DNA from: Panagrolaimus kolymaensis | Taxonomy: Eukaryota > Nematoda > Chromadorea > Rhabditida > Panagrolaimidae | Length of the DNA stretch: 64,000 bases | Assembly: GCA_028622995.1 (NCBI GenBank) | Contig: JAJQJQ010000024.1 | Coordinates: 558,001-622,000, forward strand | Direction of reading: 5' to 3' | Part shown: in pieces, positions 1 through 64,000 of the stretch | How the letters are laid out: each line of letters opens with the position of its first letter | Position numbering within the stretch: the first letter of the stretch is position 1 | Program-made: the position numbers and the translations under genes | The notes under the pieces: generated by a model | Database searches by the model: none | Seen by the model: the letters and a program-made list of their open reading frames with translations, nothing else | Told to the model about the DNA's origin: nothing

Positions 1-58
1 TTTGTTTGTGCAGAAGCAGTGATCATTAAAATAATCAAAATGTATGAAAATAAAGTTA

Positions 59-3000
59 ACAGTTTTTATAGAAAATTTGTATTTCCAAGAGTGAAATGGC
101 CATAAATGTTATGCCTTCATCTTCAGTTAATTAATTTGTTCACTTCCAATTCCTTCCACTTACGCCAGTTAAAATTTTGTAAGAAAATCAAGCTATTAAT
201 TTTTTTTACAGTTTTTAAACTAATAATTAGTCCCTTTGAAGAATGGAAGTGCAGTTATTGAAAAGAAATTAATCATTTTTTATTTTTATTTGTCTTTTTT
301 CAGTTTATTTACAAAAAATTGACAAGCAATAATTTTTTTATTACAAATGACTCTTTAATTCAAAAGACAGTTTATCGCCAAAAAATTTTGATGTTCCACA
401 AAAAAATATTAAAATGAAATTAAATTTATGATCATCTAAATCCAGTTTAAAAACATTATTAAATTTATCGTGCATTTGTCAAAGCAATGAAAATTGTTTA
501 AAAAAAGATTTTATTGAATTATAAGCTATGCCAGTTATGAAATATATCTAAATTTTTATTAATGAATACTTTTTTGACAAAACTTTTAAAGAGGCTCAAG
601 TTTTACTTAATTTTTTGTGTAATAAAAATGCTATGAAATATTAACTTTCCCTAAAGTTATACAGTTTTTAAATATTTATGCTAAATTTTTAAGTAAAGTT
701 GTTGTGAACAGTTTTACAAATATCGAAAAATAAAGAAAATGTTTATAATTAAAAGTTTTTGAAACTCATGAGAATTTGGTTCAAGCAAAAAATTGTTTTC
801 GTGTATTTCAATTTTTTTTTTCAACTTAGATATTCGTCACTCAGTTTAAATTTTGAATAATAATTAATTATCTTTTTAGATTTTCTTAAACATAGCAAAA
901 TAAAAAAATCGAAAAATGAACGGCAATAGTTTTAAATTTTACTACCATTTTTTCAATATTTTCTTTATTCCCCCAATTTTACAGTTTAAATGGAGTTATA
1001 ATTTTTTTAAACGCCTGCTTGCATTAAACTATCCAGTTTGTTATTTAAAAATTAAAATGGTGATGTTCCACAGAGAAGAAGAAAAAAATTAAAAATGTTT
1101 AATTTTCTTCTCAATGTCAACACAAAAAAATATTGGTTCCAAACACAGAGAGATGATGCTTGGATGCTTTGTTTCATGTGATGAAGAAAAAAAAACGAAA
1201 TGCATATGGAATTATTTTTGTTATTCTCACCCATGTTTGCATTTCCGCAATATTTTTTTTTTGATGAGCAAAAATAAAAAAAAAGACAATTGAGTTTTTT
1301 CTTTTCTCCATATTTATTATTTTTGTTGGAATATATTAAATAGCTTCGTTGAGTCGAATGCTGTTATTATTATTATTATTGTTTCGGGGAGTTTTTTGAA
1401 TTGCGTTTTTAATGACTTTTTTTATATTTTGTTTTTAACAATAAACTTGAGACATATTAAATTTTGAAGAGGCATGTTTTATTGTAAAATAAAAAAAGGA
1501 AATTATTATTATAGCGTCTGAAATGTCATTTTTCAGTATCTTCAACTATTTATGCAGTTTCTTTTATTTTCTGAAATTGTGGTTCTTAAAATTTTACTTT
1601 CTTCGAAATCATCAATCAGTTTTTAAATGATCGTTGTAATGCAAATTGCAATTTGCAATAATTAATATTTTATTGAGTTTTGCTATTAAAAAGTTAAAAT
1701 TCTTCCTAAGATTGCCATAAATCAATTCTTTTTACAGTTTTTTTAAAGAAGAATTATAGAATTTAATCTTAATATTCAATGATGGTCAGTTTTTAAATAA
1801 TATTATGGATCCTCAGTGATTGTGATTATTCTACAGCATTTTTTTTAAAACTAATCAGTTAAAAATGTCATAAACTTTGGATAGACATTATAATCAACAG
1901 TTTTTAAGCTTTAAAATTTTGCATGTCATTTAAACTATCCTAGAAGCAGCAGATAGTCGCAATGTTTCACACGCACTTTTAATATTCAACAGTTTTAATA
2001 TATATTTTGGATGTTCAGTTAAAAACTTTTTCCTTTAAAGCATTAATAGAAATAATGAATATTATTGGGAATTAAAACAAAGTTTAATATTTAAAAATTT
2101 TCGATTAAACATTTTAAATCAACTGCAGTTTTTATGATATTCAAAAGGCCGAATAAGAACCTCTATTGTGGTAGTTTTTTTTTAACTTTATGGCGTCGTT
2201 TATATAATTTAAAATTTTTCTTAGACTCCTTTTTTAAACAGTTTTAAAACATCTTCTTTTTTTTTTAATTTTTCGCAAGCACTATCATTTTCCGAACGAA
2301 ATTGAATTGTCAGTTTTTTATTCATTTCTTGCAAAAATAATATATTTTTCAATAAAAGCATTTTTAACTTTTTACATTTTAATAAGGAGAATGGAATTTT
2401 ACTTTACTTAATATTTCCTGGTGTTCTCTTTCCGTCCACAGTTTTTTCTTTCCAAAATCTAAATTCTTTTTCAAATTTAAACCCCACCCTTATTACCAAA
2501 GCTTCAGTTTTAAATCACAATATATATCCAAGTTTAAAATGCATTTTTCAGTTATATTTATAAAAAATCTCTAAGAGCAAAATCTCTTATGGTAAAGATG
2601 TTTTTGCTCATGTTTATCCCCTATGAAATTTTTTACCAGACAGTTTTAAAATTTTTTTATATTAATTTTGTGATAAAAAAAAATACGCAAAACATGGCAG
2701 TTTCCAACATATATTTGTATTTTCAGTTTTTTACTCTTTCGAGAAATTTTGAGGAGAGAATTTTTGAATTTCGTTTTTTTTGAAAACAATGAGCTTAATT
2801 GACATTTTTAGCCACCCAAAAAGAAGCACAGTTTATTTATTTTTTTCGTTTTTGAAATATGAAATTTTATTAAATTGAAAAAATGACTCACGTCAATCCT
2901 CAATTTTAAAATTATTTTATACAGTGTTTAATAATATTTGGCATTTATTTTTATAAACAGAGTTTTTTATTTCCCTGCCCTGCAGTCAGTTTCACAACAA
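59..3000 (+). repeat. CAGTTT motif array, block 1a
   Basis: No gene is supported in the first 4.36 kb. The stretch to about 3.0 kb is filled with copies of CAGTTT on the + strand (often CAGTTTTTA or CAGTTTAA), roughly one per 60-100 bp by eye, with very few copies of the complement. The base or so before each copy is usually A, C or G, ending a slightly GC-richer run, and the bases after it are an A/T tract. The units are not otherwise alike, so this is not a tandem satellite. Short open frames here are low-complexity and lack coding character. Confidence 0.8.
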
Positions 3001-4283
3001 CCATTTATTGTTCCATGTTTAATTGGATCATTAATATTCTTTAGTCCAATTCTCTTTATTTTTTGCTCGTTATTTTTCCCTTCATTAAGCATTCCATCCG
3101 TTGTTTCTTTATTTTTTTTTCTTGTCATCTCTCATCAACATTTTTTTAGTCTTGTTTGCGTTTCATTTAACTTCATTATATATAAAAAAAGCGTGCAGCT
3201 ATTTTCGAGAAAAAAATAATGATGCTTCTTTTCTTCTTTTTTTTCTTGCATTCATGCATCTGTGTTAATTTTCGTCACACTTATTTAACTAAACTAATAT
3301 ATATAAAAAGAGCGAGCGAAGAAAATATTTGCACAAAAATAACGGTGGCATTTTGGCAGCAACGAGGAGCATCGAGCATTAATTGAGTTTTCTTGACACA
3401 CGTCTTTTTCTTCTTCTTTTTTTCCGTTGGCATTTTTATTTTTTTATATTTTTGCAAATACCAACGAAACCTAAAAAACTGAAACAGAAACAAAAAAACC
3501 GAAAAGATGGAAATGAAGTAAAACCAATCCCAACCAAAAAAAAAAATAAAACTAACCAACTGTTGTTAACAGAATGCGTTCCAGCTGCTTCGCCGCTGCC
3601 ACGTCCATGGTTTTTTTTCTTCTTATTTTCACCCATTTTGAGTTTTTTTCTTTTTTGGCTTCAAGGCTTTTGAAGCTTTTTATGCTTTTATATGTATGTT
3701 TTCTCACACTTTTTTTTAATTTTATTTTAACTAACTAAGCTTTTTTTTACTTCACTTCAAAATCCAAAAAAATGAAATCTCAGTTTTCATCAGCAAGAAA
3801 GAAAAAAGTGTGTGTGTATGTTTTGAAAGGCACACGCATTTAGGGCAACAAAAAAAATGGAAGGAAGGGTGTTTGGTTGGTAGTAAGTAAGTAAGCAGTA
3901 TGTAAAGAAATGAAGAAAGAAATAATAAAAAAAGGTTATACTTAACACAACTTTTTTCTCTTTTTTTTTGATATCATGGTTCTTTTTTCCTTTGGGAGTC
4001 CAACCAATATTCCTTTGAGGGCTTATTAAAAATTAAAGGTTATGTTTTTGTGAAAAAAAAAATATTTAGTTTTCTTTTTTTGAGGGGTTAAATACTTGTT
4101 ATTGTGGCTAAAACGCACTTAGCACTTTATTTAATAAATGAGTTAGTGACTGTTGAAGGCTACTATTTGATAATAATAATAAAAATTTTACTTTTTCTAA
4201 AAGCACCCGATTTTTATTTTTATCGTATCCTATTATTATTATTTTGATTATTAATGAATGTTTTCTGAAGTTGAAGTTCTTGC
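3001..4283. other. gene-free AT-rich stretch with sparse motif
   Basis: Poly-T and poly-A rich DNA with several overlapping open frames on both strands, all low-complexity (Phe, Lys and Leu runs) and without splice structure or family signature. Only one or two CAGTTT copies are present, so the array is interrupted here. It may hold the promoter of the gene starting at 4364, but no specific site is convincing. Confidence 0.5.
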
Positions 4284-6240
4284 CAGTTTTTAATTTAAAT
4301 TTTAAAAAATGATATTGATGCCATCATTTATTTCTACAAAATATATTATAATTATTTTTTTCAATGATTACATTGCCTCCTCCTCCCTCTTCTTCCCATC
4401 AGTCTCACAGAAATTCCAATAATCTAGAACCCGGGTTACCTGGGTTTATTGGAGATGACAATGAAAATAATAATAGTCAACAACCAAGTTCATCGTCTCA
4501 TCAAACTATAAATTTATTTCAACAAAGCCAAGTTGCACTACAATATAATTATTCTGGAGTTCAATATCAACAAAGTCCAACTAGAGTTGTTCGATTACCC
4601 ACTCCTCCACCTTCATATAATGCAACAGTGGGAACTAGAATGAATATATTTAGCCCAAGTCGTGGAAATTCTAATGGAGCTTATTATGGTAAGTAAAAAA
4701 AGTTTTATAAATGGTTTTTGGATGGGAAAATAAAACAATTTTCTTTATACCCAGTTTTTTTCTTCTAAAAATATTAAAGAAAAAAGACAGTTTAAAAATA
4801 AACATTACAAAACTTTTTTGCACAGTTTTTTTTTTTGCAACCATAGAGCGTAATAAACTTACTTAGTTAATTAACAATTTTTCCGTGTCATAAAATTTAC
4901 TCTTATTTACGAAAACAGTTTTTTAAATCCAAAATGCCTATATTCGGTCAGTTTAATATTTTTGCATAAATTTCAAAAAATTATTCATTTCAGTTTTTAA
5001 GAAATTAATAATGAATTTATTTCATTAGAAATTTTAAAGTATCAGTTTTTACCAGCAAATCGCAAAAATTAATTTTAGGTTTATAAAAAATATATACCAC
5101 CAAAATAATAAAAACTTTTAATCTCATATGAATGATGTTACTCAGTTTTTAAACCATGTTTAAATTAATTGCAATAACAGTTTTTTTTATTCTTTTGTTA
5201 AGTGATTTAAATATTTGCTTTGAAAAAAAAGAGAGTTCAGTTTTTTTTATTCCCAAAAAAAAATTTTCAGCATCTGCCAATGGAATGGTACAATTTGTAA
5301 ATAATTCAAATCATAAACAAATTTGTACGCCCAAATGTCGCATTGGTATTCCTTTTATGTTTATGTTTCTTTTTGCTGTGCCTTTTATAATTTATTATTA
5401 TATTATAAAATAGTCGTTCTGTTGTGGTGTCTCCCTTATTTGTAATTAAGAAAATGAAATATGCATTATTTTTAAAAAATTCGGACTCTTTGGTTTTATA
5501 ACATTTCTAAAAAATGGGTGGCTGAAAATCGGCAAACGTCATATTTCTGAATGATTTTTAAAAAATTTAATTAAGTGTGGCGTTTGCCATTGAAAAAAAA
5601 ATTACAATAAAAACTCAGTTTAAATTTTAAAATTATTTAAGTTATAAGGTTGGTGTTGAAAACTTAAATCAGTTTTAATTATAATATTTATTTTTAATAT
5701 TAAAAAGGGCATTTTAATGCACCCTAAAAATTATCTGGAAAAATCTGAACAGTTTTTCCTTGCAACTTGACTATTGAGTTCGATATTCACAACTCAGTTT
5801 AATAATAAAAAAAGTGATATTAAAATTAGAAATAAAAGAATCGACCTATCTTTTGCCAGTTTTTAAAAAATCTTTGAGAAATTTAATATTTTTTTAAGGC
5901 TTAAAATTCAATCAATTCTCTTATCCATTTGAATGACCGTCACTCGCTTGTTTATAAAACTTAAACAAAATATCCTTTATTTAAAAAAATTCATTTTTGT
6001 AAATTTTATATAAAAATAATTAAAATTAATTTTTTGATCTTTTTTGGTGCCAGTTTTATTTTTTAAAGATTTTTATATTTTAAATCCTACGATCCAGTTT
6101 AAACCATGTCGTAGCCATTTTCCCCGTATTTTACACAGTTTTATCATAGCTTTATTAATAATATCTTTGTTATAACGTTTTTTTATCAATCAGTTTTTAA
6201 TTTAGATGAAACATCACATTCGATGTCAGTTTTTAAGCCC
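4284..6240 (+). repeat. CAGTTT motif array, block 1b
   Basis: About twenty CAGTTT copies by eye between 4.75 and 6.23 kb, all on the + strand. They occupy the intron of the gene at 4364-5413 and its 3' flank. At the base composition of this DNA a given hexamer of this kind would be expected less than once in the same length. The motif resembles a nematode 3' splice site (TTTCAG), but its use in both introns and intergenic DNA, and its opposite orientation elsewhere in the window, argue against that being its role. Confidence 0.8.
4364..5413 (+). CDS. small PPxY tail-anchored membrane protein
   Basis: Two exons (4364-4688 and 5271-5413) give about 155 residues. Exon 1 encodes a Pro/Ser/Gln/Asn-rich, presumably disordered region with a TPPPSY motif (PPxY class) near its end. 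Exon 2 encodes a short linker, a Cys-x3-Cys and one hydrophobic helix ending four residues before the stop. The intron is phase 1 and the junction reads YYA-SANG, matching the YYV-NASG junction of the gene at 8775. The helix at the extreme C-terminus predicts a tail-anchored topology with the PPxY in the cytosol, where WW-domain ubiquitin ligases could bind; that is inference from the motif. No orthologue recognised. The intron carries about ten CAGTTT copies. Confidence 0.7.
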
Positions 6241-7351
6241 CTTGCTCAAATATGGTATTTATTTTAAATAAATTCCGTTTTTCTTTTTTTCTGTTTTGAC
6301 TTACTTTTTTTGTTTCTTTCCAACAAAAGTCAATTAAAAAAAGTTAGTTAATTTTTTCACACTTTGCTTTCAATATTTCCTTCCACCCTCTTACTTTTCT
6401 TCATTTTTTCCTCCTCTTTTTACGCAAAAAAAGCCGGTTAAAAGTAAAAAAAAGAGGCTCTAAAAGACGATGCTTCGATGCTGTGATGCATCTTTAAAAG
6501 TTTCAAATTATTGACACTAAACACTTTTTTATCGCAGTTAAAAAAAAGAAAAAAGAAAAGGACTAAAATGCATAAAGACAGGGCTTTACTTTTTGCTTCT
6601 TCTTCTTATTTAGTTTCTGATGTTCTTGTTACTCGGCATAGGCGTGACTCAAACTTAACTTAGTTTCTCGCGAGAAAAAAAATTTATTTAGTAGTAGAAA
6701 AGAAACATCCGTAACAGAAAAACTCGAGTATAAGAAAAAAAACATTTGTGTGTGGGTAGTCGCACAAAAAAAAAAGATAAAAATGTTTAGTGCTTATTAT
6801 TATTATTTTTTTGGCTTCCCCATAAAAAGCATGAAAGACCAATAGAGACAATTAAAAAAGAGAAAAAAAAACTTGGAATTAATTATTATGATGAAGTAAA
6901 GGTCATAAAAAAATGTCACACATCGAGTGCTTTTTTTCCTGGCTGGTATACACTGGACTCAGTTAATTTACTGTTATTATTATTTCGATGTTTATTACTT
7001 CAATCGCAGTTTATTATTAAAATTATTACTTATTTTCAAGTCCACCTCCTCCACCAAAAAAAATGAATGTACGTTTGGAAATTTTGAAAATACGTATGTT
7101 TTTTTTCTTTTTTGATTTCACCACACCAAATTATTTATTTTTTTATTTGTAACCTTTTTTTCCAACCTATTAATTATTTTTTCTTTAAAGATAAGAAAGG
7201 TGAAAGGCAGCACCCAACCTTTTGTTGTTACCATGGGAATGTAACGCCACCAATAAAAAAAAAAGGGTTAAGCAACTTATTTTTTGAAGGCAAAGTTAAG
7301 GTAGGAAAAAAAATAGGGCAGCAGCCATACAATAATATCCCATTAATATAC
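6241..7351. other. gene-free stretch, motif-poor
   Basis: Nothing supported. Two short + strand open frames at about 6.93-7.42 kb are rich in Phe, Tyr and Lys and have no start context, domain or splice partner. CAGTTT copies are nearly absent, in contrast with both flanks. Confidence 0.5.
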
Positions 7352-10300
7352 CAGTTTTATTTTTTTAAGGCGTACTTTATTTATTATAAAAAAAAGAAGG
7401 AAAGACTATGGCTTTAAAAAGTCAATCCTTGACCTAACTTTTAATTATTAAATTTTTTTCTAAGTTTTTTATTCCCACGAGGGCAGCCACGTTTTTTTTG
7501 GCGAGAATAATAATCTTGTGTGTGTGTTTTGTTTCATACGCGGAACTTAAATTAAAAAAAAATTTTCTACAGTTTAATGACATTTAAAAAATATGTCTCA
7601 CAGTTTTTATATTTTTAATAAAATGACTCGAATGATAGTAATAAAAAAACCGAAATTAAAACAAAAAAAAATTTTCAACAAAAAGCTTATGCGCCCGTTT
7701 TAAAATTGATAAGAATAAATCCCTTAACTAACTTCAATTGCAGTTTTTTCTTTCAAACTTTTTAAATTTTGATCCAACCACAAAAAGGTTACAAAGCCAC
7801 AGTTTTTTTTGTTGATATTAATATGCTTTTTAATTATTCTCTTATTTTTAAATATATTATTAAAATTAACAATTTTTTATATTTAAAAGATTCTTAAAAC
7901 ATGAGTAAAAATTTCAAAAGATTTATCAGTTTATTCCATCTTGAAATTTTATATTAAAAAATTAGTTCCTTTTCGTTTCTCCCTTAAAGTTCAGTTCGCC
8001 TTCTAGTTTTACTTTATTTTTCCATCGCTTAAACTTGCTGACAGTTTTATAAAATCGCTAAAAATAAATCCTACCTACTATGATCATCTGCAGTTTTTCT
8101 TTCTCCTAAAAATTTGGTGTTTAATTTTGACCCCTCAACAAAGATTTTGCATTGGAGCTGCAGTTTTCTTTTTATTTGATTTCATTTATTTTTGATGTTA
8201 TTTATTTGTAGTTTTTTACATTTTAAAAACTTTAAATGTATGAGTAAAAGTAAGAGAGATAACTCAATGGCGCAGTTTGTTCAACATTGATTTTTAAAAA
8301 AATTAGTATTCTTAACTTTCTCCACCTTCAAGAGTTTTATTTCATTTTTTCAAGCTAACAAACTTACTCTCCTGCAGTTTCTTTAAAAAATTTAAAAATC
8401 CCTTCTACAACGCCTTATGACAGTTTTTATTTCTTTCTTGCAAAAATGTGGTATTTAATTTTAATTCCGCACCAAAGATGTTACGATGTTGTGGAGTTTT
8501 TTTATTTATTTCATTTTTCAATTTCATATACTGTTTTCCTTTATTATCGCCAGTTTTTTAAACTAAAAAAATTCTTAAAACATGAGTAAAAAAGTTTTTA
8601 AAAAATCATAAAGCTGAGCGGCTGAGCACAGTTTAATCCTTCTTGAAATTTAAGAAAGAAAGTATCTTTCTATTTCCATGTTTCAATCTCAGCTACAGTT
8701 TTTTTATTTTTACTAAACTTTCTAAATACATTATTTTCAGGTAATTGAGAATACTATCGTTCACGTTTAAAAAAATGCCCCTTTCACCTCCGCCATCATA
8801 TGATAATTGTGAAGCTCCACCATTACCCGCATATCCGAATCTTCAAAATCTTAATTACGATCATGTAAGCAGCAACAACACAAATACAACAGATGGCAGC
8901 AACAATGATCAACATAAAGGTGGCCCACCTTCTAATCCTCATCCACATCAGCCATCAATGCCAAATCCAATGATTCTACCTCCATCAGTTCCACCAGGAG
9001 GAGTTGAAGGTCCACCCATGCTTCCGCCATATCCATATCCTCCACCATCTCAAGCCCCGCCATATCATAATTATAATGTTGGATATTATACTCATATGAA
9101 TGGAATTGTTGGTGGTGGACCACTTGGTGTAATGCAAGGTGGTGGTGAACCACCTTTTTGTCAAGGCATACGTGCAGGTGGCAATGGACGAACCACACCT
9201 TTAGGTGGACGATATTATGGTAAGTTTTTATTTATTATTCTAAGTTAAATTCAGTTTTTTCCCATAAAAATTTTTTCCTTTGGTAATGCTTTAAAAATTT
9301 CCATTTAAACATCGCCGTGCAGTTTAATTATGCTTTATTTTAAATTTTAGCTTTGAAAAACAAAAAGGACTGAATCCTCAGTTTTAAATAAGTTAATTGC
9401 GTATTTGACATTTTAAGTTACTTAAAAAAAATTTAAATTTCAAAATAAAAACGCAGCATAAAGTTATGCAGTTTTTTTACAAAAACATATACCGAAAAAC
9501 TACAGTTTTCTTTTAGAATTGAAGATTTAAAATAATTTCCTTAGTTTCTTATTAAAAAATAATAAGTTGATCTACAGTTTAATAATGCATATTTAAAAAA
9601 TGTGTGCAATATCTAAATAAAATTGTTTTGGATAAAGCCTCTTAATATTTTAAAGCAAAACATCTTCCCGCAGTTTATTTTTTGATATTTAAATTTTTAT
9701 CTTCAAAAGAACCTGATCGCAGTTTTCAATAAATTAATTCAATGATTAATATTTTTTTAAACTTTAAAATCGCTTGAAAAAGGTAAAACTGTTAAAACAA
9801 GCTTTATAAAAATAGCCATTTTATTCTCAAACAGTGGGGACACAGTTTTTTTTTAAGATAATGAAATAAAAAATAAATTTTACTGTTACCCATTAATTAA
9901 CATGTCGCACAGTTTTTAACTAAAAAAAATATGATATTTTCTGTGTCAATTTTATAATCACAATAAGTATAATCTCAAAAAAAAAAACAATTTTATTTTT
10001 CAAGATCCAAGATAAAAATAATTTCTTAGTTTTTAACCACGAAACTCTCGTGTTCCCAGTTTTAATCTTTAAAAAATGTTTTTTTTGTAGAAGAATTTTT
10101 CAGGTTTTGTTTCAAAAGGACTCTGTCATGAGTAATTTTCCTGCTCAGTTTTTTTTTACTATTTCCAAGGTTAAAAGAAAATTAATTTTTTTTTGTTATT
10201 AAAAAAACTAAATAATTAAAATATATTTTAATGAAAATCAAGGCAGTTTTTGATGCTTTAAATTTTTTTTTTCAGTGAATGCCAGCGGCTACATTGAACA

Positions 10301-10600
10301 TTTAACAGCTGAACAATATCAAAATCGACGAATTGTTCAAGCCATTGCAACCGTGTGCGCAATAATACTCATGATTGTTGTGTTTTTTATTTTTGTTAAA
10401 CACATTCGAGGAATTCGTTAAAAAATTATTAAAATTTAAATATATATATTTTATTTTTTTCATATCACGCTTTAATTTTTCAGTAACTATGTAATAAATT
10501 AATAAATGATTTTTTTTTATTTTGTAAAATTTTCTTGACTAAAAAAAGGTTTAATTAATTGCCTTTTTATATTTATTATTTTTTATTCACAGTTTTTTGG
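7352..10600 (+). repeat. CAGTTT motif array, block 1c
   Basis: Dense + strand CAGTTT copies across intergenic DNA and the roughly 1.06 kb intron of the gene at 8775-10421. Nearly every copy here directly follows a short mixed-base run, for example before copies near 8.09, 9.32 and 9.67 kb, and is followed by T and A runs. Exon 1 of the enclosed gene is free of the motif. A single late copy lies near 11.45 kb, after which the array stops. Confidence 0.8.
8775..10421 (+). CDS. PPxY tail-anchored membrane protein
   Basis: Two exons (8775-9219 and 10276-10421) encode about 196 residues. A TTTCAG acceptor ends at 8740, 34 nt before the ATG, and looks like a trans-splice site. The N-terminus reads PLSPPPSYDN, so the PPxY motif is within the first ten residues. 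The rest of exon 1 is rich in Pro, Gly, Asn and His. Exon 2 starts after a phase-1 junction (GGRYY-V) and encodes a linker with LTAEQYQ, one hydrophobic helix and a basic tail (KHIRGIR). The exon-2 linker is clearly related to that of the gene at 35195. Inferred to be a cytosol-facing adaptor for WW-domain partners; no orthologue recognised. Confidence 0.75.
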
Positions 10601-10627
10601 GTTTATTAAATTTTATAACGTTACAGT

Positions 10628-11200
10628 ATGCCTCTGCAACAACCATCAACCAAAGAACCACTTTTGCCTATCCATCGGCCGCCCTCAGCAACCAATATGG
10701 CTCAAACTTCATTTACGAATGAAGGATTTGATACTTTTCCAGAAGGTGGCACGGGTTATTTTAATCCAGTTGAAACTCAACCTCCATCAATTGAAGATAC
10801 GTTTTATTCTTCAGAATCCGATGATTATAATGAAATTGATGGAAATATTATTGATGATGATGACGCGGTTTTTCCGTCTCAACGATTAATTGAAAATCAA
10901 CGTAAAAGACTTCAAAATCGAAATCATGGTTCATCAAGAAGATTTAATAATCATGGTTTTGGATTTGGTGGAAATGGCGGAAATGAGCGATTTTCAATTA
11001 TGCTTGTTCAACTTCCAGATGAATCATGCATGCTTAAATGTATGACAGGAACAATAATTGCAACATTAGGAATTATAATATTTATAATTATTATATATTG
11101 TATGAGAATTCGAGAAAATACTGGATTACCCATGGAAATGGATGATTTTACTCCATCGAATCCTGCAAGTGATATAATGGGAATGGGAACAGGATTTTAA
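10628..11200 (+). CDS. single-pass membrane protein, no PPxY
   Basis: One exon, 190 residues. An acceptor-like TTACAG sits one base before the ATG. The first 125 residues are polar with an acidic stretch (residues about 62-80, many Asp/Glu) and a Gly/Asn/Arg run. One strong helix follows a Cys-containing segment (near residues 138-158), with about 30 residues after it containing a PMEMDD acidic patch. It lies 207 bp after the previous gene on the same strand and has the same general plan, but it lacks PPxY and the phase-1 intron, so its membership of the family is uncertain. No function is recognised. Confidence 0.6.
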   Translation: MPLQQPSTKEPLLPIHRPPSATNMAQTSFTNEGFDTFPEGGTGYFNPVETQPPSIEDTFYSSESDDYNEIDGNIIDDDDAVFPSQRLIENQRKRLQNRNHGSSRRFNNHGFGFGGNGGNERFSIMLVQLPDESCMLKCMTGTIIATLGIIIFIIIIYCMRIRENTGLPMEMDDFTPSNPASDIMGMGTGF

Positions 11201-12175
11201 TAAACTTGATAAATCAAGTCTTTAATTTTTATTTTGTTTATTGGAATTACTCGGTGCAACAAAAATGATTATTGAGAGAAAGAAAAAAGTTGTAAAACAT
11301 TTTTTTTGAATATTTATTTTTACCAAATCAAATTTTATTTTATCTATGCAAGGAAAAAAGTTTTTTTAATTGGTTTGATTTTTTTTTGAAAATGTTTTAT
11401 TTTCAGTTATAATTTTTAATTTATTATAAATACATTGAAATAATAATAAACAGTTTTTTTTAACAAAAAAAAAACCCAAAAGATTTTAGTTTTATTAAAC
11501 CTAAACAAACATAGAATCAAAATTTGGTTAAAATTAGTCTCCAAATTCAATGGAAAAATGCAACAAAAAATGTCGAAAAAAACCTCAGCAACAAATAAAT
11601 ATCCGTCGTATATCAAGAATAGCAATGAAAATTAAAAAGTGAAGAAAAAAAAGTTTGCATAAAAATTAGCGATAAAAAATATGTATTATCACGCTTTTCT
11701 AAAATCAAAAACATTTTTTCATAGTGCGTTTTTTTTCTCCTCTTTTTTTACTTGGAAAAAGAAATTATTTTTTAAGTTTTTTTCTTTTAATTTACAACTT
11801 TAAAACAAAGTTACACATAAATTAATCATTGAGTCATAGATCAGCAGCTGGTATCGGTTTTTATTCTCGCAAAATGTTGATGTCATGAAGTTTGAGCTTT
11901 TTTTGTTGATTTTTTTACGTCACAAAGAAGAAGAAGCATAAACGCGGAGGTCAAATGAAATAAATTATTGATAAGATAACTAACAAAAGAAGAACCAGAA
12001 AAAAATAATATGCCGCTCCTTTACTTCTTTATTTTCCTATATTATTTAAGCTAAATAAAAATATAAATAACTATTTTTCTTTCTTCCAAAGGAATCATAG
12101 TTCCTCCTGCTCTTTTTAAAAAAAGCAAGCGATTGTTTTGTATTTTTTTTTGTTAGTCGAAAATTGAAAAAAAAT
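11201..12175 (+). promoter_or_regulatory. intergenic region with GATA-type promoter element
   Basis: About 975 bp without a supported gene. Three sites recur upstream of related genes. A GTCATAGATCA element lies near 11,833, a TTACGTCA site near 11,917, and a tandem GATA site (TGATAAGATAA) at about 11,969-11,979, roughly 200 bp before the next start codon. GATA factors of the ELT class drive intestinal genes in nematodes, so gut expression of the downstream gene is a reasonable guess. The single CAGTTT near 11,450 marks the end of the first motif block. Confidence 0.45.
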
Positions 12176-12661
12176 ATGAGTGCTATTGATAAATCTTCGC
12201 CATATATTATTCCAATGCCAATATATCTCAATCAACAAAAGCCACAACAACAACAATCACAAGAAAATTATAATTATCCTTCGCCATATTTACCAACAAC
12301 AACAACTTTTTATCAAACAAATTTAAATAATTCTTCTCAAAATCAAAATTATTTATCCCCAAACTATTATTCTTCTCATTGTTGTTCCGATAATGCTACA
12401 ACGATACCATGTTCTGAAATTAATAATGTCGGAAATTATTCAATAAAAGAATTTCATGGTAAGTCGACAAAAAAAAATTAAAAGATGCAAACGAAAAAAA
12501 AAAGTTAAAACACGCTTCTTTTTTTAGGCTCATCCCATCATGAATGTGGGCGACATGAATCGCGTCAAAATTGTATAAAAATGATTTGGTGTCGATTAAC
12601 ATTTTTTATTACTTTTATAATTATGCTTATTATTTTATTTTTTGTAACTGTAAATAAATAA
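12176..12661 (+). CDS. small Gln/Asn-rich tail-anchored protein
   Basis: Two exons (12176-12458 and 12528-12661) give about 138 residues. The N-terminal part is rich in Gln, Asn, Tyr and Ser with an SPYIIP stretch but no PPxY. A phase-1 intron of 69 nt leads to exon 2, which has His and Cys residues, then one long hydrophobic helix (about 22 residues) and only a few residues before the stop. The exon layout and C-terminal helix match the PPxY family elsewhere in the window, so I treat it as a divergent member. The stop lies in a TAAA simple repeat (12,650-12,677). Confidence 0.65.
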
Positions 12662-13580
12662 ATAAATAAATAAATAATGTTTATAAACACTGTGGGAAAA
12701 AATGAGTCAAATAAGCAACAACAAAAAAGTTATGAATCGAAATTAGCGGCAAAAATCCAAAAAAATACTGCTTTTTCTTATTTTTTATCTCACAAATTAA
12801 TTCACTGTTCTTTAAAAGTGAATATCAAAAAATTTGATAAATTTAACCCACAAAAATATGAGCTACAAATAACAGCAGAAGCATCCATCATAGATCTCCT
12901 CCACGAATGTTGCCTCAAAGAAAGGTTTATTATCATCAACCACGAAAATGTGCATTCATTCATTCAGCAAATTTATGATTATTTTAGTTTTATTGAACTT
13001 GATATTTACTGCTTCTTCTTCCTTTTTTCTCCACTATAAACACAACAACCCATGTTGTTGTTGTTATAATTTTGTGTCGTCGTTGATAAAAGTAACAAAG
13101 AACTATGTATACGTTTGTGTTATGATGAATTTATTTTGATTAGGATTCAATCATGAAGAAAAAGAAAAGATGTGAGACACAAAAAATAAAACAGAAAAAA
13201 ATATTAATAAAATATGGTAAAAATTGTGTCGAAAAAAAAGAAAGTTGTAAATATTTATTTATTTACTTTTATTATCACCGAAAAATTATAAAGAGTAATA
13301 AATGGTGGTAATTGTGACGTCGGTAATTTCATCAAAAATTTTATTTTTTGTAGAAACAACAACTCGCATGTTGACTCAAAATGGTTAACGTTGCTATTTG
13401 CAATAATACAAAGCAAACTTGAAAAGTATGTATCATTACTCCATTTTTCCGTTAATGTAAACTCGCAATTATCAAAGATGAAATAATTTTAAAAAAATCA
13501 TCAAACAAAATCAAATTACACCTAAATAAAGAAAAAAAAAATTTTGGGTTTCGATATTGAGAATATGAGATAATCACGAT
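12662..13580. other. intergenic DNA, nothing firm
   Basis: A 120-codon open frame at 12,677-13,039 begins in the TAAA repeat after the previous stop; it has no domain, helix or splice structure and I do not call it. A TGACGTCG site near 13,315 resembles a CRE-type element. The region ends at the left edge of a transposable element. Confidence 0.4.
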
Positions 13581-14846
13581 CAGGGTTTGGCGGAATTACG
13601 CTTACGCATTAGTGTTAAATTCCCGACCGAAAAGTCGGGAATTCCCGACTTCCCGACCGACTTTTTCCCGACCGACTTCCCGACCGACGATAATTTCTAT
13701 CCCGACATTTTCCCGACTTTCCCGACCGACTCATTTTTTATCCCGACAAATAAAAAATAATAATATTAATTTTAAAAATCATTCATTTTCACCTTTATTT
13801 TAACCAAAAACTCTTTATTTACATTTTATTTACATTTAATAGCTCATTTTTATATATTTAAATTCTTATAATTAATTTAATTAAAAAAATTCCAACACCA
13901 TACCCTACATTTCGATCCCCGAATTCCCGACCGACAAAAATTTTTATCCCGACTTTTTCCCGACTTTTCCGACCGAGAGCAATTTCAATCCCGACTTTTT
14001 TTGAATTTCCCGACTTTTTTGTCGGTCGGATCGGGAATTTAACACTATTACGCATTACGCTTTTGCGTAATTACGCCTGTTTTTTGACTTACGGAAATTA
14101 CGCTTAATTACGCATAATTTTGCGTAATTCGAAAGCGTAATTCATTTAATTTTGAAAAAAATGAACAAATTCTTTTACAACTTTTTGCAAGTTTTTTTAA
14201 AAAACACAACGACTCAGCGCCCAAAAAATTCGCCAAAGTAAATAAAAGTGTAAAACCCTTTTATAGATGAAAATTAAATTCCATTTTAGAACATTGTAAT
14301 GCATGCAATAAGCATGCTAAAACAGATTTAAACATTTTATTTTTTCGCTTGCAATTAAATGGCTATAAGTATGGCCAGATAATGATCGCATGCAACAGAC
14401 TAAAACAATGTTTTAGTGTAAGATCCTTTGCCCTGCATGTTGTGGAACTTTTTGATCATCCTTTAATTTATAAAACTTACAAAAAAGCAATAGAATCGAG
14501 AAAAAGAATTTAAAAGAAATAAAAAAGTTGCTAAAAAATAATTCATAGTTGTTTTTAACAAATAAAATTATTTTGTTAATAAATATATGTATACAATGCG
14601 AGGATGAATGTGGGAGGAAAATCAGTAATCTTAGCCAGCTGTTTACCATTGATATTTTATTAAAAATAGAAAAAACTCCAATGTATAACAAAAAAATTTT
14701 TTTTTGGTAATTACGCTTGCGTAATTACGTTTTTGCGTAATTACGCCCTTTTTTGGACTTACTCTTACGCTTACGTTTGCGTAAGTGAAATTTTAAAATT
14801 ACGCATTACGCGTAATGCGTAATTTTTGCAGTTACGCCAAACCCTG
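13581..14846. mobile_element. hAT-like non-autonomous element carrying a nested insertion
   Basis: The left end starts CAGGGTTTGGCG and the right end, read on the other strand, starts with the same 12 bases. Both ends then continue into many short repeats of TTACGC and its complement, a sub-terminal repeat structure typical of small hAT elements. The CAGGG terminus is also hAT-like. No transposase is encoded. No matching 8-bp target duplication was found (left flank ATCACGAT, right flank GCACCGGT); the right side abuts a second element, so the original flank may have been lost. A separate element sits inside at 13610-14047. Confidence 0.75.
13610..14047. mobile_element. nested 438-bp hAT-like MITE with TSD
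   Basis: Termini read TAGTGTTAAATTCCCGA at the left and its near-complement at the right. The flanks TTACGCAT (13602-13609 and 14048-14055) are identical, an 8-bp target-site duplication as made by hAT transposases. Because the host element is itself built of TTACGC repeats, chance identity of the flanks is less unlikely than usual. Both ends carry clusters of CCCGAC/GTCGGG repeats. It interrupts the larger element and is therefore the younger insertion. No coding capacity; short open frames with Ser-Arg-Pro-Thr repeats come from the terminal repeats. Confidence 0.8.
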
Positions 14847-14850
14847 GCAC

Positions 14851-15033
14851 CGGTGCGCACCAGAGCGTCGCACCCGACCGACTTTTTGAATTAGATAAAA
14901 AAAACTGAAAGTGCCATTCTTATTTTTTCGGTAAAATATTAAGATCGGCACTTTCAGTTTTTTTTTATCTAATTCAAAAAGTCGGTCGGGTGCGACGCTC
15001 TGGTGCGCACCGCACCGCACCGTCACAACACTG
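14851..15033. mobile_element. long foldback (hairpin) element
   Basis: Arms at 14851-14915 and 14947-15012 are complementary over about 65 bp with a single length difference in an A/T run, around a 31-nt loop. The outer arm is GC-rich (repeats of GGTGC). The right end continues to CACTG at 15033, so on the other strand it begins CAGTGTTGTGAC, a hAT-like terminus; the matching left terminus is missing, replaced by the end of the adjacent CAGGG element. It lies about 325 bp upstream of the Sec24 start codon. Transcribed, it would form a dsRNA-like stem. Confidence 0.75.
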
Positions 15034-15357
15034 ATCATAACATAACATTCATCATAATTCAACAATGAAAAAATTTGGAGTCCTTTGATTAATTGAATTT
15101 ATAAAGAATTTATAAATCTTTGGAAACACGTGGAAATAGGAAATTTAATGATGTCTTGAAATTTTACATAATCCAACTTTTTAAACGTCTGTGCTCTTTC
15201 ACAACGAAAAAATATTTGTTGTCTCTCTTTTTCATTCTCACTTTTTAGGCCGGCAAAATCGTTTATTCATCCACAGCTTCATTAAATCTTGCTTCACTTG
15301 TTTATATTTCTGTCGTCATTGATAAGAATTTTGTTTCAAAGAATAAAAACAACATCA

Positions 15358-17935
15358 ATGGGTGCTAATTTGTAAGTTACTATTACCTTTGTTTTTCTTT
15401 ATATATCTTCCTTATCTTTAGAATCTTCAATTGCTCACTTGCTGGAATACCAGAAACTCCTGATATCCTGAAAAAATGCCAAATTCCACTGGGCCTGACG
15501 TTACATCCATTTCGTGATCAAAAAAATCTTCACATCCTTCAAACAACGATTGTTCGATGTCGATACTGCCGAACCTATTTGAATCCATATGTGTATCTTT
15601 CTGATAGTCGACATTGGCGCTGTAACGTTTGCTATAGATCGAATGAATGTAAGCTGTCTTATTCGTTTTTTTAAATAATAATCATGAATATTTTCAGTAC
15701 CTGAAGACTTTTGTTTTGATCATGAAAATCGTTGTTACATCAATCCAACCACGAGACCAGAATTTCAAAATACAACTATTGAATATGTTGCAAATTCAGA
15801 TTATTCGGTATTCACTTTCTTTCTCTTTCATTCGACAATTTTTCTTTACCTTTAATTTTATAGCTTCGTCAACCTCAACCTGCTTGTTATTTCTTTATCT
15901 TGGACATCTCAAAATCTGCTATCAACAATGGTTATTTATATCTGTTTGCTGAACAACTTCAATTATGTCTTGAGCAGTTGCCAGGTGATGATGAAATAAT
16001 CATTGGGTTTATGTTCGTGGATTCAAGTATTCATTATCTTCATTTCGTGCATGGTGAATCACAGCCGCGTTTAATAACTATTGCTGACTGTGATGATCCG
16101 TTTATACCTAATGTTTCTGGATTACTGGTGAACTTGAAATCGAATATCGAAGTAAGTACTAGCGCGCTATTGTTTCATTCTAATCTCATTGTTATAGGTT
16201 ATCAATTTATTTTTACAAGATTTGCCTTTAATGTTTGATGAACATACTGCTCCTGATTCAAATTGTGTTGGAGCTGCTTTGAAAGTTGCCTTTTCTCTTA
16301 TTTCTGAAATTGGTGGAAGAGTAACCGTGATGCAAACAAGAATGCCTGATTGTGGAAATGGCGCGCTAAAACAACGCAAAACAGATGAAGGAAAAGCTCG
16401 AAATTTTGGACCTGCAACAGATTATTATAAAGGCCTTGCTTTGGAATCAACAGGAAAACAAATTTCATATGATCTTTTTGTTATGGCCAAATCTCCTGTG
16501 GATCTTGCTACTTTATGTAAGTTTAGATTTCATTATTTATGCATAAACTAACATACTCACTTTTAGCTGAAATATCTAAAATCACTGGTGGAACTGTGTA
16601 TCATTTTCCAAATTTTCATTATCTTCATAACACTCCACAAGCTCAGCGATTTGAGAAACACTTCAATCGATACTTGACTCGCAAAATTGGATTTGAAGCA
16701 GTATTACGTATTCGATGTTCAAGAGGTTTATCGCTGCATACATTTTATGGCAATTGTTTTGTTCGCTCTACTGATCTCCTTTCTTTACCTGTGGTTTCTC
16801 CTGATTCAACTATTGGTGTTCAAGTTCAAATTGATGAAAGTTTAGCTGGTCAACAAGCTGTTTGCTTTCAAGCTGCATTATTATATACTTCAAGCAACGG
16901 TGGTCGAAGAATTCGAGTTCATACATTGTGTCTTCCTGTTATTTCTGATTTTCGAAATCTTTATGAAAGATTTGATTTGAGTTGCTCCATATCATTATTA
17001 GCAAGAATGGGTATGTTTTTCAAGTTTTTGAAGAATAATTTTTAATGGTTAACCTTTTTTAGCTGTTGAAAGAGCTCAATCTGGTGATGATCTTGCTGAT
17101 TGTCGTGATGGTATAATGAACGCTGCAATTCTTGCTTTTAAAAGTTATGATCGATATCTTGGACTTCATGGAAATTTTATAAATACTCCTGTTTTGGGTC
17201 AACTTAATTACTTGCCACTTTACATCCTTGGAATGCTGAAACATGTAAGTTTCATATTGATGATTCCTATTATTTGCATTTACCCTTTCATGTTTCAGAA
17301 AGCTTTTTATTCTGGTAAATCTCAAGTTGTTTCAACTGATGAACAATGTGCTTTGATGCTTTTATTTAAAAATGGACCTATCGAAGTTACTATGCTTGAA
17401 ATTTGTCCTGCACTTTATAGTATTCATGATCATGCTTCAAGTGATGAACTTCCTCAACGGCTTCCTTTAACATATGGAAATGTTAACGAAGATGGAATTT
17501 ATTTATTGGATACTGGGAATATCGTTTATCTTTATGTTCGTTCTGGTGCTTCATCTCAATTCATTCAATCTCTTTTTGGTGTTCAATCATTTACTCAAAT
17601 TAATGAAGATGTATTGATTTCATTTTTATTTGCTTTAATAACTTTTTTATGTTTTTAGTTAACTGTTCAACCGCTCCAAAATCCATCAAGTGAATTACTT
17701 TTCTCAATCTTACAATATCTTCAAGTATCAAGAGCAGGATATTTTGCACCGGTTATTACTCTTCGGTATGTTTGGTTATTTTTATTTTTGGATGTAATCA
17801 TTTTTTGTTTTGTTTTTTAGGGATGATAGTCCTCAAAGTCCATTATTTACATCAAGATTAATTCAAGATCGAACTGAAAGCTCTCATAGTTATGTTGAAT
17901 TTCTCCAGCATTTACGTGGACAAGTATCAAAATGA
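15358..17935 (+). CDS. sec-24: COPII coat subunit Sec24 homologue
   Basis: Ten exons (15358-15371, 15422-15648, 15698-15807, 15864-16151, 16198-16516, 16567-17010, 17063-17244, 17299-17610, 17659-17765, 17821-17935) give about 705 residues. Sec24 binds cargo on COPII vesicles budding from the ER, in a complex with Sec23. The zinc finger is intact (C51, C54, C72, C75, within VRCRYCRTYLNP and HWRCNVC), followed by the NELPEDF linker, the trunk domain (YFFILDIS, LPGDDEIIIGF), the beta-sandwich, and the helical and gelsolin-like parts to the C-terminus. Family members usually have a long disordered N-terminal extension; here it is almost absent, and the first exon codes for under five residues. 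An upstream exon could have been missed, but a transposon hairpin lies just upstream. Introns are about 46-56 nt. Confidence 0.9.
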
Positions 17936-18401
17936 AATCTCTTCAATCATCTCTGTGTCTATGAAACTGCAATTTCATCTCTTGCTTGATCCTTCATCGA
18001 ATTATAAATCTTTCATAGCTGTGATATTTTATTAACTTATTTTTGTATTTTGTCTTTCGTTTAAATAAATATTATTGCAAAAATTAACTTTTGATTGAAT
18101 CTAATTATTCTTAGCCTTTTGAGAAACAGAAAATTTCAGAATTAGAAAAAAAATTTTGAGCAGCATTTTTCACATTTATGAAACTTTTTGCCGATAGCGA
18201 CGATTATGGAAATTTTCCCCCTAAAAGCATGGAAATGGCTTTAGTATGCAAATTTCAAAACCTTCAACATTTTCTTGTCGTTTAATATATAAGCAATGAG
18301 AATCCTTCATTCATTATTTCATTTCAACGCATTTTGTGGTTGGTTGATTTGCTTGCTGATTTTTCATCCATCGATCGTGTTTGCTGCTGCTGCTGAAAAA
18401 A
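17936..18401 (+). promoter_or_regulatory. intergenic region with TATA-like box
   Basis: Contains the 3' end of the Sec24 gene (AATAAA near 18,065) and the promoter of the next gene. A TATATAAG box at about 18,286-18,293 lies 110 bp before the start codon. Nothing else supported. Confidence 0.45.
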
Positions 18402-19929
18402 ATGGTGCATATCGTTGAAATTCAAGAAAATCGTGTTCAAGCTGGAAAAGAAGAACCTATTAAAAGAAAGTTCACGCATGCTTTGGAAATCACTGTTTTC
18501 ATTGAATTTGCGTTTGGATTTGTTTTGCTCTTGATTGGATTATCTGGTCTCCCAACTCATGCTGAAGCTGCTGGAAGCATTCTCAGCCTTGGTCTTGCTC
18601 AAGTTCTTCTTGCTGTTCCTGGTTTGATCGCAATAAAATTCAAACAAATTCGAATTTGGATCATTTTTGCATTCTTGCAATTCTCAATTGGTTTATGTCA
18701 TTTAGCATGGTTGATTGTATCTGCTACGAAAGGTGAAACTTGGATTGCTGTTATGTATGGATTTCTTTTGGTTGTTCAAGTAAGTTTCTTTGCTTTTTGC
18801 ATGATTTCTTTATTGAAGAGTTTGTATTGCGGAAGATAGTAATTCATTTACTTACATGTTCGTTTCTTTTAGATATGGTCAGCTTTCGCTGCTTTTTACA
18901 ACGCCAAAATCACATCCATCAAAATTCTCATCGCTGATATCAAAGGAAAACCTCGTGATGCAAAACCATTTGGTTCACCTCAATCTCTTTTAGAAGCTGG
19001 AGTACTTACATCCAAAAAAGCTGGAAATTCGTCGGTTAAAACAAATCCTCAAAGCAAAGCAACATCTCAAAAGAAGACTCAACTATCCAAGAATGATTCA
19101 ATCAAAAATGGAACTTCATCATCAGCAAAATTGAAGAAACCTGCTGCTTCTGTACGTTCGTTTTCTGCTGTTTATTTACTTATTTTATGGTTTTTAGGAA
19201 TCCATTAAAAACACTGCATCATCGAAGAAACAACACGGCTCAAAAGAACAACTTCCATCTTCACTTTCTCGTAAATTGGATGTCACAGATGATTCAAAGA
19301 ATGCTGCTTCTGCTGCTAAAGTCAATCCTGCTCGAATTCCAAGATATTACTACTTAGAAGTAAGTAACGTTTGGATTTTTTCTTCATGATGAACATTTTT
19401 TGCAATTGCAAAAGTGGAGGCTTTCCTGTAAAATCTTTATATCTTTCTTATTTTTCAGCATCCTGATGTCAATTCTATCTCTGCGTCATCACCTGAAAAT
19501 GGAAGCGAAAAGAAATCTCGCAAAGCTGGCAAATCTGAACGTAGTGTTTCCATCTCCAAAAGCAGTATGACGACTATGACTCCACCACCAACTGTAGCTA
19601 AACGTGATCAAATGATGCGACAATCAAGCTGGATTCCTTGTCAATCAACTCAAAAATCTGCATCTGAAGCTCTTCCATCAACGAACAGTACCGTTGCTCT
19701 TCCTTCAACCACCAACAATGCTGCTCATCCAACTTCCAATGCACCATTGGTCGTTAAACCTATGGAAATGGTTGCAACTCAAAAAGCTTCAAAAACAACA
19801 CCAAAATCGGCATCCAAAGTTCATCCTTCAATGGTCCACGTTGTTGTTCCTCAAAATGTTGTTAAACCAATGGAATATCCTGCATTAAAGAATATTGATA
19901 ATTCTTATAATACTACAGTTAATAATTAA
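18402..19929 (+). CDS. four-helix membrane protein with long Ser/Lys-rich tail
   Basis: Four exons (18402-18779, 18873-19151, 19198-19359, 19459-19929) give about 429 residues. Four hydrophobic helices fall within the first 150 residues: ITVFIEFAFGFVLLLIG, then a segment from SILSLGLAQVLL, one from IWIIFAFLQFSIG, and one spanning the first splice junction (YGFLLVVQ-IWSAFAAF). The remaining roughly 270 residues are hydrophilic, rich in Ser, Lys, Ala and Thr, and probably cytosolic. The layout recalls MARVEL or tetraspan families, but I see no signature that decides. Introns are 46-99 nt. No motif-array hexamers occur. A TATA-like box precedes the gene. Confidence 0.75.
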
Positions 19930-20300
19930 TAATGTTTTTATGTATTAACGCTTAATAAACTTTTTGTATATCATTTATGTGTTTGTAAAAAATTTCGAGA
20001 TGTAAAAGCATGTATAAAGATATAAAGCAGAATCAACGTTGTTGGTTAAAACTAAAATTAATTTTTGACATTCTTTGGATTCCATATAAAATGTTGATAG
20101 TTTTTTATGTTTACAGAAAGTAAGAAAGAAGGTACTGAAAATATTAATAAAAGTAAAAAGTTGGCTGTTATTTTTCGGCTTGAACTTGAATAAAAGCCAG
20201 CAATGCAAATTCATTGATCTTAGCGCGAAATTGTTCTTTCTCCTTCAGTGGATTGATTTGTTATTTTTTTAGTTCGTCAATTGCATTCTTTTCGCGAGTT
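19930..20300. other. intergenic region
   Basis: Polyadenylation signal AATAAA near 19,954. A TTTTTTAG acceptor ending at about 20,272, 28 nt before the next ATG, may be a trans-splice site. Nothing else is seen. Confidence 0.4.
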
Positions 20301-22321
20301 ATGTATCATCCTCAATCAACGTTTAATCCAACTTTTGTGAGAATGCATTCATCAGTGCCACATTCAAATGATTGTAGGCCAAATCAAGTTAGAAGGAGTA
20401 TGAATTCAGGTGGTCGAACCGTTATGCCTTCAAGAACTGGTGGCAGAGCTGAAAAGATGAGTATCACAAGTTTGCCTTTCTACGACGTCACTTCGGTAAG
20501 TTTTACTATTGATCTTTTCATGCTTTATTCTTACTTCTTTTCATTTTTTCAGGTTGTTTTGAGAATGAGCGAATTGCATGCTTTAAATGGTCGAACTGGT
20601 GATTGTCTTTGCATTTTTCCTTTTACAATCGCACCTGAACATATTCCACTAATTTCTTATTATGGTGATCAACCTACTCCACGATATGAAATTCAACTTC
20701 GTATGTTCTTGCTTGAAGCTGATATCGAACAAGCAGATGATTTTCCACCTTATTGTTCTATTAGAGTAAATGATAGTCCTGTTTTGCTTCCAGTATGTAA
20801 TTTTGTCTTTAAAAAGCTTTCTGTAATAACACTTTATTTTTAGGCAGTCGTTCCAACAAATAAACCAAATGCTGAGAAAAAACATTATTCACGACCTGTT
20901 GACATAACTCCATATATTCAAGCGCAGCGACCTGGGCGTCAACAGAAAGTTGAAATTGATTGGTTTTCTGATTGTCGTACTTGGGCTGTTGGTATTTGGT
21001 TAGTTCATCGACTAAACTCTGATGTTTTATTATCAAGACAACTCAACACTGGTTTACTAAGAACTGCTGAGGATACTAAGAAACGGATTGCTGTTATGCT
21101 TAATGGTGATGATGACAATATTGCGATGAGCCAATTAAGAATGTCACTTCTTTGTCCGGTAAATTTCTTTGATATTTGACCTTATATGATAACCCATCAT
21201 CAAACGTTTCATAGCTTTCTTGAAAGTTCATTTCTTTATATTCTTTTCTGTTTTTAGTTGATGAAGACTCGTATGAGAATTCCCGCTCGTACCAAAAACT
21301 GCCATCATTTGCAATGTTTTGATCTACTGAACTTCCTGAATATGAATGAAAAGCGTCCATCATGGAAATGTCCTCAATGCAATGCTAATGCACATTATAA
21401 TTATCTTATTATTGATCAGTAAGTTTTGTTCGTTTCATATGATTTGAAACTTTATGTTAATGTTTTAGATATTTCTTCGATTTGTTGAGAGCTGTAGAAT
21501 TAAAGGTCGAAGAAGTTGAAATACTTCGTGATGGAAATTGGAAGATTTTAGAAATTGCATGTGATGTTCTGTCCGATGACGATAAAATTGTTCCTGCAAA
21601 AACGACCAAAACAACAGAAGTTCAAGATGTCATTAACAAAACATCGACGCCTGTGTCAATACCAAAGGATGGAGAAGCTGAAATTATTACTCTTGATGAT
21701 AGTGACGAGGATGAAACTCTTCCGCCTCCATCGAATGCTTCAACCTCACGATCTCGTACACCTTTAACAACCAATGGTGTCAACATAACTGCTAAATCGT
21801 CATCACCTGATCAACCTCCTGCTAAACAACAATGTATGAATGATAGAGAATTTTTGTCTAACAGAAATACTAGAACCAAATCAATAACATCATATTTTAA
21901 TGTTTCAAAATCAAATACACCATTGAGGCGACGTAAACAACCAACATCAAGGGCTCCTGCAGCTGCTCCAAGTATGATCATCGATTCCGACATCATTGTG
22001 ATTGATTCAAGTGATGATGAAGGTTGTCCACTTCTTCCTGCACCTCTAAGAACTCCAAATTATTCAAATTCAAATAATGGTTCAAATAATGGTAGAAGTA
22101 CTGATTCATCTCGTCCTCAATTATTTGAAGTCAACAATGATAAATCCAATAACAATACATCTCAAGGTAATGGTGTTCATGTTGGTGTTGCTGCGAAGCT
22201 TGATTCAAGTCAATTTTCTTATGCTAATCGCATACCTGATCTTATTGAATGCGATATCGCAGATGATTTATCGCAATTTATCAATGCTGTATTTCTTCGT
22301 GATTCTCATGTCTCCTGTTAA
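20301..22321 (+). CDS. PIAS/Siz-type SUMO E3 ligase
   Basis: Five exons (20301-20495, 20553-20792, 20844-21158, 21258-21418, 21469-22321) give about 587 residues. PIAS proteins transfer SUMO from UBC9 to nuclear targets. A PINIT-like region (about residues 65-220, beginning with FYDVTS and containing CLCIFPFTIAPEHI) precedes an SP-RING: LCPLMKTRMRIP, then C265-H-H267-L-Q-C270, then W-K-C288-P-Q-C291. The order and spacing match the family. The C-terminal third has two acidic SUMO-interacting motifs (IITLDDSDEDE and IIVIDSSDDEG). No SAP domain is seen at the N-terminus, which is short; C. elegans gei-17 is the likely counterpart by class, but I do not assign the symbol. Confidence 0.88.
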
Positions 22322-23162
22322 TTTTAATTCGTCTTAATGGGTTCATTGATAATAATGAAATATGCTCTTTTCTCTTATTCTTTTCAATATGTTATGTTCG
22401 GTACATCTTGTTCATCTCACTTTTTAATGTTTTAAATCATATTTTTGTTAAGTTGTAAGTTTGTTTACTGCTTCATTTTTTCCACTTCTGTTTGTTCGTT
22501 TACTTTCACTTATCTAACTAATGTTCATTTTTCAGACTATATTATGGTGTTTCTCTCAAGTTTTCTCGAATTAAGCTGGTTTATATTGTTAATTAACAAA
22601 ACCCATTTTGGAAGCTTCATTTTTATCTTCTTTTTCTCTTTATACGTTGTTTATTCTTCGCTGCTTTTATTATTTTATCAAATAAAAAACTTAAACTTTG
22701 TTATTGTGTATTTTTTTTTTACGATGAATGATAATTTTAATATGCGGTTTTAAATATTAATTTTACATGATGATGTTGCTTATGGAAAAAAGAGATAACT
22801 AAGTGAATGATGAAGGTTAATCGTGAAAATATTCAATAATAACAATTGTGAAATTCAGACACATTGAAAAGAAGAATGGAGAAAAGAGAAAAGGTGGATG
22901 AATCAGGATTGTCTAAATGAGATGCAAGTGATATATGAGCAACATGAATTTTGGTTGTTTTAGCGCAGAAGTAAAGAACAAGCACTCGATGATACAATGT
23001 CATGTCGTCTTCCTTAGAGGTTTTTAAACACAAATTGTTCACATTTTTTTTAGGCTTTTCTAAAGCACAAAAGCATAAATTAGTACAAATCTTCTTCAAA
23101 GGTTTAAAAAACTTTATTCAATCTTTACATATATCATTATTATTAATATTATGATTTTAAGT
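22322..23162. other. intergenic region between convergent genes
   Basis: About 840 bp of T-rich then A-rich DNA holding the 3' ends of the PIAS gene (+) and the next gene (-). A 102-codon + strand open frame at 22,445-22,753 and an 88-codon - strand frame at 22,833-23,099 are low-complexity, hydrophobic or Cys-scattered, without splice or start support. Not called. Confidence 0.45.
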
Positions 23163-23964
23163 TCACTTTTTTGATGGCTGCTTATCAGATTCTTTTTCTT
23201 TTACACTTTCTTTTGTTTTATCTTTTTGAGTCGTTTTTTCTTTTTTTGATTGTTGTTTTGCTGATGCTGCATCAATAGCTTCTCCAATGTCTTCATTTGA
23301 TCCACCATTATCCTTTTTTGTGGATTTATCACCGCCACCTTTCTTTTGTTTTCGAAATGATAACATGACTGTTTTTTCTATTTTTGGCTTCTAAAACAGA
23401 TATTCGGATTACTCAAACATTTAGAGCCAAAAGATTTACCCCTTCTTGATCCATTCCATCTTGACCTGGAATAACTTTATTTTTTGTTGAACCACCAGGA
23501 TTGCTTACATTTGATGGAGGTTTATCTTCATTATTTTTCTTTGGATCTTCAGCATTTGGAGGAGGACCAGCTTGTTGTTGTTGCGGTGATGGAGGTATTG
23601 GTGGTTGATTTGGTGCGTTTGAAGGCGAAATAGGAGACTTGGTTGGATTAACATCCGCTGCTGGTGTTGGATCAGCAACAGCTGGAGAAGGAGCAGCAGC
23701 ACCTTTTGAACGATTTTCTTGATTTGGATTTCTTTTTGATTTTGACATGGGTTGTTTAGCTGATTTTTCTTTACTTGTAGCAAGTACTTTCTCGCCTAAA
23801 AATTTTGTTTTCAAAGGAAAGCCTTTATTTATAAAAATAAACATACCTGGTAGATTTGCAGCTGGAGCAGCTCCTTTCTTTCTTATACAACCAAAAATAA
23901 TTAATGAACACAAAAGTATTCCAAATCCAACATTGAAGAAAGCCACCAGGAAAACGTGAAACAT
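23163..23964 (-). CDS. signal-anchor membrane protein with Pro/Ala-rich and Lys-rich tail
   Basis: Three exons on the - strand (23964-23847, 23795-23440, 23390-23163) give about 233 residues. Residues 1-27 form a hydrophobic segment (FHVFLVAFFNVGFGILL onward) followed by RKK, a signal anchor with the rest probably cytosolic. The middle is rich in Pro, Ala, Ser and Asn, and the last 60 residues are rich in Lys, Gln, Ser and Glu. The second intron is needed: a GTAAAT donor 27 bases before the exon-2 stop joins in frame to a TTTTAG acceptor. No family is recognised. Intron sizes (51 and 49 nt) match neighbours. Confidence 0.65.
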
Positions 23965-24364
23965 TTTTCGAAAGCGTCCTCGAATGAATGAATGGAAGAA
24001 AACTTTTTTTGGCAAGAATAACATTTTTTGCTATCAACTTTTTAGGATGCAATTTTGTAATAAAATTTGCATATTTTGACTACCTTTTTTATTTTTTTTT
24101 CTCATGGCATCTTTCCAAGTTCAAATATCCACTTTTATTTTTGGTCTTTTGCGTTTTTGAATCCGTACGTGTGCTTTCATATTCAAACTTAATCTCTCTG
24201 TTTTTGACTACAACACATTCTCAATTAACACATCCATTCGATCAAGATACAATCACTTTTTTGTAAAACAGATTATCCAAAATCACTGCAATACATTTTT
24301 TCGCTACAATTTTTTGTTTGTTTTTTCTGAGGTTCATTATATTTATTTATGTTTCCTATGAATT
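23965..24364. promoter_or_regulatory. divergent promoter region
   Basis: About 400 bp separating a leftward and a rightward gene. T-rich, without a clear TATA box or GATA tandem. An open frame at 23,988-24,266 is a hydrophobic low-complexity read through T runs and is not called. Confidence 0.4.
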
Positions 24365-26231
24365 ATGAGAAGTCGAAATATAATTTTATGTTTTTTCTTT
24401 TGGTTAGCAGCTGCAACTGCAATTATTTGTGATGAGGAGTCTTCATACAAACTTTTAATACGTCGAAAAGTAAGTTTCCACTCTGTTGCGGCTTAGTAAA
24501 ATATTTATGATTAATTTTTTAGCGATGCGCAGGATGTGGAAATCTTACAGCTGGGCCATCATATACTGGAGGAATGATGCAAGGAATCTATGACGTAACT
24601 GAGACTCCAGGATCTTCTTGTTCACAAACAATTACATGCACCGGCTTCACACCAAATGAAGAATCGGCTGTTTCGATTTCAATATTACCACATGGAGAAA
24701 CAGATCCTAACAGTGCTCCAACAACAGCTTTTGAAATGAACGAAGAATCTGTTAATACAACTTTGCAATGTGGTGAAGATGGATCATGGTACTTAGATTC
24801 ATTCCCAACATCGCCTTTAAGTGGAGCATTCTATTGCGAGTGTAAGTTTAACAACAAAAAAATCGATAACGGAGTTAAAGAAAAATTCATTTATTTATAG
24901 CCACACCACCTGCTCCATCATGGCTGATTGGAGATTCTTTTAAATGTTTTCATGGTGAAAATTCCAAAACTCCTTCTCTCAGCATAAAATGTCCATCAAA
25001 AAAATGCATTTCAATGTATAATCATGAGAAGGATTATTACGCGGCGACTTGTTTTAATGGAAGTTTTGAAAATTTGGTTGAAATATTTCCAAAATTAAAA
25101 AATCTGAAAGTTGATTATGATATTTGTGAAACACACGAATGCAATGGAGGGGTGGAATTAATTGGATCAAATCAATATGGAATCCATACATTTTCAAACA
25201 GTCCATGGTGGTTTCAAGCAAATTTTACTCACGGTGATATATTTACTATTATTGGAAAACCATTACCAAATGCAACAAAATTTCGATTGATTATCAAAGA
25301 TGAATATGGTGGTATCATTTTTAAATTTACATTTAATCTTAAAAAAGGTTATGTATCAGTGAAAGGGAAATTTATTAAAAATAATGAAGGAAAAAGACAC
25401 CGACGAAAATATCGAAAAAAATTAAAGCTCGACGACGCCAAAGAAAATATTGAAATTATTTTTGATGAAAAAAGTGTTTCAATAAATGGAAAGAAAATAT
25501 TTAAAATTATGATGCCTATGCTTTCATTAATGCAAAAAATTGTTTATGGTGGTAAATGGAAAATTATTGAAAGTTATAAAATTGAAAAGAATGGAACAAA
25601 AGTTACTTACATTTTGCCACCTTCAATCGATGAAGAAAAAGAAATGCCAGTGACTGAGCCTTCTTCTCCTTCATCATCGATTTGTTCAAACCCATTAAAA
25701 ACTGATAAAAGGTTTTATTTGTCTAATAAACCTTTTTCAATGGATATTACAATTTCCAAAAAAGAGAATTCATTTGTAAACTTTAAATTTCAAACCAACC
25801 CCTGCGACAATTCTGATATTCCATTGTTTATTTCATTATCATGGAATTACAAACCCAAACAAATCTCTAACGACGGCTCTTTTAATGGAAATCAAATTAT
25901 TTCTGGAATAAATTCAAATCAAACGAATAATAATGATATCAATTTTATTAAGGTGGTTGATCATTGGTTTAAAGCAACATCGTGGAGTCGATATAATAAT
26001 TTATGGAGTGAAGGAAATGTTTCTACAACAATATCATTAAATCATTTTAAAGTATTCAATCTTAACATTCATTATACTAGTGATAATACGTTAATAATAA
26101 ATTCCAGTAGCGATGAGAATTTTGATACTCAAATTATTAAAATAAATGGAACTGAATCAATTAAATATTTAGCTGTTGAGGATCCATATAATGCTTTGTT
26201 AGATGTTAATTTTGTAACAAAAGTTTCATAA
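24365..26231 (+). CDS. secreted Cys-rich protein with possible galectin-like domains
   Basis: Three exons (24365-24469, 24523-24841, 24901-26231) give about 584 residues. A signal peptide (RSRNIILCFFFWLAAATA) is followed by a Cys-rich module with CAGCGN, TITCTGFTP and TLQCGEDGSW, which resembles the nematode C6 (DUF281-type) pattern of six Cys and a Trp. A second Cys module follows after the TPPAPSW linker. The rest has two beta-rich regions. The first includes GDIFTIIGKPLPNATKFRLI and IEIIFDEKSVSINGK, reminiscent of galectin strands but lacking the sugar-binding His-x-Asn-x-Arg pattern. Several N-glycosylation sites are present. The galectin assignment is tentative. Confidence 0.6.
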
Positions 26232-26572
26232 AATAAATAATATTATTAGTTAAATAATAAATAACAATTTTCACTTTTTTGCGAATTATTGTTGCATAAT
26301 AAAAAAATAAATAAATAAAGGTTAGTCATAGATCAAAGAAATTTTTTTTACTTTCAAAATTTATCAACAACGTCGTCACTATTTTTTTTTCTTTACCAAA
26401 AAGGCAATAAACAACACGCGTATTTTTGCGTCATTTTTCTCCATAAACCAAACAACAGAAGAAACATATAAAAATTATGAGAAGATAGCAGCATTCGTTG
26501 GTTGACAACAGCTTGATTTTCTTAATATAAAGAAAAATTTTGTCTAGACAAAATTCAATCAAATTTTAGAAA
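26232..26572 (+). promoter_or_regulatory. promoter of duplicated gene (copy 1)
   Basis: A GGTTAGTCATAGATCAAA block near 26,320, an ACGCG...GCGTCATTTTT block near 26,416-26,440, CCATAAACCAAA near 26,441, and an AGATAG site near 26,482. The same blocks in the same order occur upstream of the gene at 27685, so the promoter was duplicated with the gene. Confidence 0.55.
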
Positions 26573-26972
26573 ATGTCGTCTCAAATAAATCTTGATCCTT
26601 CATTAAATTATAATTTTCCAATTCCATCGTATACTGCTGCTTCAAGTTGCCAACCGCAATCATGTCCACTAGCGCCGCCCTCACAGTTTTCAAACAATTA
26701 TGCTTTTGCCAATCCAAGCAGCACATTTTGTAATTTAGAGCCAAATTCATCGTATGTTATAAAAACTCTTCCCGCAGGTAAGCTTTTAAAAAAACTTTAA
26801 TTCATTTTAATTACAATTTTAATTTATAGCCAGCTTCGAACACCAATGTCATCATTCAAGATCACCGGCTTCAAAATGTTGTGGAATAGGATTTTGTATT
26901 TGCTTTTCGATACTTTTTTTCCTTGTTTTGGCTTTTATTATTTATGGAGCTTTTAAATCTTTTTCTTTTTGA
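26573..26972 (+). CDS. small tail-anchored protein, paralogue of the next gene
   Basis: Two exons (26573-26777 and 26830-26972) encode about 115 residues. The N-terminal part contains FPIPSY (the place where the paralogue has LPSY) but no full PPxY. The last residues of exon 1 read LEPNSSYVIKTLPA, almost identical to the paralogue. After a phase-1 intron, exon 2 supplies Cys residues and one C-terminal helix (FCICFSILFFLVLAFIIYG) followed by FKSFSF. The shared IIYG end of the helix supports recent tandem duplication. The role is unknown; the topology is predicted as N-terminus in the cytosol. Confidence 0.7.
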
Positions 26973-27684
26973 TAAATTCTTTGAGCACAGCATCCACTAA
27001 GATTTAGCAAAACGAAATTAAAATTTTTGTTAAAAATATATTTCGAACTTTTTGTAAATATTGATTATGTGTATGAATAATTAGTGAAACATTTTTTTGT
27101 TAATAATAGTTAAAATAAAAGTATGATTTAAATTTTTGATTACAAAAGAAAGCCTAAACTTAAAGATCGGCACACAAAAAAGTACATGAAATGCATCGAA
27201 TTCTCGAGCTTCCAAACAATCCTGAATTTATTCCAAGGCTTAAACTTTTATCTTACTTACGCATTCTTTTTTGGAGTTTGTAATTTGATAATCTTCGCCC
27301 ATCTTCGCAGTGAAGTAAAGATAGTTTTTGGTAAGAAAAATTTTCGTTGTCACGAAATTTTTATTTCCGATACTGTATATCTGTATGTCTGAATGAGAAG
27401 AAGACGCCATGTTGGAAAAAATAAATATTGGTTAGTCATACATAGATCAAAAAAAGTTTCATTTTCATTATAAATTTTAAAAGCGTCACATTTTTTTAAT
27501 CAAAAAGCAATACAAACACGCGTTTTGTTACGTCATTTTTTCCATAAACCAAATAACGGAGGAAGCATGGAAAATGATAAGATAGCATTGACCGTTTGGT
27601 TTTTGTTTTCCTTTAAAACACACCTTTATTGCGGACAAAAAGCTAAAACCAAATTTCTAAAGAACTTTATTGAAATTAAAAAAA
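26973..27684 (+). promoter_or_regulatory. intergenic region and promoter copy 2
   Basis: The right half repeats the upstream region of the previous gene: TGGTTAGTCATACATAGATCAAA near 27,430, ACGCGTTTTGTTACGTCATTTTTTCC near 27,515-27,545 and a tandem GATA site TGATAAGATAG at about 27,575-27,585. The left half holds a 68-codon open frame (27,186-27,392) that I do not call. The GATA tandem also precedes the gene at 34206. Confidence 0.5.
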
Positions 27685-28138
27685 ATGTCTCCCCAAATAA
27701 ATAGTCAATTTTCTAAAACTTATACGTTTTCTTTGCCATCGTATGCTTCAATGAATTCTGAATTGCCACCGCCATATTCCAATTTCTCCAGCTATAATGA
27801 TAATATAAACTCGAAATGCATTTTAGAACCAAATTCAATTTATGTTATAAAAACGCTACCTGCAGGTAAGCAACAGAGTCAAAGACTCGTTTTGTTTGAG
27901 TTTAAAAAATGTTTTAGATACCTTTGAAAACTATTATCAACAATCAGCTTCATCACATTCTCCAACATCTAAATGGTTTGTAAAAATTGGTCGTATTTGT
28001 TTTTTGATATTTTTTCTGTTCGTTTTGAGTTTTATTATTTATGGATTTTTTGAAACCTTTTCCAAAATATCTGAATTTGATAACAAAAATTTTGAAGAAC
28101 GTCATCAAAAATTAAAAGCAAAATGGAATAAAAATTAA
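27685..28138 (+). CDS. PPxY tail-anchored protein, paralogue of the previous gene
   Basis: Two exons (27685-27865 and 27918-28138) give about 133 residues. Exon 1 has LPSY then ELPPPYSNF, a PPxY motif, and ends with LEPNSIYVIKTLPA as in the neighbour 1.1 kb upstream. Exon 2, after a 52-nt phase-1 intron, gives a polar linker, a helix (ICFLIFFLFVLSFIIYGFF) and, unlike the other family members, a 30-residue charged tail rich in Lys, Glu and Asn. Promoter blocks are shared with the upstream copy. Inferred role: cytosolic PPxY displayed on a membrane for WW-domain ligases. Confidence 0.72.
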
Positions 28139-28619
28139 AAATATTTATTTATAACTTTTGTAAATATGTGCAATTTAGTTAACATTTTATAAATGGTTTT
28201 TTTATCAGTTTTGAATAATTATAATAAAAATTTGAGCTTAGATTTCGAACTAAGAAAACCCATTTAAAAAATATTACATCAAACTGTCATAAAAAAGCAC
28301 CAGGGAATTACGCATTTAACAAAATTGTTTCAAACATCGTCATGATTTTCCTATTTTAAGAAAAATAAACTCAAAATAAACGAACTTCTTTGCATTAAAA
28401 AATAGTTGCCACGTAGGAAAAAAAAGAATTTTTTACGCACGAAACTAAGCTACGTTACTATGGTAATGTTTTTTTGGTTGAATGTTTTTTTAAATAGTGC
28501 AGCTACATATATTTTATTTACTTATAATTTTCCGAGATTTAACTCAATATTTTTTGAGTTTTTTAAAGAGTAAACTTAAAAAAAGTTTTTAGCTTATTTC
28601 ATATTTTTAAACCAAAATT
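28139..28619. other. intergenic region
   Basis: About 480 bp, AT-rich, with an AATAAA-type signal near 28,223. Contains isolated CAGTTT (28,206) and AAACTG (28,279) copies, at background level. No clear promoter element. Confidence 0.35.
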
Positions 28620-29104
28620 ATGCCATTGCCATCTGCTCCTCCACCAGAATATAGCGAAGAAGTAAATGATAATCCAATTTATGTCGTTCCACCGGGTGCT
28701 GTTGAAATCCTACCTGCTTATACAGATTCATCGCAAATGGCACCAGGATATTATGCTTCCATTCCGCCGCCTCCTCATCCAATTCTTAATAACCAAGGTT
28801 CATTTCTGGGGCATTTTGGTAAAGGTACTCGTATCACCTCTCCCAATTGTGGGAGATATATTGGTTAGTTTACTTTTCTTCCTTTTTTAAAATAGAACAT
28901 CAAAAAAAATTAAAGTCAATAAATAATTTTTTAGTACCTGATCAAAGAAATCGAATATTTGAATATACGAGTGTTCAAGAATTTAAAAAAAGTAAATTGA
29001 CACGATGTATTTTGGCAACAATGTGTACAATTATAATATTGTTTGTTCTCCTGATTTTTATTCTTGTTGCGGCTACAGTAATTAGTTTAAAAAGCATCTT
29101 TTAA
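28620..29104 (+). CDS. PPxY tail-anchored protein, GRYI subgroup
   Basis: Two exons (28620-28863 and 28935-29104) encode about 137 residues. The N-terminus reads PLPSAPPPEYSEE, so PPxY is at residues 7-10. Exon 1 continues with APGYYASIPPPP and ends in CGRYI; the phase-1 junction restores a Val as in the genes at 8775 and 35195. Exon 2 has a charged linker (EYTSVQEFKKSK), a long hydrophobic helix and a very short tail. The PGYY and GRYI blocks show it is a close relative of the broken gene at 35195. Positive charges before the helix suggest the N-terminus faces the cytosol. Confidence 0.72.
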
Positions 29105-29703
29105 TTATGTTTAAAAATAGAAGTGTTGGCTCTATGTTGGTTTTTTTAATATTTAAAAAAATTTTTGTTGGTTTTACTTTTCATTTTCTGTTATTTTACA
29201 AAATAAAAACAAGGCAGACTAGTTAATGATGCTACTCTTTAAACAGTTTTTTTATTCTTTTTTTCCACCAACAATGTAATATTTTAATATCCGTTACCCA
29301 ATTAGATGATGAAAAAAATACACAATCAATGACCCCGAGTGGCAATTATTTTCCAGTTGATAAATTTAATAAACCTATCATGCTTTTAGCAAATATTTAT
29401 CGCAAGCACTTTATTTTACTCCAAAAAATAAGATCGCAGTTTCTTTTACAATCGTGGAGAGAAGAGAGCATCTGATTACCATGCATGCACGTTGAAAAAA
29501 AAGGCGGGAAAAATTCGCAACATTCATTTTTCGTTCTCTCAAAAACATTTTCATTTTACATATTTATTCAAATTTTGATTTTTTTGCATTTATCAAAGTT
29601 GCTTCTAAATTTACTATGATTAAGTATAAAAGCTCAAATTCATTCATTTTCAACTTTTTGAAACTCCATGCAAACATCGTCGTTCGTCGAAAGAAAGCAA
29701 AAA
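29105..29703 (+). promoter_or_regulatory. intergenic region with TATA box
   Basis: About 600 bp. The tail of the previous gene has AATAAAA near 29,202. A canonical TATAAAAG box lies at about 29,625-29,632, some 70 bp before the next start codon, in the position expected for TATA-driven transcription. An in-frame ATG at 29,668 lies between them and would add 12 residues before the signal peptide. Confidence 0.5.
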
Positions 29704-31848
29704 ATGAGTATTTCTACATCGTTCTTGGTTTTTCTCTTCGTCATCATCGTCGTGAATTCTCAAGCTGTTCTCTCTTCTGTTGATTCAAATGAACTCATGG
29801 CTGATAATCCTTATGTTAAAGAAATAGGAAATGATGTGAAGCTTATGTCTCCTGGAATTGTTCAATTGGTTCTTACAGATGGTCATTTGGATGTTCATGT
29901 GGATTACCCAAATTGTTACGGAGAGTATGTCTTTTAATGTTTTTGAATATGCTTATTTTTCTATATTTTAGAGTTCTCTTTTGTTATCAATCTGATGCCT
30001 CATCTGACGAAGATGCTGCGAAAGTGTGTCATCCAAACTATTGTGGATTCAAAATTTCAACAACAATATATAAACTCTCCTTCGTTACCAATCAATTCTT
30101 TAGAGAAGATTTTAAGAACTGTGGTGTTTCTACTCGAATGGAAAAGCGTAAAGTATTGTATTGCGGTAAAGATGTTCCCAGCTGTGAACCTGCTTTTGAT
30201 AAAGATAAGGTCATAACAATCGATATTACTCAAGTTTCAAAGGAATGTGAAATCAAAATTCTCAACGCTAAGATTTATGTTCCAACGATTCCTGCAACAA
30301 CTACACAATCTTCGTCTTCAACTTCCATTCTCTCATCGTCAACTGAAGCTTCTACTTCCAACGGATCGACTATTTTGATTGTCTGCATCGTTGTTGCTGT
30401 TGTGATCATCCTCATCATTATCATTGTTATGTAAGTTTTCTTAATATATGCCTTTACTAACATCAATCATTTTAGTGGCGTCGTATGTTACAAGAAAAGA
30501 GCTAACAAAAAGAAGAAACAAGCTTTGAATCAAGATTTGAAAGAAGTGGTCATTATTAAGTCTGTCAAAGAAGAAGTTCCTAAAAAACTCAAACTCAAAG
30601 AAAATGCAAAGGTTGAATCAGAAAAGAAAGAAGTGAAACCTCCAAAAGTGAAAGAAGAAACAAAGAAGTTCAGTGTTCCTCGTTCTATAGCTGCAAAAGA
30701 AAATCCAAAGAAAGTTCAAGAGGAAATCAAACCACCAACGTCTTTGCCAAAGAAGGAAATTACTGAAGCTACTGAAGAACCTCCACCGCCTTTTCTACCT
30801 GTTCCTGTTGTTACAGAGTCTAAAGAACCTATCGTCGTCGAACATGAAGCTCCAAAGAAACTCAAACAACATCGACAACAGAATCAATGGGTACATCCTT
30901 TTAGAACAGCATCTGGAAGTTCTGGTAGCAGAATGCGTGGTCGATACAAGGATAGCGTAGAATCTCAAAGATCCCTCAACAAGAATACAGCATACGAAGC
31001 TCATTATAAATCTATGGCAAGAAGTGGCTTGATTGGAAAGAAAATGGCTGAATCATTGGCAAAGTAAATTTTTGTTTTTACATGATTTAAATCATCATTA
31101 TTTTTTTAGGGATTACAAACCTTATCCAAAGAAGAAGCTTCTCAGTGTTGAAATCTCGCTCCTTTGTAACTACGTCGGTGATGTCTTTATCACGATCAAT
31201 CAACTTGTGTATGTTTCCTTCGATATCAAAAACAACTTTATTATTATTCCATAATTTCAGGACAAAAGCAATCGAACAACTCAAAGAACATGATCTTAAA
31301 CTAAACGAAGATGGTAGAGCAATGAAACTGTCAAAAGCAACCCGAACATTCCTTCAACAACGTGACACTCCTGAATATGTCCGATTCACATGTTTTGCAC
31401 TTGAATTTGGCCATTCTATTCCTGTCGACGAAGAACATCTTCAGAAATATTCTATGGCTTTGTTGCTCGTTGTTGGTTTCTCGCTCAATCATCCTGATGA
31501 AACTCGACGTCATGCTCTTGCAATATTTCGGTAGATTTTGTGCTTATTGTTACTTTACTAATTTCGTTTTCCATTTTTAGTCGTGAATTGCCATTTTGGA
31601 GGCGTAACTCATCCATCGAAGAACGAAATGGTTTTGGTTATCCAGCCAGTGCAATTGAAGCTGCAGGTGTAATGAATCCCGATTGTTTCAACGATGTCAA
31701 ACACGTTAATACTAATTCAACTCCAAACAATTCAGAAGAAAAGCGATCAAATTCAAAATCAAATGGTCCATCACAAGAAGCAGCCGCAACTGAAAGCAAA
31801 GTAGCCATCATTGAAAAATCATCAAAGAAGAAAAAGAAGCGAAAATAA
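29704..31848 (+). CDS. type I membrane protein with long basic cytosolic domain
   Basis: Six exons (29704-29924, 29972-30430, 30476-31063, 31110-31208, 31261-31530, 31581-31848) give about 634 residues. I chose the ATG at 29704 because it opens directly into a signal peptide (SISTSFLVFLFVIIVVNSQA). The roughly 185-residue ectodomain has about nine Cys and ends in a Thr/Ser stalk. A helix (ILIVCIVVAVVIILIIIIVM) is followed by CYKKRANKKKKQ as stop-transfer. The cytosolic part starts Lys/Glu/Pro-rich and then becomes a folded-looking region (TKAIEQLKEHDLKL, FTCFALEFGHSIPV) ending in a poly-Lys tail. No family is recognised. Confidence 0.72.
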
Positions 31849-32395
31849 TTTGTGATTGAATTTGTATTTTTTCGTTTTTGTATTTGTATGTAATAATAAT
31901 ATTAATATTCAAATGAGTTTCTAATAATAAATATTTTTTTAAAACAATTCATTTCTGCATTTTTTATTTTTATGATTTGTGTACATAAGCTTGTGTGTCT
32001 AAACAATTGGAAATTGGTATTTAATGATGTGACATCATGGAAGCATTTTATCTAATACTTATTCGTTTCAAAGAGTTAAAAATAAATTTGTTACTTATCA
32101 AAGAGATTTTCGTGTCATTTGAATCTCATACATGCTTGTTATTCATTTCTCATTGTTTATGCGTGATCCATATATGGATTAAAGGGAATCATTTTTCGAT
32201 TAAATATGTATGTGTTTACGGAAGCCAAGTAACAAAAACAAAACTTTTATTGAAAGAAAAGAATTTTACTATTATTAAAGTTAACATATTTTCAAAGTGA
32301 AGAATTTAGCAAATGTGATAACTTCTGCAAATTTAAAATTGTCAATAAAAAAGGTGTTAGATGTGAGAACGTAAAATAAAATTTCTTTCTTTTTT
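31849..32395. other. intergenic region between convergent genes
   Basis: About 550 bp. AATAAA near 31,926 serves the rightward gene. An 87-codon + strand frame at 32,037-32,300 is not supported. Confidence 0.4.
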
Positions 32396-32782
32396 TCATG
32401 AAATTTTTCCAATAATAATCGGTTTTTTGATTTCATTTTCAATTCGATCCGTTGTAATTATATCGCCTTGACTGAGTTTTAGATGCATTTCATATAATTC
32501 TTCTATTTTCCTTCCAAATAATTTCATTTCAAACAATTTTTCTCTAATTTGAACAATACTGTGTGGAAGCATAATTTCTTTTTGCTTTTTGCCACTTTTT
32601 ATTTCATCCATGAGTTGCTCCTTTTGCTTTTTACTTGCTTCCAACATTTCTTTTAGTTCGGCAGCCTTTTTAGGGTCATTATTTGTTTCTGCAATTCTAA
32701 CTTCGAGTTCGATTCGTTTTTCAAGAATATTATTATATTCAATGATAGAATTATTTCTTAAAAAAGTTCCAAATTTTTCCAT
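32396..32782 (-). CDS. short coiled-coil protein (possibly the last exon of a longer gene)
   Basis: 128 residues on the - strand, strongly charged, with heptad-like Leu/Ile spacing from about residue 12 to 75 (ILEKRIELEVRIAET, LKEMLEASKKQKEQ), so a coiled coil is likely. The reading frame stays open upstream of this ATG to a TTTTAG acceptor ending at about 32,806, which could be a trans-splice site or mark an upstream exon I cannot identify. No family recognised. Confidence 0.5.
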   Translation of the reverse strand: MEKFGTFLRNNSIIEYNNILEKRIELEVRIAETNNDPKKAAELKEMLEASKKQKEQLMDEIKSGKKQKEIMLPHSIVQIREKLFEMKLFGRKIEELYEMHLKLSQGDIITTDRIENEIKKPIIIGKIS

Positions 32783-33218
32783 GGATTCTTTAATTAGAAT
32801 TTTTTCTAAAAGTAAATGAATGCTGCTTAGTCACAGCTTCGCTTCGTATTTCCTGTACCTTAGAACTTGACATCATCTCCTTCATAAAGGAGAGAGGGAG
32901 AGGAGGTTAGCCTTTCTTTGATTATGGTGCATCTATTGTCAATTCGATTATGACACAGCGCATTTCGCTCATACATCATCGCGTGAAGAAAAAAAGACGT
33001 AAAACGATTGAAATATGCATGTAAAAGATAAGATGATTTCTTCGTCTGTTTCAACTTAAAAAAGTGGGTTTAAATTAAAAGAAAATTCTATTTTGGTATT
33101 CTGTTAAAAAAATTTCTATCGATAGCTTTATTAATTGAAAACTTGCTTCTGTATTTTTAAAATTCAAAAATTGTTTTATTTTGTTTTTCATTTTATTAAA
33201 ATTTAAAAATATTTAAAA
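32783..33218 (+). promoter_or_regulatory. intergenic region with GATA site
   Basis: About 435 bp. Contains AGATAAGATG at about 33,026-33,035, some 185 bp before the next start codon, comparable with the GATA tandem upstream of three related genes. The rest is unremarkable. Confidence 0.4.
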
Positions 33219-33750
33219 ATGGATGAAATGTCTAAAAAAGTGAATGAAGCTGCAGCTCTTGCTCGAGCTCAAGCATCAACTTCCAAACATCCAAAGCCTT
33301 CTGCGCCATCGGATTTATTACCCGAGTCATCGGGTTTCAATACCAAACCACCATCTCCTCCTCCACCATATGAACCTAATAATTCATCATCGAAAATAAA
33401 TTCTTCCATTTCAAATATTAATTCTGGGGTTATTTTATTTCAACCTGAACCATTGCCATGGGCTTCAGAATATAGCAATAATCCTGCTGGTGTTTCATAT
33501 TGTCAGCCAACAACATGTCGAAAGAATTCATGTTGTTCAAATAACAGTAAGTAAAATAAACTTAAACTTTTTTTTAAACAATGAAAACCTTTTTTTAGCT
33601 GAAAAAAGGATTCGTGAAGAATGTAGCGAAAAACGACGTCGTAGCGCCAGCAGTTGTGAATGCGATGGATGCGATGCTGCATGTGCTGAAATATTATGTC
33701 AATGTTGTTTCGGTTTAATATTAGCTCTCATAAGTGGTTTGTTTAAATGA
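33219..33750 (+). CDS. PPxY protein with Cys-rich C-terminus
   Basis: Two exons (33219-33546 and 33599-33750) give about 159 residues. Exon 1 begins with a short Ala-rich helix, then a Ser/Pro/Asn-rich region with SPPPPYEPN (PPxY near residue 49) and several Cys near its end. After a 52-nt phase-1 intron, exon 2 gives a basic segment (EKRRRSAS), a dense Cys cluster (CECDGCDAAC and CQCCFG) and a short hydrophobic end (LILALISGLF). The terminal helix is shorter than in the relatives, so the protein may be palmitoylated or only peripherally anchored; that is a guess. Confidence 0.68.
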
Positions 33751-34205
33751 AATGAAAGAATGAAAATTTGCAAAATATTCGAACTCAACTTTTATTTTTT
33801 ATCTTTTTATCACCATTCCCGGAGAAGAAGAACGTGGACTGGACACACACACCTTATATTTTTTCCCAGATTATTTTGAGTGAAGATACTCAAACTACGA
33901 CAATGATAATGTCCTTTCACTCTTTCTTCTCTCATTTTTTTTTATTGTTTTATTATTGATTGTATAATTTTATTCTGAACATATTGTTCTGTTGTAATAT
34001 AAAGAAGACAGTATTGGCTGGCATACACACCACACACTTATAAGGAAAGTATGATTACAAAGGAAAATGATAAGATAGCGGAATTATCACTTCTTCTTCT
34101 TCTTCCACGTTTTTTTAGTGCTTCAAAAAAGTTTTTTTAACTTCAATCAATTCATTGCTTTTTTGTTTTAAAACTTTTTTTTCTTCTGATTTCTTCATTT
34201 TAAAA
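33751..34205 (+). promoter_or_regulatory. intergenic region with tandem GATA site
   Basis: About 455 bp. TGATAAGATAG at about 34,068-34,078 lies inside a GGAAAATGATAAGATAGC block that also occurs upstream of the gene at 27685. It is about 130 bp from the start codon. A TTCTTC run follows it. Confidence 0.5.
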
Positions 34206-34652
34206 ATGGCTTCAACAAATAATAATCCACTTACTGAAGTAAATCTTGAAAATTCTACCACCAACAATCCTCATACATATGAAGAACCTCCTCCATCTTA
34301 TGCAGATCTGCAACATCCTGATCCATCACCAAACCCATATCCCACGATGAATACTTCTTCTTCTCAACCGCCTCAAGTTGGATTTAATATTCCACAAAAT
34401 CAAAACTATGGCTATAATTCGGGTGTTTATCCTGGCAATTACGATCCTCAACATCAGGGTGGAGGCGGTGGAACCACAACATACATAGTTCGAACCACTC
34501 CGGTGTATATCATTCCCAAATCAGAAGTGGATCGAATTCGACGACGGAGAAAAATATTAATTTGTATTTCATTATTTTTTAGTATTATGAGCATTATTGT
34601 TGCATTAATTATTATTTTTGGTACCAATGATGATAGCAACAACGATGATTAA
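34206..34652 (+). CDS. PPxY tail-anchored protein, single exon
   Basis: 148 residues without an intron. EEPPPSYADL (PPxY at about residues 28-31) is followed by a Pro/Asn/Gln/Tyr-rich stretch, a poly-Gly run, and TPVYIIPKSEVDRIRRRRK immediately before one helix (ILICISLFFSIMSIIVALII) and an acidic tail of Asp/Asn. The RIRRRRK block before the helix predicts the N-terminus in the cytosol by the positive-inside rule. The RRRK-I-helix-IIFG block resembles exon 2 of the gene at 38241, so these two form a subgroup; this copy has lost or never had the intron. Confidence 0.75.
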   Translation: MASTNNNPLTEVNLENSTTNNPHTYEEPPPSYADLQHPDPSPNPYPTMNTSSSQPPQVGFNIPQNQNYGYNSGVYPGNYDPQHQGGGGGTTTYIVRTTPVYIIPKSEVDRIRRRRKILICISLFFSIMSIIVALIIIFGTNDDSNNDD

Positions 34653-35194
34653 TAATTAAATAATTAATTAATTTATAATTGTTTTTCATATTTTTTTGCG
34701 TGTTTTTGTTGTTATTTTTAAACTGTAAAACATATAACCAACAATTGTGTTTTTTTAAACTGAAATAAATTCGTCACTTTTTTTCTTTCTTTTCTTAAAA
34801 GTTTAATTCTCATTTAAAAAAGAAATACGTTAACACTTTTTAATTTTGGAACCGATTAATAATATGTTACTATTTTTATAAGCTACTTTTATTACATATT
34901 TTTAAGATGCTCAAAAAAGAAACTTGCGTAAATAAAAAATTTAAGTGCGTAATAAAAGAAGGAGGAAGAAAGTTACCATGGGAATAATGCAACTTATTTT
35001 GATCCTTTCTTTTGCAAATAACTAACATAAATAGCTTGTTTTTTTTTGTTGTAAATATGTTTAAAACTTTTATAGTCTCTCTTTATTTAAGATTTTCAAA
35101 AACTGCGTCCATTTTTTATCTCTTCATACAAAAATTTTTGATTTAAAAAAACTGCCACCGAATATTCAAATTTTTCTGCAATCATTTTTAAATT
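34653..35194. other. intergenic region
   Basis: About 540 bp, AT-rich. Isolated AAACTG copies occur (34,759 and 35,149), but the regular array starts only after 35.86 kb. No clear promoter element. Confidence 0.35.
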
Positions 35195-35867
35195 ATGTCG
35201 TCGCAACAACCATTTCCACCAACTTATAAAAATACTGCATCTCCGCCATCGTCATATAGAAATAATAATTATTCCACAGCAGATAACCAAAATTTAAATT
35301 CTTATTCAGCTGATGAAACTATTACTCTAAATCCATTTATTATGGAAATGCCTTCTCCACCGGGAACAGTTGAAAACCCCCAATCTCGACAATAACAACA
35401 ATCGATTGCTCCAATATGTTCACAATGTTCCCATCATCCCTCACCAATTCCACCAGGATATTATACTTCTATGCCTTCTCATCATTCAACCCAAACCAAT
35501 CGAGATCCATTCCCAGGACTTCGAGAAAGTGGAAATCGTTGCACCACTCCCAATGGCGGCCGTTACATAGGTTTTCTCGTTTGCTTTTTTTAAACAGTAC
35601 GTTCTAAAAAATCAACGTAATAAATTTTTTGTTTAAGTTCGTGGCCGAAATGGTGGAACCGTGGAATATATGACTGCAGAAGAATATAAAAGTTATCAAT
35701 GCAATCAAGTTGCCGCAGTTATATGCATCATAGTAACATTTATAATTTTTTGTATTATCTTGGTTATTGTTGTCCAAAATGCTTCAAAACCTAAACCAAA
35801 GCCTACTCTTCCACCAATGACATGGTACCCTCCTGATCCAATGTCATTTATCATGGCACCAAGATAA
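35195..35867 (+). pseudogene. PPxY tail-anchored family gene with in-frame stop in exon 1
   Basis: Two exons (35195-35570 and 35638-35867) would encode about 201 codons, but codon 67 is TAA (35393-35395), set in a CAA-rich run, so a single C-to-T change from CAA would explain it. Beyond the stop the same frame stays open for 175 bases, keeps the family blocks PPGYYTSM and GGRYI, splices in phase 1, and exon 2 encodes EYMTAEEY, one helix and a Lys/Pro tail. Those blocks match the intact genes at 28620 and 8775. Before the stop there is FPPTY (PPxY). It may be a recent pseudogene, a polymorphic null allele, a sequencing error, or a stop that is read through. A 66-residue product without the helix is the default. 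Confidence 0.7.
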
Positions 35868-37989
35868 AAAAAACTGAAAATTTGAGTATATATTTTTTTC
35901 TTCTAAATGCTTTATTTTTAAAACTGCACGATATTCGAGTCTTCTTTACTTTACCGTATCTGAAGAAGAAAAATGAAACTTTTCTTACATTTTTTCATTT
36001 TTGTTTTTGTTTTTAGCTAGCTTTAATTTAACTGTAGCAAATGTTTCATAAATTTTTTAAATAAATAAGTGAACGGGTTAACATTTGGATTTATAAAATG
36101 AATTTGATTTGTAACTTGATCCTGAAATTTTGGTGGAAAAGCTTTTTTTTCCCGCCCAAATTTTAATAATAAATGTAGGTGAGATATTATCCAAAAATTG
36201 TGGTATTTTTTATATTCTCCGCAACTTTTCATTATTAATGTTGGTTATAAACTGACAGGAGCTTTCGCTAGTTTTGGTTTATTTTAAATAAATTTCTTTT
36301 AATAAAATTTTATTTATTTTTCTAACTGTAATAATGAAGGTTTCCTCTTCATGGAAATGACGCTTTTAGCGATATTTTTTGTTAATCATAAAAAACTGCA
36401 TCCTTATAAAATTTTAGGCACGGCCAAGATGAAACTTATGAAACTGAATACCCATTCTAACTATCAATATTTTTGACGCTTTAAAAATTTGTTGGCTAAC
36501 AATAAATGATTTGCCATGATTCATTTTCGGAAAATAATCATTGTTGCACTTTTTTTCTACAATTATAGCTGCCCATCAATGAATGAGTTGGTTTAAAATA
36601 TTTTTCTTTTGGGGGCTTTTAATTTACTTTGTTAATTATTTTTAAATTTATATTGTAAAATATGGTTTTGAAAAACTGTGTTACGCCATGGTAAATTGCG
36701 AGAAATTAAAATTTAAAACTTCTCAATTTTATTTAAATATTTTAATTAGAAGCTTTTCTTTTAAAAAAATTCTAACTGCGTACAAATGACATATTTTGGC
36801 TTATTTAATGCCACGATAAAATATTTGGAAAAAAACGAAACTGTTGTGAGAGGAACCGCGAAACCACCAATAAAGTTATTCAAGAAAAAAATAATAATTA
36901 AAAACTGATGATCATTAGCTGCAATCACGTATTTCAACAAACGAGGTTAAAAAGGGAATGGCAAAAAAATAAACGTTATAATAAATTTTAAAACTGTTAA
37001 CATATGTGATGTTTAATTCGAGCCAGCATTACAAAATCAGCAATAATAGCTGAAATTTTAAAAATGAAAAATTTTTAATATTGTAATTTAAAAAACTGTA
37101 GAGTCGTGATTATCAAAGTACAAACGTATATATTTTTAATTTTTTTTAATAAACTGGAAGAGTTTTTTCTTCATCTATAAATTTAAAAAAAAATTTCTTT
37201 ATTCCTTTATTCTACTGCCACTTTTTTAACTGTGCTATGAAAAAGCAGTTTGTTTACAACTTTGAAATAATTTTTTCTTTAATTAAAAGGAATGTTTTTT
37301 AAGATATAATTTCTGGTTATTTTATTTTTTTTATTTTCTTTGTTTTAAACTGTTCGTCAGATTTTTCTGCTATGACATTGAAAGTAACAAAAAAGATGTT
37401 TTCGAATTATTCAAAATTCTTTATAAAAAACATTCAAAACTGAGTTTCATAAATCAAAACTGTTTATTTTTCATATTCAAAATCAAAAAATGCACAATGA
37501 ATAGAAGAAAAAAATGATTCGTTCCCCATTCAATCTCAACGATCACGTTTATTTTTTTTGGTTGCTTGCTTATCATTATTCAAAAATAAAAAGCAAACAA
37601 CGATCAAGCCTAACTAACCCCTTCCTTCGTCTTTTTCTTTGTCGTCGTTTTCAATGTCGTCGGTTATGGAAAAATATGATATTATTATTGCCTTTGACGT
37701 ATATGCACGCACACTGATGTGTTCGATGCTTCAAAAGCATAAAAAGCTTGATTATTGATTTTAATTTTTTTTTTGAGGAAAATAAAAACTGCGTTAGCAT
37801 GAAAAGCTAAAAGCCATCACGATGTATGACATAAAGAAAAACTATGATAAAAAAAAATATAAGAAGTTTTTTTATGCTTGCGTTTTCTTTTAAAATCATG
37901 CATCCATGCTTGTTCGTGTACGCGCGTGTGTATTAAAAAAAACTGTATTTTTTTTTTTAAACAAAAGGTGGTGAATCAGAAACTGTGTC

Positions 37990-38110
37990 TAGGGTTGTTA
38001 AATTTCCGGTAAATTCATTTTCTTGGTAAATTTACCGGATTTACCAAATTTTAGTTCAAAAAAAATTTTCGTCGGTAAATTACCGGTAAATTTACCGAGG
38101 CGCAACCCTA
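37990..38110. mobile_element. 121-bp hAT-like MITE with TSD
   Basis: Termini read TAGGGTTG at the left and CAACCCTA at the right, and the interior is made of repeats of GGTAAATT/AATTTACC in both orientations. The flanks ACTGTGTC are identical at 37982-37989 and 38111-38118, an 8-bp target-site duplication. The target lies inside an AAACTG array unit, so the insertion duplicated the end of the motif. No coding capacity. Confidence 0.85.
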
Positions 38111-38240
38111 ACTGTGTCCCATTTTTCTTGACTTTTGACGTAATTATTCGTGACGTCAAATTTTTTTATAATATATTATTTAACTGCACAATTTTTTCAT
38201 TGCCGGTTTTTTTAGATTAACTGAAAACTCATTTACAATT

Positions 38241-38741
38241 ATGACAAATAGCTTACATGAAATAGATTTAAAAACTCCAACTCATTCCACATTTGAACCT
38301 CCACCACCATATGTTTACGATGCCCCACAACTTCCCTATCCTAATGCTCCTCCCCAATCACCTCCATCTTCTCCATATCCATCATATAACAACAATAACA
38401 ACATAGGCTTTAATCTTTCTTCTCAACAACAACAATCTGAATATCCTCATTATCCATTAGGCACTGGAGCCTATCCAGGTGCGGGATCTTATTGCCCACC
38501 TAATCATTCACCACCAAATGCTCCAACTTGTGTTGTTAGAACTCCTCCACCAGGTAAATAAATACTTTTTTATAATTTTTTTAACTGAGTATTTCATTTT
38601 TTTAATCTTTTAGTTTGTTCCACAAATCATCATTGTAATGTAAATCAAATGCAACGACGAAGAAAGATTTTTTTTATTCTTTCAGTTTTTGTTATTTTAT
38701 TAACTTTTAGTCTCGCATTATGGATTATTTTTGGGGTATAA
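38241..38741 (+). CDS. PPxY tail-anchored protein
   Basis: Two exons (38241-38553 and 38614-38741) give about 146 residues. FEPPPPYVYD puts PPxY at about residues 21-24. The rest of exon 1 is rich in Pro, Tyr, Asn, Ser and Gln, ending in TCVVRTPPP. A 60-nt phase-1 intron (containing a TAACTG) joins exon 2, which gives a Cys/His linker, QRRRK and one helix (IFFILSVFVILLTFSLALW) ending at IIFGV and the stop. The RRRK before the helix predicts a cytosolic N-terminus. Closest in layout to the gene at 34206. The stop codon runs straight into an AAACTG copy. A TGACGTCA site lies near 38,151, about 90 bp upstream. Confidence 0.75.
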
Positions 38742-40401
38742 AACTGTCATCAGGCGCTTTTATCGCTAATTTGCTAAAAATATGTTATTGTTTTAATTTT
38801 TCTATTGTACATTTTTATATTATTATTTATTTTTGATTGATTTTTAATAAACTGTTTATCATTTTGAGGCATATAATATCATAGAAAATTTAATGTTTTT
38901 AAAACTGGATTTGAAGAAAAATACGGTAAATTTTTTTTAGCAAATTTAAATAGAAACCATTTTAACGATACCAAAAAATTTTCATTTATAAAAATAAAAC
39001 TGTAAAGTTCGAGAATATTTTTGTAAAACTATATTTCTGTTTTAAAATATAATTATTGTAATAAACTGACATTTTGTTTAAATTCTTCTTTTTTATTCTT
39101 TACAAATTAACAATAAAACTTAAATTTATATATTAAACTGAGATACAGCCATCAATCCTGAAAGCTTCTTTTCATTTTCTTTGGGGGAAGTGTAAATGCT
39201 GACTGACATAACAGCTTTCATTTTAAAAAATGTAAAAATAAACTGTGATATGCTAAAATCGGTAAAAACAAATACCAAATTTATGGACATATTTTTAGAC
39301 ATTTATTTTTTATTTTTTCGTTATGCTGAAACTGGACATGTTGGTTGTGGAGATAAATATTTAAAAAATACTAAAGTGAAGTTGATCAACGATGTAAACA
39401 ACTATCATAATTATGGATATAAAATAACTGCCAGGATGTTACACTAATGGTTTTAATTCACATTTTCTTATTTAATTTAACTGTAGCATAATGTTTTTTA
39501 TGGCAAGATTTCCTTAATTATTTATTTTGTGGAGTGGTAATTATTCCAGCATAACATTTTTGGATTTTAAAAAAAATGTGATTTGAAGCGCGAAAAAAAA
39601 TTTTAAAAAATTATGGAGATAATTTTGCATCTTTCTTTAAATTTTCATTTTTGGGAAACTGAGTACGCAGGCTATTCTGGGTGTGTTAAAAGAATACAAA
39701 ACTGGGATATTTTATTATGATGTAAAAAATAAGAATATTTGAAAAATATTAAAATAAGATTAAAAACTGTCAAGGTGTTGGTTGCACATAATAAATGGCA
39801 TTTGTTTAACTTCACGTTTTCTTTTTACTTTTTATTTTGCAAAAAAACTGATTTTTTTTATGGAGTGTTAAAATATAACTGTATAAAATTTAATAATGTG
39901 TATGCGAAAATGCAAACTGCAATTCAAAACAAATTATGGATGCTAAAAAAATAATTTTATGTTTTTATCAAAAAATAATTTTTGTTTCCTTTTTTTAACC
40001 CATTTTAAAAACTGCGCTTTCAGAATTATGAACAATAAAATTCTGTAAAGATTTTCTAAAAGCTTAATTTTCTTTTTTTTCCACGCATTTTTCAAAACAA
40101 AAAAAACTGCTTTTGAATACTTCCCATTTGAAAAGAAGTCATGATGCTTGGTTGCCTGCTGCTAATAGGATTGACAACGACAAACTAACAGAAGCAATAA
40201 AAAAAAGTGAGAGAGTGTAATCAGTTGATTACATGCATATTTTTTTTCTCTTTTTTTTGATACAATAAAAATAAAAAAAATTTGACTCAAAAAAAATTGT
40301 TTTTGGTCTTTTTATTTTCAGACAAAACTTACAAATAAATATAAATCAGTATTTTTTAAATTTTGTTTTTTTAAATATTATTATTTTATTATTTAACTGA
40401 G

Positions 40402-41043
40402 ATGATAAATCCCGCGGAAGTATTTCCTCCTTCATCGTCTTCAAGACCCGAAACACCTGCTCCTGAAGATCCCGTGATATCTGAAGCTGGAATTGATGGG
40501 GATGGAGTCTCTCAACTTACTGATCGACCTTTAGCTATTGTTTATTATGGAGAAAATTTTGATCCAGAAAAAGGTTTGTTTTAATGAAAAAATAAAACTG
40601 TTTATTTGATTTAACCAAGGAGTATAAAACTGGAGAATTTTTATGGCAGCTAGACTTTGATTAATAATTTACTCGAAGCAATCCAACTTTTTTGTGGTTT
40701 TTTAAAAACTGTTTAAACAATTTTTTTTTTTTGAAATCGCTTAAAATTTTGCTATTTTTTAGGGTTTTTTACTGAAAAAAGAATTCATAAAAATTTAAAT
40801 TTAAAAAAACTGAGGCAATAACTTTATTTAAAATTTCTTTAAAATTTTTTATTTGATGCTTACTCCTTTTATAAAATCATTTTAAATATTAACTGTATAC
40901 GTTTTTTTTTAGATTACCATGTGGTCACTTTGGATGAACCCCACACAGCTCGAAAAAAATGTTTTATAATTACTATTTTAGTAACAATTATTTTTTGTTT
41001 ATTATTAGCTGCATTAATTTTTACATTGACTAAAGTGCCATGA
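40402..41043 (+). CDS. small tail-anchored protein, no PPxY
   Basis: Two exons (40402-40573 and 40913-41043) encode about 100 residues. Exon 1 is Ser/Pro/Glu/Asp-rich (FPPSSSSRPETP) with IVYYGENFDPE near its end. Exon 2 has VVTLDEPHTARKK and then one helix (CFIITILVTIIFCLLLAALIF) with a five-residue tail. The intron is phase 1 as in the family, about 340 nt, has a weak donor (GTTTGT) and carries several AAACTG copies. There is no PPxY, so this is a divergent member or an unrelated protein of the same plan. Confidence 0.6.
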
Positions 41044-42394
41044 AAAATAAATAAATTGAAATTAAATTTAACTGAGTCTTGACTGAATTCGATATTTTCA
41101 CTCTGAACTTTAGTCAACAAAAATTTTCAGCAAAAATAAATTTAAAAATAACTAAGCTGCAATTATCAGTAACTGGTAAATTGACTTGGAAGTGACACGA
41201 AAAATGAATGTTTTTTTGTACGAAAATTTTTTGTACAAATTTTTTATTCATTTTTAAACTGGGTTTTGATAATAACTTTTGTAGCTTTCTTACATTTAAG
41301 ATGGCTAACTATTATTTTATTAATTAACTGTGTCGATTTTTTTATTATATAAAAACTGAATTACGAATTGCTTTAAAACTTAGATCAGTGAAAACAGAAG
41401 ATTTTAAATTTTTTTTAGAAAACTGTTCATCATATTTCAAATGGGATACGATTGTGATCAAACAAAACAAAACTTCGTAGAAAAAAAATACCAAAATAAT
41501 TCTATTAATTAAACTGCATAAAGTTTTAATAGGTCAAGAAGGGTTTGATAGCAGAGACATACTATAAAAAAGTAATTTAAAAACTGTAGCCATGGGCACA
41601 TGTGCTGGAGCATTAAATAAAATGTGAATATTCAATGGATGCCTTGAAATAAAATAAAAAATATTGCTAAAAACTGAGAATGATGATTTTTATTTGCTTG
41701 TCTACAGATTATTTTTTTCTTTCATAATATTGAATAGCATAAATGCTATTACAAGAAAATTTAATTATAAACTGTGTTTTAATATGCGATTATGTGGATG
41801 ATTATAAGCATTTAAAAAAAACTGTGGTGAAAAATGATCATTTTCGTATCATCAACTGAATGTTTGGATTAAAAACAAAATTATTGCTAATGAAAAAAAC
41901 TACAATATAAATAATTTTTTGTATTAACTAAAGGGTGATTTTTATATTTTATGAAATTAGTTGCAGATATATGGTATTTAAAAAACAATTGATATTTTAA
42001 AACTGTTATCATCTTGTTGATTTGTAAAATTACGTATTTTTTAAAAACTGTGCATTTAAATTTTCAGCTTAAAAATAAAACAAAATTTTAATTGCTGAAA
42101 TTTTTTTTCTCTCGAAATAACCCATTTTAAATGATTTATTGAAGTACGTTTTATTTTCAGGTTAAAGGATTTGAATAATAATAGTGCTATTTCAAATATT
42201 TTAATATTAAACTGAAATTGAGTTTCTTCTGACATTATAAAAAACAGAAAAAAGCTTTGAGCTATTTTCGATCCAGAAAAATGCAAAAAAAAATTTTTTT
42301 TATTAATAACAAAACTGTACAGAATAATTATTTCATAGCCAAAAAGTTATTACAAGAAATTTTAATTTAAAAACTGGTGTTCGTCACTCACATA

Positions 42395-43543
42395 CAGGGT
42401 TTCGCGGAATTGAAAAAAATTCCGCTTCCGCGGAAGGCGGAATTATAAAATTCACTTCCGCAAAAGCGGAAGCGGAAGCGGAAGTGAAAAAAAGGCGGAA
42501 TTCCGCAAAAGCGGAATGCGGAAGCGGAATTACCAAAAAAAATTTTTTTGTTATTATACATATGTACATTTTTTTCCATTATAGTCCACGGTAACGATTT
42601 TAATATTGTATGTGTCTGTATCAAAGCCTTTGTATCCAAAGTGGATAAATTTTATTTTTTCTATATGACGATAATCAAAAGCTAAAAGATTCTTTGAGAC
42701 ATGCTTTATTAATACAAATTTTGACCTTGAAAAATGGGGACTTTAGAGTAAACAAGTGCGATAAAGAGCTTCTTTACTTTAATGTTGCCGGGAAAAGATA
42801 AATTTTGATTAAAAAATTCTTTAATATGGGTAACATGCAAAGATAATGTATTAATGAACAGAGATAAGCCTAGCCACATTATTTTTTCTTATAGCACCAA
42901 AAAGGTTTGTTTTTTACATCTAAAAGCATGTCGCGCTTTCACAATCAAAACTATTTCTATTTTTACAATATTAAGAATTCCTAAATCATTTTAACCATCT
43001 ATAGATGTCATTATTATTTAAACCAATTTTAACATCAATATCCCAATTTTGAAATTTAAAAGAATGCCAAACGATTTATTTTAGCTATTTTTGATTGCAA
43101 AATTGGTTTTAAAAAGGGCTAAAGAACATTTTGTAAGAAACTAACTTATTTCTAATGCGCAATAAAAATAAATAAAAAAAAGATAGAAAAGATTCTCCAG
43201 GTACGCTAAAATAAAGAAGATCCGATTTTTAATTTAAGTTTGTCTTACCCTACTGATTTCATCCGTTACAATGTACTGAAAAAAAATTTGATTTGTCATT
43301 GTAAAAATGTTATACGCATTTATTATTTTTAAAGCCCTCTTTGGGCATTTGATCGCAGCGTTTTTTTTTATCAAACCCCCGCAAAAAAATGTAAAAGCTT
43401 TTGTTAAATATTTTTAAAAATTTGTTTAATTCCGCTTTCGAATTACGCAAAATTTTGCGGAATTCCGCGGAATTTGCGGAAGTCCAAAAACATGCGGAAT
43501 TCCGCAAAAGCGGAATGCGGAAGCGGAATTCCGCGAAACCCTG
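42395..43543. mobile_element. 1.15-kb hAT-like non-autonomous element with TSD
   Basis: The left terminus CAGGGTTTCGCGGAATT is repeated exactly, inverted, at the right end, and the flanks CTCACATA (42387-42394 and 43544-43551) are identical, giving an 8-bp target duplication. Both ends contain arrays of TTCCGC/GCGGAA repeats. The interior is AT-rich with no transposase. The CAGGGTTT terminus is shared with the element at 13581, so the two belong to one broad family with different sub-terminal repeats. It interrupts the AAACTG array, and the interior lacks the array, consistent with later insertion. Confidence 0.88.
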
Positions 43544-43551
43544 CTCACATA

Positions 43552-44047
43552 GCTTGGAAATTATTTTAGAAAACTTTTGGGATTACTATTTCCATCAAAT
43601 AAAACAAAATTTTGTTGAAAAAGAAAAAATGAAATAAAAATCTTTTTTTTATTGATAATTTGCTTTTTTCTTTCTCACTCGTTTTTAAGAAAAATAGGGC
43701 AATCTCGAGAGAAAATGTCATCAAATTATGATTTTCTCTTTCTTTTTTTTTAACATGCGAAGAAAAAGATAAAGATAAAGGAAAAATTTTCATATCTCTT
43801 CGACACAAATTTTAATAATGAGAGAAATCAGGTTATTTAAAAAAATAATGAAACAAAGAAAAACTGAGATTCATAATTTCATGGAATCATAAAATGAGGC
43901 GGGGTCCAAAAAATAATGGATTTAAAACTGTTTAAAAGGAATTGATCTTGTCTCAAAAATATTCATAATTTTACTTTTTTTCTTGAGAGCCTTTTGCTTT
44001 TAGAAAAAATTATTAAACTGAAAGTAATTCTTTTTAGGAAGGAAAAG
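43552..44047 (+). repeat. AAACTG motif array, block 2b, collagen upstream region
   Basis: AT-rich DNA with AAACTG copies near 43,860, 43,925 and 44,014, continuing the block after the transposon. No gene is supported. It presumably contains the promoter of the collagen starting at 44048, but no TATA box is evident. Confidence 0.5.
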
Positions 44048-45159
44048 ATGACGAAAGTCGCCGCTTTTACAGCGTCAGCTCTTGCAATTGGGACTGTTTT
44101 TATGACGATCATCTTTGCATCCATGATTAGCAAAGAAATATCTTTCATCCGTGAAGAACTTACTGATGAAATGGGTATTTTTAAGGTTAGTGAGTTAAAA
44201 ACTGGGTTTCATTTTTTAATTTGAAATTTAATTATTAGACTGAAACCAATGAACTTTGGAATGATATGGTTAAAATGAGCGGTGGAAATCGTATTCGTCG
44301 TCAATCATATGGTGGATATGGAGCTTCTGCACCTCAAGCTTATGGAGGAAATACTGGTGGTGGAAGTCCTCCACAATTCCCAAGTGGACCAGGAAATGGT
44401 GGATCTCCACCTCAACAACCTGGTGTAGGTGTACCACCACAATTTGGAAGTCAAAGCACTCCTCCACAAGGCAGTGGACCACAAGGATCTGGAGGCAATG
44501 GAAATGGCGGCAAATGTAACTGCAATACAGAAAACACATGCCCCGCTGGACCACCTGGTGAAAAAGGTTTATCTGGACATGATGGACTTGATGGAATTCC
44601 TGGTCAACCTGGTAAAGATGGAATTAGTGGCGAACATACTCAAGCTCAACGACAACAATTTGGTGAATGCTTTACTTGTCCTCAAGGCCCACAAGGACCT
44701 CCTGGAACTGATGGTCGTCCAGGAGCAAGAGGAATGCGAGGTAGCAAAGGCCAACCTGGAACTCCAGGACGCGATGGACAACCTGGCTTCCCTGGATCTC
44801 TTGGACCTCAAGGACCTGTTGGTGCACCTGGAGAAACTGGAGCTTCCGGCCAACCTGGAGATGATGCAACTAGCCTTAAAGGTTTACCCGGAATCAAAGG
44901 AGAACAAGGTCCAACTGGAGGAGTTGGAGATATTGGTGCACCTGGAGAAGAAGGACCTCTTGGCCAACCTGGTGAGGAAGGAGAACGAGGCCCACCCGGC
45001 AAAAATGGTGATAATGGCGATAATGGAGATGCTGGGGAAGCAGGAGAATCAGGTGAACCTGGTATTGATGCTGAATATTGCCCATGTCCTGCTCGAAGCT
45101 CTGATAGCCAGGTTGGAGCTGGCGGGGAAGGACATCAAAATGGTTATCGTCGCGCTTAA
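44048..45159 (+). CDS. cuticle collagen
   Basis: Two exons (44048-44185 and 44239-45159) give about 352 residues. Residues 1-45 form the nematode cuticle collagen N-terminal domain with a hydrophobic segment (ALAIGTVFMTIIFASMI) and EISFIREELTDEM, continuing through NELWNDMVKM. A furin-type site (NRIRR) follows near residue 67. A Gly/Pro/Gln-rich linker with a Cys pair (CNCNTENTC) precedes interrupted Gly-X-Y blocks starting at GPPGEKGLSG. A second Cys pair (CFTC) lies inside and YCPCPAR closes the triple helix. The Cys pattern is that of secreted cuticle collagens, crosslinked in the extracellular matrix. The 53-nt intron contains an AAACTG. Confidence 0.92.
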
Positions 45160-46285
45160 ATAAAGCAACAAACATATGCTTATAAGAATACTGAATTTAA
45201 TCTGTAATTTGAATTTTTCATCATAAATTTAATGTGACAAAAGATTTAAAAAATAAACAATTAAACTGCAAGCTAGCGTATTATTCGAGTTCCCAAGGAA
45301 AAAAAAGAACTTTTTATATTTTTCTTATTAAAACTGTTGATAAAAGCTCACACAAAAAAGTATATTTTCATATAAACGTTATTTAAAAACTGCTTACCGA
45401 TACATTTATCAAAGATTAAACAATTGATGATTTAAATTTAATTATTGAAGATTGTATAAAAATTATAAACAAAACTAAGTTTTACAAGAAAACATTGAAT
45501 AATTTTTTAAACACCATTTTTCAAAGTTTTAAAATTTTCCCAATTTCTCTTTTAAACTGAAGCAGGTCACTATTTGTTGTGGAACAAAATAATACATAGC
45601 TTTCTCTATTTTTAACTGAATGTTCATTTTTCCAGAATAAATTAACTGTTTACGATTTTGATATATTCATCTGTTTGTGATTTCAATTCCACAATAAATA
45701 ATTTCGAAAAACGAATCTTTATAAATAAAAATTAGACAAATATGTCATCTAAGAATCGATTATGAATTTAAAATTTTTATCCTCGTTTTAAACTGTTACA
45801 TCAAAGTTCACCTTTTAATTGTTAAAAAAGTTAATAAACTTCAAACAAAAAAAGCAAAAAGAAATTGCACGCTTTTGTTTTTCACTTTCGCAGTTGCAAA
45901 AAAAAAATCGCGAAGAAAAAAAACGTAAAACTGCGACCACTTTTTTATTAGCAGCATTTTTTTATTTTTTGAACCACGAAGTAAGTCAAAGAAAGAGAAA
46001 AAGAAAACAAAAAGAAAAAGAAATGAAATAAAAAAAAAGACTCATTTGCCTCAGGCGTAAAAAGTAAAAACACACGCATATACTTGAACTAATTTTTTTG
46101 ATTTTATTATACTTATTTCAAATTAATAGCAACAATCCGGAAACAGTAATAGTGTTTCATTTTTATTGTCAAGTAGGCCACAATATAACCTGTTTCAAAT
46201 CATTTTTGGCCGAGTATATAAAGGTAATGGAAAAGTTTTGTATCTTCACATTTCTGTCGAGTTTCTTCCTTTCCCCACCATAAAG
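45160..46285 (+). promoter_or_regulatory. intergenic AAACTG array end and collagen promoter
   Basis: The left 0.8 kb carries the last AAACTG copies of block 2 (45,262 to about 45,930). The motif then stops. A TATATAAA box at about 46,215-46,222 lies roughly 70 bp before the next collagen's start codon. A 70-codon Lys-rich frame at 45,819-46,031 is low-complexity. Confidence 0.55.
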
Positions 46286-47524
46286 ATGTCGTCTTCAACA
46301 AGCGGCACAAAAGCATTTGTGCTTTTTGCTTCAGCTGGAAGTGGAATAGTTATTCTTGGTTGTTTGATTGGTGTTGCCGTGCTTTTTAATGACATCAATA
46401 GTTTCTATGATGAAATTATGCAAGATATGGAAGAATTTAAAGTTTATTCCAATGATGCATGGAGAGATATGGTTTATGTTCAAGGTAAAGTTCCTGCAGG
46501 CGAACAACAACCCCAACATCATGAATCAAGCGAACCTAAAACTTTTTCTGCTTTCTTTGGTAGAGTTAAACGTCAATATGCTGAAAATGCTGGAGTAAAT
46601 CACTTTGGTGGAAGCGCAGGTGGAGGCGGTGGTGGTGGTGGATGCAGTAAGTTTAAAGATCAAGAGTTTTAAGGGTTAAACAAATAAATAATTGTAGACT
46701 GTGGTGCTCGAGCAAGCAATTGCCCTCGCGGACCTCCTGGCCCTCCTGGTCAACCTGGCGCACCTGGAGATGATGGTATGCCTGGCACTCCTGGACAACA
46801 AGGTGCTAATGGAGTTGCATTAACTTATGACAGTGGCAAAAATGGATGCATCTCATGCCCTGGAGGACCTCCTGGACCACCCGGAGCTCCCGGAAATGGT
46901 AAGTTAATAACACATCCATGGCTTTGTGATATATCGATATCTGCGAGAAAAAAATAATTTGGAAGATATCTACTTAAAAATTTTTGACGACCATCCAAAC
47001 ATCAAATGTCGCATAAGCTTTGACAATATAGCTTTTAAATAAGATTCATTCTTCCAATTTTATAGCTGGCCCTCCTGGACCCGATGGACAACCTGGTGCC
47101 CCTGGATATGGTGGTGGACCAGGCCAACCTGGACCACCTGGTCCACCTGGTGATGCTGGAGCTCCTGGTGGCCCTGGCAATCCTGGTCCCGATGGTCAAC
47201 CTGGTGCACCTGGAACTCGTTCAAGCAGCCAACCTGGACCTAAAGGTCCACCTGGCCCAATGGGAAATCCTGGACAACCTGGTCAACCAGGTGGCCCAGC
47301 TCAACCTGGATCTCCTGGACCACCTGGTCCTCCTGGACCTTCTGGAAATCCTGGCGCACCAGGAAATGATGGGTAAAAGATTTAAATTTATTTTCCTTTT
47401 AATAAATAAATTTTTTAGCATGCCTGGAGCTCCTGGATCATCTGGTGTACCCGGCTCCGATGCTGCCTATTGTCCTTGCCCACCACGTGGCCGTGGAGGA
47501 CCATACCGTCGAGGACGTGCATAA
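46286..47524 (+). CDS. cuticle collagen
   Basis: Four exons (46286-46646, 46698-46898, 47066-47372, 47419-47524) encode about 324 residues. The N-terminal domain has a hydrophobic segment ([14 protein letters not shown]) and [17 protein letters not shown] ending in [10 protein letters not shown] furin-type site GRVKRQY lies near residue 93. A poly-Gly run and Cys pair (GGGCNCG across the first junction) start the collagenous part; Gly-X-Y blocks follow, interrupted by CISCPGG, and YCPCPPR ends the protein. Distinct from the collagen 1.1 kb upstream in intron count and Gly-X-Y sequence, so not a recent tandem copy. Confidence 0.92.
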
Positions 47525-48191
47525 AAAATTTGATTGTTTTACCCTTTCTAAAATTTGTAAAGCAAAAATAAAAATTTTCATTCTTGAAAACCTCTCGATA
47601 ATTTCCAAAAAATTCCATAACTAAATCAATCACGTAAACACCATTCCTTCTAAATTTTCCTAGAAAAATGTATTCCATTGTTAAAAAACAATACTTTCCA
47701 CATAATCTTGCAAAAATTACATAGCATCGATAAGTGAATGCTAGAAGGAGTTTTGGAAACATTTTAAAAATGAAGCAAACTTTTTAAGGAAAAAACAAGT
47801 TAATCGAAAAAGAAAATTATAAATTGTTGACTTAAAGATAAAATTAGTCATTGATTTGATTAAACAAATAAAGGAAGGCGATGAATAAAGTTACTCGAAA
47901 ACCATAAATTTTATAAATACTAAACATGTAAACTAAAAAATAAATCAATTTCCTTGGTTTTTATGTTTTGATGCATTTCTTAGATGTTTCATTTAATGAA
48001 ACCTGATTTCGGATCTTTAAAAAAATTTAAAAAATCATGGAATTTTGTTTCATCTGTATAAACGATTAAAGCTTTACAAATAAAAAATAATCAAACAAAA
48101 AAACAGTTTATAAAAAAAGTAAATTAGATTTATTACAGTATCTTACATTACAAAAATACATACATACAAAAACACAAAATAAAATACATAG
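47525..48191. other. intergenic region between convergent genes
   Basis: About 670 bp holding two 3' ends; AATAAA signals occur near 47,567 on + and in complement near 48,190. A 115-codon - strand frame (47,415-47,762) overlaps the last collagen exon and is its shadow. Motif copies are at background level. Confidence 0.4.
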
Positions 48192-49341
48192 TTAATTCTT
48201 TTTGCGAACACCGATGCAAGTTGGATCAACGATTCCTGAAGAAACAGCATGACGAACAATGAGATCAGCGACATGAGAATAATGTTCAAAATGAGTGAAA
48301 CATCCATAGCGTTGCTTGCGTAAAAGTGAAATGGTTTCAATCAATCCAACTTTCTTTTCAGCAGAAATTCGATCAAGAATAATATCCATTGCAGCTAAAG
48401 TACCAGCTCGATGAACTCCAGATGGGCATACAAACATTAAAACACTTCCAGCTCTTTCATCTTTTTCTGCACGATGTTGATTTATTTTGAGCTAAAAAGA
48501 AAGCAAAAAATCATTGGTGAAGAAATATTTGAAATGAAAGACATACAATAGCACGAAATTCAAGCAAGTTATCAGGAATTTGACGATCATCAACCCATTT
48601 ACGAAATTGAATAAGTTGAGTTCGAGTGCCACTACCTTTACGAGAATTAGGTCCAGACATTAAAAGTTCATAAGTATCATGATCACGATCCTATAAATTG
48701 ACACACCATTAACAACTACAAAGTAAAGCACACAGAAAACAAACTTGGTCCATTCCAGTACATCGAACTTTAATATTACCATCACAAAATTCACGTTCTT
48801 GTTTAGCATTGGGCCAAAAATTCTTTGCCATACGTTTTCCACCAGTTCCAAGTAAAGATGTTAATAAAACGATGATAGATGGTTTAGTTTGATAACACAT
48901 TCGCCAAAAATCTGTTTCAGTTTGATCTTCAAATGGCGCTTGAGCAAGTATGTATCCACCTGAGAAATGAATGAATGAATGGATTAATTTTTAGACAAGA
49001 ATAAACTTACCAGCTTTATCATAACTATCAACCAAGCTTGCATGATAATAATCATTACCAAATTTATCACGGATTTTAACCCGAGTTTTATCATATAAAA
49101 GAACATTTGGAAAACGATTCTTCACGATATTGGCAGGTTCAAGCATTGCATCAATTTTCGGTGGATTTTTTGTGATAACTTCATGCCATTCTTGAACAAT
49201 ACTTTCACCTTTGGAATTAATTTCATCGATGACTTCTTGAGGCGTTGCAGAGACTACTTCCTTCTTATTGTCTTCTTCTTCGGATTGATCATCTTCAACT
49301 CCAGTAGGGCGAGGTTCATCATCATTTTTTTCTTTTGACAT
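48192..49341 (-). CDS. protein tyrosine phosphatase homologue with altered signature
   Basis: Four exons on the - strand (49341-49011, 48959-48745, 48690-48547, 48491-48192) give about 329 residues. After an acidic N-terminus (about 35 residues) come PTP landmarks in order: NRFPNVLLYDKTRV, YYHASLV, GGYILAQAPFEDQTETDFWRM (split by the first intron), FWPNAKQ, the WPD-loop position as WVDDRQIP with Asp216, and the catalytic loop VCPSGVHRAG with Cys252 and Arg258. The usual HC...R(S/T)G has become VC...RAG, and WPD is WVD. Cys, Arg and Asp are retained, so activity is possible but may be reduced. Nematodes have many lineage-expanded PTPs of this size, often sperm-enriched; expression here is unknown. 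Confidence 0.85.
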
Positions 49342-49632
49342 TTTTTGAATGGAGTTTTTTCTTTTTTGATGACTGAAATGCAAACCAAGAGATCAAGAAA
49401 ATGAAATAAAGCAGCTTCAAACTTTCAAGAAAGAATGATTGTTGGCAACGAGAAAAAAGCGTGTGAACGAGTAAAATGCAAATTTTCATGAAACAAGCAA
49501 CTTGTTTTTCAAGCGAAGAAAAAAGTATCTGCTCGAAATGAGAATGAAAATTAGCATTATTTTTTGTTGCCTATAAATACGCAACATGTTTTTCAAATTT
49601 TCGTCAGTTTCACTCATCTGTTAAACGCAAAA
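49342..49632 (+). promoter_or_regulatory. divergent promoter, PTP (-) and RPN6 (+)
   Basis: Less than 300 bp separate two opposite start codons. A TATAAATA box at about 49,572-49,579 lies about 55 bp before the RPN6 ATG. No motif-array unit is present. Confidence 0.5.
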
Positions 49633-51077
49633 ATGGCAGCTCCTGTAGTCGCTTCTCCTGCGGCTGTTTCTCCTGCTTCAAATAATGAACTTGCTGAACT
49701 TACAAAATATGGTACTTTTTTTTCAACTCTTTTTTCTTCTTCTTTGACCTTTTCCTTTTTAGTTCAAACTTCATTATCCAACGCTACAGAAGACATCAAA
49801 AAGCGTGAAGAATCTCTTCTCAAACTTGGAAAACTTTTAGCTGATTCACATGAATTGGAAGCTTTGCGAACTCTCATTCAAGATGCTCGTCCATTTTTGG
49901 TTTCAATTGGTTCTGCAAAATCAGTCAAAATCATCAAAGCTCTTATTGAACTTTGCTTAAAGATTCCAGTTGGTGATGATAATGTTAAAGTAAGTTTGAT
50001 TATTGCCACATTTTGGATTTTGCTTTTGATTTTTTTTGTGTATTTATTATCTTCTTACCTTTTTAGATTAATGTTTGTAATGAATGTGTTCAATGGGCAA
50101 AAGATCAAAATCGTGTTTATCTTCGTCAAACTCTTCAAGCTCGCCTTGTTCGTCTCTTAAATGATCTTGGTCGGTATACTGCTGCAAATCAATTGGCTAA
50201 TGAAATAATTCATGAACTCAAACGTTTGGATGATAAAGATCTCATCATCGAAGTCCATCTTGAAAACAGTAAAGCTTATTATGCTTTATCATCTCATAGC
50301 AAAGCTAAAACATCTTTGGTTGCTGCTCGAACAATTGCAAATGGATTATATGTTTCACCAAAGATGCAAGCTGCTTTGGATATGCAATCTGGTATCATTC
50401 ATGCTGGAGAAGAAGGTGATTTCAAGACGGCTTTCTCATACTTCTTCGAAGCTTTGGAAGGCTATGATTCTATCAGTGATAAGGATGGTGCTCTTCGTGG
50501 ACTAAAATATATGCTTCTTTGTCAAATCATGATTGGTAACTATGATGAAATCAAGAACCTTCTTATGCATAAGACCGCTCACAAATATTCTTCATATGAA
50601 ATTGATGCTATGGTTTCCATCTCAAAATCTGCAAAGAATCGCTCCTTAGCTGAATTCAATGCTGTATTAGACAAGTATGGTGATATGCTAAAGAAGGATG
50701 TGGTCATTCGTCAACACCTCAATTCATTAAGTTCAACTATGTTAGAAAAGGATATATGCCGCCTTGTTACTCCATATTCACATGTTGAAATTTCTCATCT
50801 CGCTAAAACCATTGGTATGACAAGTGATAAAGTTGAACGTAAGCTTTCTCAAATGATTCTTGATCGAAAACTTTCTGGTAAGCTTTTTCTTTAACTTCTA
50901 CTGTCACATTTCTAACTTTCATTTTTTTTAGGCTGCTTGGATCAAGGAAAAGGAATTTTGATTATCTTTAATGCTCCTGTTCCTGATCGAACTTACCAAC
51001 TTAGTATTGAAGCGCTTCAAGCTTTGAATGAAACTGTTGATGCTCTTTATGCTCGTGCTTCAAAGATTCGTTATTAA
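49633..51077 (+). CDS. rpn-6: 26S proteasome lid subunit RPN6 (PSMD11)
   Basis: Four exons (49633-49711, 49763-49989, 50067-50877, 50932-51077) give about 420 residues, the usual length for the family (about 420). RPN6 clamps the lid to the core particle. The helical solenoid repeats (LLKLGKLLADSHELEAL, YLRQTLQARLVRLLNDL, KAYYALSSHSKAKTSL) run to a PCI domain near residues 240-390 (SYEIDAMVSISKSAKNRSL, HVEISHLAKTIGMTSDKVERKLSQMILD). The C-terminal helix ALNETVDALYARASKIRY is conserved. C. elegans has rpn-6.1 and rpn-6.2, and I cannot say which is the closer match. Introns are 51-77 nt. Confidence 0.95.
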
Positions 51078-51577
51078 AATATATTTATATTCCATCATGT
51101 TTTATTTATTGTAATTATAAACCATAAAATTAATTATTCTTTGTTACTTTTTCTTGTTGTTGAATGATTTGGACTAAATCTCACTTTTTTGTTTTATCGA
51201 AATACTTGCGGCAATACTAAAATACTAAAAAAACATTTCCATGGTTTGCATAATAAAATTAGGCATCGTCGTTAAAAATTTGCACCTTCGTTAATTTTGT
51301 TTCTGTTAATCCTCTTTTTCTATAGCAAAAACTTTTTGAGGCCATTGTTGCTTTAAATAAAACTACTGTTGCCATGTATGTTCATATTCTTACTCATTTA
51401 TTGTGGCGTATGTTTTTTTTCTTCGTAAAAACACTTTATTAGGACATAAGTAAAATAAATAAATTATTATGATTAAATTTTTTTAACATTATGCATCGAT
51501 TAAGTAATACCCACAACCATTATAATTACTTACCCATGTTTTTTTTAAATAAACAATTTCATTGCTTTAACAAAAGT
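51078..51577. other. intergenic region between convergent genes
   Basis: About 500 bp, AT-rich, with the 3' ends of RPN6 (+) and calpain (-). No gene, motif array or repeat seen. Confidence 0.4.
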
Positions 51578-54067
51578 TTATCCAACTTGTTGAGCTTTAA
51601 TATCTCCACTGCAATAAACTCTAAGTAGGAATTCCGCATCTTCATTAGGCTCATACGTGGATGGAACAATTATATAATTTCCTGGAGGTAAACGAAATCG
51701 AGCGGTTACCTATAAAATCAAAGGGAGTATATTATGTAAGTTTTGAATTGAGTAAAAACTTACTTCTCGAAGATTAATAAAAGTAGGGTTTTTAGCAACT
51801 GGTTTATTTTGCTCGAAGAATGAATTATCTTGTTTTCGACCTGTTGTTCCAAATGAGCCGAGTTCATAAACGGCAAAACCAATTGCAAGAGAATCTAACC
51901 CTTGAGTTCGAAGTTCTCGACGATATTTTTGTAAAACGGCGGTTATGACTGTGCATTTGCCATCATTTTCAACATTTCCATGAGCGAGGGATAAATAAGT
52001 TCCATATTGAGGATTATTTGGAAATGTATCTAAAATTGAATGATACTTAGAAACAAAATTTATATATTCTGAGGTTGTTTTGTTTGAGGCTTGTTAAAGT
52101 TGCTTACCAATATAATTTCTGCAACCTCCTGCAGTGCCTTGACGGCTATTCCATCCACCATCGGTGATGAAACTGGTCCAAGCTGTAGCTTCTTTAGCTG
52201 CATCAACTCCGGTCATTTCAGCAATTTCATTCATAACTTCTGGACCCAAATTGCAATTTTCAAGTTGTTCAAAATGGGTATAAAAATCATCAAAAGCCAT
52301 CCAAAATTCTCCATCATCTCGACGAGTGAATTCAATTTTATGCTTTTCTTCTTCAGAAATATATTGCCATTCGTTAGAATTATCCGACCATGCTCCATTC
52401 CATTCTTGTTCATTACCCCATGGATTTCGAATTCGAAGGAGTAAAGTATCGCCATGTGGACCATGAACGGTTTGAAGGGCTGTAACACTATAAGCATGGC
52501 CTCGAACTAATCCCGTTTCCATTCGAGCTTCTTTAACATTTGGATCCGCATCAATGCTACACCCAAAAAGGGAACCCATTTGAAAGCCTCGAACTAAAAC
52601 CGCCAAAAGTTGTTCTTTAGAAACTTCTTTAACTTCAAAATATTCAATTAATCCGCCAGTAAAATCTTCCAATGCTTCAGCGGTTGATCCACCTTTTAAA
52701 GCTTCATACGACCCATAAAGTTTGGCATATGCCTTTTCAAGTAAAGCACTCCAAAATTCATTTACTGAATCAGAATGCATATAAATTAATTCACCATTTG
52801 AAGTTGGAAGGCGATCATCAATTACCACATCCACCCAATGTCCATATCTCCAAAATTGAAAATGAAATATACCAGCATAATTTTCAATGAAACTTTGATC
52901 AGGTGGAACTACGCGATAAAATAATTCGTCGCGGAGGGTTAAATTTGCTGCAGCAGCTAATAACCAACAATCTCCTAAAGCTCCTTGAACCACATCAAAT
53001 CTTGATTGGCCAGAAACAATTAATTGGGGATCATTATCAATTTGCTGAAAAAATAAGTGTTTATTAATGTTTTAAATTTTTCTATTTGGTGTTTAGAAAA
53101 ATTACTAACTCCAGGACGAAGCCATTCAATTTGTTGTTTAGGTCGTTTACTAAAATACAAGCTTGAATCTTGCGCAGGAAATTCAGGATCTTCAAAAAGT
53201 CGTTGTTCTCGAAGACATTTATCTCGTTCAACTTGAAATACGAGATTGAAGCTAGGCATACCAGGATGTGGAGAAACAAATGGAACTATCTAAAAATATT
53301 TCTTATATTAGAAAAATATTTAAAGAATATATAATAAAAATTTATAAACATACATCACGTTTAAATTTTCCACTTATAATATTATCCAAAACTATTTTAC
53401 CAATATCACTGAGGGAATTATGTTGGCCACCCATATTAAAAATTAAATTGCCTGCTATGGAACCAATAATTCTTCCAGTATCAGGATTGATATTAAGAAA
53501 TTGATGTGCGGCATTTGCAATTAACCCTGAAGCTAAAGCAGCAAGACCTCCACTAGCCATAATATTAGTTAATCCACCACTTCCACTTGTAATATTTTCA
53601 ATTGTTCCCATTATATCTCCAATCGAACCACCGCCAAATCCATCCAATGCGCCTTTAACCATATTCTTAAAATCTATAGGTAAATGAGCTGGAGCATCAT
53701 CACCTTCAGCATAATTTGTTGCTGCAGAAGCTGGAGGGGCTTCATCTTCAGCTAATGTTGGGTCGTCATGGTAATCATAGGATTGATAATCACCTGCTTC
53801 TTCTTCTTCTTGGTGCTCTTGATAATCTTGTGAATCATCTTCTAGCTCTTCCTGGGCTTCATTTTCTTCCTCAGGTGGTGGCTCATCTTCATAATATTCT
53901 TCACCTTGATAATCATCATTCCCTTGTTGGTCATAATATTGCCCCTGATCGCCATTTTCTTCGCCTTCATCACCTTGGGCATAATCATCATCGCCACCTC
54001 CACCGCCTCCATCATCATTATATTCATCTCCGTCATCGGCATTATATTCATATTCATCGCCAGACAT
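51578..54067 (-). CDS. calpain-type cysteine protease
   Basis: Five exons on the - strand (54067-53354, 53289-53110, 53044-52108, 52029-51764, 51709-51578) give about 742 residues. Calpains are calcium-dependent cytosolic proteases. The first 130 residues are extremely acidic (Asp, Glu, Gln, Tyr, Gly), followed by a Gly/Ala-rich stretch with ISGKFKRD. The protease core carries the full triad: QGALGDCW (Cys about 324), GLVRGHAYS (His about 481) and [12 protein letters not shown] (Asn about 505). The C2-like domain III follows ([18 protein letters not shown]) and the protein ends there, with no penta-EF-hand domain. This plan, with a Gly-rich N-terminus and no EF-hands, is that of nematode CLP-1-type atypical calpains. 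Confidence 0.92.
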
Positions 54068-54335
54068 TTTTTAAAAAAGTCTATAAAAAGAACGAAGGAT
54101 AAAATTAGTTAACAGCTGCTTTCAACTCTAACTAATAACTGTCAGGTCTCAAAAACAAAAATGATATACAAAAAAGAATTTTTTTCTTTCATAAAATTTT
54201 ACATTTTTAGTTTTCAAAAAATGGTTTTTGTTCGTAACATAGAGTTTAAAAAATGGATGGGAGGAGGAAGAAAAGGAAGCAGCACAAACACCAAAGTGGA
54301 TTATTATTGTTCGTTCACTTTTTTTGACCTTGGAA
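54068..54335. promoter_or_regulatory. calpain 5' flank
   Basis: Upstream DNA of the leftward calpain gene. No clear box. The AAACTG array begins at its far end. Confidence 0.3.
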
Positions 54336-57300
54336 AAACTGAGTCCATACTTTCTTCACTTTTTTTTTTCTAAACAAACGCATCATTGTGTGTCTTTCTT
54401 CCCATTTTTTTTCTTCTCTCAATTGTGCATTCAAAAAATAAAAAAAGCGCGGAAACTAGGAAGAATTTTTTATTTCGTTCACTTTTTTTTCTTCTTCGCG
54501 AATTTTTTTTTGTAAGATTATTATTTTAAAAAAAAAATGCTGGCCTTTGTCCAATTTGTTTGTTTGTGTGCGTTTAAAAATTGATGATTCATTTTTTAGT
54601 TACTAACTTTTTTCTTTGCTTTTACTTTTGCTGAATTTATTATTTACAAAATTTTATTTTGCAAAAAATAAGAAGAAATTGTTTGAATTGTCTTTTTGGG
54701 TATTAAAATTTTTTAACCTTTGTTTTTTGTTTTTGTTGAAATGACGGCCTTTTTGAACAAACCCAAGCAAGAAATATTTATTAATACAATTTTTTATTTA
54801 TTTTTTAAACTGAGTTATCTGAGTGTTTTTTTATAATTTTTAATTAGCAGAGTTGAAAGAGTTTCATGTCGCTATTAACAAAAAACTGCAATGAATCTTT
54901 TCACCTTCTCAAAACATAAGCAAATAAGATTATTCATTACAAATAAGCGCCGCAATAAAAAAGTTTAAAAATTTTATTTTGATTTGTAAAATCACTACCG
55001 TTTTTTTTTTGTAACCATTTTGTCTTTTTATATTATTTTTAAACTGTGGTAGCGTATTTCGTTGCCAACTTTTCACATGGGTGCTAAACCAATATCGGAT
55101 TGTACTTTTATAAAACTGAAGACACAGGATATTATAGGTTTAAAAACAAAAATTAATACGAAAGCCAATACATATATTTTTTTTATTTAATGTTAAACTA
55201 TACACGCGAACTTTTTTCTTCATTTATATTGTCTTATATTTTGAAGATAATAATTCTTTTCCCGTGGACTTTTATTATCCATTTTTTAAATTTTAAAGAA
55301 TTCTAAATTTGGTTTGAAATTATTATACATAAAGTTATAACTGTCATGAAGTCTTGAGCAATCTAATGGCATTCATTTTCTTTTTTGTTGGAACAAGAAC
55401 TTCAAAATTTTTAATTTAAAAAAAACTGTTGATAATATTTGCTGCATTGTTTTTCAATCAATTTAGCAATATCATTTAAATAAAAGCTACATGAGCCGCT
55501 CGAACTGAATAAATAAAATTGAGTAATTTGGATTAAGTTGTAACCCAAAATCTATTTTTTTATTGGCAAAATTTCATTCCACCAAAACACTGCAAATTTT
55601 CTTTCAATCTTTGGCACACCAAATTTATGCTATTTTTATTCTTACATTCGTTTGATTTATTTCTTTTTTCTTTTTTTCTATTCTTTCATAAAACTGCGGC
55701 GGATTTGGAAATCACGGAGAATAACCTTTTATGTCTACAAATTTCAATGTTTATTATTTAAAAGAAAGAAATGGATGATGACATTTTTGAAATCAACAAA
55801 GAAAATAAATAAATAAAGAAAGATGTAAAAGGATGCAACAACAACATTGTCTTTGTTTGAATGGTTTGGAAGAAGAAGGAAAATTTTGCGCCATTGGATA
55901 CTGTTTATGGGTTTATTTTTATGATTGACTAAAAATTCTTCTTTTTTCTTTTCATTTTTTTAAACTGAGAGTTGAAAACTAACAAGGTTAGGGAAAATAT
56001 TTTAACTGTACAGGAAAAAACAAAGTTGGTGCTTAAGGGGATATAAAATATTAAAAACTTTAAAAAAATATTTTAAATTAAGTTTTTTAACTGCCCCTGA
56101 AACTTACATTTTTGGTTTGATTTCACGATACCATTTAATACTAAATATAACTGAACATCACAAATTTAATTTATTTATAACTTTTCTTCTTTTCTTTTTT
56201 TAATACAATAGCCATATTGTAAAAATTTTTACAACTTTTAATAAGTTTAAAACTGTTCTTCTTCGAGGGATCATTAAAAATATATTGAATTATAGAATAC
56301 GGTAATGAAAATCTTTGAGTAACTGAAAGCTTGTAAAATTTGGAAGGATTAAAATCTAAAGATAATTTAACTGACATTTTTTATGCAAGATTGTAATTGG
56401 ACTATTTGAAATTAGTATTTATATTATTAACTAATGTTCCGCGTGGAAGACGCCCATGAAAGTGACTAACCTTTTTTATGATATGTATGTACTTTCCCAT
56501 GCTTGCATGATTTTGGGAGTTGTCTTTGCATATTTTTAACTGTTTTCGTGTGATCACACCCTTTTTGAACGCCTAATTTACGAATTTATCAACAACAAAA
56601 AAACTGATGTTCCACTTTCCCATGAAAAAAAGAAGCTTATCAAATTTTTAGCATTCTTCGTTAGTTGCAAAATTAGTAATTTAATTTTTTTATTGCATTT
56701 TTTTATTTATAAGAAACTGAAGGACGGGAAGATATTTTTTTAAAGAGTAACTGTGAACGAGGCTTAGAGGCCTTTATTTCAAAGCCATTCCTCTAACCTT
56801 TTTTTATTATTCCTTGTTTTTTTTTGCTTCAATCAATAACCAAAAGAAGAAGAAAAAAATCGAATGCGCGCCGCTTTTTTCTAAACTTTTTTTACAAATT
56901 ATTTTAACTGCCATTTTTAAATTGTTCTCTCCTTTTACATTTTTTTTGGTTTCAGAATAAAAAATGGAAAACAATAACATTCCCCATCAGCATCCTCCAG
57001 CAGTTCGATTTCGAGTTGTTACGGGTTCTGAAAATGTTGCTCAGCGTCCACAACCTTTACCTCAACAATCGCCTATGCTATCTTCTCAACCTCAATTTTC
57101 TCAGCAACAACAACAAAGATTTCGTTATGTTCGGCCATTAACTGAAAGGATATTGCTTTATCATAGACCCCAACAACAACCAGGGCAACATCATATAATT
57201 AAAAGTGGTATGTCTCAAAATAATTTTTTTAAAACTGAAGTCGTTTTCAATAGTTTGACTTTAGAGATGCCATTTTCTCAACCACTTCAATCAATTCAAC

Positions 57301-60095
57301 CTCGACGAATTCTTCGTCCACCAATGACACGAGTAATTCGTCCATTACCAATTCCACCAACAAGAACAAATAATAATACTTTGGAAGATAATAAGAAAAA
57401 ATTAATTAATATTTTAAAATCTTTTCTTAATCGCTGTTCCAATACTCCTGAAGCAAACTTACATCAAATGGTTATTGCAACTGAAGTAGGTTTGAAAATT
57501 TTTTTATAAATTAAAAGGGTCATAATTTAAACTGTACAAACAAACTAAACAATGGTATTTTTAAATAATTAATAAACTGGGAACGGTTAAATTAAGTTGA
57601 AAAAACTCGCGAATATAAGCGAGGGATAAATCATAGTAAAATTAAAGAAAATCTTTACTTATAAATAACCAACATTTATTTTTTTGAAATAAATTAACTG
57701 TTGAAAAATTCACTTCTTTATGTTGGGTGATTGCGTTATATAGTAATCAATAAACTGATAGCAATAGCAAATAGTTGCAAGACAAAATTTTGACTACTTT
57801 TATTTTTCCAATCACAAATTAATAAAACTCTTGAGTACATATTGTGGAGAAACTATAATCAGGAAAATTAGGCGGAACAGAATTTATCGGGCCAACCACC
57901 ATATATTTATTTTCCTTGTCACACCAAAAGTGTGACACGACCAAATTTTTCTCAGTGTAGATAATTTAAAAAAAACTGTGTTCTTAAGATCCATTTTTAA
58001 ATAAAAATTAAACTGATAGTTTTTGGATATTTAAAATAGCGTATTTTTTAAACAGTTATCGATATTTTGATAAGCAAACTGAATTTCTTTCTACCTTTTT
58101 TTCAGCAATATCTCAAAGGCGTTGTTTCAACTCATGAATACATAAACATTCTAAGCCAAAATATTAAAGGTGTTCGAGAAACTTTAACAAGTTTCTTGGA
58201 ACTTTATATTTATGCTGTACGAAAAGATATTCAATGTAAAAAACTTACGATTGAAGAATGTATTCCATTTCGAATTGTTAAAACTGGTGCTTCACCTCAA
58301 ATGAATACCCAGCCAATTTATAGTAATTCTCCATTAGCTGCTAATTCACCCACGCAACAGCAACAACAACAAATGATTCAAACTGAGCCAATGTCATCAG
58401 TTCAATCACAGCAACAACAACAATCAGTTGGAAGCCCCATGGTAACTATAAGTGGATCGAATGGATATAATGGAAATAAAACTGAGGTGATATCCCAAAA
58501 TGGTAGTGGAGGTAGTGGTCATGCATCTCCACAGATGAGATCAACGACGAATTCGCCACATTTTCAATTTATAAATCAAAATAATCAAAACCAAAAAAAT
58601 TATGGAAATATTGAAAGTCCAAAAATGGAAATTAAATCTCCACAAAATTTTGTCCCACAACAACTAGACTTCCAGCAACAACGACCGTCACCTTTAACTA
58701 CAACATCGGAGACAACGGAAGGTATCGAACAGCAACAAAAACAACCTTCGCCTTTAGCAACAGAATCAATGCAACCAACAACAGATTTTCCAATGGAAAC
58801 TAATCAAACTTATTTTTATCAAACACAAGAAATAACTGCTCGATCTCCTATAGTTTCTCAAGAAACAACAGATCTTAATCTTCCAGGGCCATCAACAACC
58901 CAAATTCAAAACCAAGAACCTGAACCTGAATTATCTTTTCACTCCACTGAACTCCCACTTTCTCCATCGTTGCACGAAAAAACAACCATGGATTCCACTC
59001 TAATTGATCCAAATGCATTTGAAACATACCTTCGAGCTAAATATCCTAATTTCACCATTGAATCCCCAGCTTTTTTATCGATCTCAGAATTTCTTGAAAC
59101 TAAACTTCGTAAAGTTGTTGAGGATGCTGTAACAGCAGCTGAACATCGATCAGAACAATTTCGAAATAATCCAAATTTTGTGGAAGTTGAAAATCCAAGG
59201 CAACAAATAAAAATGATAGAAAAAATGGAAAAATTACAAAAACAACGTAAAATTGAAAGGGAAAAAGAAAAGGAAGCTTTGGCACAACGAAATCGAAATG
59301 GTAAAACTGATGTCACTAAAACAAATGAGGTAAGTCAAAAAACTGAGATGAAAAATATGGAAGATGTCAAAAATAAGGAATTTTTTTGAGATATTAAAAT
59401 TTAAAAATGAGTAAAGGTGGTAATATCTAAATTTTATTTAAACGGAATATCTGGAAAAAAAACTTTTAATATAAACCAAATATTTTTAGTTTCTTAAAGT
59501 TCATGAAGAAAAGGAACTTAATCGTGATGCCAATGAAGCAGCCATTGCTGCACTTGGAGGAAATAAAAAACGTCCATGGCAAAAGGGAAAGAAAAATGAG
59601 AAAGGTGAAGGAGGAGCTCCATCAGCAGCTAAAAAAGTAAGAAATAATAATTTTTTTTTTAAACTTTGTAACGCATTTATAATGGATAAATTTTTTTCAG
59701 AATTTTATACCTCGAGGAAAACAAATTACAATGAAAGATCTCATATTTGCATTTGATCGAGATTATTTTGCTCAAAATTCTTTAGTATATCGTAAAATTG
59801 TTTATGGTTTATTTAATAATAATTAAAAAAATAAATAAAACTGAACAGGAATTTCAATTAACAAAATACAAAAAAAAATAAATATTATAAAGCAAAAAAA
59901 TATTTTAATTGAGATAATTGTAACAGAAAAGCGTCAGAAATCTACTTTATTTTTATGAATTTTAAAAACTGTTGCTAACTGTTGGCGTGAATCCATAATC
60001 AATTTTGAAAGCTTCATAATGCATGTACATATATAAGTAACGGCAGCACCTTGAAACTCCAAAACCGTACTTTTTAACTGCGTGTGTAAAACTGT
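54336..60095 (+). repeat. AAACTG motif array, block 3
   Basis: AAACTG and near-matches (TAACTG, GAACTG) on the + strand recur from 54.34 kb through the gene-free stretch 54.3-56.96 kb, the first TAF4 intron (57.49-58.11 kb) and the TAF4 3' flank to about 60.09 kb. The context is as in block 2: an A/T tract before, a more mixed run after. Five or so copies also fall inside TAF4 exons. Nothing else is seen in 54.3-56.96 kb; the short open frames there are T-run artefacts. Confidence 0.78.
56964..59826 (+). CDS. taf-4: TFIID subunit TAF4 homologue
   Basis: Four exons (56964-57485, 58106-59329, 59490-59636, 59701-59826) give about 672 residues. TAF4 pairs with TAF12 in TFIID and helps position RNA polymerase II. 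A Gln/Pro-rich N-terminus is followed by a TAFH-like helical region split by the first intron (INILKSFLNRCSNTPE, then VVSTHEYINILSQNIKGV). A long Gln/Ser/Pro/Thr-rich region precedes the C-terminal module: AFLSISEFLETKLRKVVED, AAEHRSE, NPRQQIKMIEKMEKLQKQRK, and finally ITMKDLIFAFDRD, the conserved TAF4 C-terminal block. The first intron (620 nt) is far longer than the others (64-160 nt) and is full of AAACTG. Exons contain the motif too, read as Lys-Thr. Confidence 0.85.
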
Positions 60096-60488
60096 TGAAC
60101 AAGTTTTTGTTTTTTTGCAATGCTTTTAATTTTTGATTGGTTTATAATATTTTTTGTTTATCACAAATCACAAATGCCCTAAATTAATTACCTTATTCGA
60201 TAGGCATAAAACTATCATGATAGGGCATCTCAAAAAGCGATAGAGTATTTAATATTTTATTTTATTAGTTATTCATTTTGGTAAACAATCTTAGAAGGTA
60301 TGTTTTGGGATATCCGATGTATTCAAAGGTCATAAAGATTGATATGGATGTTTGCAAAAACAATCAACAAAAAAGCATATCCAATTGAGCTTTAACTCAC
60401 TCGCACACGCTATTATTCATTTTTTTTTCGCCATTCAAAATTGTTTTGTGTGAATACCTAAAAAATTTATTTTTAAAAAATCTTACAA
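60096..60488 (+). promoter_or_regulatory. intergenic region
   Basis: About 390 bp after the end of the motif block. Inverted short words near 60,200-60,240 (TAGGCAT and its partners around TATCATGATAGGGCATC) give a weak imperfect palindrome. No TATA or GATA tandem. It presumably contains the promoter of the gene at 60489. Confidence 0.35.
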
Positions 60489-61255
60489 ATGCCACAAGAT
60501 TCTTCAATTTGCATTGAAATCAATGAAAATTCAAATAATTCCATTGATGTCGAATCTGGCATTGTAAAAAATTTATTTACCAACTGCTGGTGTAAAAGAA
60601 AATATCTAGCTTTCATTTTTTTGTTAGCATTTCCATTGTTTGTATTTTCATTGGAAGCTTTCCTTTATCCATGGCCTCCACAAATAGATGCATATTGTTT
60701 TTGTGAAATTGATGGTTTACTTCCACGAAGAGATTATCGAATGCTAAAATTAGAGGTTAAAGAAATTGAAGAGGTAAAAACATTAATAAATTAATAAGAA
60801 GGGTTTGATTGCATTTTTTTTAGAAATTGGCAATCTTTAAAACTGAACTTTTATCTCCAACAATTTCGTATGATACATATCTTGGATATAAAACAGCTAA
60901 AAATATGCTTGAAGAGCAAAAGTTTAACCTTGAATCCACCATTCAAAAGCAACAAAGTCTTTGGCAGGAATGTATCAAACAAAATGTTGATTCCAATTTA
61001 ATTTTGATTGAACCCAAACTTCAAACTTTTGTTCAAAGAATTACCACTTTAACGATTATTGCATTTTTCATTTCCTTTCTTATTTTTGGAATCACCAAAA
61101 TGGAATTCACAAAAGATTCGCTTTTGCTTTTAAATATTTGTTTCATTTTTCAAACATTTTTACTTGTTTCTTTCTTGATTGTTTGGTTTTTAGCTTCAAT
61201 ATTTTATTCAGAATTATGGAACTTAAATTCTGAGAGATTTTTGTTAAATTTATAA
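60489..61255 (+). CDS. three-helix membrane protein
   Basis: Two exons (60489-60773 and 60824-61255) give about 238 residues. The first helix (YLAFIFLLAFPLFVFSLEAF) comes after a short acidic N-terminus and NCWCKRK, which suggests the N-terminus is in the cytosol. A loop of about 105 residues with three Cys (CFCEID, WQECIKQ) separates it from two closely spaced helices (IIAFFISFLIFGI and CFIFQTFLLVSFLIVWFLA). Exon 2 contains AAACTG coding for Lys-Thr-Glu. No family is recognised; the layout is not that of the PPxY family. Confidence 0.7.
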
Positions 61256-61536
61256 TTTTTTTACTTTTGTATTGTTTTTTGATAATAAAAATCTCATAGC
61301 ATTGTCTCTCGATCTTGTTAACATACTTATTTATTTATGTCTTTCCGTAAAAAAAAAGAAAAGAAATAAATTTAGCGGTGTTGGGAATAAATCAAATTTT
61401 CAAGAATATCGTTTTTCATTGTTTGCGTTAGCCTAAAAAATTTGCATAATCACTTTTTGCTCACACAATCTTTGCAAAAGTTTTCATATTTTTTCCATGA
61501 GTCTGCTTTCAATTCAGTCGTCCAAACAAAAAAGCA
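61256..61536. other. intergenic region
   Basis: About 280 bp; AATAAAA near 61,283 ends the previous gene. No distinct promoter element. Confidence 0.35.
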
Positions 61537-63457
61537 ATGCCATTAAACATTGATATTGCATTTAAATGGGGTAAAAAGAAGCCGCCGCCGCCTGGTGAAG
61601 ATAAAAAAGCTCCACCACCAACAACACCAACTTCAACAACAACGACGACGACGACAACATGTTCAACCGCTGATGCTACAACAACAACTCCAACGAAGAC
61701 AACAACAACACCTGGTGAAACTTCAAAAGCTGCAAAAACAAAATATGACAGTGTTAAAACTGGAAGTGTTGACGAATCTAAAGGTAAAGCTTTATTAAAA
61801 TGAAACGATGGGCATTTTTTAAATGTTTTCTCTTCTTGCATGGAGTGTTTGACAATCATACTGTAATCAAAGTCTCTTGTTTTCTCAATGCATGAATTTG
61901 CAAATTTTCCATAGTTCCTAAATAATAAACATTTTTTCAGATCCACCTCCTCCTCTTCATACTGAAAAAACTCAACTTGATTCAGTAAGTGCACCAAAAG
62001 ATGATCGAACAAAGAAAGTTACACAACAAAAAGAACCTAAAGCTGCCATTCCTCTAAAGATTGAAACAATCAAACCTAAAGAAGATGAAAAGAAGAAAGA
62101 AATAGCAAAGAAAAAGGAATCTGTTAAAGAAACTTCCGATGAATCAAGTACTGAAAGTGAAGATAGTGAAGCTTCATCATCTGCTGTAAGTTTATAACTT
62201 TTTATGCATGGAATAATTAGATGATTATGTTTACATTTTTAGGCATCTGCCGAATCTCTACCATCAACGAAAAGTACGCAAGAAAAAATAAAGCAGCCAA
62301 TTACAACACCACCAAAAGTTCAAACTCCAACAATTGTTGCTGAAATGTAAGTCCTACTTTACGTTAATACATCGAGGAAGAAAGTAGCTAATTTGTATAA
62401 AGTAATACTGTATTGCTAAATGTAAAATCGCCAAAAGCTTACAATGATCTTTCGATGTTAATGGAATTCCATTTCCTTCACATTTGCTCATGTTTGTTAT
62501 TTTAAACATTTCATCCACTTTTTTTAGGTCGCTTATACCTCGTCGTGTGGTTCTTTTTCGTCATGCAGAACGTATGGATCGTGTATTTCCTTCGTGGATT
62601 CGACAAGCAAACATCAATGGTTCTTATCGTCCATACAATTCAAATCAACCTCGAACTCTTCCAAAACGTCGTGGTGGTTTAGCTGCGTATGATTCGGATC
62701 CACCAATAACTGAAGTTGGAAAACATATCGCTCAAATGGCTGGAAAAGCAATCAAACAATCTCAACATAAAATAAATGGAATTTATTCTTCTCCATCGTT
62801 TCGATGTATTGAAACAGCACAAATTTTAGCTAAAGAAATTGGTGAATCATCAAATTTGAAAATTAAAATTGAACCTGGACTTTTTGATTGGTACACTTTT
62901 TATGAATCTGCTCCAATTTTTATGACAACTGCTGAACTTTTGGATGCTGGATTTGATGTTTCAAAAGGTTATCGACCTATCATTTCAAAAGAAACTTTAA
63001 TGAAAGATTTTTATAATGAAACCAAAAATGATTATTATCGTCGTGGACAAGATGTTATTCAAAAGTATGTTTGCTATTCTTGTTTTCGTTTAATGCAGTT
63101 CATTTTAACTCGCCTAATAATCATTGTTGCTTTTTAGGATTTTACTTTCAACCATGGGAAACATAATTATCGTGGCTCATGCAACTACTCTGGATTCAAG
63201 TTCTCGAGCTCTTTTGAATTTATCTAAATCAATTCCAGCAACTCATCATTTGGATCATTTAGCTGATCGTTATCCTTATTGTACTTCTGTTGTTATCGAA
63301 CAAGTAAGTTTTGTGTTTGAAATATAAATTTTGTCATTAATCTTGCATTTTTCAGATACAAGAAAGTGGTCAATGGCGTCTCGGCAAATCTATTCTTCCC
63401 ATCACTTTCGTCAGTCAAACAACAAAATTTGATAGAAGTTTTATGTTAAGAAAATAA
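61537..63457 (+). CDS. UBASH3-like histidine phosphatase with disordered N-terminus
   Basis: Six exons (61537-61783, 61941-62185, 62243-62346, 62528-63064, 63138-63303, 63356-63457) give about 466 residues. The C-terminal 265 residues match the phosphoglycerate-mutase-like (2H phosphatase) domain of UBASH3/STS proteins: VVLFRHAERMD (His211), YRPYNSNQPRTLPKR, SDPPITEVGK, IYSSPSFRCIETAQ, IEPGLFDWYTF, and IIVAHATTLDS (His392). The usual RHG is RHA; both catalytic His and the flanking Arg remain. The N-terminal 198 residues are Pro/Thr/Lys/Ser-rich (PPPPG, long Thr runs, TESEDSEASSS) and lack the UBA and SH3 domains of UBASH3. Confidence 0.87.
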
Positions 63458-64000
63458 ATTAATGCTATGTTTTGTAATTAAAGATTTTAATAATAAATGT
63501 ATTTAATTTGTCTTCTTTTGGTGTAAATGGAAGGAGTTCGTCTTGGTGTAATAGAGAGTCTTAGTTTACGAAAAATGATGAAGCAGTGAATATCAAGTGC
63601 CAGAGTTGAAGTATTTTTTGGTTAGTTTAACAATATATCATTGGAGCTGTGAAAATTGCTGTAAGTTGGTAAAAGGGTTTTTGAACAGAGCTCAAGAATT
63701 AATTTTCATTGATTAAAAACTTCAGCAGCCAAAGCGATAAAAAATTCTTAAAATATAACAGATTCATTTTTAACATACGGCTTAAAATGTGGAAACAAAA
63801 ATTATTAGATCTCGAAAAACTAAGTACCTCTACTGACTCCAATCTAATTTTAACCATTCTCCTAATCTTTATAGGTTGTTTAATCTAGGTACCGGCATGT
63901 ACATTTGGCCAAACGAATGCCAAAGAAAAAAGATGGCAACGATGACACTTTTTTTCAAAATTTTTAAATGCATTGATTCGTTTATGTTTTATCGCTTTTA
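63458..64000. other. 3' flank to window edge
   Basis: AATAAATG near 63,491 ends the previous gene. The last 500 bp show no open frame of note, motif array or repeat; a gene on the - strand could begin beyond the edge. Confidence 0.35.

Follow-up and report, generated by a model that had tools for sequence, protein, structure and literature searches.

In Drosophila-type piRNA clusters, long directional precursors are cut into many guide RNAs. In Caenorhabditis, the RNA is encoded on the same strand as, and downstream of, the motif CTGTTTCA, the two being separated by a constant interval of some 40 nt. Clade IV nematodes, to which Panagrolaimus kolymaensis belongs, are held to have lost their piRNAs. 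According to PMC9203780, one of them, Strongyloides ratti, lacks Piwi but has 21-22 nt RNAs with a 5' U, encoded in a pair of clusters that span 1 Mb and 2.7 Mb; these 21-22Us have A/U-rich upstream sequence, and the authors sought an upstream motif and did not find one. Another, Panagrellus redivivus, has been reported to be without piRNAs (as cited in PMC4323106). PMC6436959 describes 21U precursors whose start precedes that of the mature RNA by 2 nt, and Pristionchus-type piRNAs that are intronic, dispersed genome-wide and about equal in their orientations.

Here, we analyze a window of the P. kolymaensis genome (the whole stretch of 64,000 nucleotides) whose arrays look, from the DNA itself, like a previously unrecognised store of guide RNAs. 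Each unit has an A/T tract, the signal [A/T]AACTG and a GC-richer 20-nt segment, the body. With the S. ratti 21-22Us, as PMC9203780 presents them, the arrays share membership of clade IV, the failure to find Piwi, A/T-rich upstream sequence and Mb-scale clustering; the product predicted here would likewise be 21-22 nt long with a 5' U (T at motif position +4, body end at +24/25). Unlike the S. ratti loci, however, these units have a strict motif, they hardly overlap (21 of 961 motif spacings are below 28 nt, whereas the loci there overlap heavily), and their bodies outpace the flanks in change. Both the negative motif search in S. ratti and the reported lack of piRNAs in P. redivivus count against a guide-RNA reading here. 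The Caenorhabditis 21U loci (PMC6436959) resemble the arrays in that short units, marked by a conserved short motif, are gathered by the thousand into Mb-scale clusters in AT-rich introns and intergenic DNA, and in that a GC-richer product, here a putative one, is followed by low GC; but here PRG-1/Piwi was not found, there is no YRNT, the units of a whole block are on one strand, and the motif is not set apart upstream of the presumed RNA start but adjoins or includes it. Pristionchus-type piRNAs, in the same source, also lie in gene introns, but they are dispersed, occur in both orientations and coexist with Piwi. The long directional precursor that we propose would recall the Drosophila-type clusters, from which the arrays differ in that each motif would yield a single product and Piwi was not found; unlike microRNAs, they showed no hairpin precursor in the 150 of 809 units sampled.

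Results

Unit arrays in the window

The features of the window are as follows.

40..10595, minus strand: block 1, an array of AAACTG/TAACTG units, aligned with a homologous array on contig C20
34720..45933, plus strand: block 2, an array of AAACTG/TAACTG units
54336..60094, plus strand: block 3, a unit array, aligned with C20
10619..11200, plus strand: a long ORF bordering block 1 on its right, to which the block 1 units are antisense
58052..59389, plus strand: a TAF4-like ORF (PF05236) in block 3, with the units on the same strand

Within any one block the signal is almost always confined to a single strand. Counted on the plus strand, 59-10600 contains 78 CAGTTT and 2 AAACTG (Markov-1 means 6.9 and 3.2), 35870-45940 contains 60 AAACTG and 2 CAGTTT (5.8 and 3.1), and 54330-60100 contains 26 AAACTG and no CAGTTT (3.4 and 1.8). 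The DNA between the blocks has 6 AAACTG and 6 CAGTTT over 23.6 kb (expected 10.2 and 10.9) and 2 and 3, respectively, over 8.2 kb (expected 4.4 and 2.4). These counts confirm the excess and the dominance of one orientation per block that the initial annotation had described; the density it gave, one copy per 60-110 bp, was too high as an average, the actual values being one per 135, 168 and 222 bp in blocks 1, 2 and 3, with a median neighbour distance of 73 bp in the dense parts when the T-variant is counted in. Block 2 also begins earlier than the 35.9 kb then proposed, at 34720. The motif AAACTG was itself rightly recognized as strand-biased but was incomplete: in 77 kb of dense segments, picked by AAACTG strand purity, TAACTG is likewise biased (133 versus 5), making up about 19% of the units (133/711), but the remaining 17 variants with one base changed show no clear bias.

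Unit orientation is not tied to gene strand in the window. The block 1 units are antisense also to two other coding stretches, the ORF 8745-9248 and an exon called by eye at about 4.35-4.69 kb, whereas those of blocks 2 and 3 are sense to plus-strand ORFs. The motif copies within the TAF4-like exons of block 3 are probably there by chance; 15 of 218 block motifs fall inside ORF-like DNA, which makes up 15.2% of block length.

Anatomy of the unit

Units were profiled from 809 aligned copies, each with at least 6 neighbours within 1.5 kb. The A/T tract occupies -18..-1, the motif 0..+5 and the 20-nt body +6..+25. GC is about 0.16 in the tract, 0.29-0.40 at +6..+12 and 0.33-0.34 at +24/+25, before falling to 0.25 at +26 and 0.18-0.24 at +27..+49, a profile that agrees with the earlier placement of the motif at the boundary between an A/T tract and a GC-richer run. 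There is a surplus of GG at +24/25 (92 observed, 18.7 expected). Beyond this the units have little in common, in line with what had been claimed: just 59 of the 809 bodies have a 12-mer in common with another body, as against 184 of 809 flank 20-mers, a difference due in part to the higher GC of the bodies. Two representative units are these.

9483..9508, minus strand: motif AAACTG at 9508-9503, body at 9502-9483; C20 homologue identical; a putative 22-nt RNA at 9504-9483
36673..36698, plus strand: motif at 36673-36678, body at 36679-36698; a putative 22-nt RNA at 36677-36698

Several further signals were sought. Upstream of the motif, at -70..-20, there is no positional signal in the 809 copies (at most 0.012 bits). 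A reading after the manner of Ruby, in which CAGTTT would be followed some 40 nt further on by the RNA, was rejected, there being no positional signal at that place in the same copies; nor can the suggested kinship of GTTT with the Caenorhabditis motif be upheld, as that side of the motif has no fixed feature and the 20-mer adjoins the opposite side. If the 5' U is at +4, the presumed RNA start, the YRNT initiator is absent, the sequence at +1..+4 being AACT, in which the pyrimidine is missing. Hairpins were not found in 150 of the 809 units (mean z -0.17 to +0.25 over four placements, against mononucleotide shuffles), Rfam gave zero matches in the window at the gathering threshold, and the roughly 10-bp A/T periodicity of PATC introns left no 10-bp peak in dense DNA. 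The bodies showed no homopolymer avoidance and no complexity beyond that due to their composition.

Strand coherence and genomic distribution

On C20, C23 and five 3-kb loci of C3 chosen for containing a motif pair, neighbours less than 150 bp apart are on the same strand in 985 cases and on opposite strands in 64, a tally that takes in homologous copies of one and the same array. Opposite-strand motifs are rare in dense samples (for example 2 versus 99 and 2 versus 95), which suggests a directional determinant at the level of the block. A genome search for motif pairs at a start-to-start spacing of 26 nt gave 157 matches, and 99 with the pattern reversed; these counts are low because that spacing was later found to be rare, but a restriction to certain contigs is still evident. 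Among the 100 matches listed, 84 sit on 5 of 807 contigs (C3, C5, C18, C20 and C23); the even spread over the genome that would have told against the initial annotation is not seen. Half of the samples taken along C20 (10/20) were dense. A small number of P. kolymaensis contigs thus have regions, megabases in size, that the units fill, in AT-rich introns and intergenic DNA; the earlier picture of many tiny units in such DNA, with a lineage-specific motif, is indirectly supported.

Change between homologous copies

In the diverged tracts (flank divergence above 0.04; 223 of 364 unit-directions), divergence is 0.036 in the motif, 0.244 at +6..+11, about 0.17 at +12..+25 and about 0.12 in the flanks, that is, 0.3x, 2.0x and 1.4x the flank rate for the first three. 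Without the filter the motif stands at 0.030, +6..+11 at 0.171 and the flanks at 0.078-0.080; since filtering raises the flank rate, the filtered body excess is conservative and the motif contrast flattered. A paired test in one direction (n=107) put +6..+23 above the flank (p=2.4e-7) and the motif below it (p=7e-13). By cluster bootstrap the +6..+11 excess is 2.03x [1.74-2.37] for AAACTG and 2.51x [1.79-3.27] for TAACTG, whereas for the nine control sets, each of 11-41 unit-directions, the body interval never lay above 1. Block 1 by itself gives 0.144 at +6..+15 and 0.082-0.083 in the flanks. Fourfold sites had changed at 10 of 156 in block 1, and at 24 of 419 (0.057) over five ORF segments, which belong to two of the three regions aligned. 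In a second region, C3 versus C18 (172 unit-directions), the motif diverged by 0.047, the body by 0.163-0.218 and the flanks by 0.118-0.123; control hexamers there were also somewhat high at +6..+11 (47/348 = 0.135; flanks 0.105 and 0.089). No conservation was found at -80..-21 in the homologous copies. One unit illustrates the pattern.

4896..4921, minus strand: unit with an altered body; motif at 4921-4916, body at 4915-4896, with 8 substitutions relative to C20

Its displayed flanks are identical to those of C20, and the sole gap in its motif lies within a run of six A, C20 retaining AAACTG. Motif losses scored as gaps number 10 of 283, and they include mere differences in A-run length, so that motif retention is a lower bound.

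The rate peak is one-sided, with edges near +6 and +25/26, and all six substitution classes are raised in the body. Wholesale replacement of bodies was rejected, substitutions per unit having a mean of 3.7 and a variance of 6.8 (2.6 and 5.8 in the flank). So was the idea that GG at +24/25 is a conserved contact, its retention (12/20) being no better than that of other GG in the flank (435/676). The fast change of the body may be due to selection, but local mutation can cause it too. A conserved signal next to a 20-mer changing faster than neutral has the look expected of a guide-RNA repertoire, and the GC-richer run, as first proposed, appears to behave like a short RNA product, hypervariable beside a conserved motif.

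Argonautes and Piwi

The genome was searched exon by exon with the PIWI domain of human PIWIL1. Against PDB this query gave 695 bits for Piwi-like protein 1, 251-409 for other full Piwi chains and 137 for AGO2; in the genome no match of Piwi grade was found, the best having 71 bits and 26% identity, on a bit scale that differs from that of the PDB search. There were 57 genome matches at 22-41% identity, part of them cross-matched; those at 40-41% are pieces of 56-57 residues on C47, C1 and C7, adjoining ALG-like exons. Argonautes of the AGO and WAGO groups are numerous in this genome. As no Piwi gene was found, the term piRNA does not apply in its strict sense.

Discussion

We put at roughly one half the probability that the arrays are a guide-RNA repertoire, organized like a 21U-piRNA cluster, in a clade IV nematode without detectable Piwi. 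Long precursors would be transcribed in one direction from blocks that measure about 5-10 kb or exceed this, and in them an A/U tract followed by [A/U]AACUG would serve as a processing signal. A cut between the C and the U of AAACUG would then release from each unit a single RNA of 21-22 nt, with its 5' U at motif position +4 and its 3' end at +24/+25, the site of the GG and of the GC drop. Loaded onto an AGO- or WAGO-group Argonaute rather than a Piwi, such RNAs would be likely to target transposons, and the fastest-changing positions, +6..+11, would be guide positions 3-8. We hold more tentatively, and at somewhat less than even odds, the wider claim that clade IV nematodes have a Piwi-independent, genome-encoded guide-RNA repertoire whose many thousand units are each defined by the motif, the six-base signal for processing or for a start being conserved and the guide, above all its seed, being under diversifying selection.

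Every unit might instead be a Pol II start of its own, with the A/T tract melting and AAACTG as initiator, the transcript beginning at the A at +2, the mature 5' U lying at +4, with the same 2-nt lead as in 21U precursors, and a stop occurring where the body yields to A/T. The A/T stretch at -18..-1 and the low GC after about +28 do resemble the 21U pausing signature described in PMC6436959, motif conservation and body excess would suit such promoters equally well, and the A/T tract that each unit possesses would fit them too, an observation that speaks against a precursor. Yet autonomous promoters have no need of a common strand, and neighbours stand at 985:64; there is no fixed element at -70..-20, YRNT is unmatched by AACT, and a six-base signal that occurs at background level elsewhere is hardly sufficient to set a start. 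We consider them unlikely, and the independent promoter per unit that was first suggested fits poorly with strand coherence over whole blocks. A DNA-level signal with no RNA, serving pairing, dosage, recombination or replication, with a local mutation peak from protein binding or strand breaks, would be compatible with contig-restricted Mb-scale regions and strand-oriented blocks, and mutation could account for a rise that affects every substitution class; a binding site, however, would not be expected to have a one-sided rate peak with two such edges, a neighbouring body that is richer in GC and peaks in GG, or so few spacings below 28 nt, and periodicity of the PATC type is absent, all of which makes this quite improbable.

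An RNA from the opposite strand, starting near +25 and ending in CAG, with CAGTTT and the T/A tract as its 3'-end signal, is a shade less probable still. It would account for the steepest fall in GC being on the CAGTTT side (from 0.29-0.40 to about 0.16), as at a pause or end site, and would turn the GG at +24/25 into CC near the 5' end; but its 5' nucleotide would not be fixed (the complement at +25 is A 0.35, T 0.31, C 0.27 and G 0.07 in the 809 copies), its most variable segment would be the 3' end rather than the seed, and the TAACTG units would be left without the T run. The most ordinary reading, intron or transposon DNA in the form of a satellite, a dispersed repeat or signals for splicing or polyadenylation, agrees with the location of the blocks in AT-rich introns and intergenic DNA. 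It is largely refuted by the rates in homologous copies, where conservation extends to the motif but not to the body, and by how little the units share beyond the motif; orientation not tied to gene strand and the empty Rfam search of the window also tell against it, and we regard it as extremely unlikely.

The arrays bear on the question of germline defence without Piwi in clade IV. If the guide-RNA reading is true, a 21U-like architecture that has a motif of its own would represent either a remnant or a replacement, and it may supply a genomic grammar for the Strongyloides 21-22Us; the diversification of guides would then be measurable using DNA only.

Oriented motif arrays and their extent

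In the window, AAACTG and its complement CAGTTT are concentrated in three blocks, each almost entirely of one orientation and each greatly exceeding the count expected from a first-order Markov model:

40-10595, minus strand: block 1, 78 CAGTTT against 6.9 expected, with 2 on the other strand (counted over 59-10600)
34720-45933, plus strand: block 2, 60 AAACTG against 5.8 expected, with 2 on the other strand (counted over 35870-45940)
54336-60094, plus strand: block 3, 26 AAACTG against 3.4 expected, with 0 on the other strand (counted over 54330-60100)

Between the blocks, motif counts are near or below the expectation of this model. The open reading frames of the window include collagen-, TAF4-, calpain-, RPN6- and Sec23/24-like ones, which mark it as animal DNA. 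Plus-strand reading frames with PPPSY/PPPY-rich N-termini (8745-9248, 34119-34652 and 38184-38561), placed inside or next to blocks 1 and 2, may form a local gene family; the one at 34.1 kb has an apparent transmembrane segment at its end.

The motif was defined on 77 kb of dense one-kb segments selected for the strand purity of AAACTG, a selection in which TAACTG played no part. TAACTG was nevertheless strongly oriented there (133 against 5), and none of the remaining 17 one-base variants was clearly strand-biased in the AAACTG direction; the signal is therefore [A/T]AACTG.

The assembly searched comprises 265,843,910 bases in 807 contigs. Dense arrays occupy 10 of the 20 samples of 10 kb taken at even intervals across 0-2.48 Mb of C20, the contig homologous to that of the window (C23). 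Each dense sample holds 58-101 motifs, which keep almost entirely to a single strand except in two samples with one strand switch each, and opposite-strand motifs remain rare. Both clear switches (C20:390-400 kb and 1820-1830 kb) are convergent, with the units facing each other. Extrapolating from the excess over background, and assuming that about 8 motifs in every 10 kb arise by chance, this stretch of one haplotype would carry roughly 9,000 units. Among the matches listed in a motif-pair search, 84 of 100 rows fall on the contigs C3, C5, C18, C20 and C23; 13 of the 15 on C3 lie within 6.8-9.45 Mb and 23 of the 24 on C5 within 0.02-3.4 Mb, and common sequences link C3 with C18, C20 with C23 and C5 with C20, the pattern expected of homologous contigs. 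Eight 3-kb loci were picked because they held a motif pair. Five of them, on C3 at 6.8-7.9 Mb, carry full arrays with 29-37 motifs per locus, almost all sharing a strand; the other three, one on C2 and two on C3 (0.05 and 2.1 Mb), have 5-6 motifs each.

Anatomy of the unit

In a profile of 809 aligned copies, with the motif at 0 to +5, GC is about 0.16 at -18 to -1, rises to 0.29-0.40 at +6 to +12, where G is favoured at +7, and stands at 0.33-0.34 at +24/+25 before falling to 0.25 at +26. The dinucleotide GG at +24/25 was observed 92 times against 18.7 expected, and peaks at the same position in TAACTG copies (18/190) and in C3 copies (16/153). Motif starts less than 28 nt apart are rare (21 of 961 neighbour spacings), with a smooth fall-off beyond. 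This scarcity and the profile together indicate a footprint of about 28 nt enclosing a 20-nt body.

Divergence between homologous copies

Homologous copies of three array regions were aligned. Window 1-11254 is 94% identical and window 52.6-61.7 kb 95% identical to its counterpart on C20, and the array at 2.34 Mb of C20 is 92% identical to its counterpart on C23. Each unit was scored in each direction of alignment; the two directions give non-independent counts, and the paired test was restricted to one.

Substitution rates by position within the unit (diverged tracts: flank divergence above 0.04)
Unit-directions; motif; +6 to +11; +12 to +25; flanks
All 364; 0.030; 0.171; about 0.12; 0.078-0.080
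223 in diverged tracts; 0.036; 0.244; about 0.17; about 0.12

The body excess begins at +6, fades at +25/26 and involves six of six substitution classes. Fourfold sites in five ORF segments from two of the three regions differ at 24/419 (0.057); in block 1 alone the figures are 10/156 for fourfold sites, 0.082-0.083 for flanks and 0.144 for +6 to +15. The flanks thus evolve no more slowly than near-neutral sites, and the body evolves faster than both. By cluster bootstrap, the AAACTG excess over flanks is 2.03-fold [1.74-2.37] at +6 to +11 and 1.42-fold [1.25-1.60] at +12 to +25; for TAACTG it is 2.51- and 1.74-fold. The excess was not found in nine control sets of 11-41 unit-directions each. 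The C3/C18 pair repeats the pattern (motif 0.047, body 0.163-0.218, flanks 0.118-0.123), with control hexamers there somewhat high at +6 to +11 (0.135 against 0.089-0.105). Among the 283 motifs examined in diverged tracts, 241 are retained, whereas 32 were lost by substitution and 10 were scored as gaps.

Along window 1-11254, stretches identical to C20 alternate with clearly diverged ones. In an asexual triploid, such a mosaic is expected where gene conversion occurs or heterozygosity is lost; Panagrolaimus kolymaensis is a triploid, parthenogenetic nematode of clade IV. Window 42387-43551 and 14048-14846 match C20 at 1.04 Mb, a non-corresponding place, at 74-93% identity; this sequence may be a mobile element or a gene duplicate.

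Argonautes

The PF02171 profile gave 143 exon matches on many contigs. All 16 pieces read carry SEGQF/Y, SEGEF or SDGEF at the position of GDGQL, which we take to be the motif of Piwi proteins such as PIWIL1. In PDB, other full Piwi chains match the PIWIL1 PIWI domain at 251-409 bits and AGO2 matches it at 137; when the domain was searched exon by exon against the whole assembly, on a differing bit scale, its best match was only 71 bits at 26% identity, and matches of 40-41% were only pieces of 56-57 residues adjoining ALG-like exons. These weak matches agree with the loss of Piwi reported for clade IV (PMC6436959, PMC4323106). By eye, the large Argonaute set includes ALG-like, ERGO/RDE-1-like and WAGO-like members, several in two or three homologous copies.

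Discussion

A conserved short signal followed by a faster-than-neutral body of small-RNA length is, on this sequence evidence, best explained as a transcribed guide. If an RNA of 21-22 nt had its 5' U at motif position +4, its 3' end would fall at +24/+25 and its guide positions 3-8 would coincide with the most variable stretch, +6 to +11. The initial annotation had proposed an independent promoter for each unit. We prefer a model in which a directional precursor is cleaved at the motif, because neighbouring units share a strand (985 against 64 opposite) regardless of gene direction and opposite-strand motifs are rare in dense samples; both readings would agree on the product. The Argonautes described here are candidate partners of the units.

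No such arrays are reported in the listed titles and abstract openings on Panagrolaimus, Panagrellus, Strongyloides, clade IV small RNAs and 21U-RNA selection. The nearest system in this literature is the 21-22U RNAs of Strongyloides ratti, for which the original article states that an upstream motif was not found (PMC9203780), an absence repeated in a later review (PMC10676819).

The rapid change of the body could arise from selection for guide change or from mutation tied to a short transcript; under both causes the unit would be short and transcribed.
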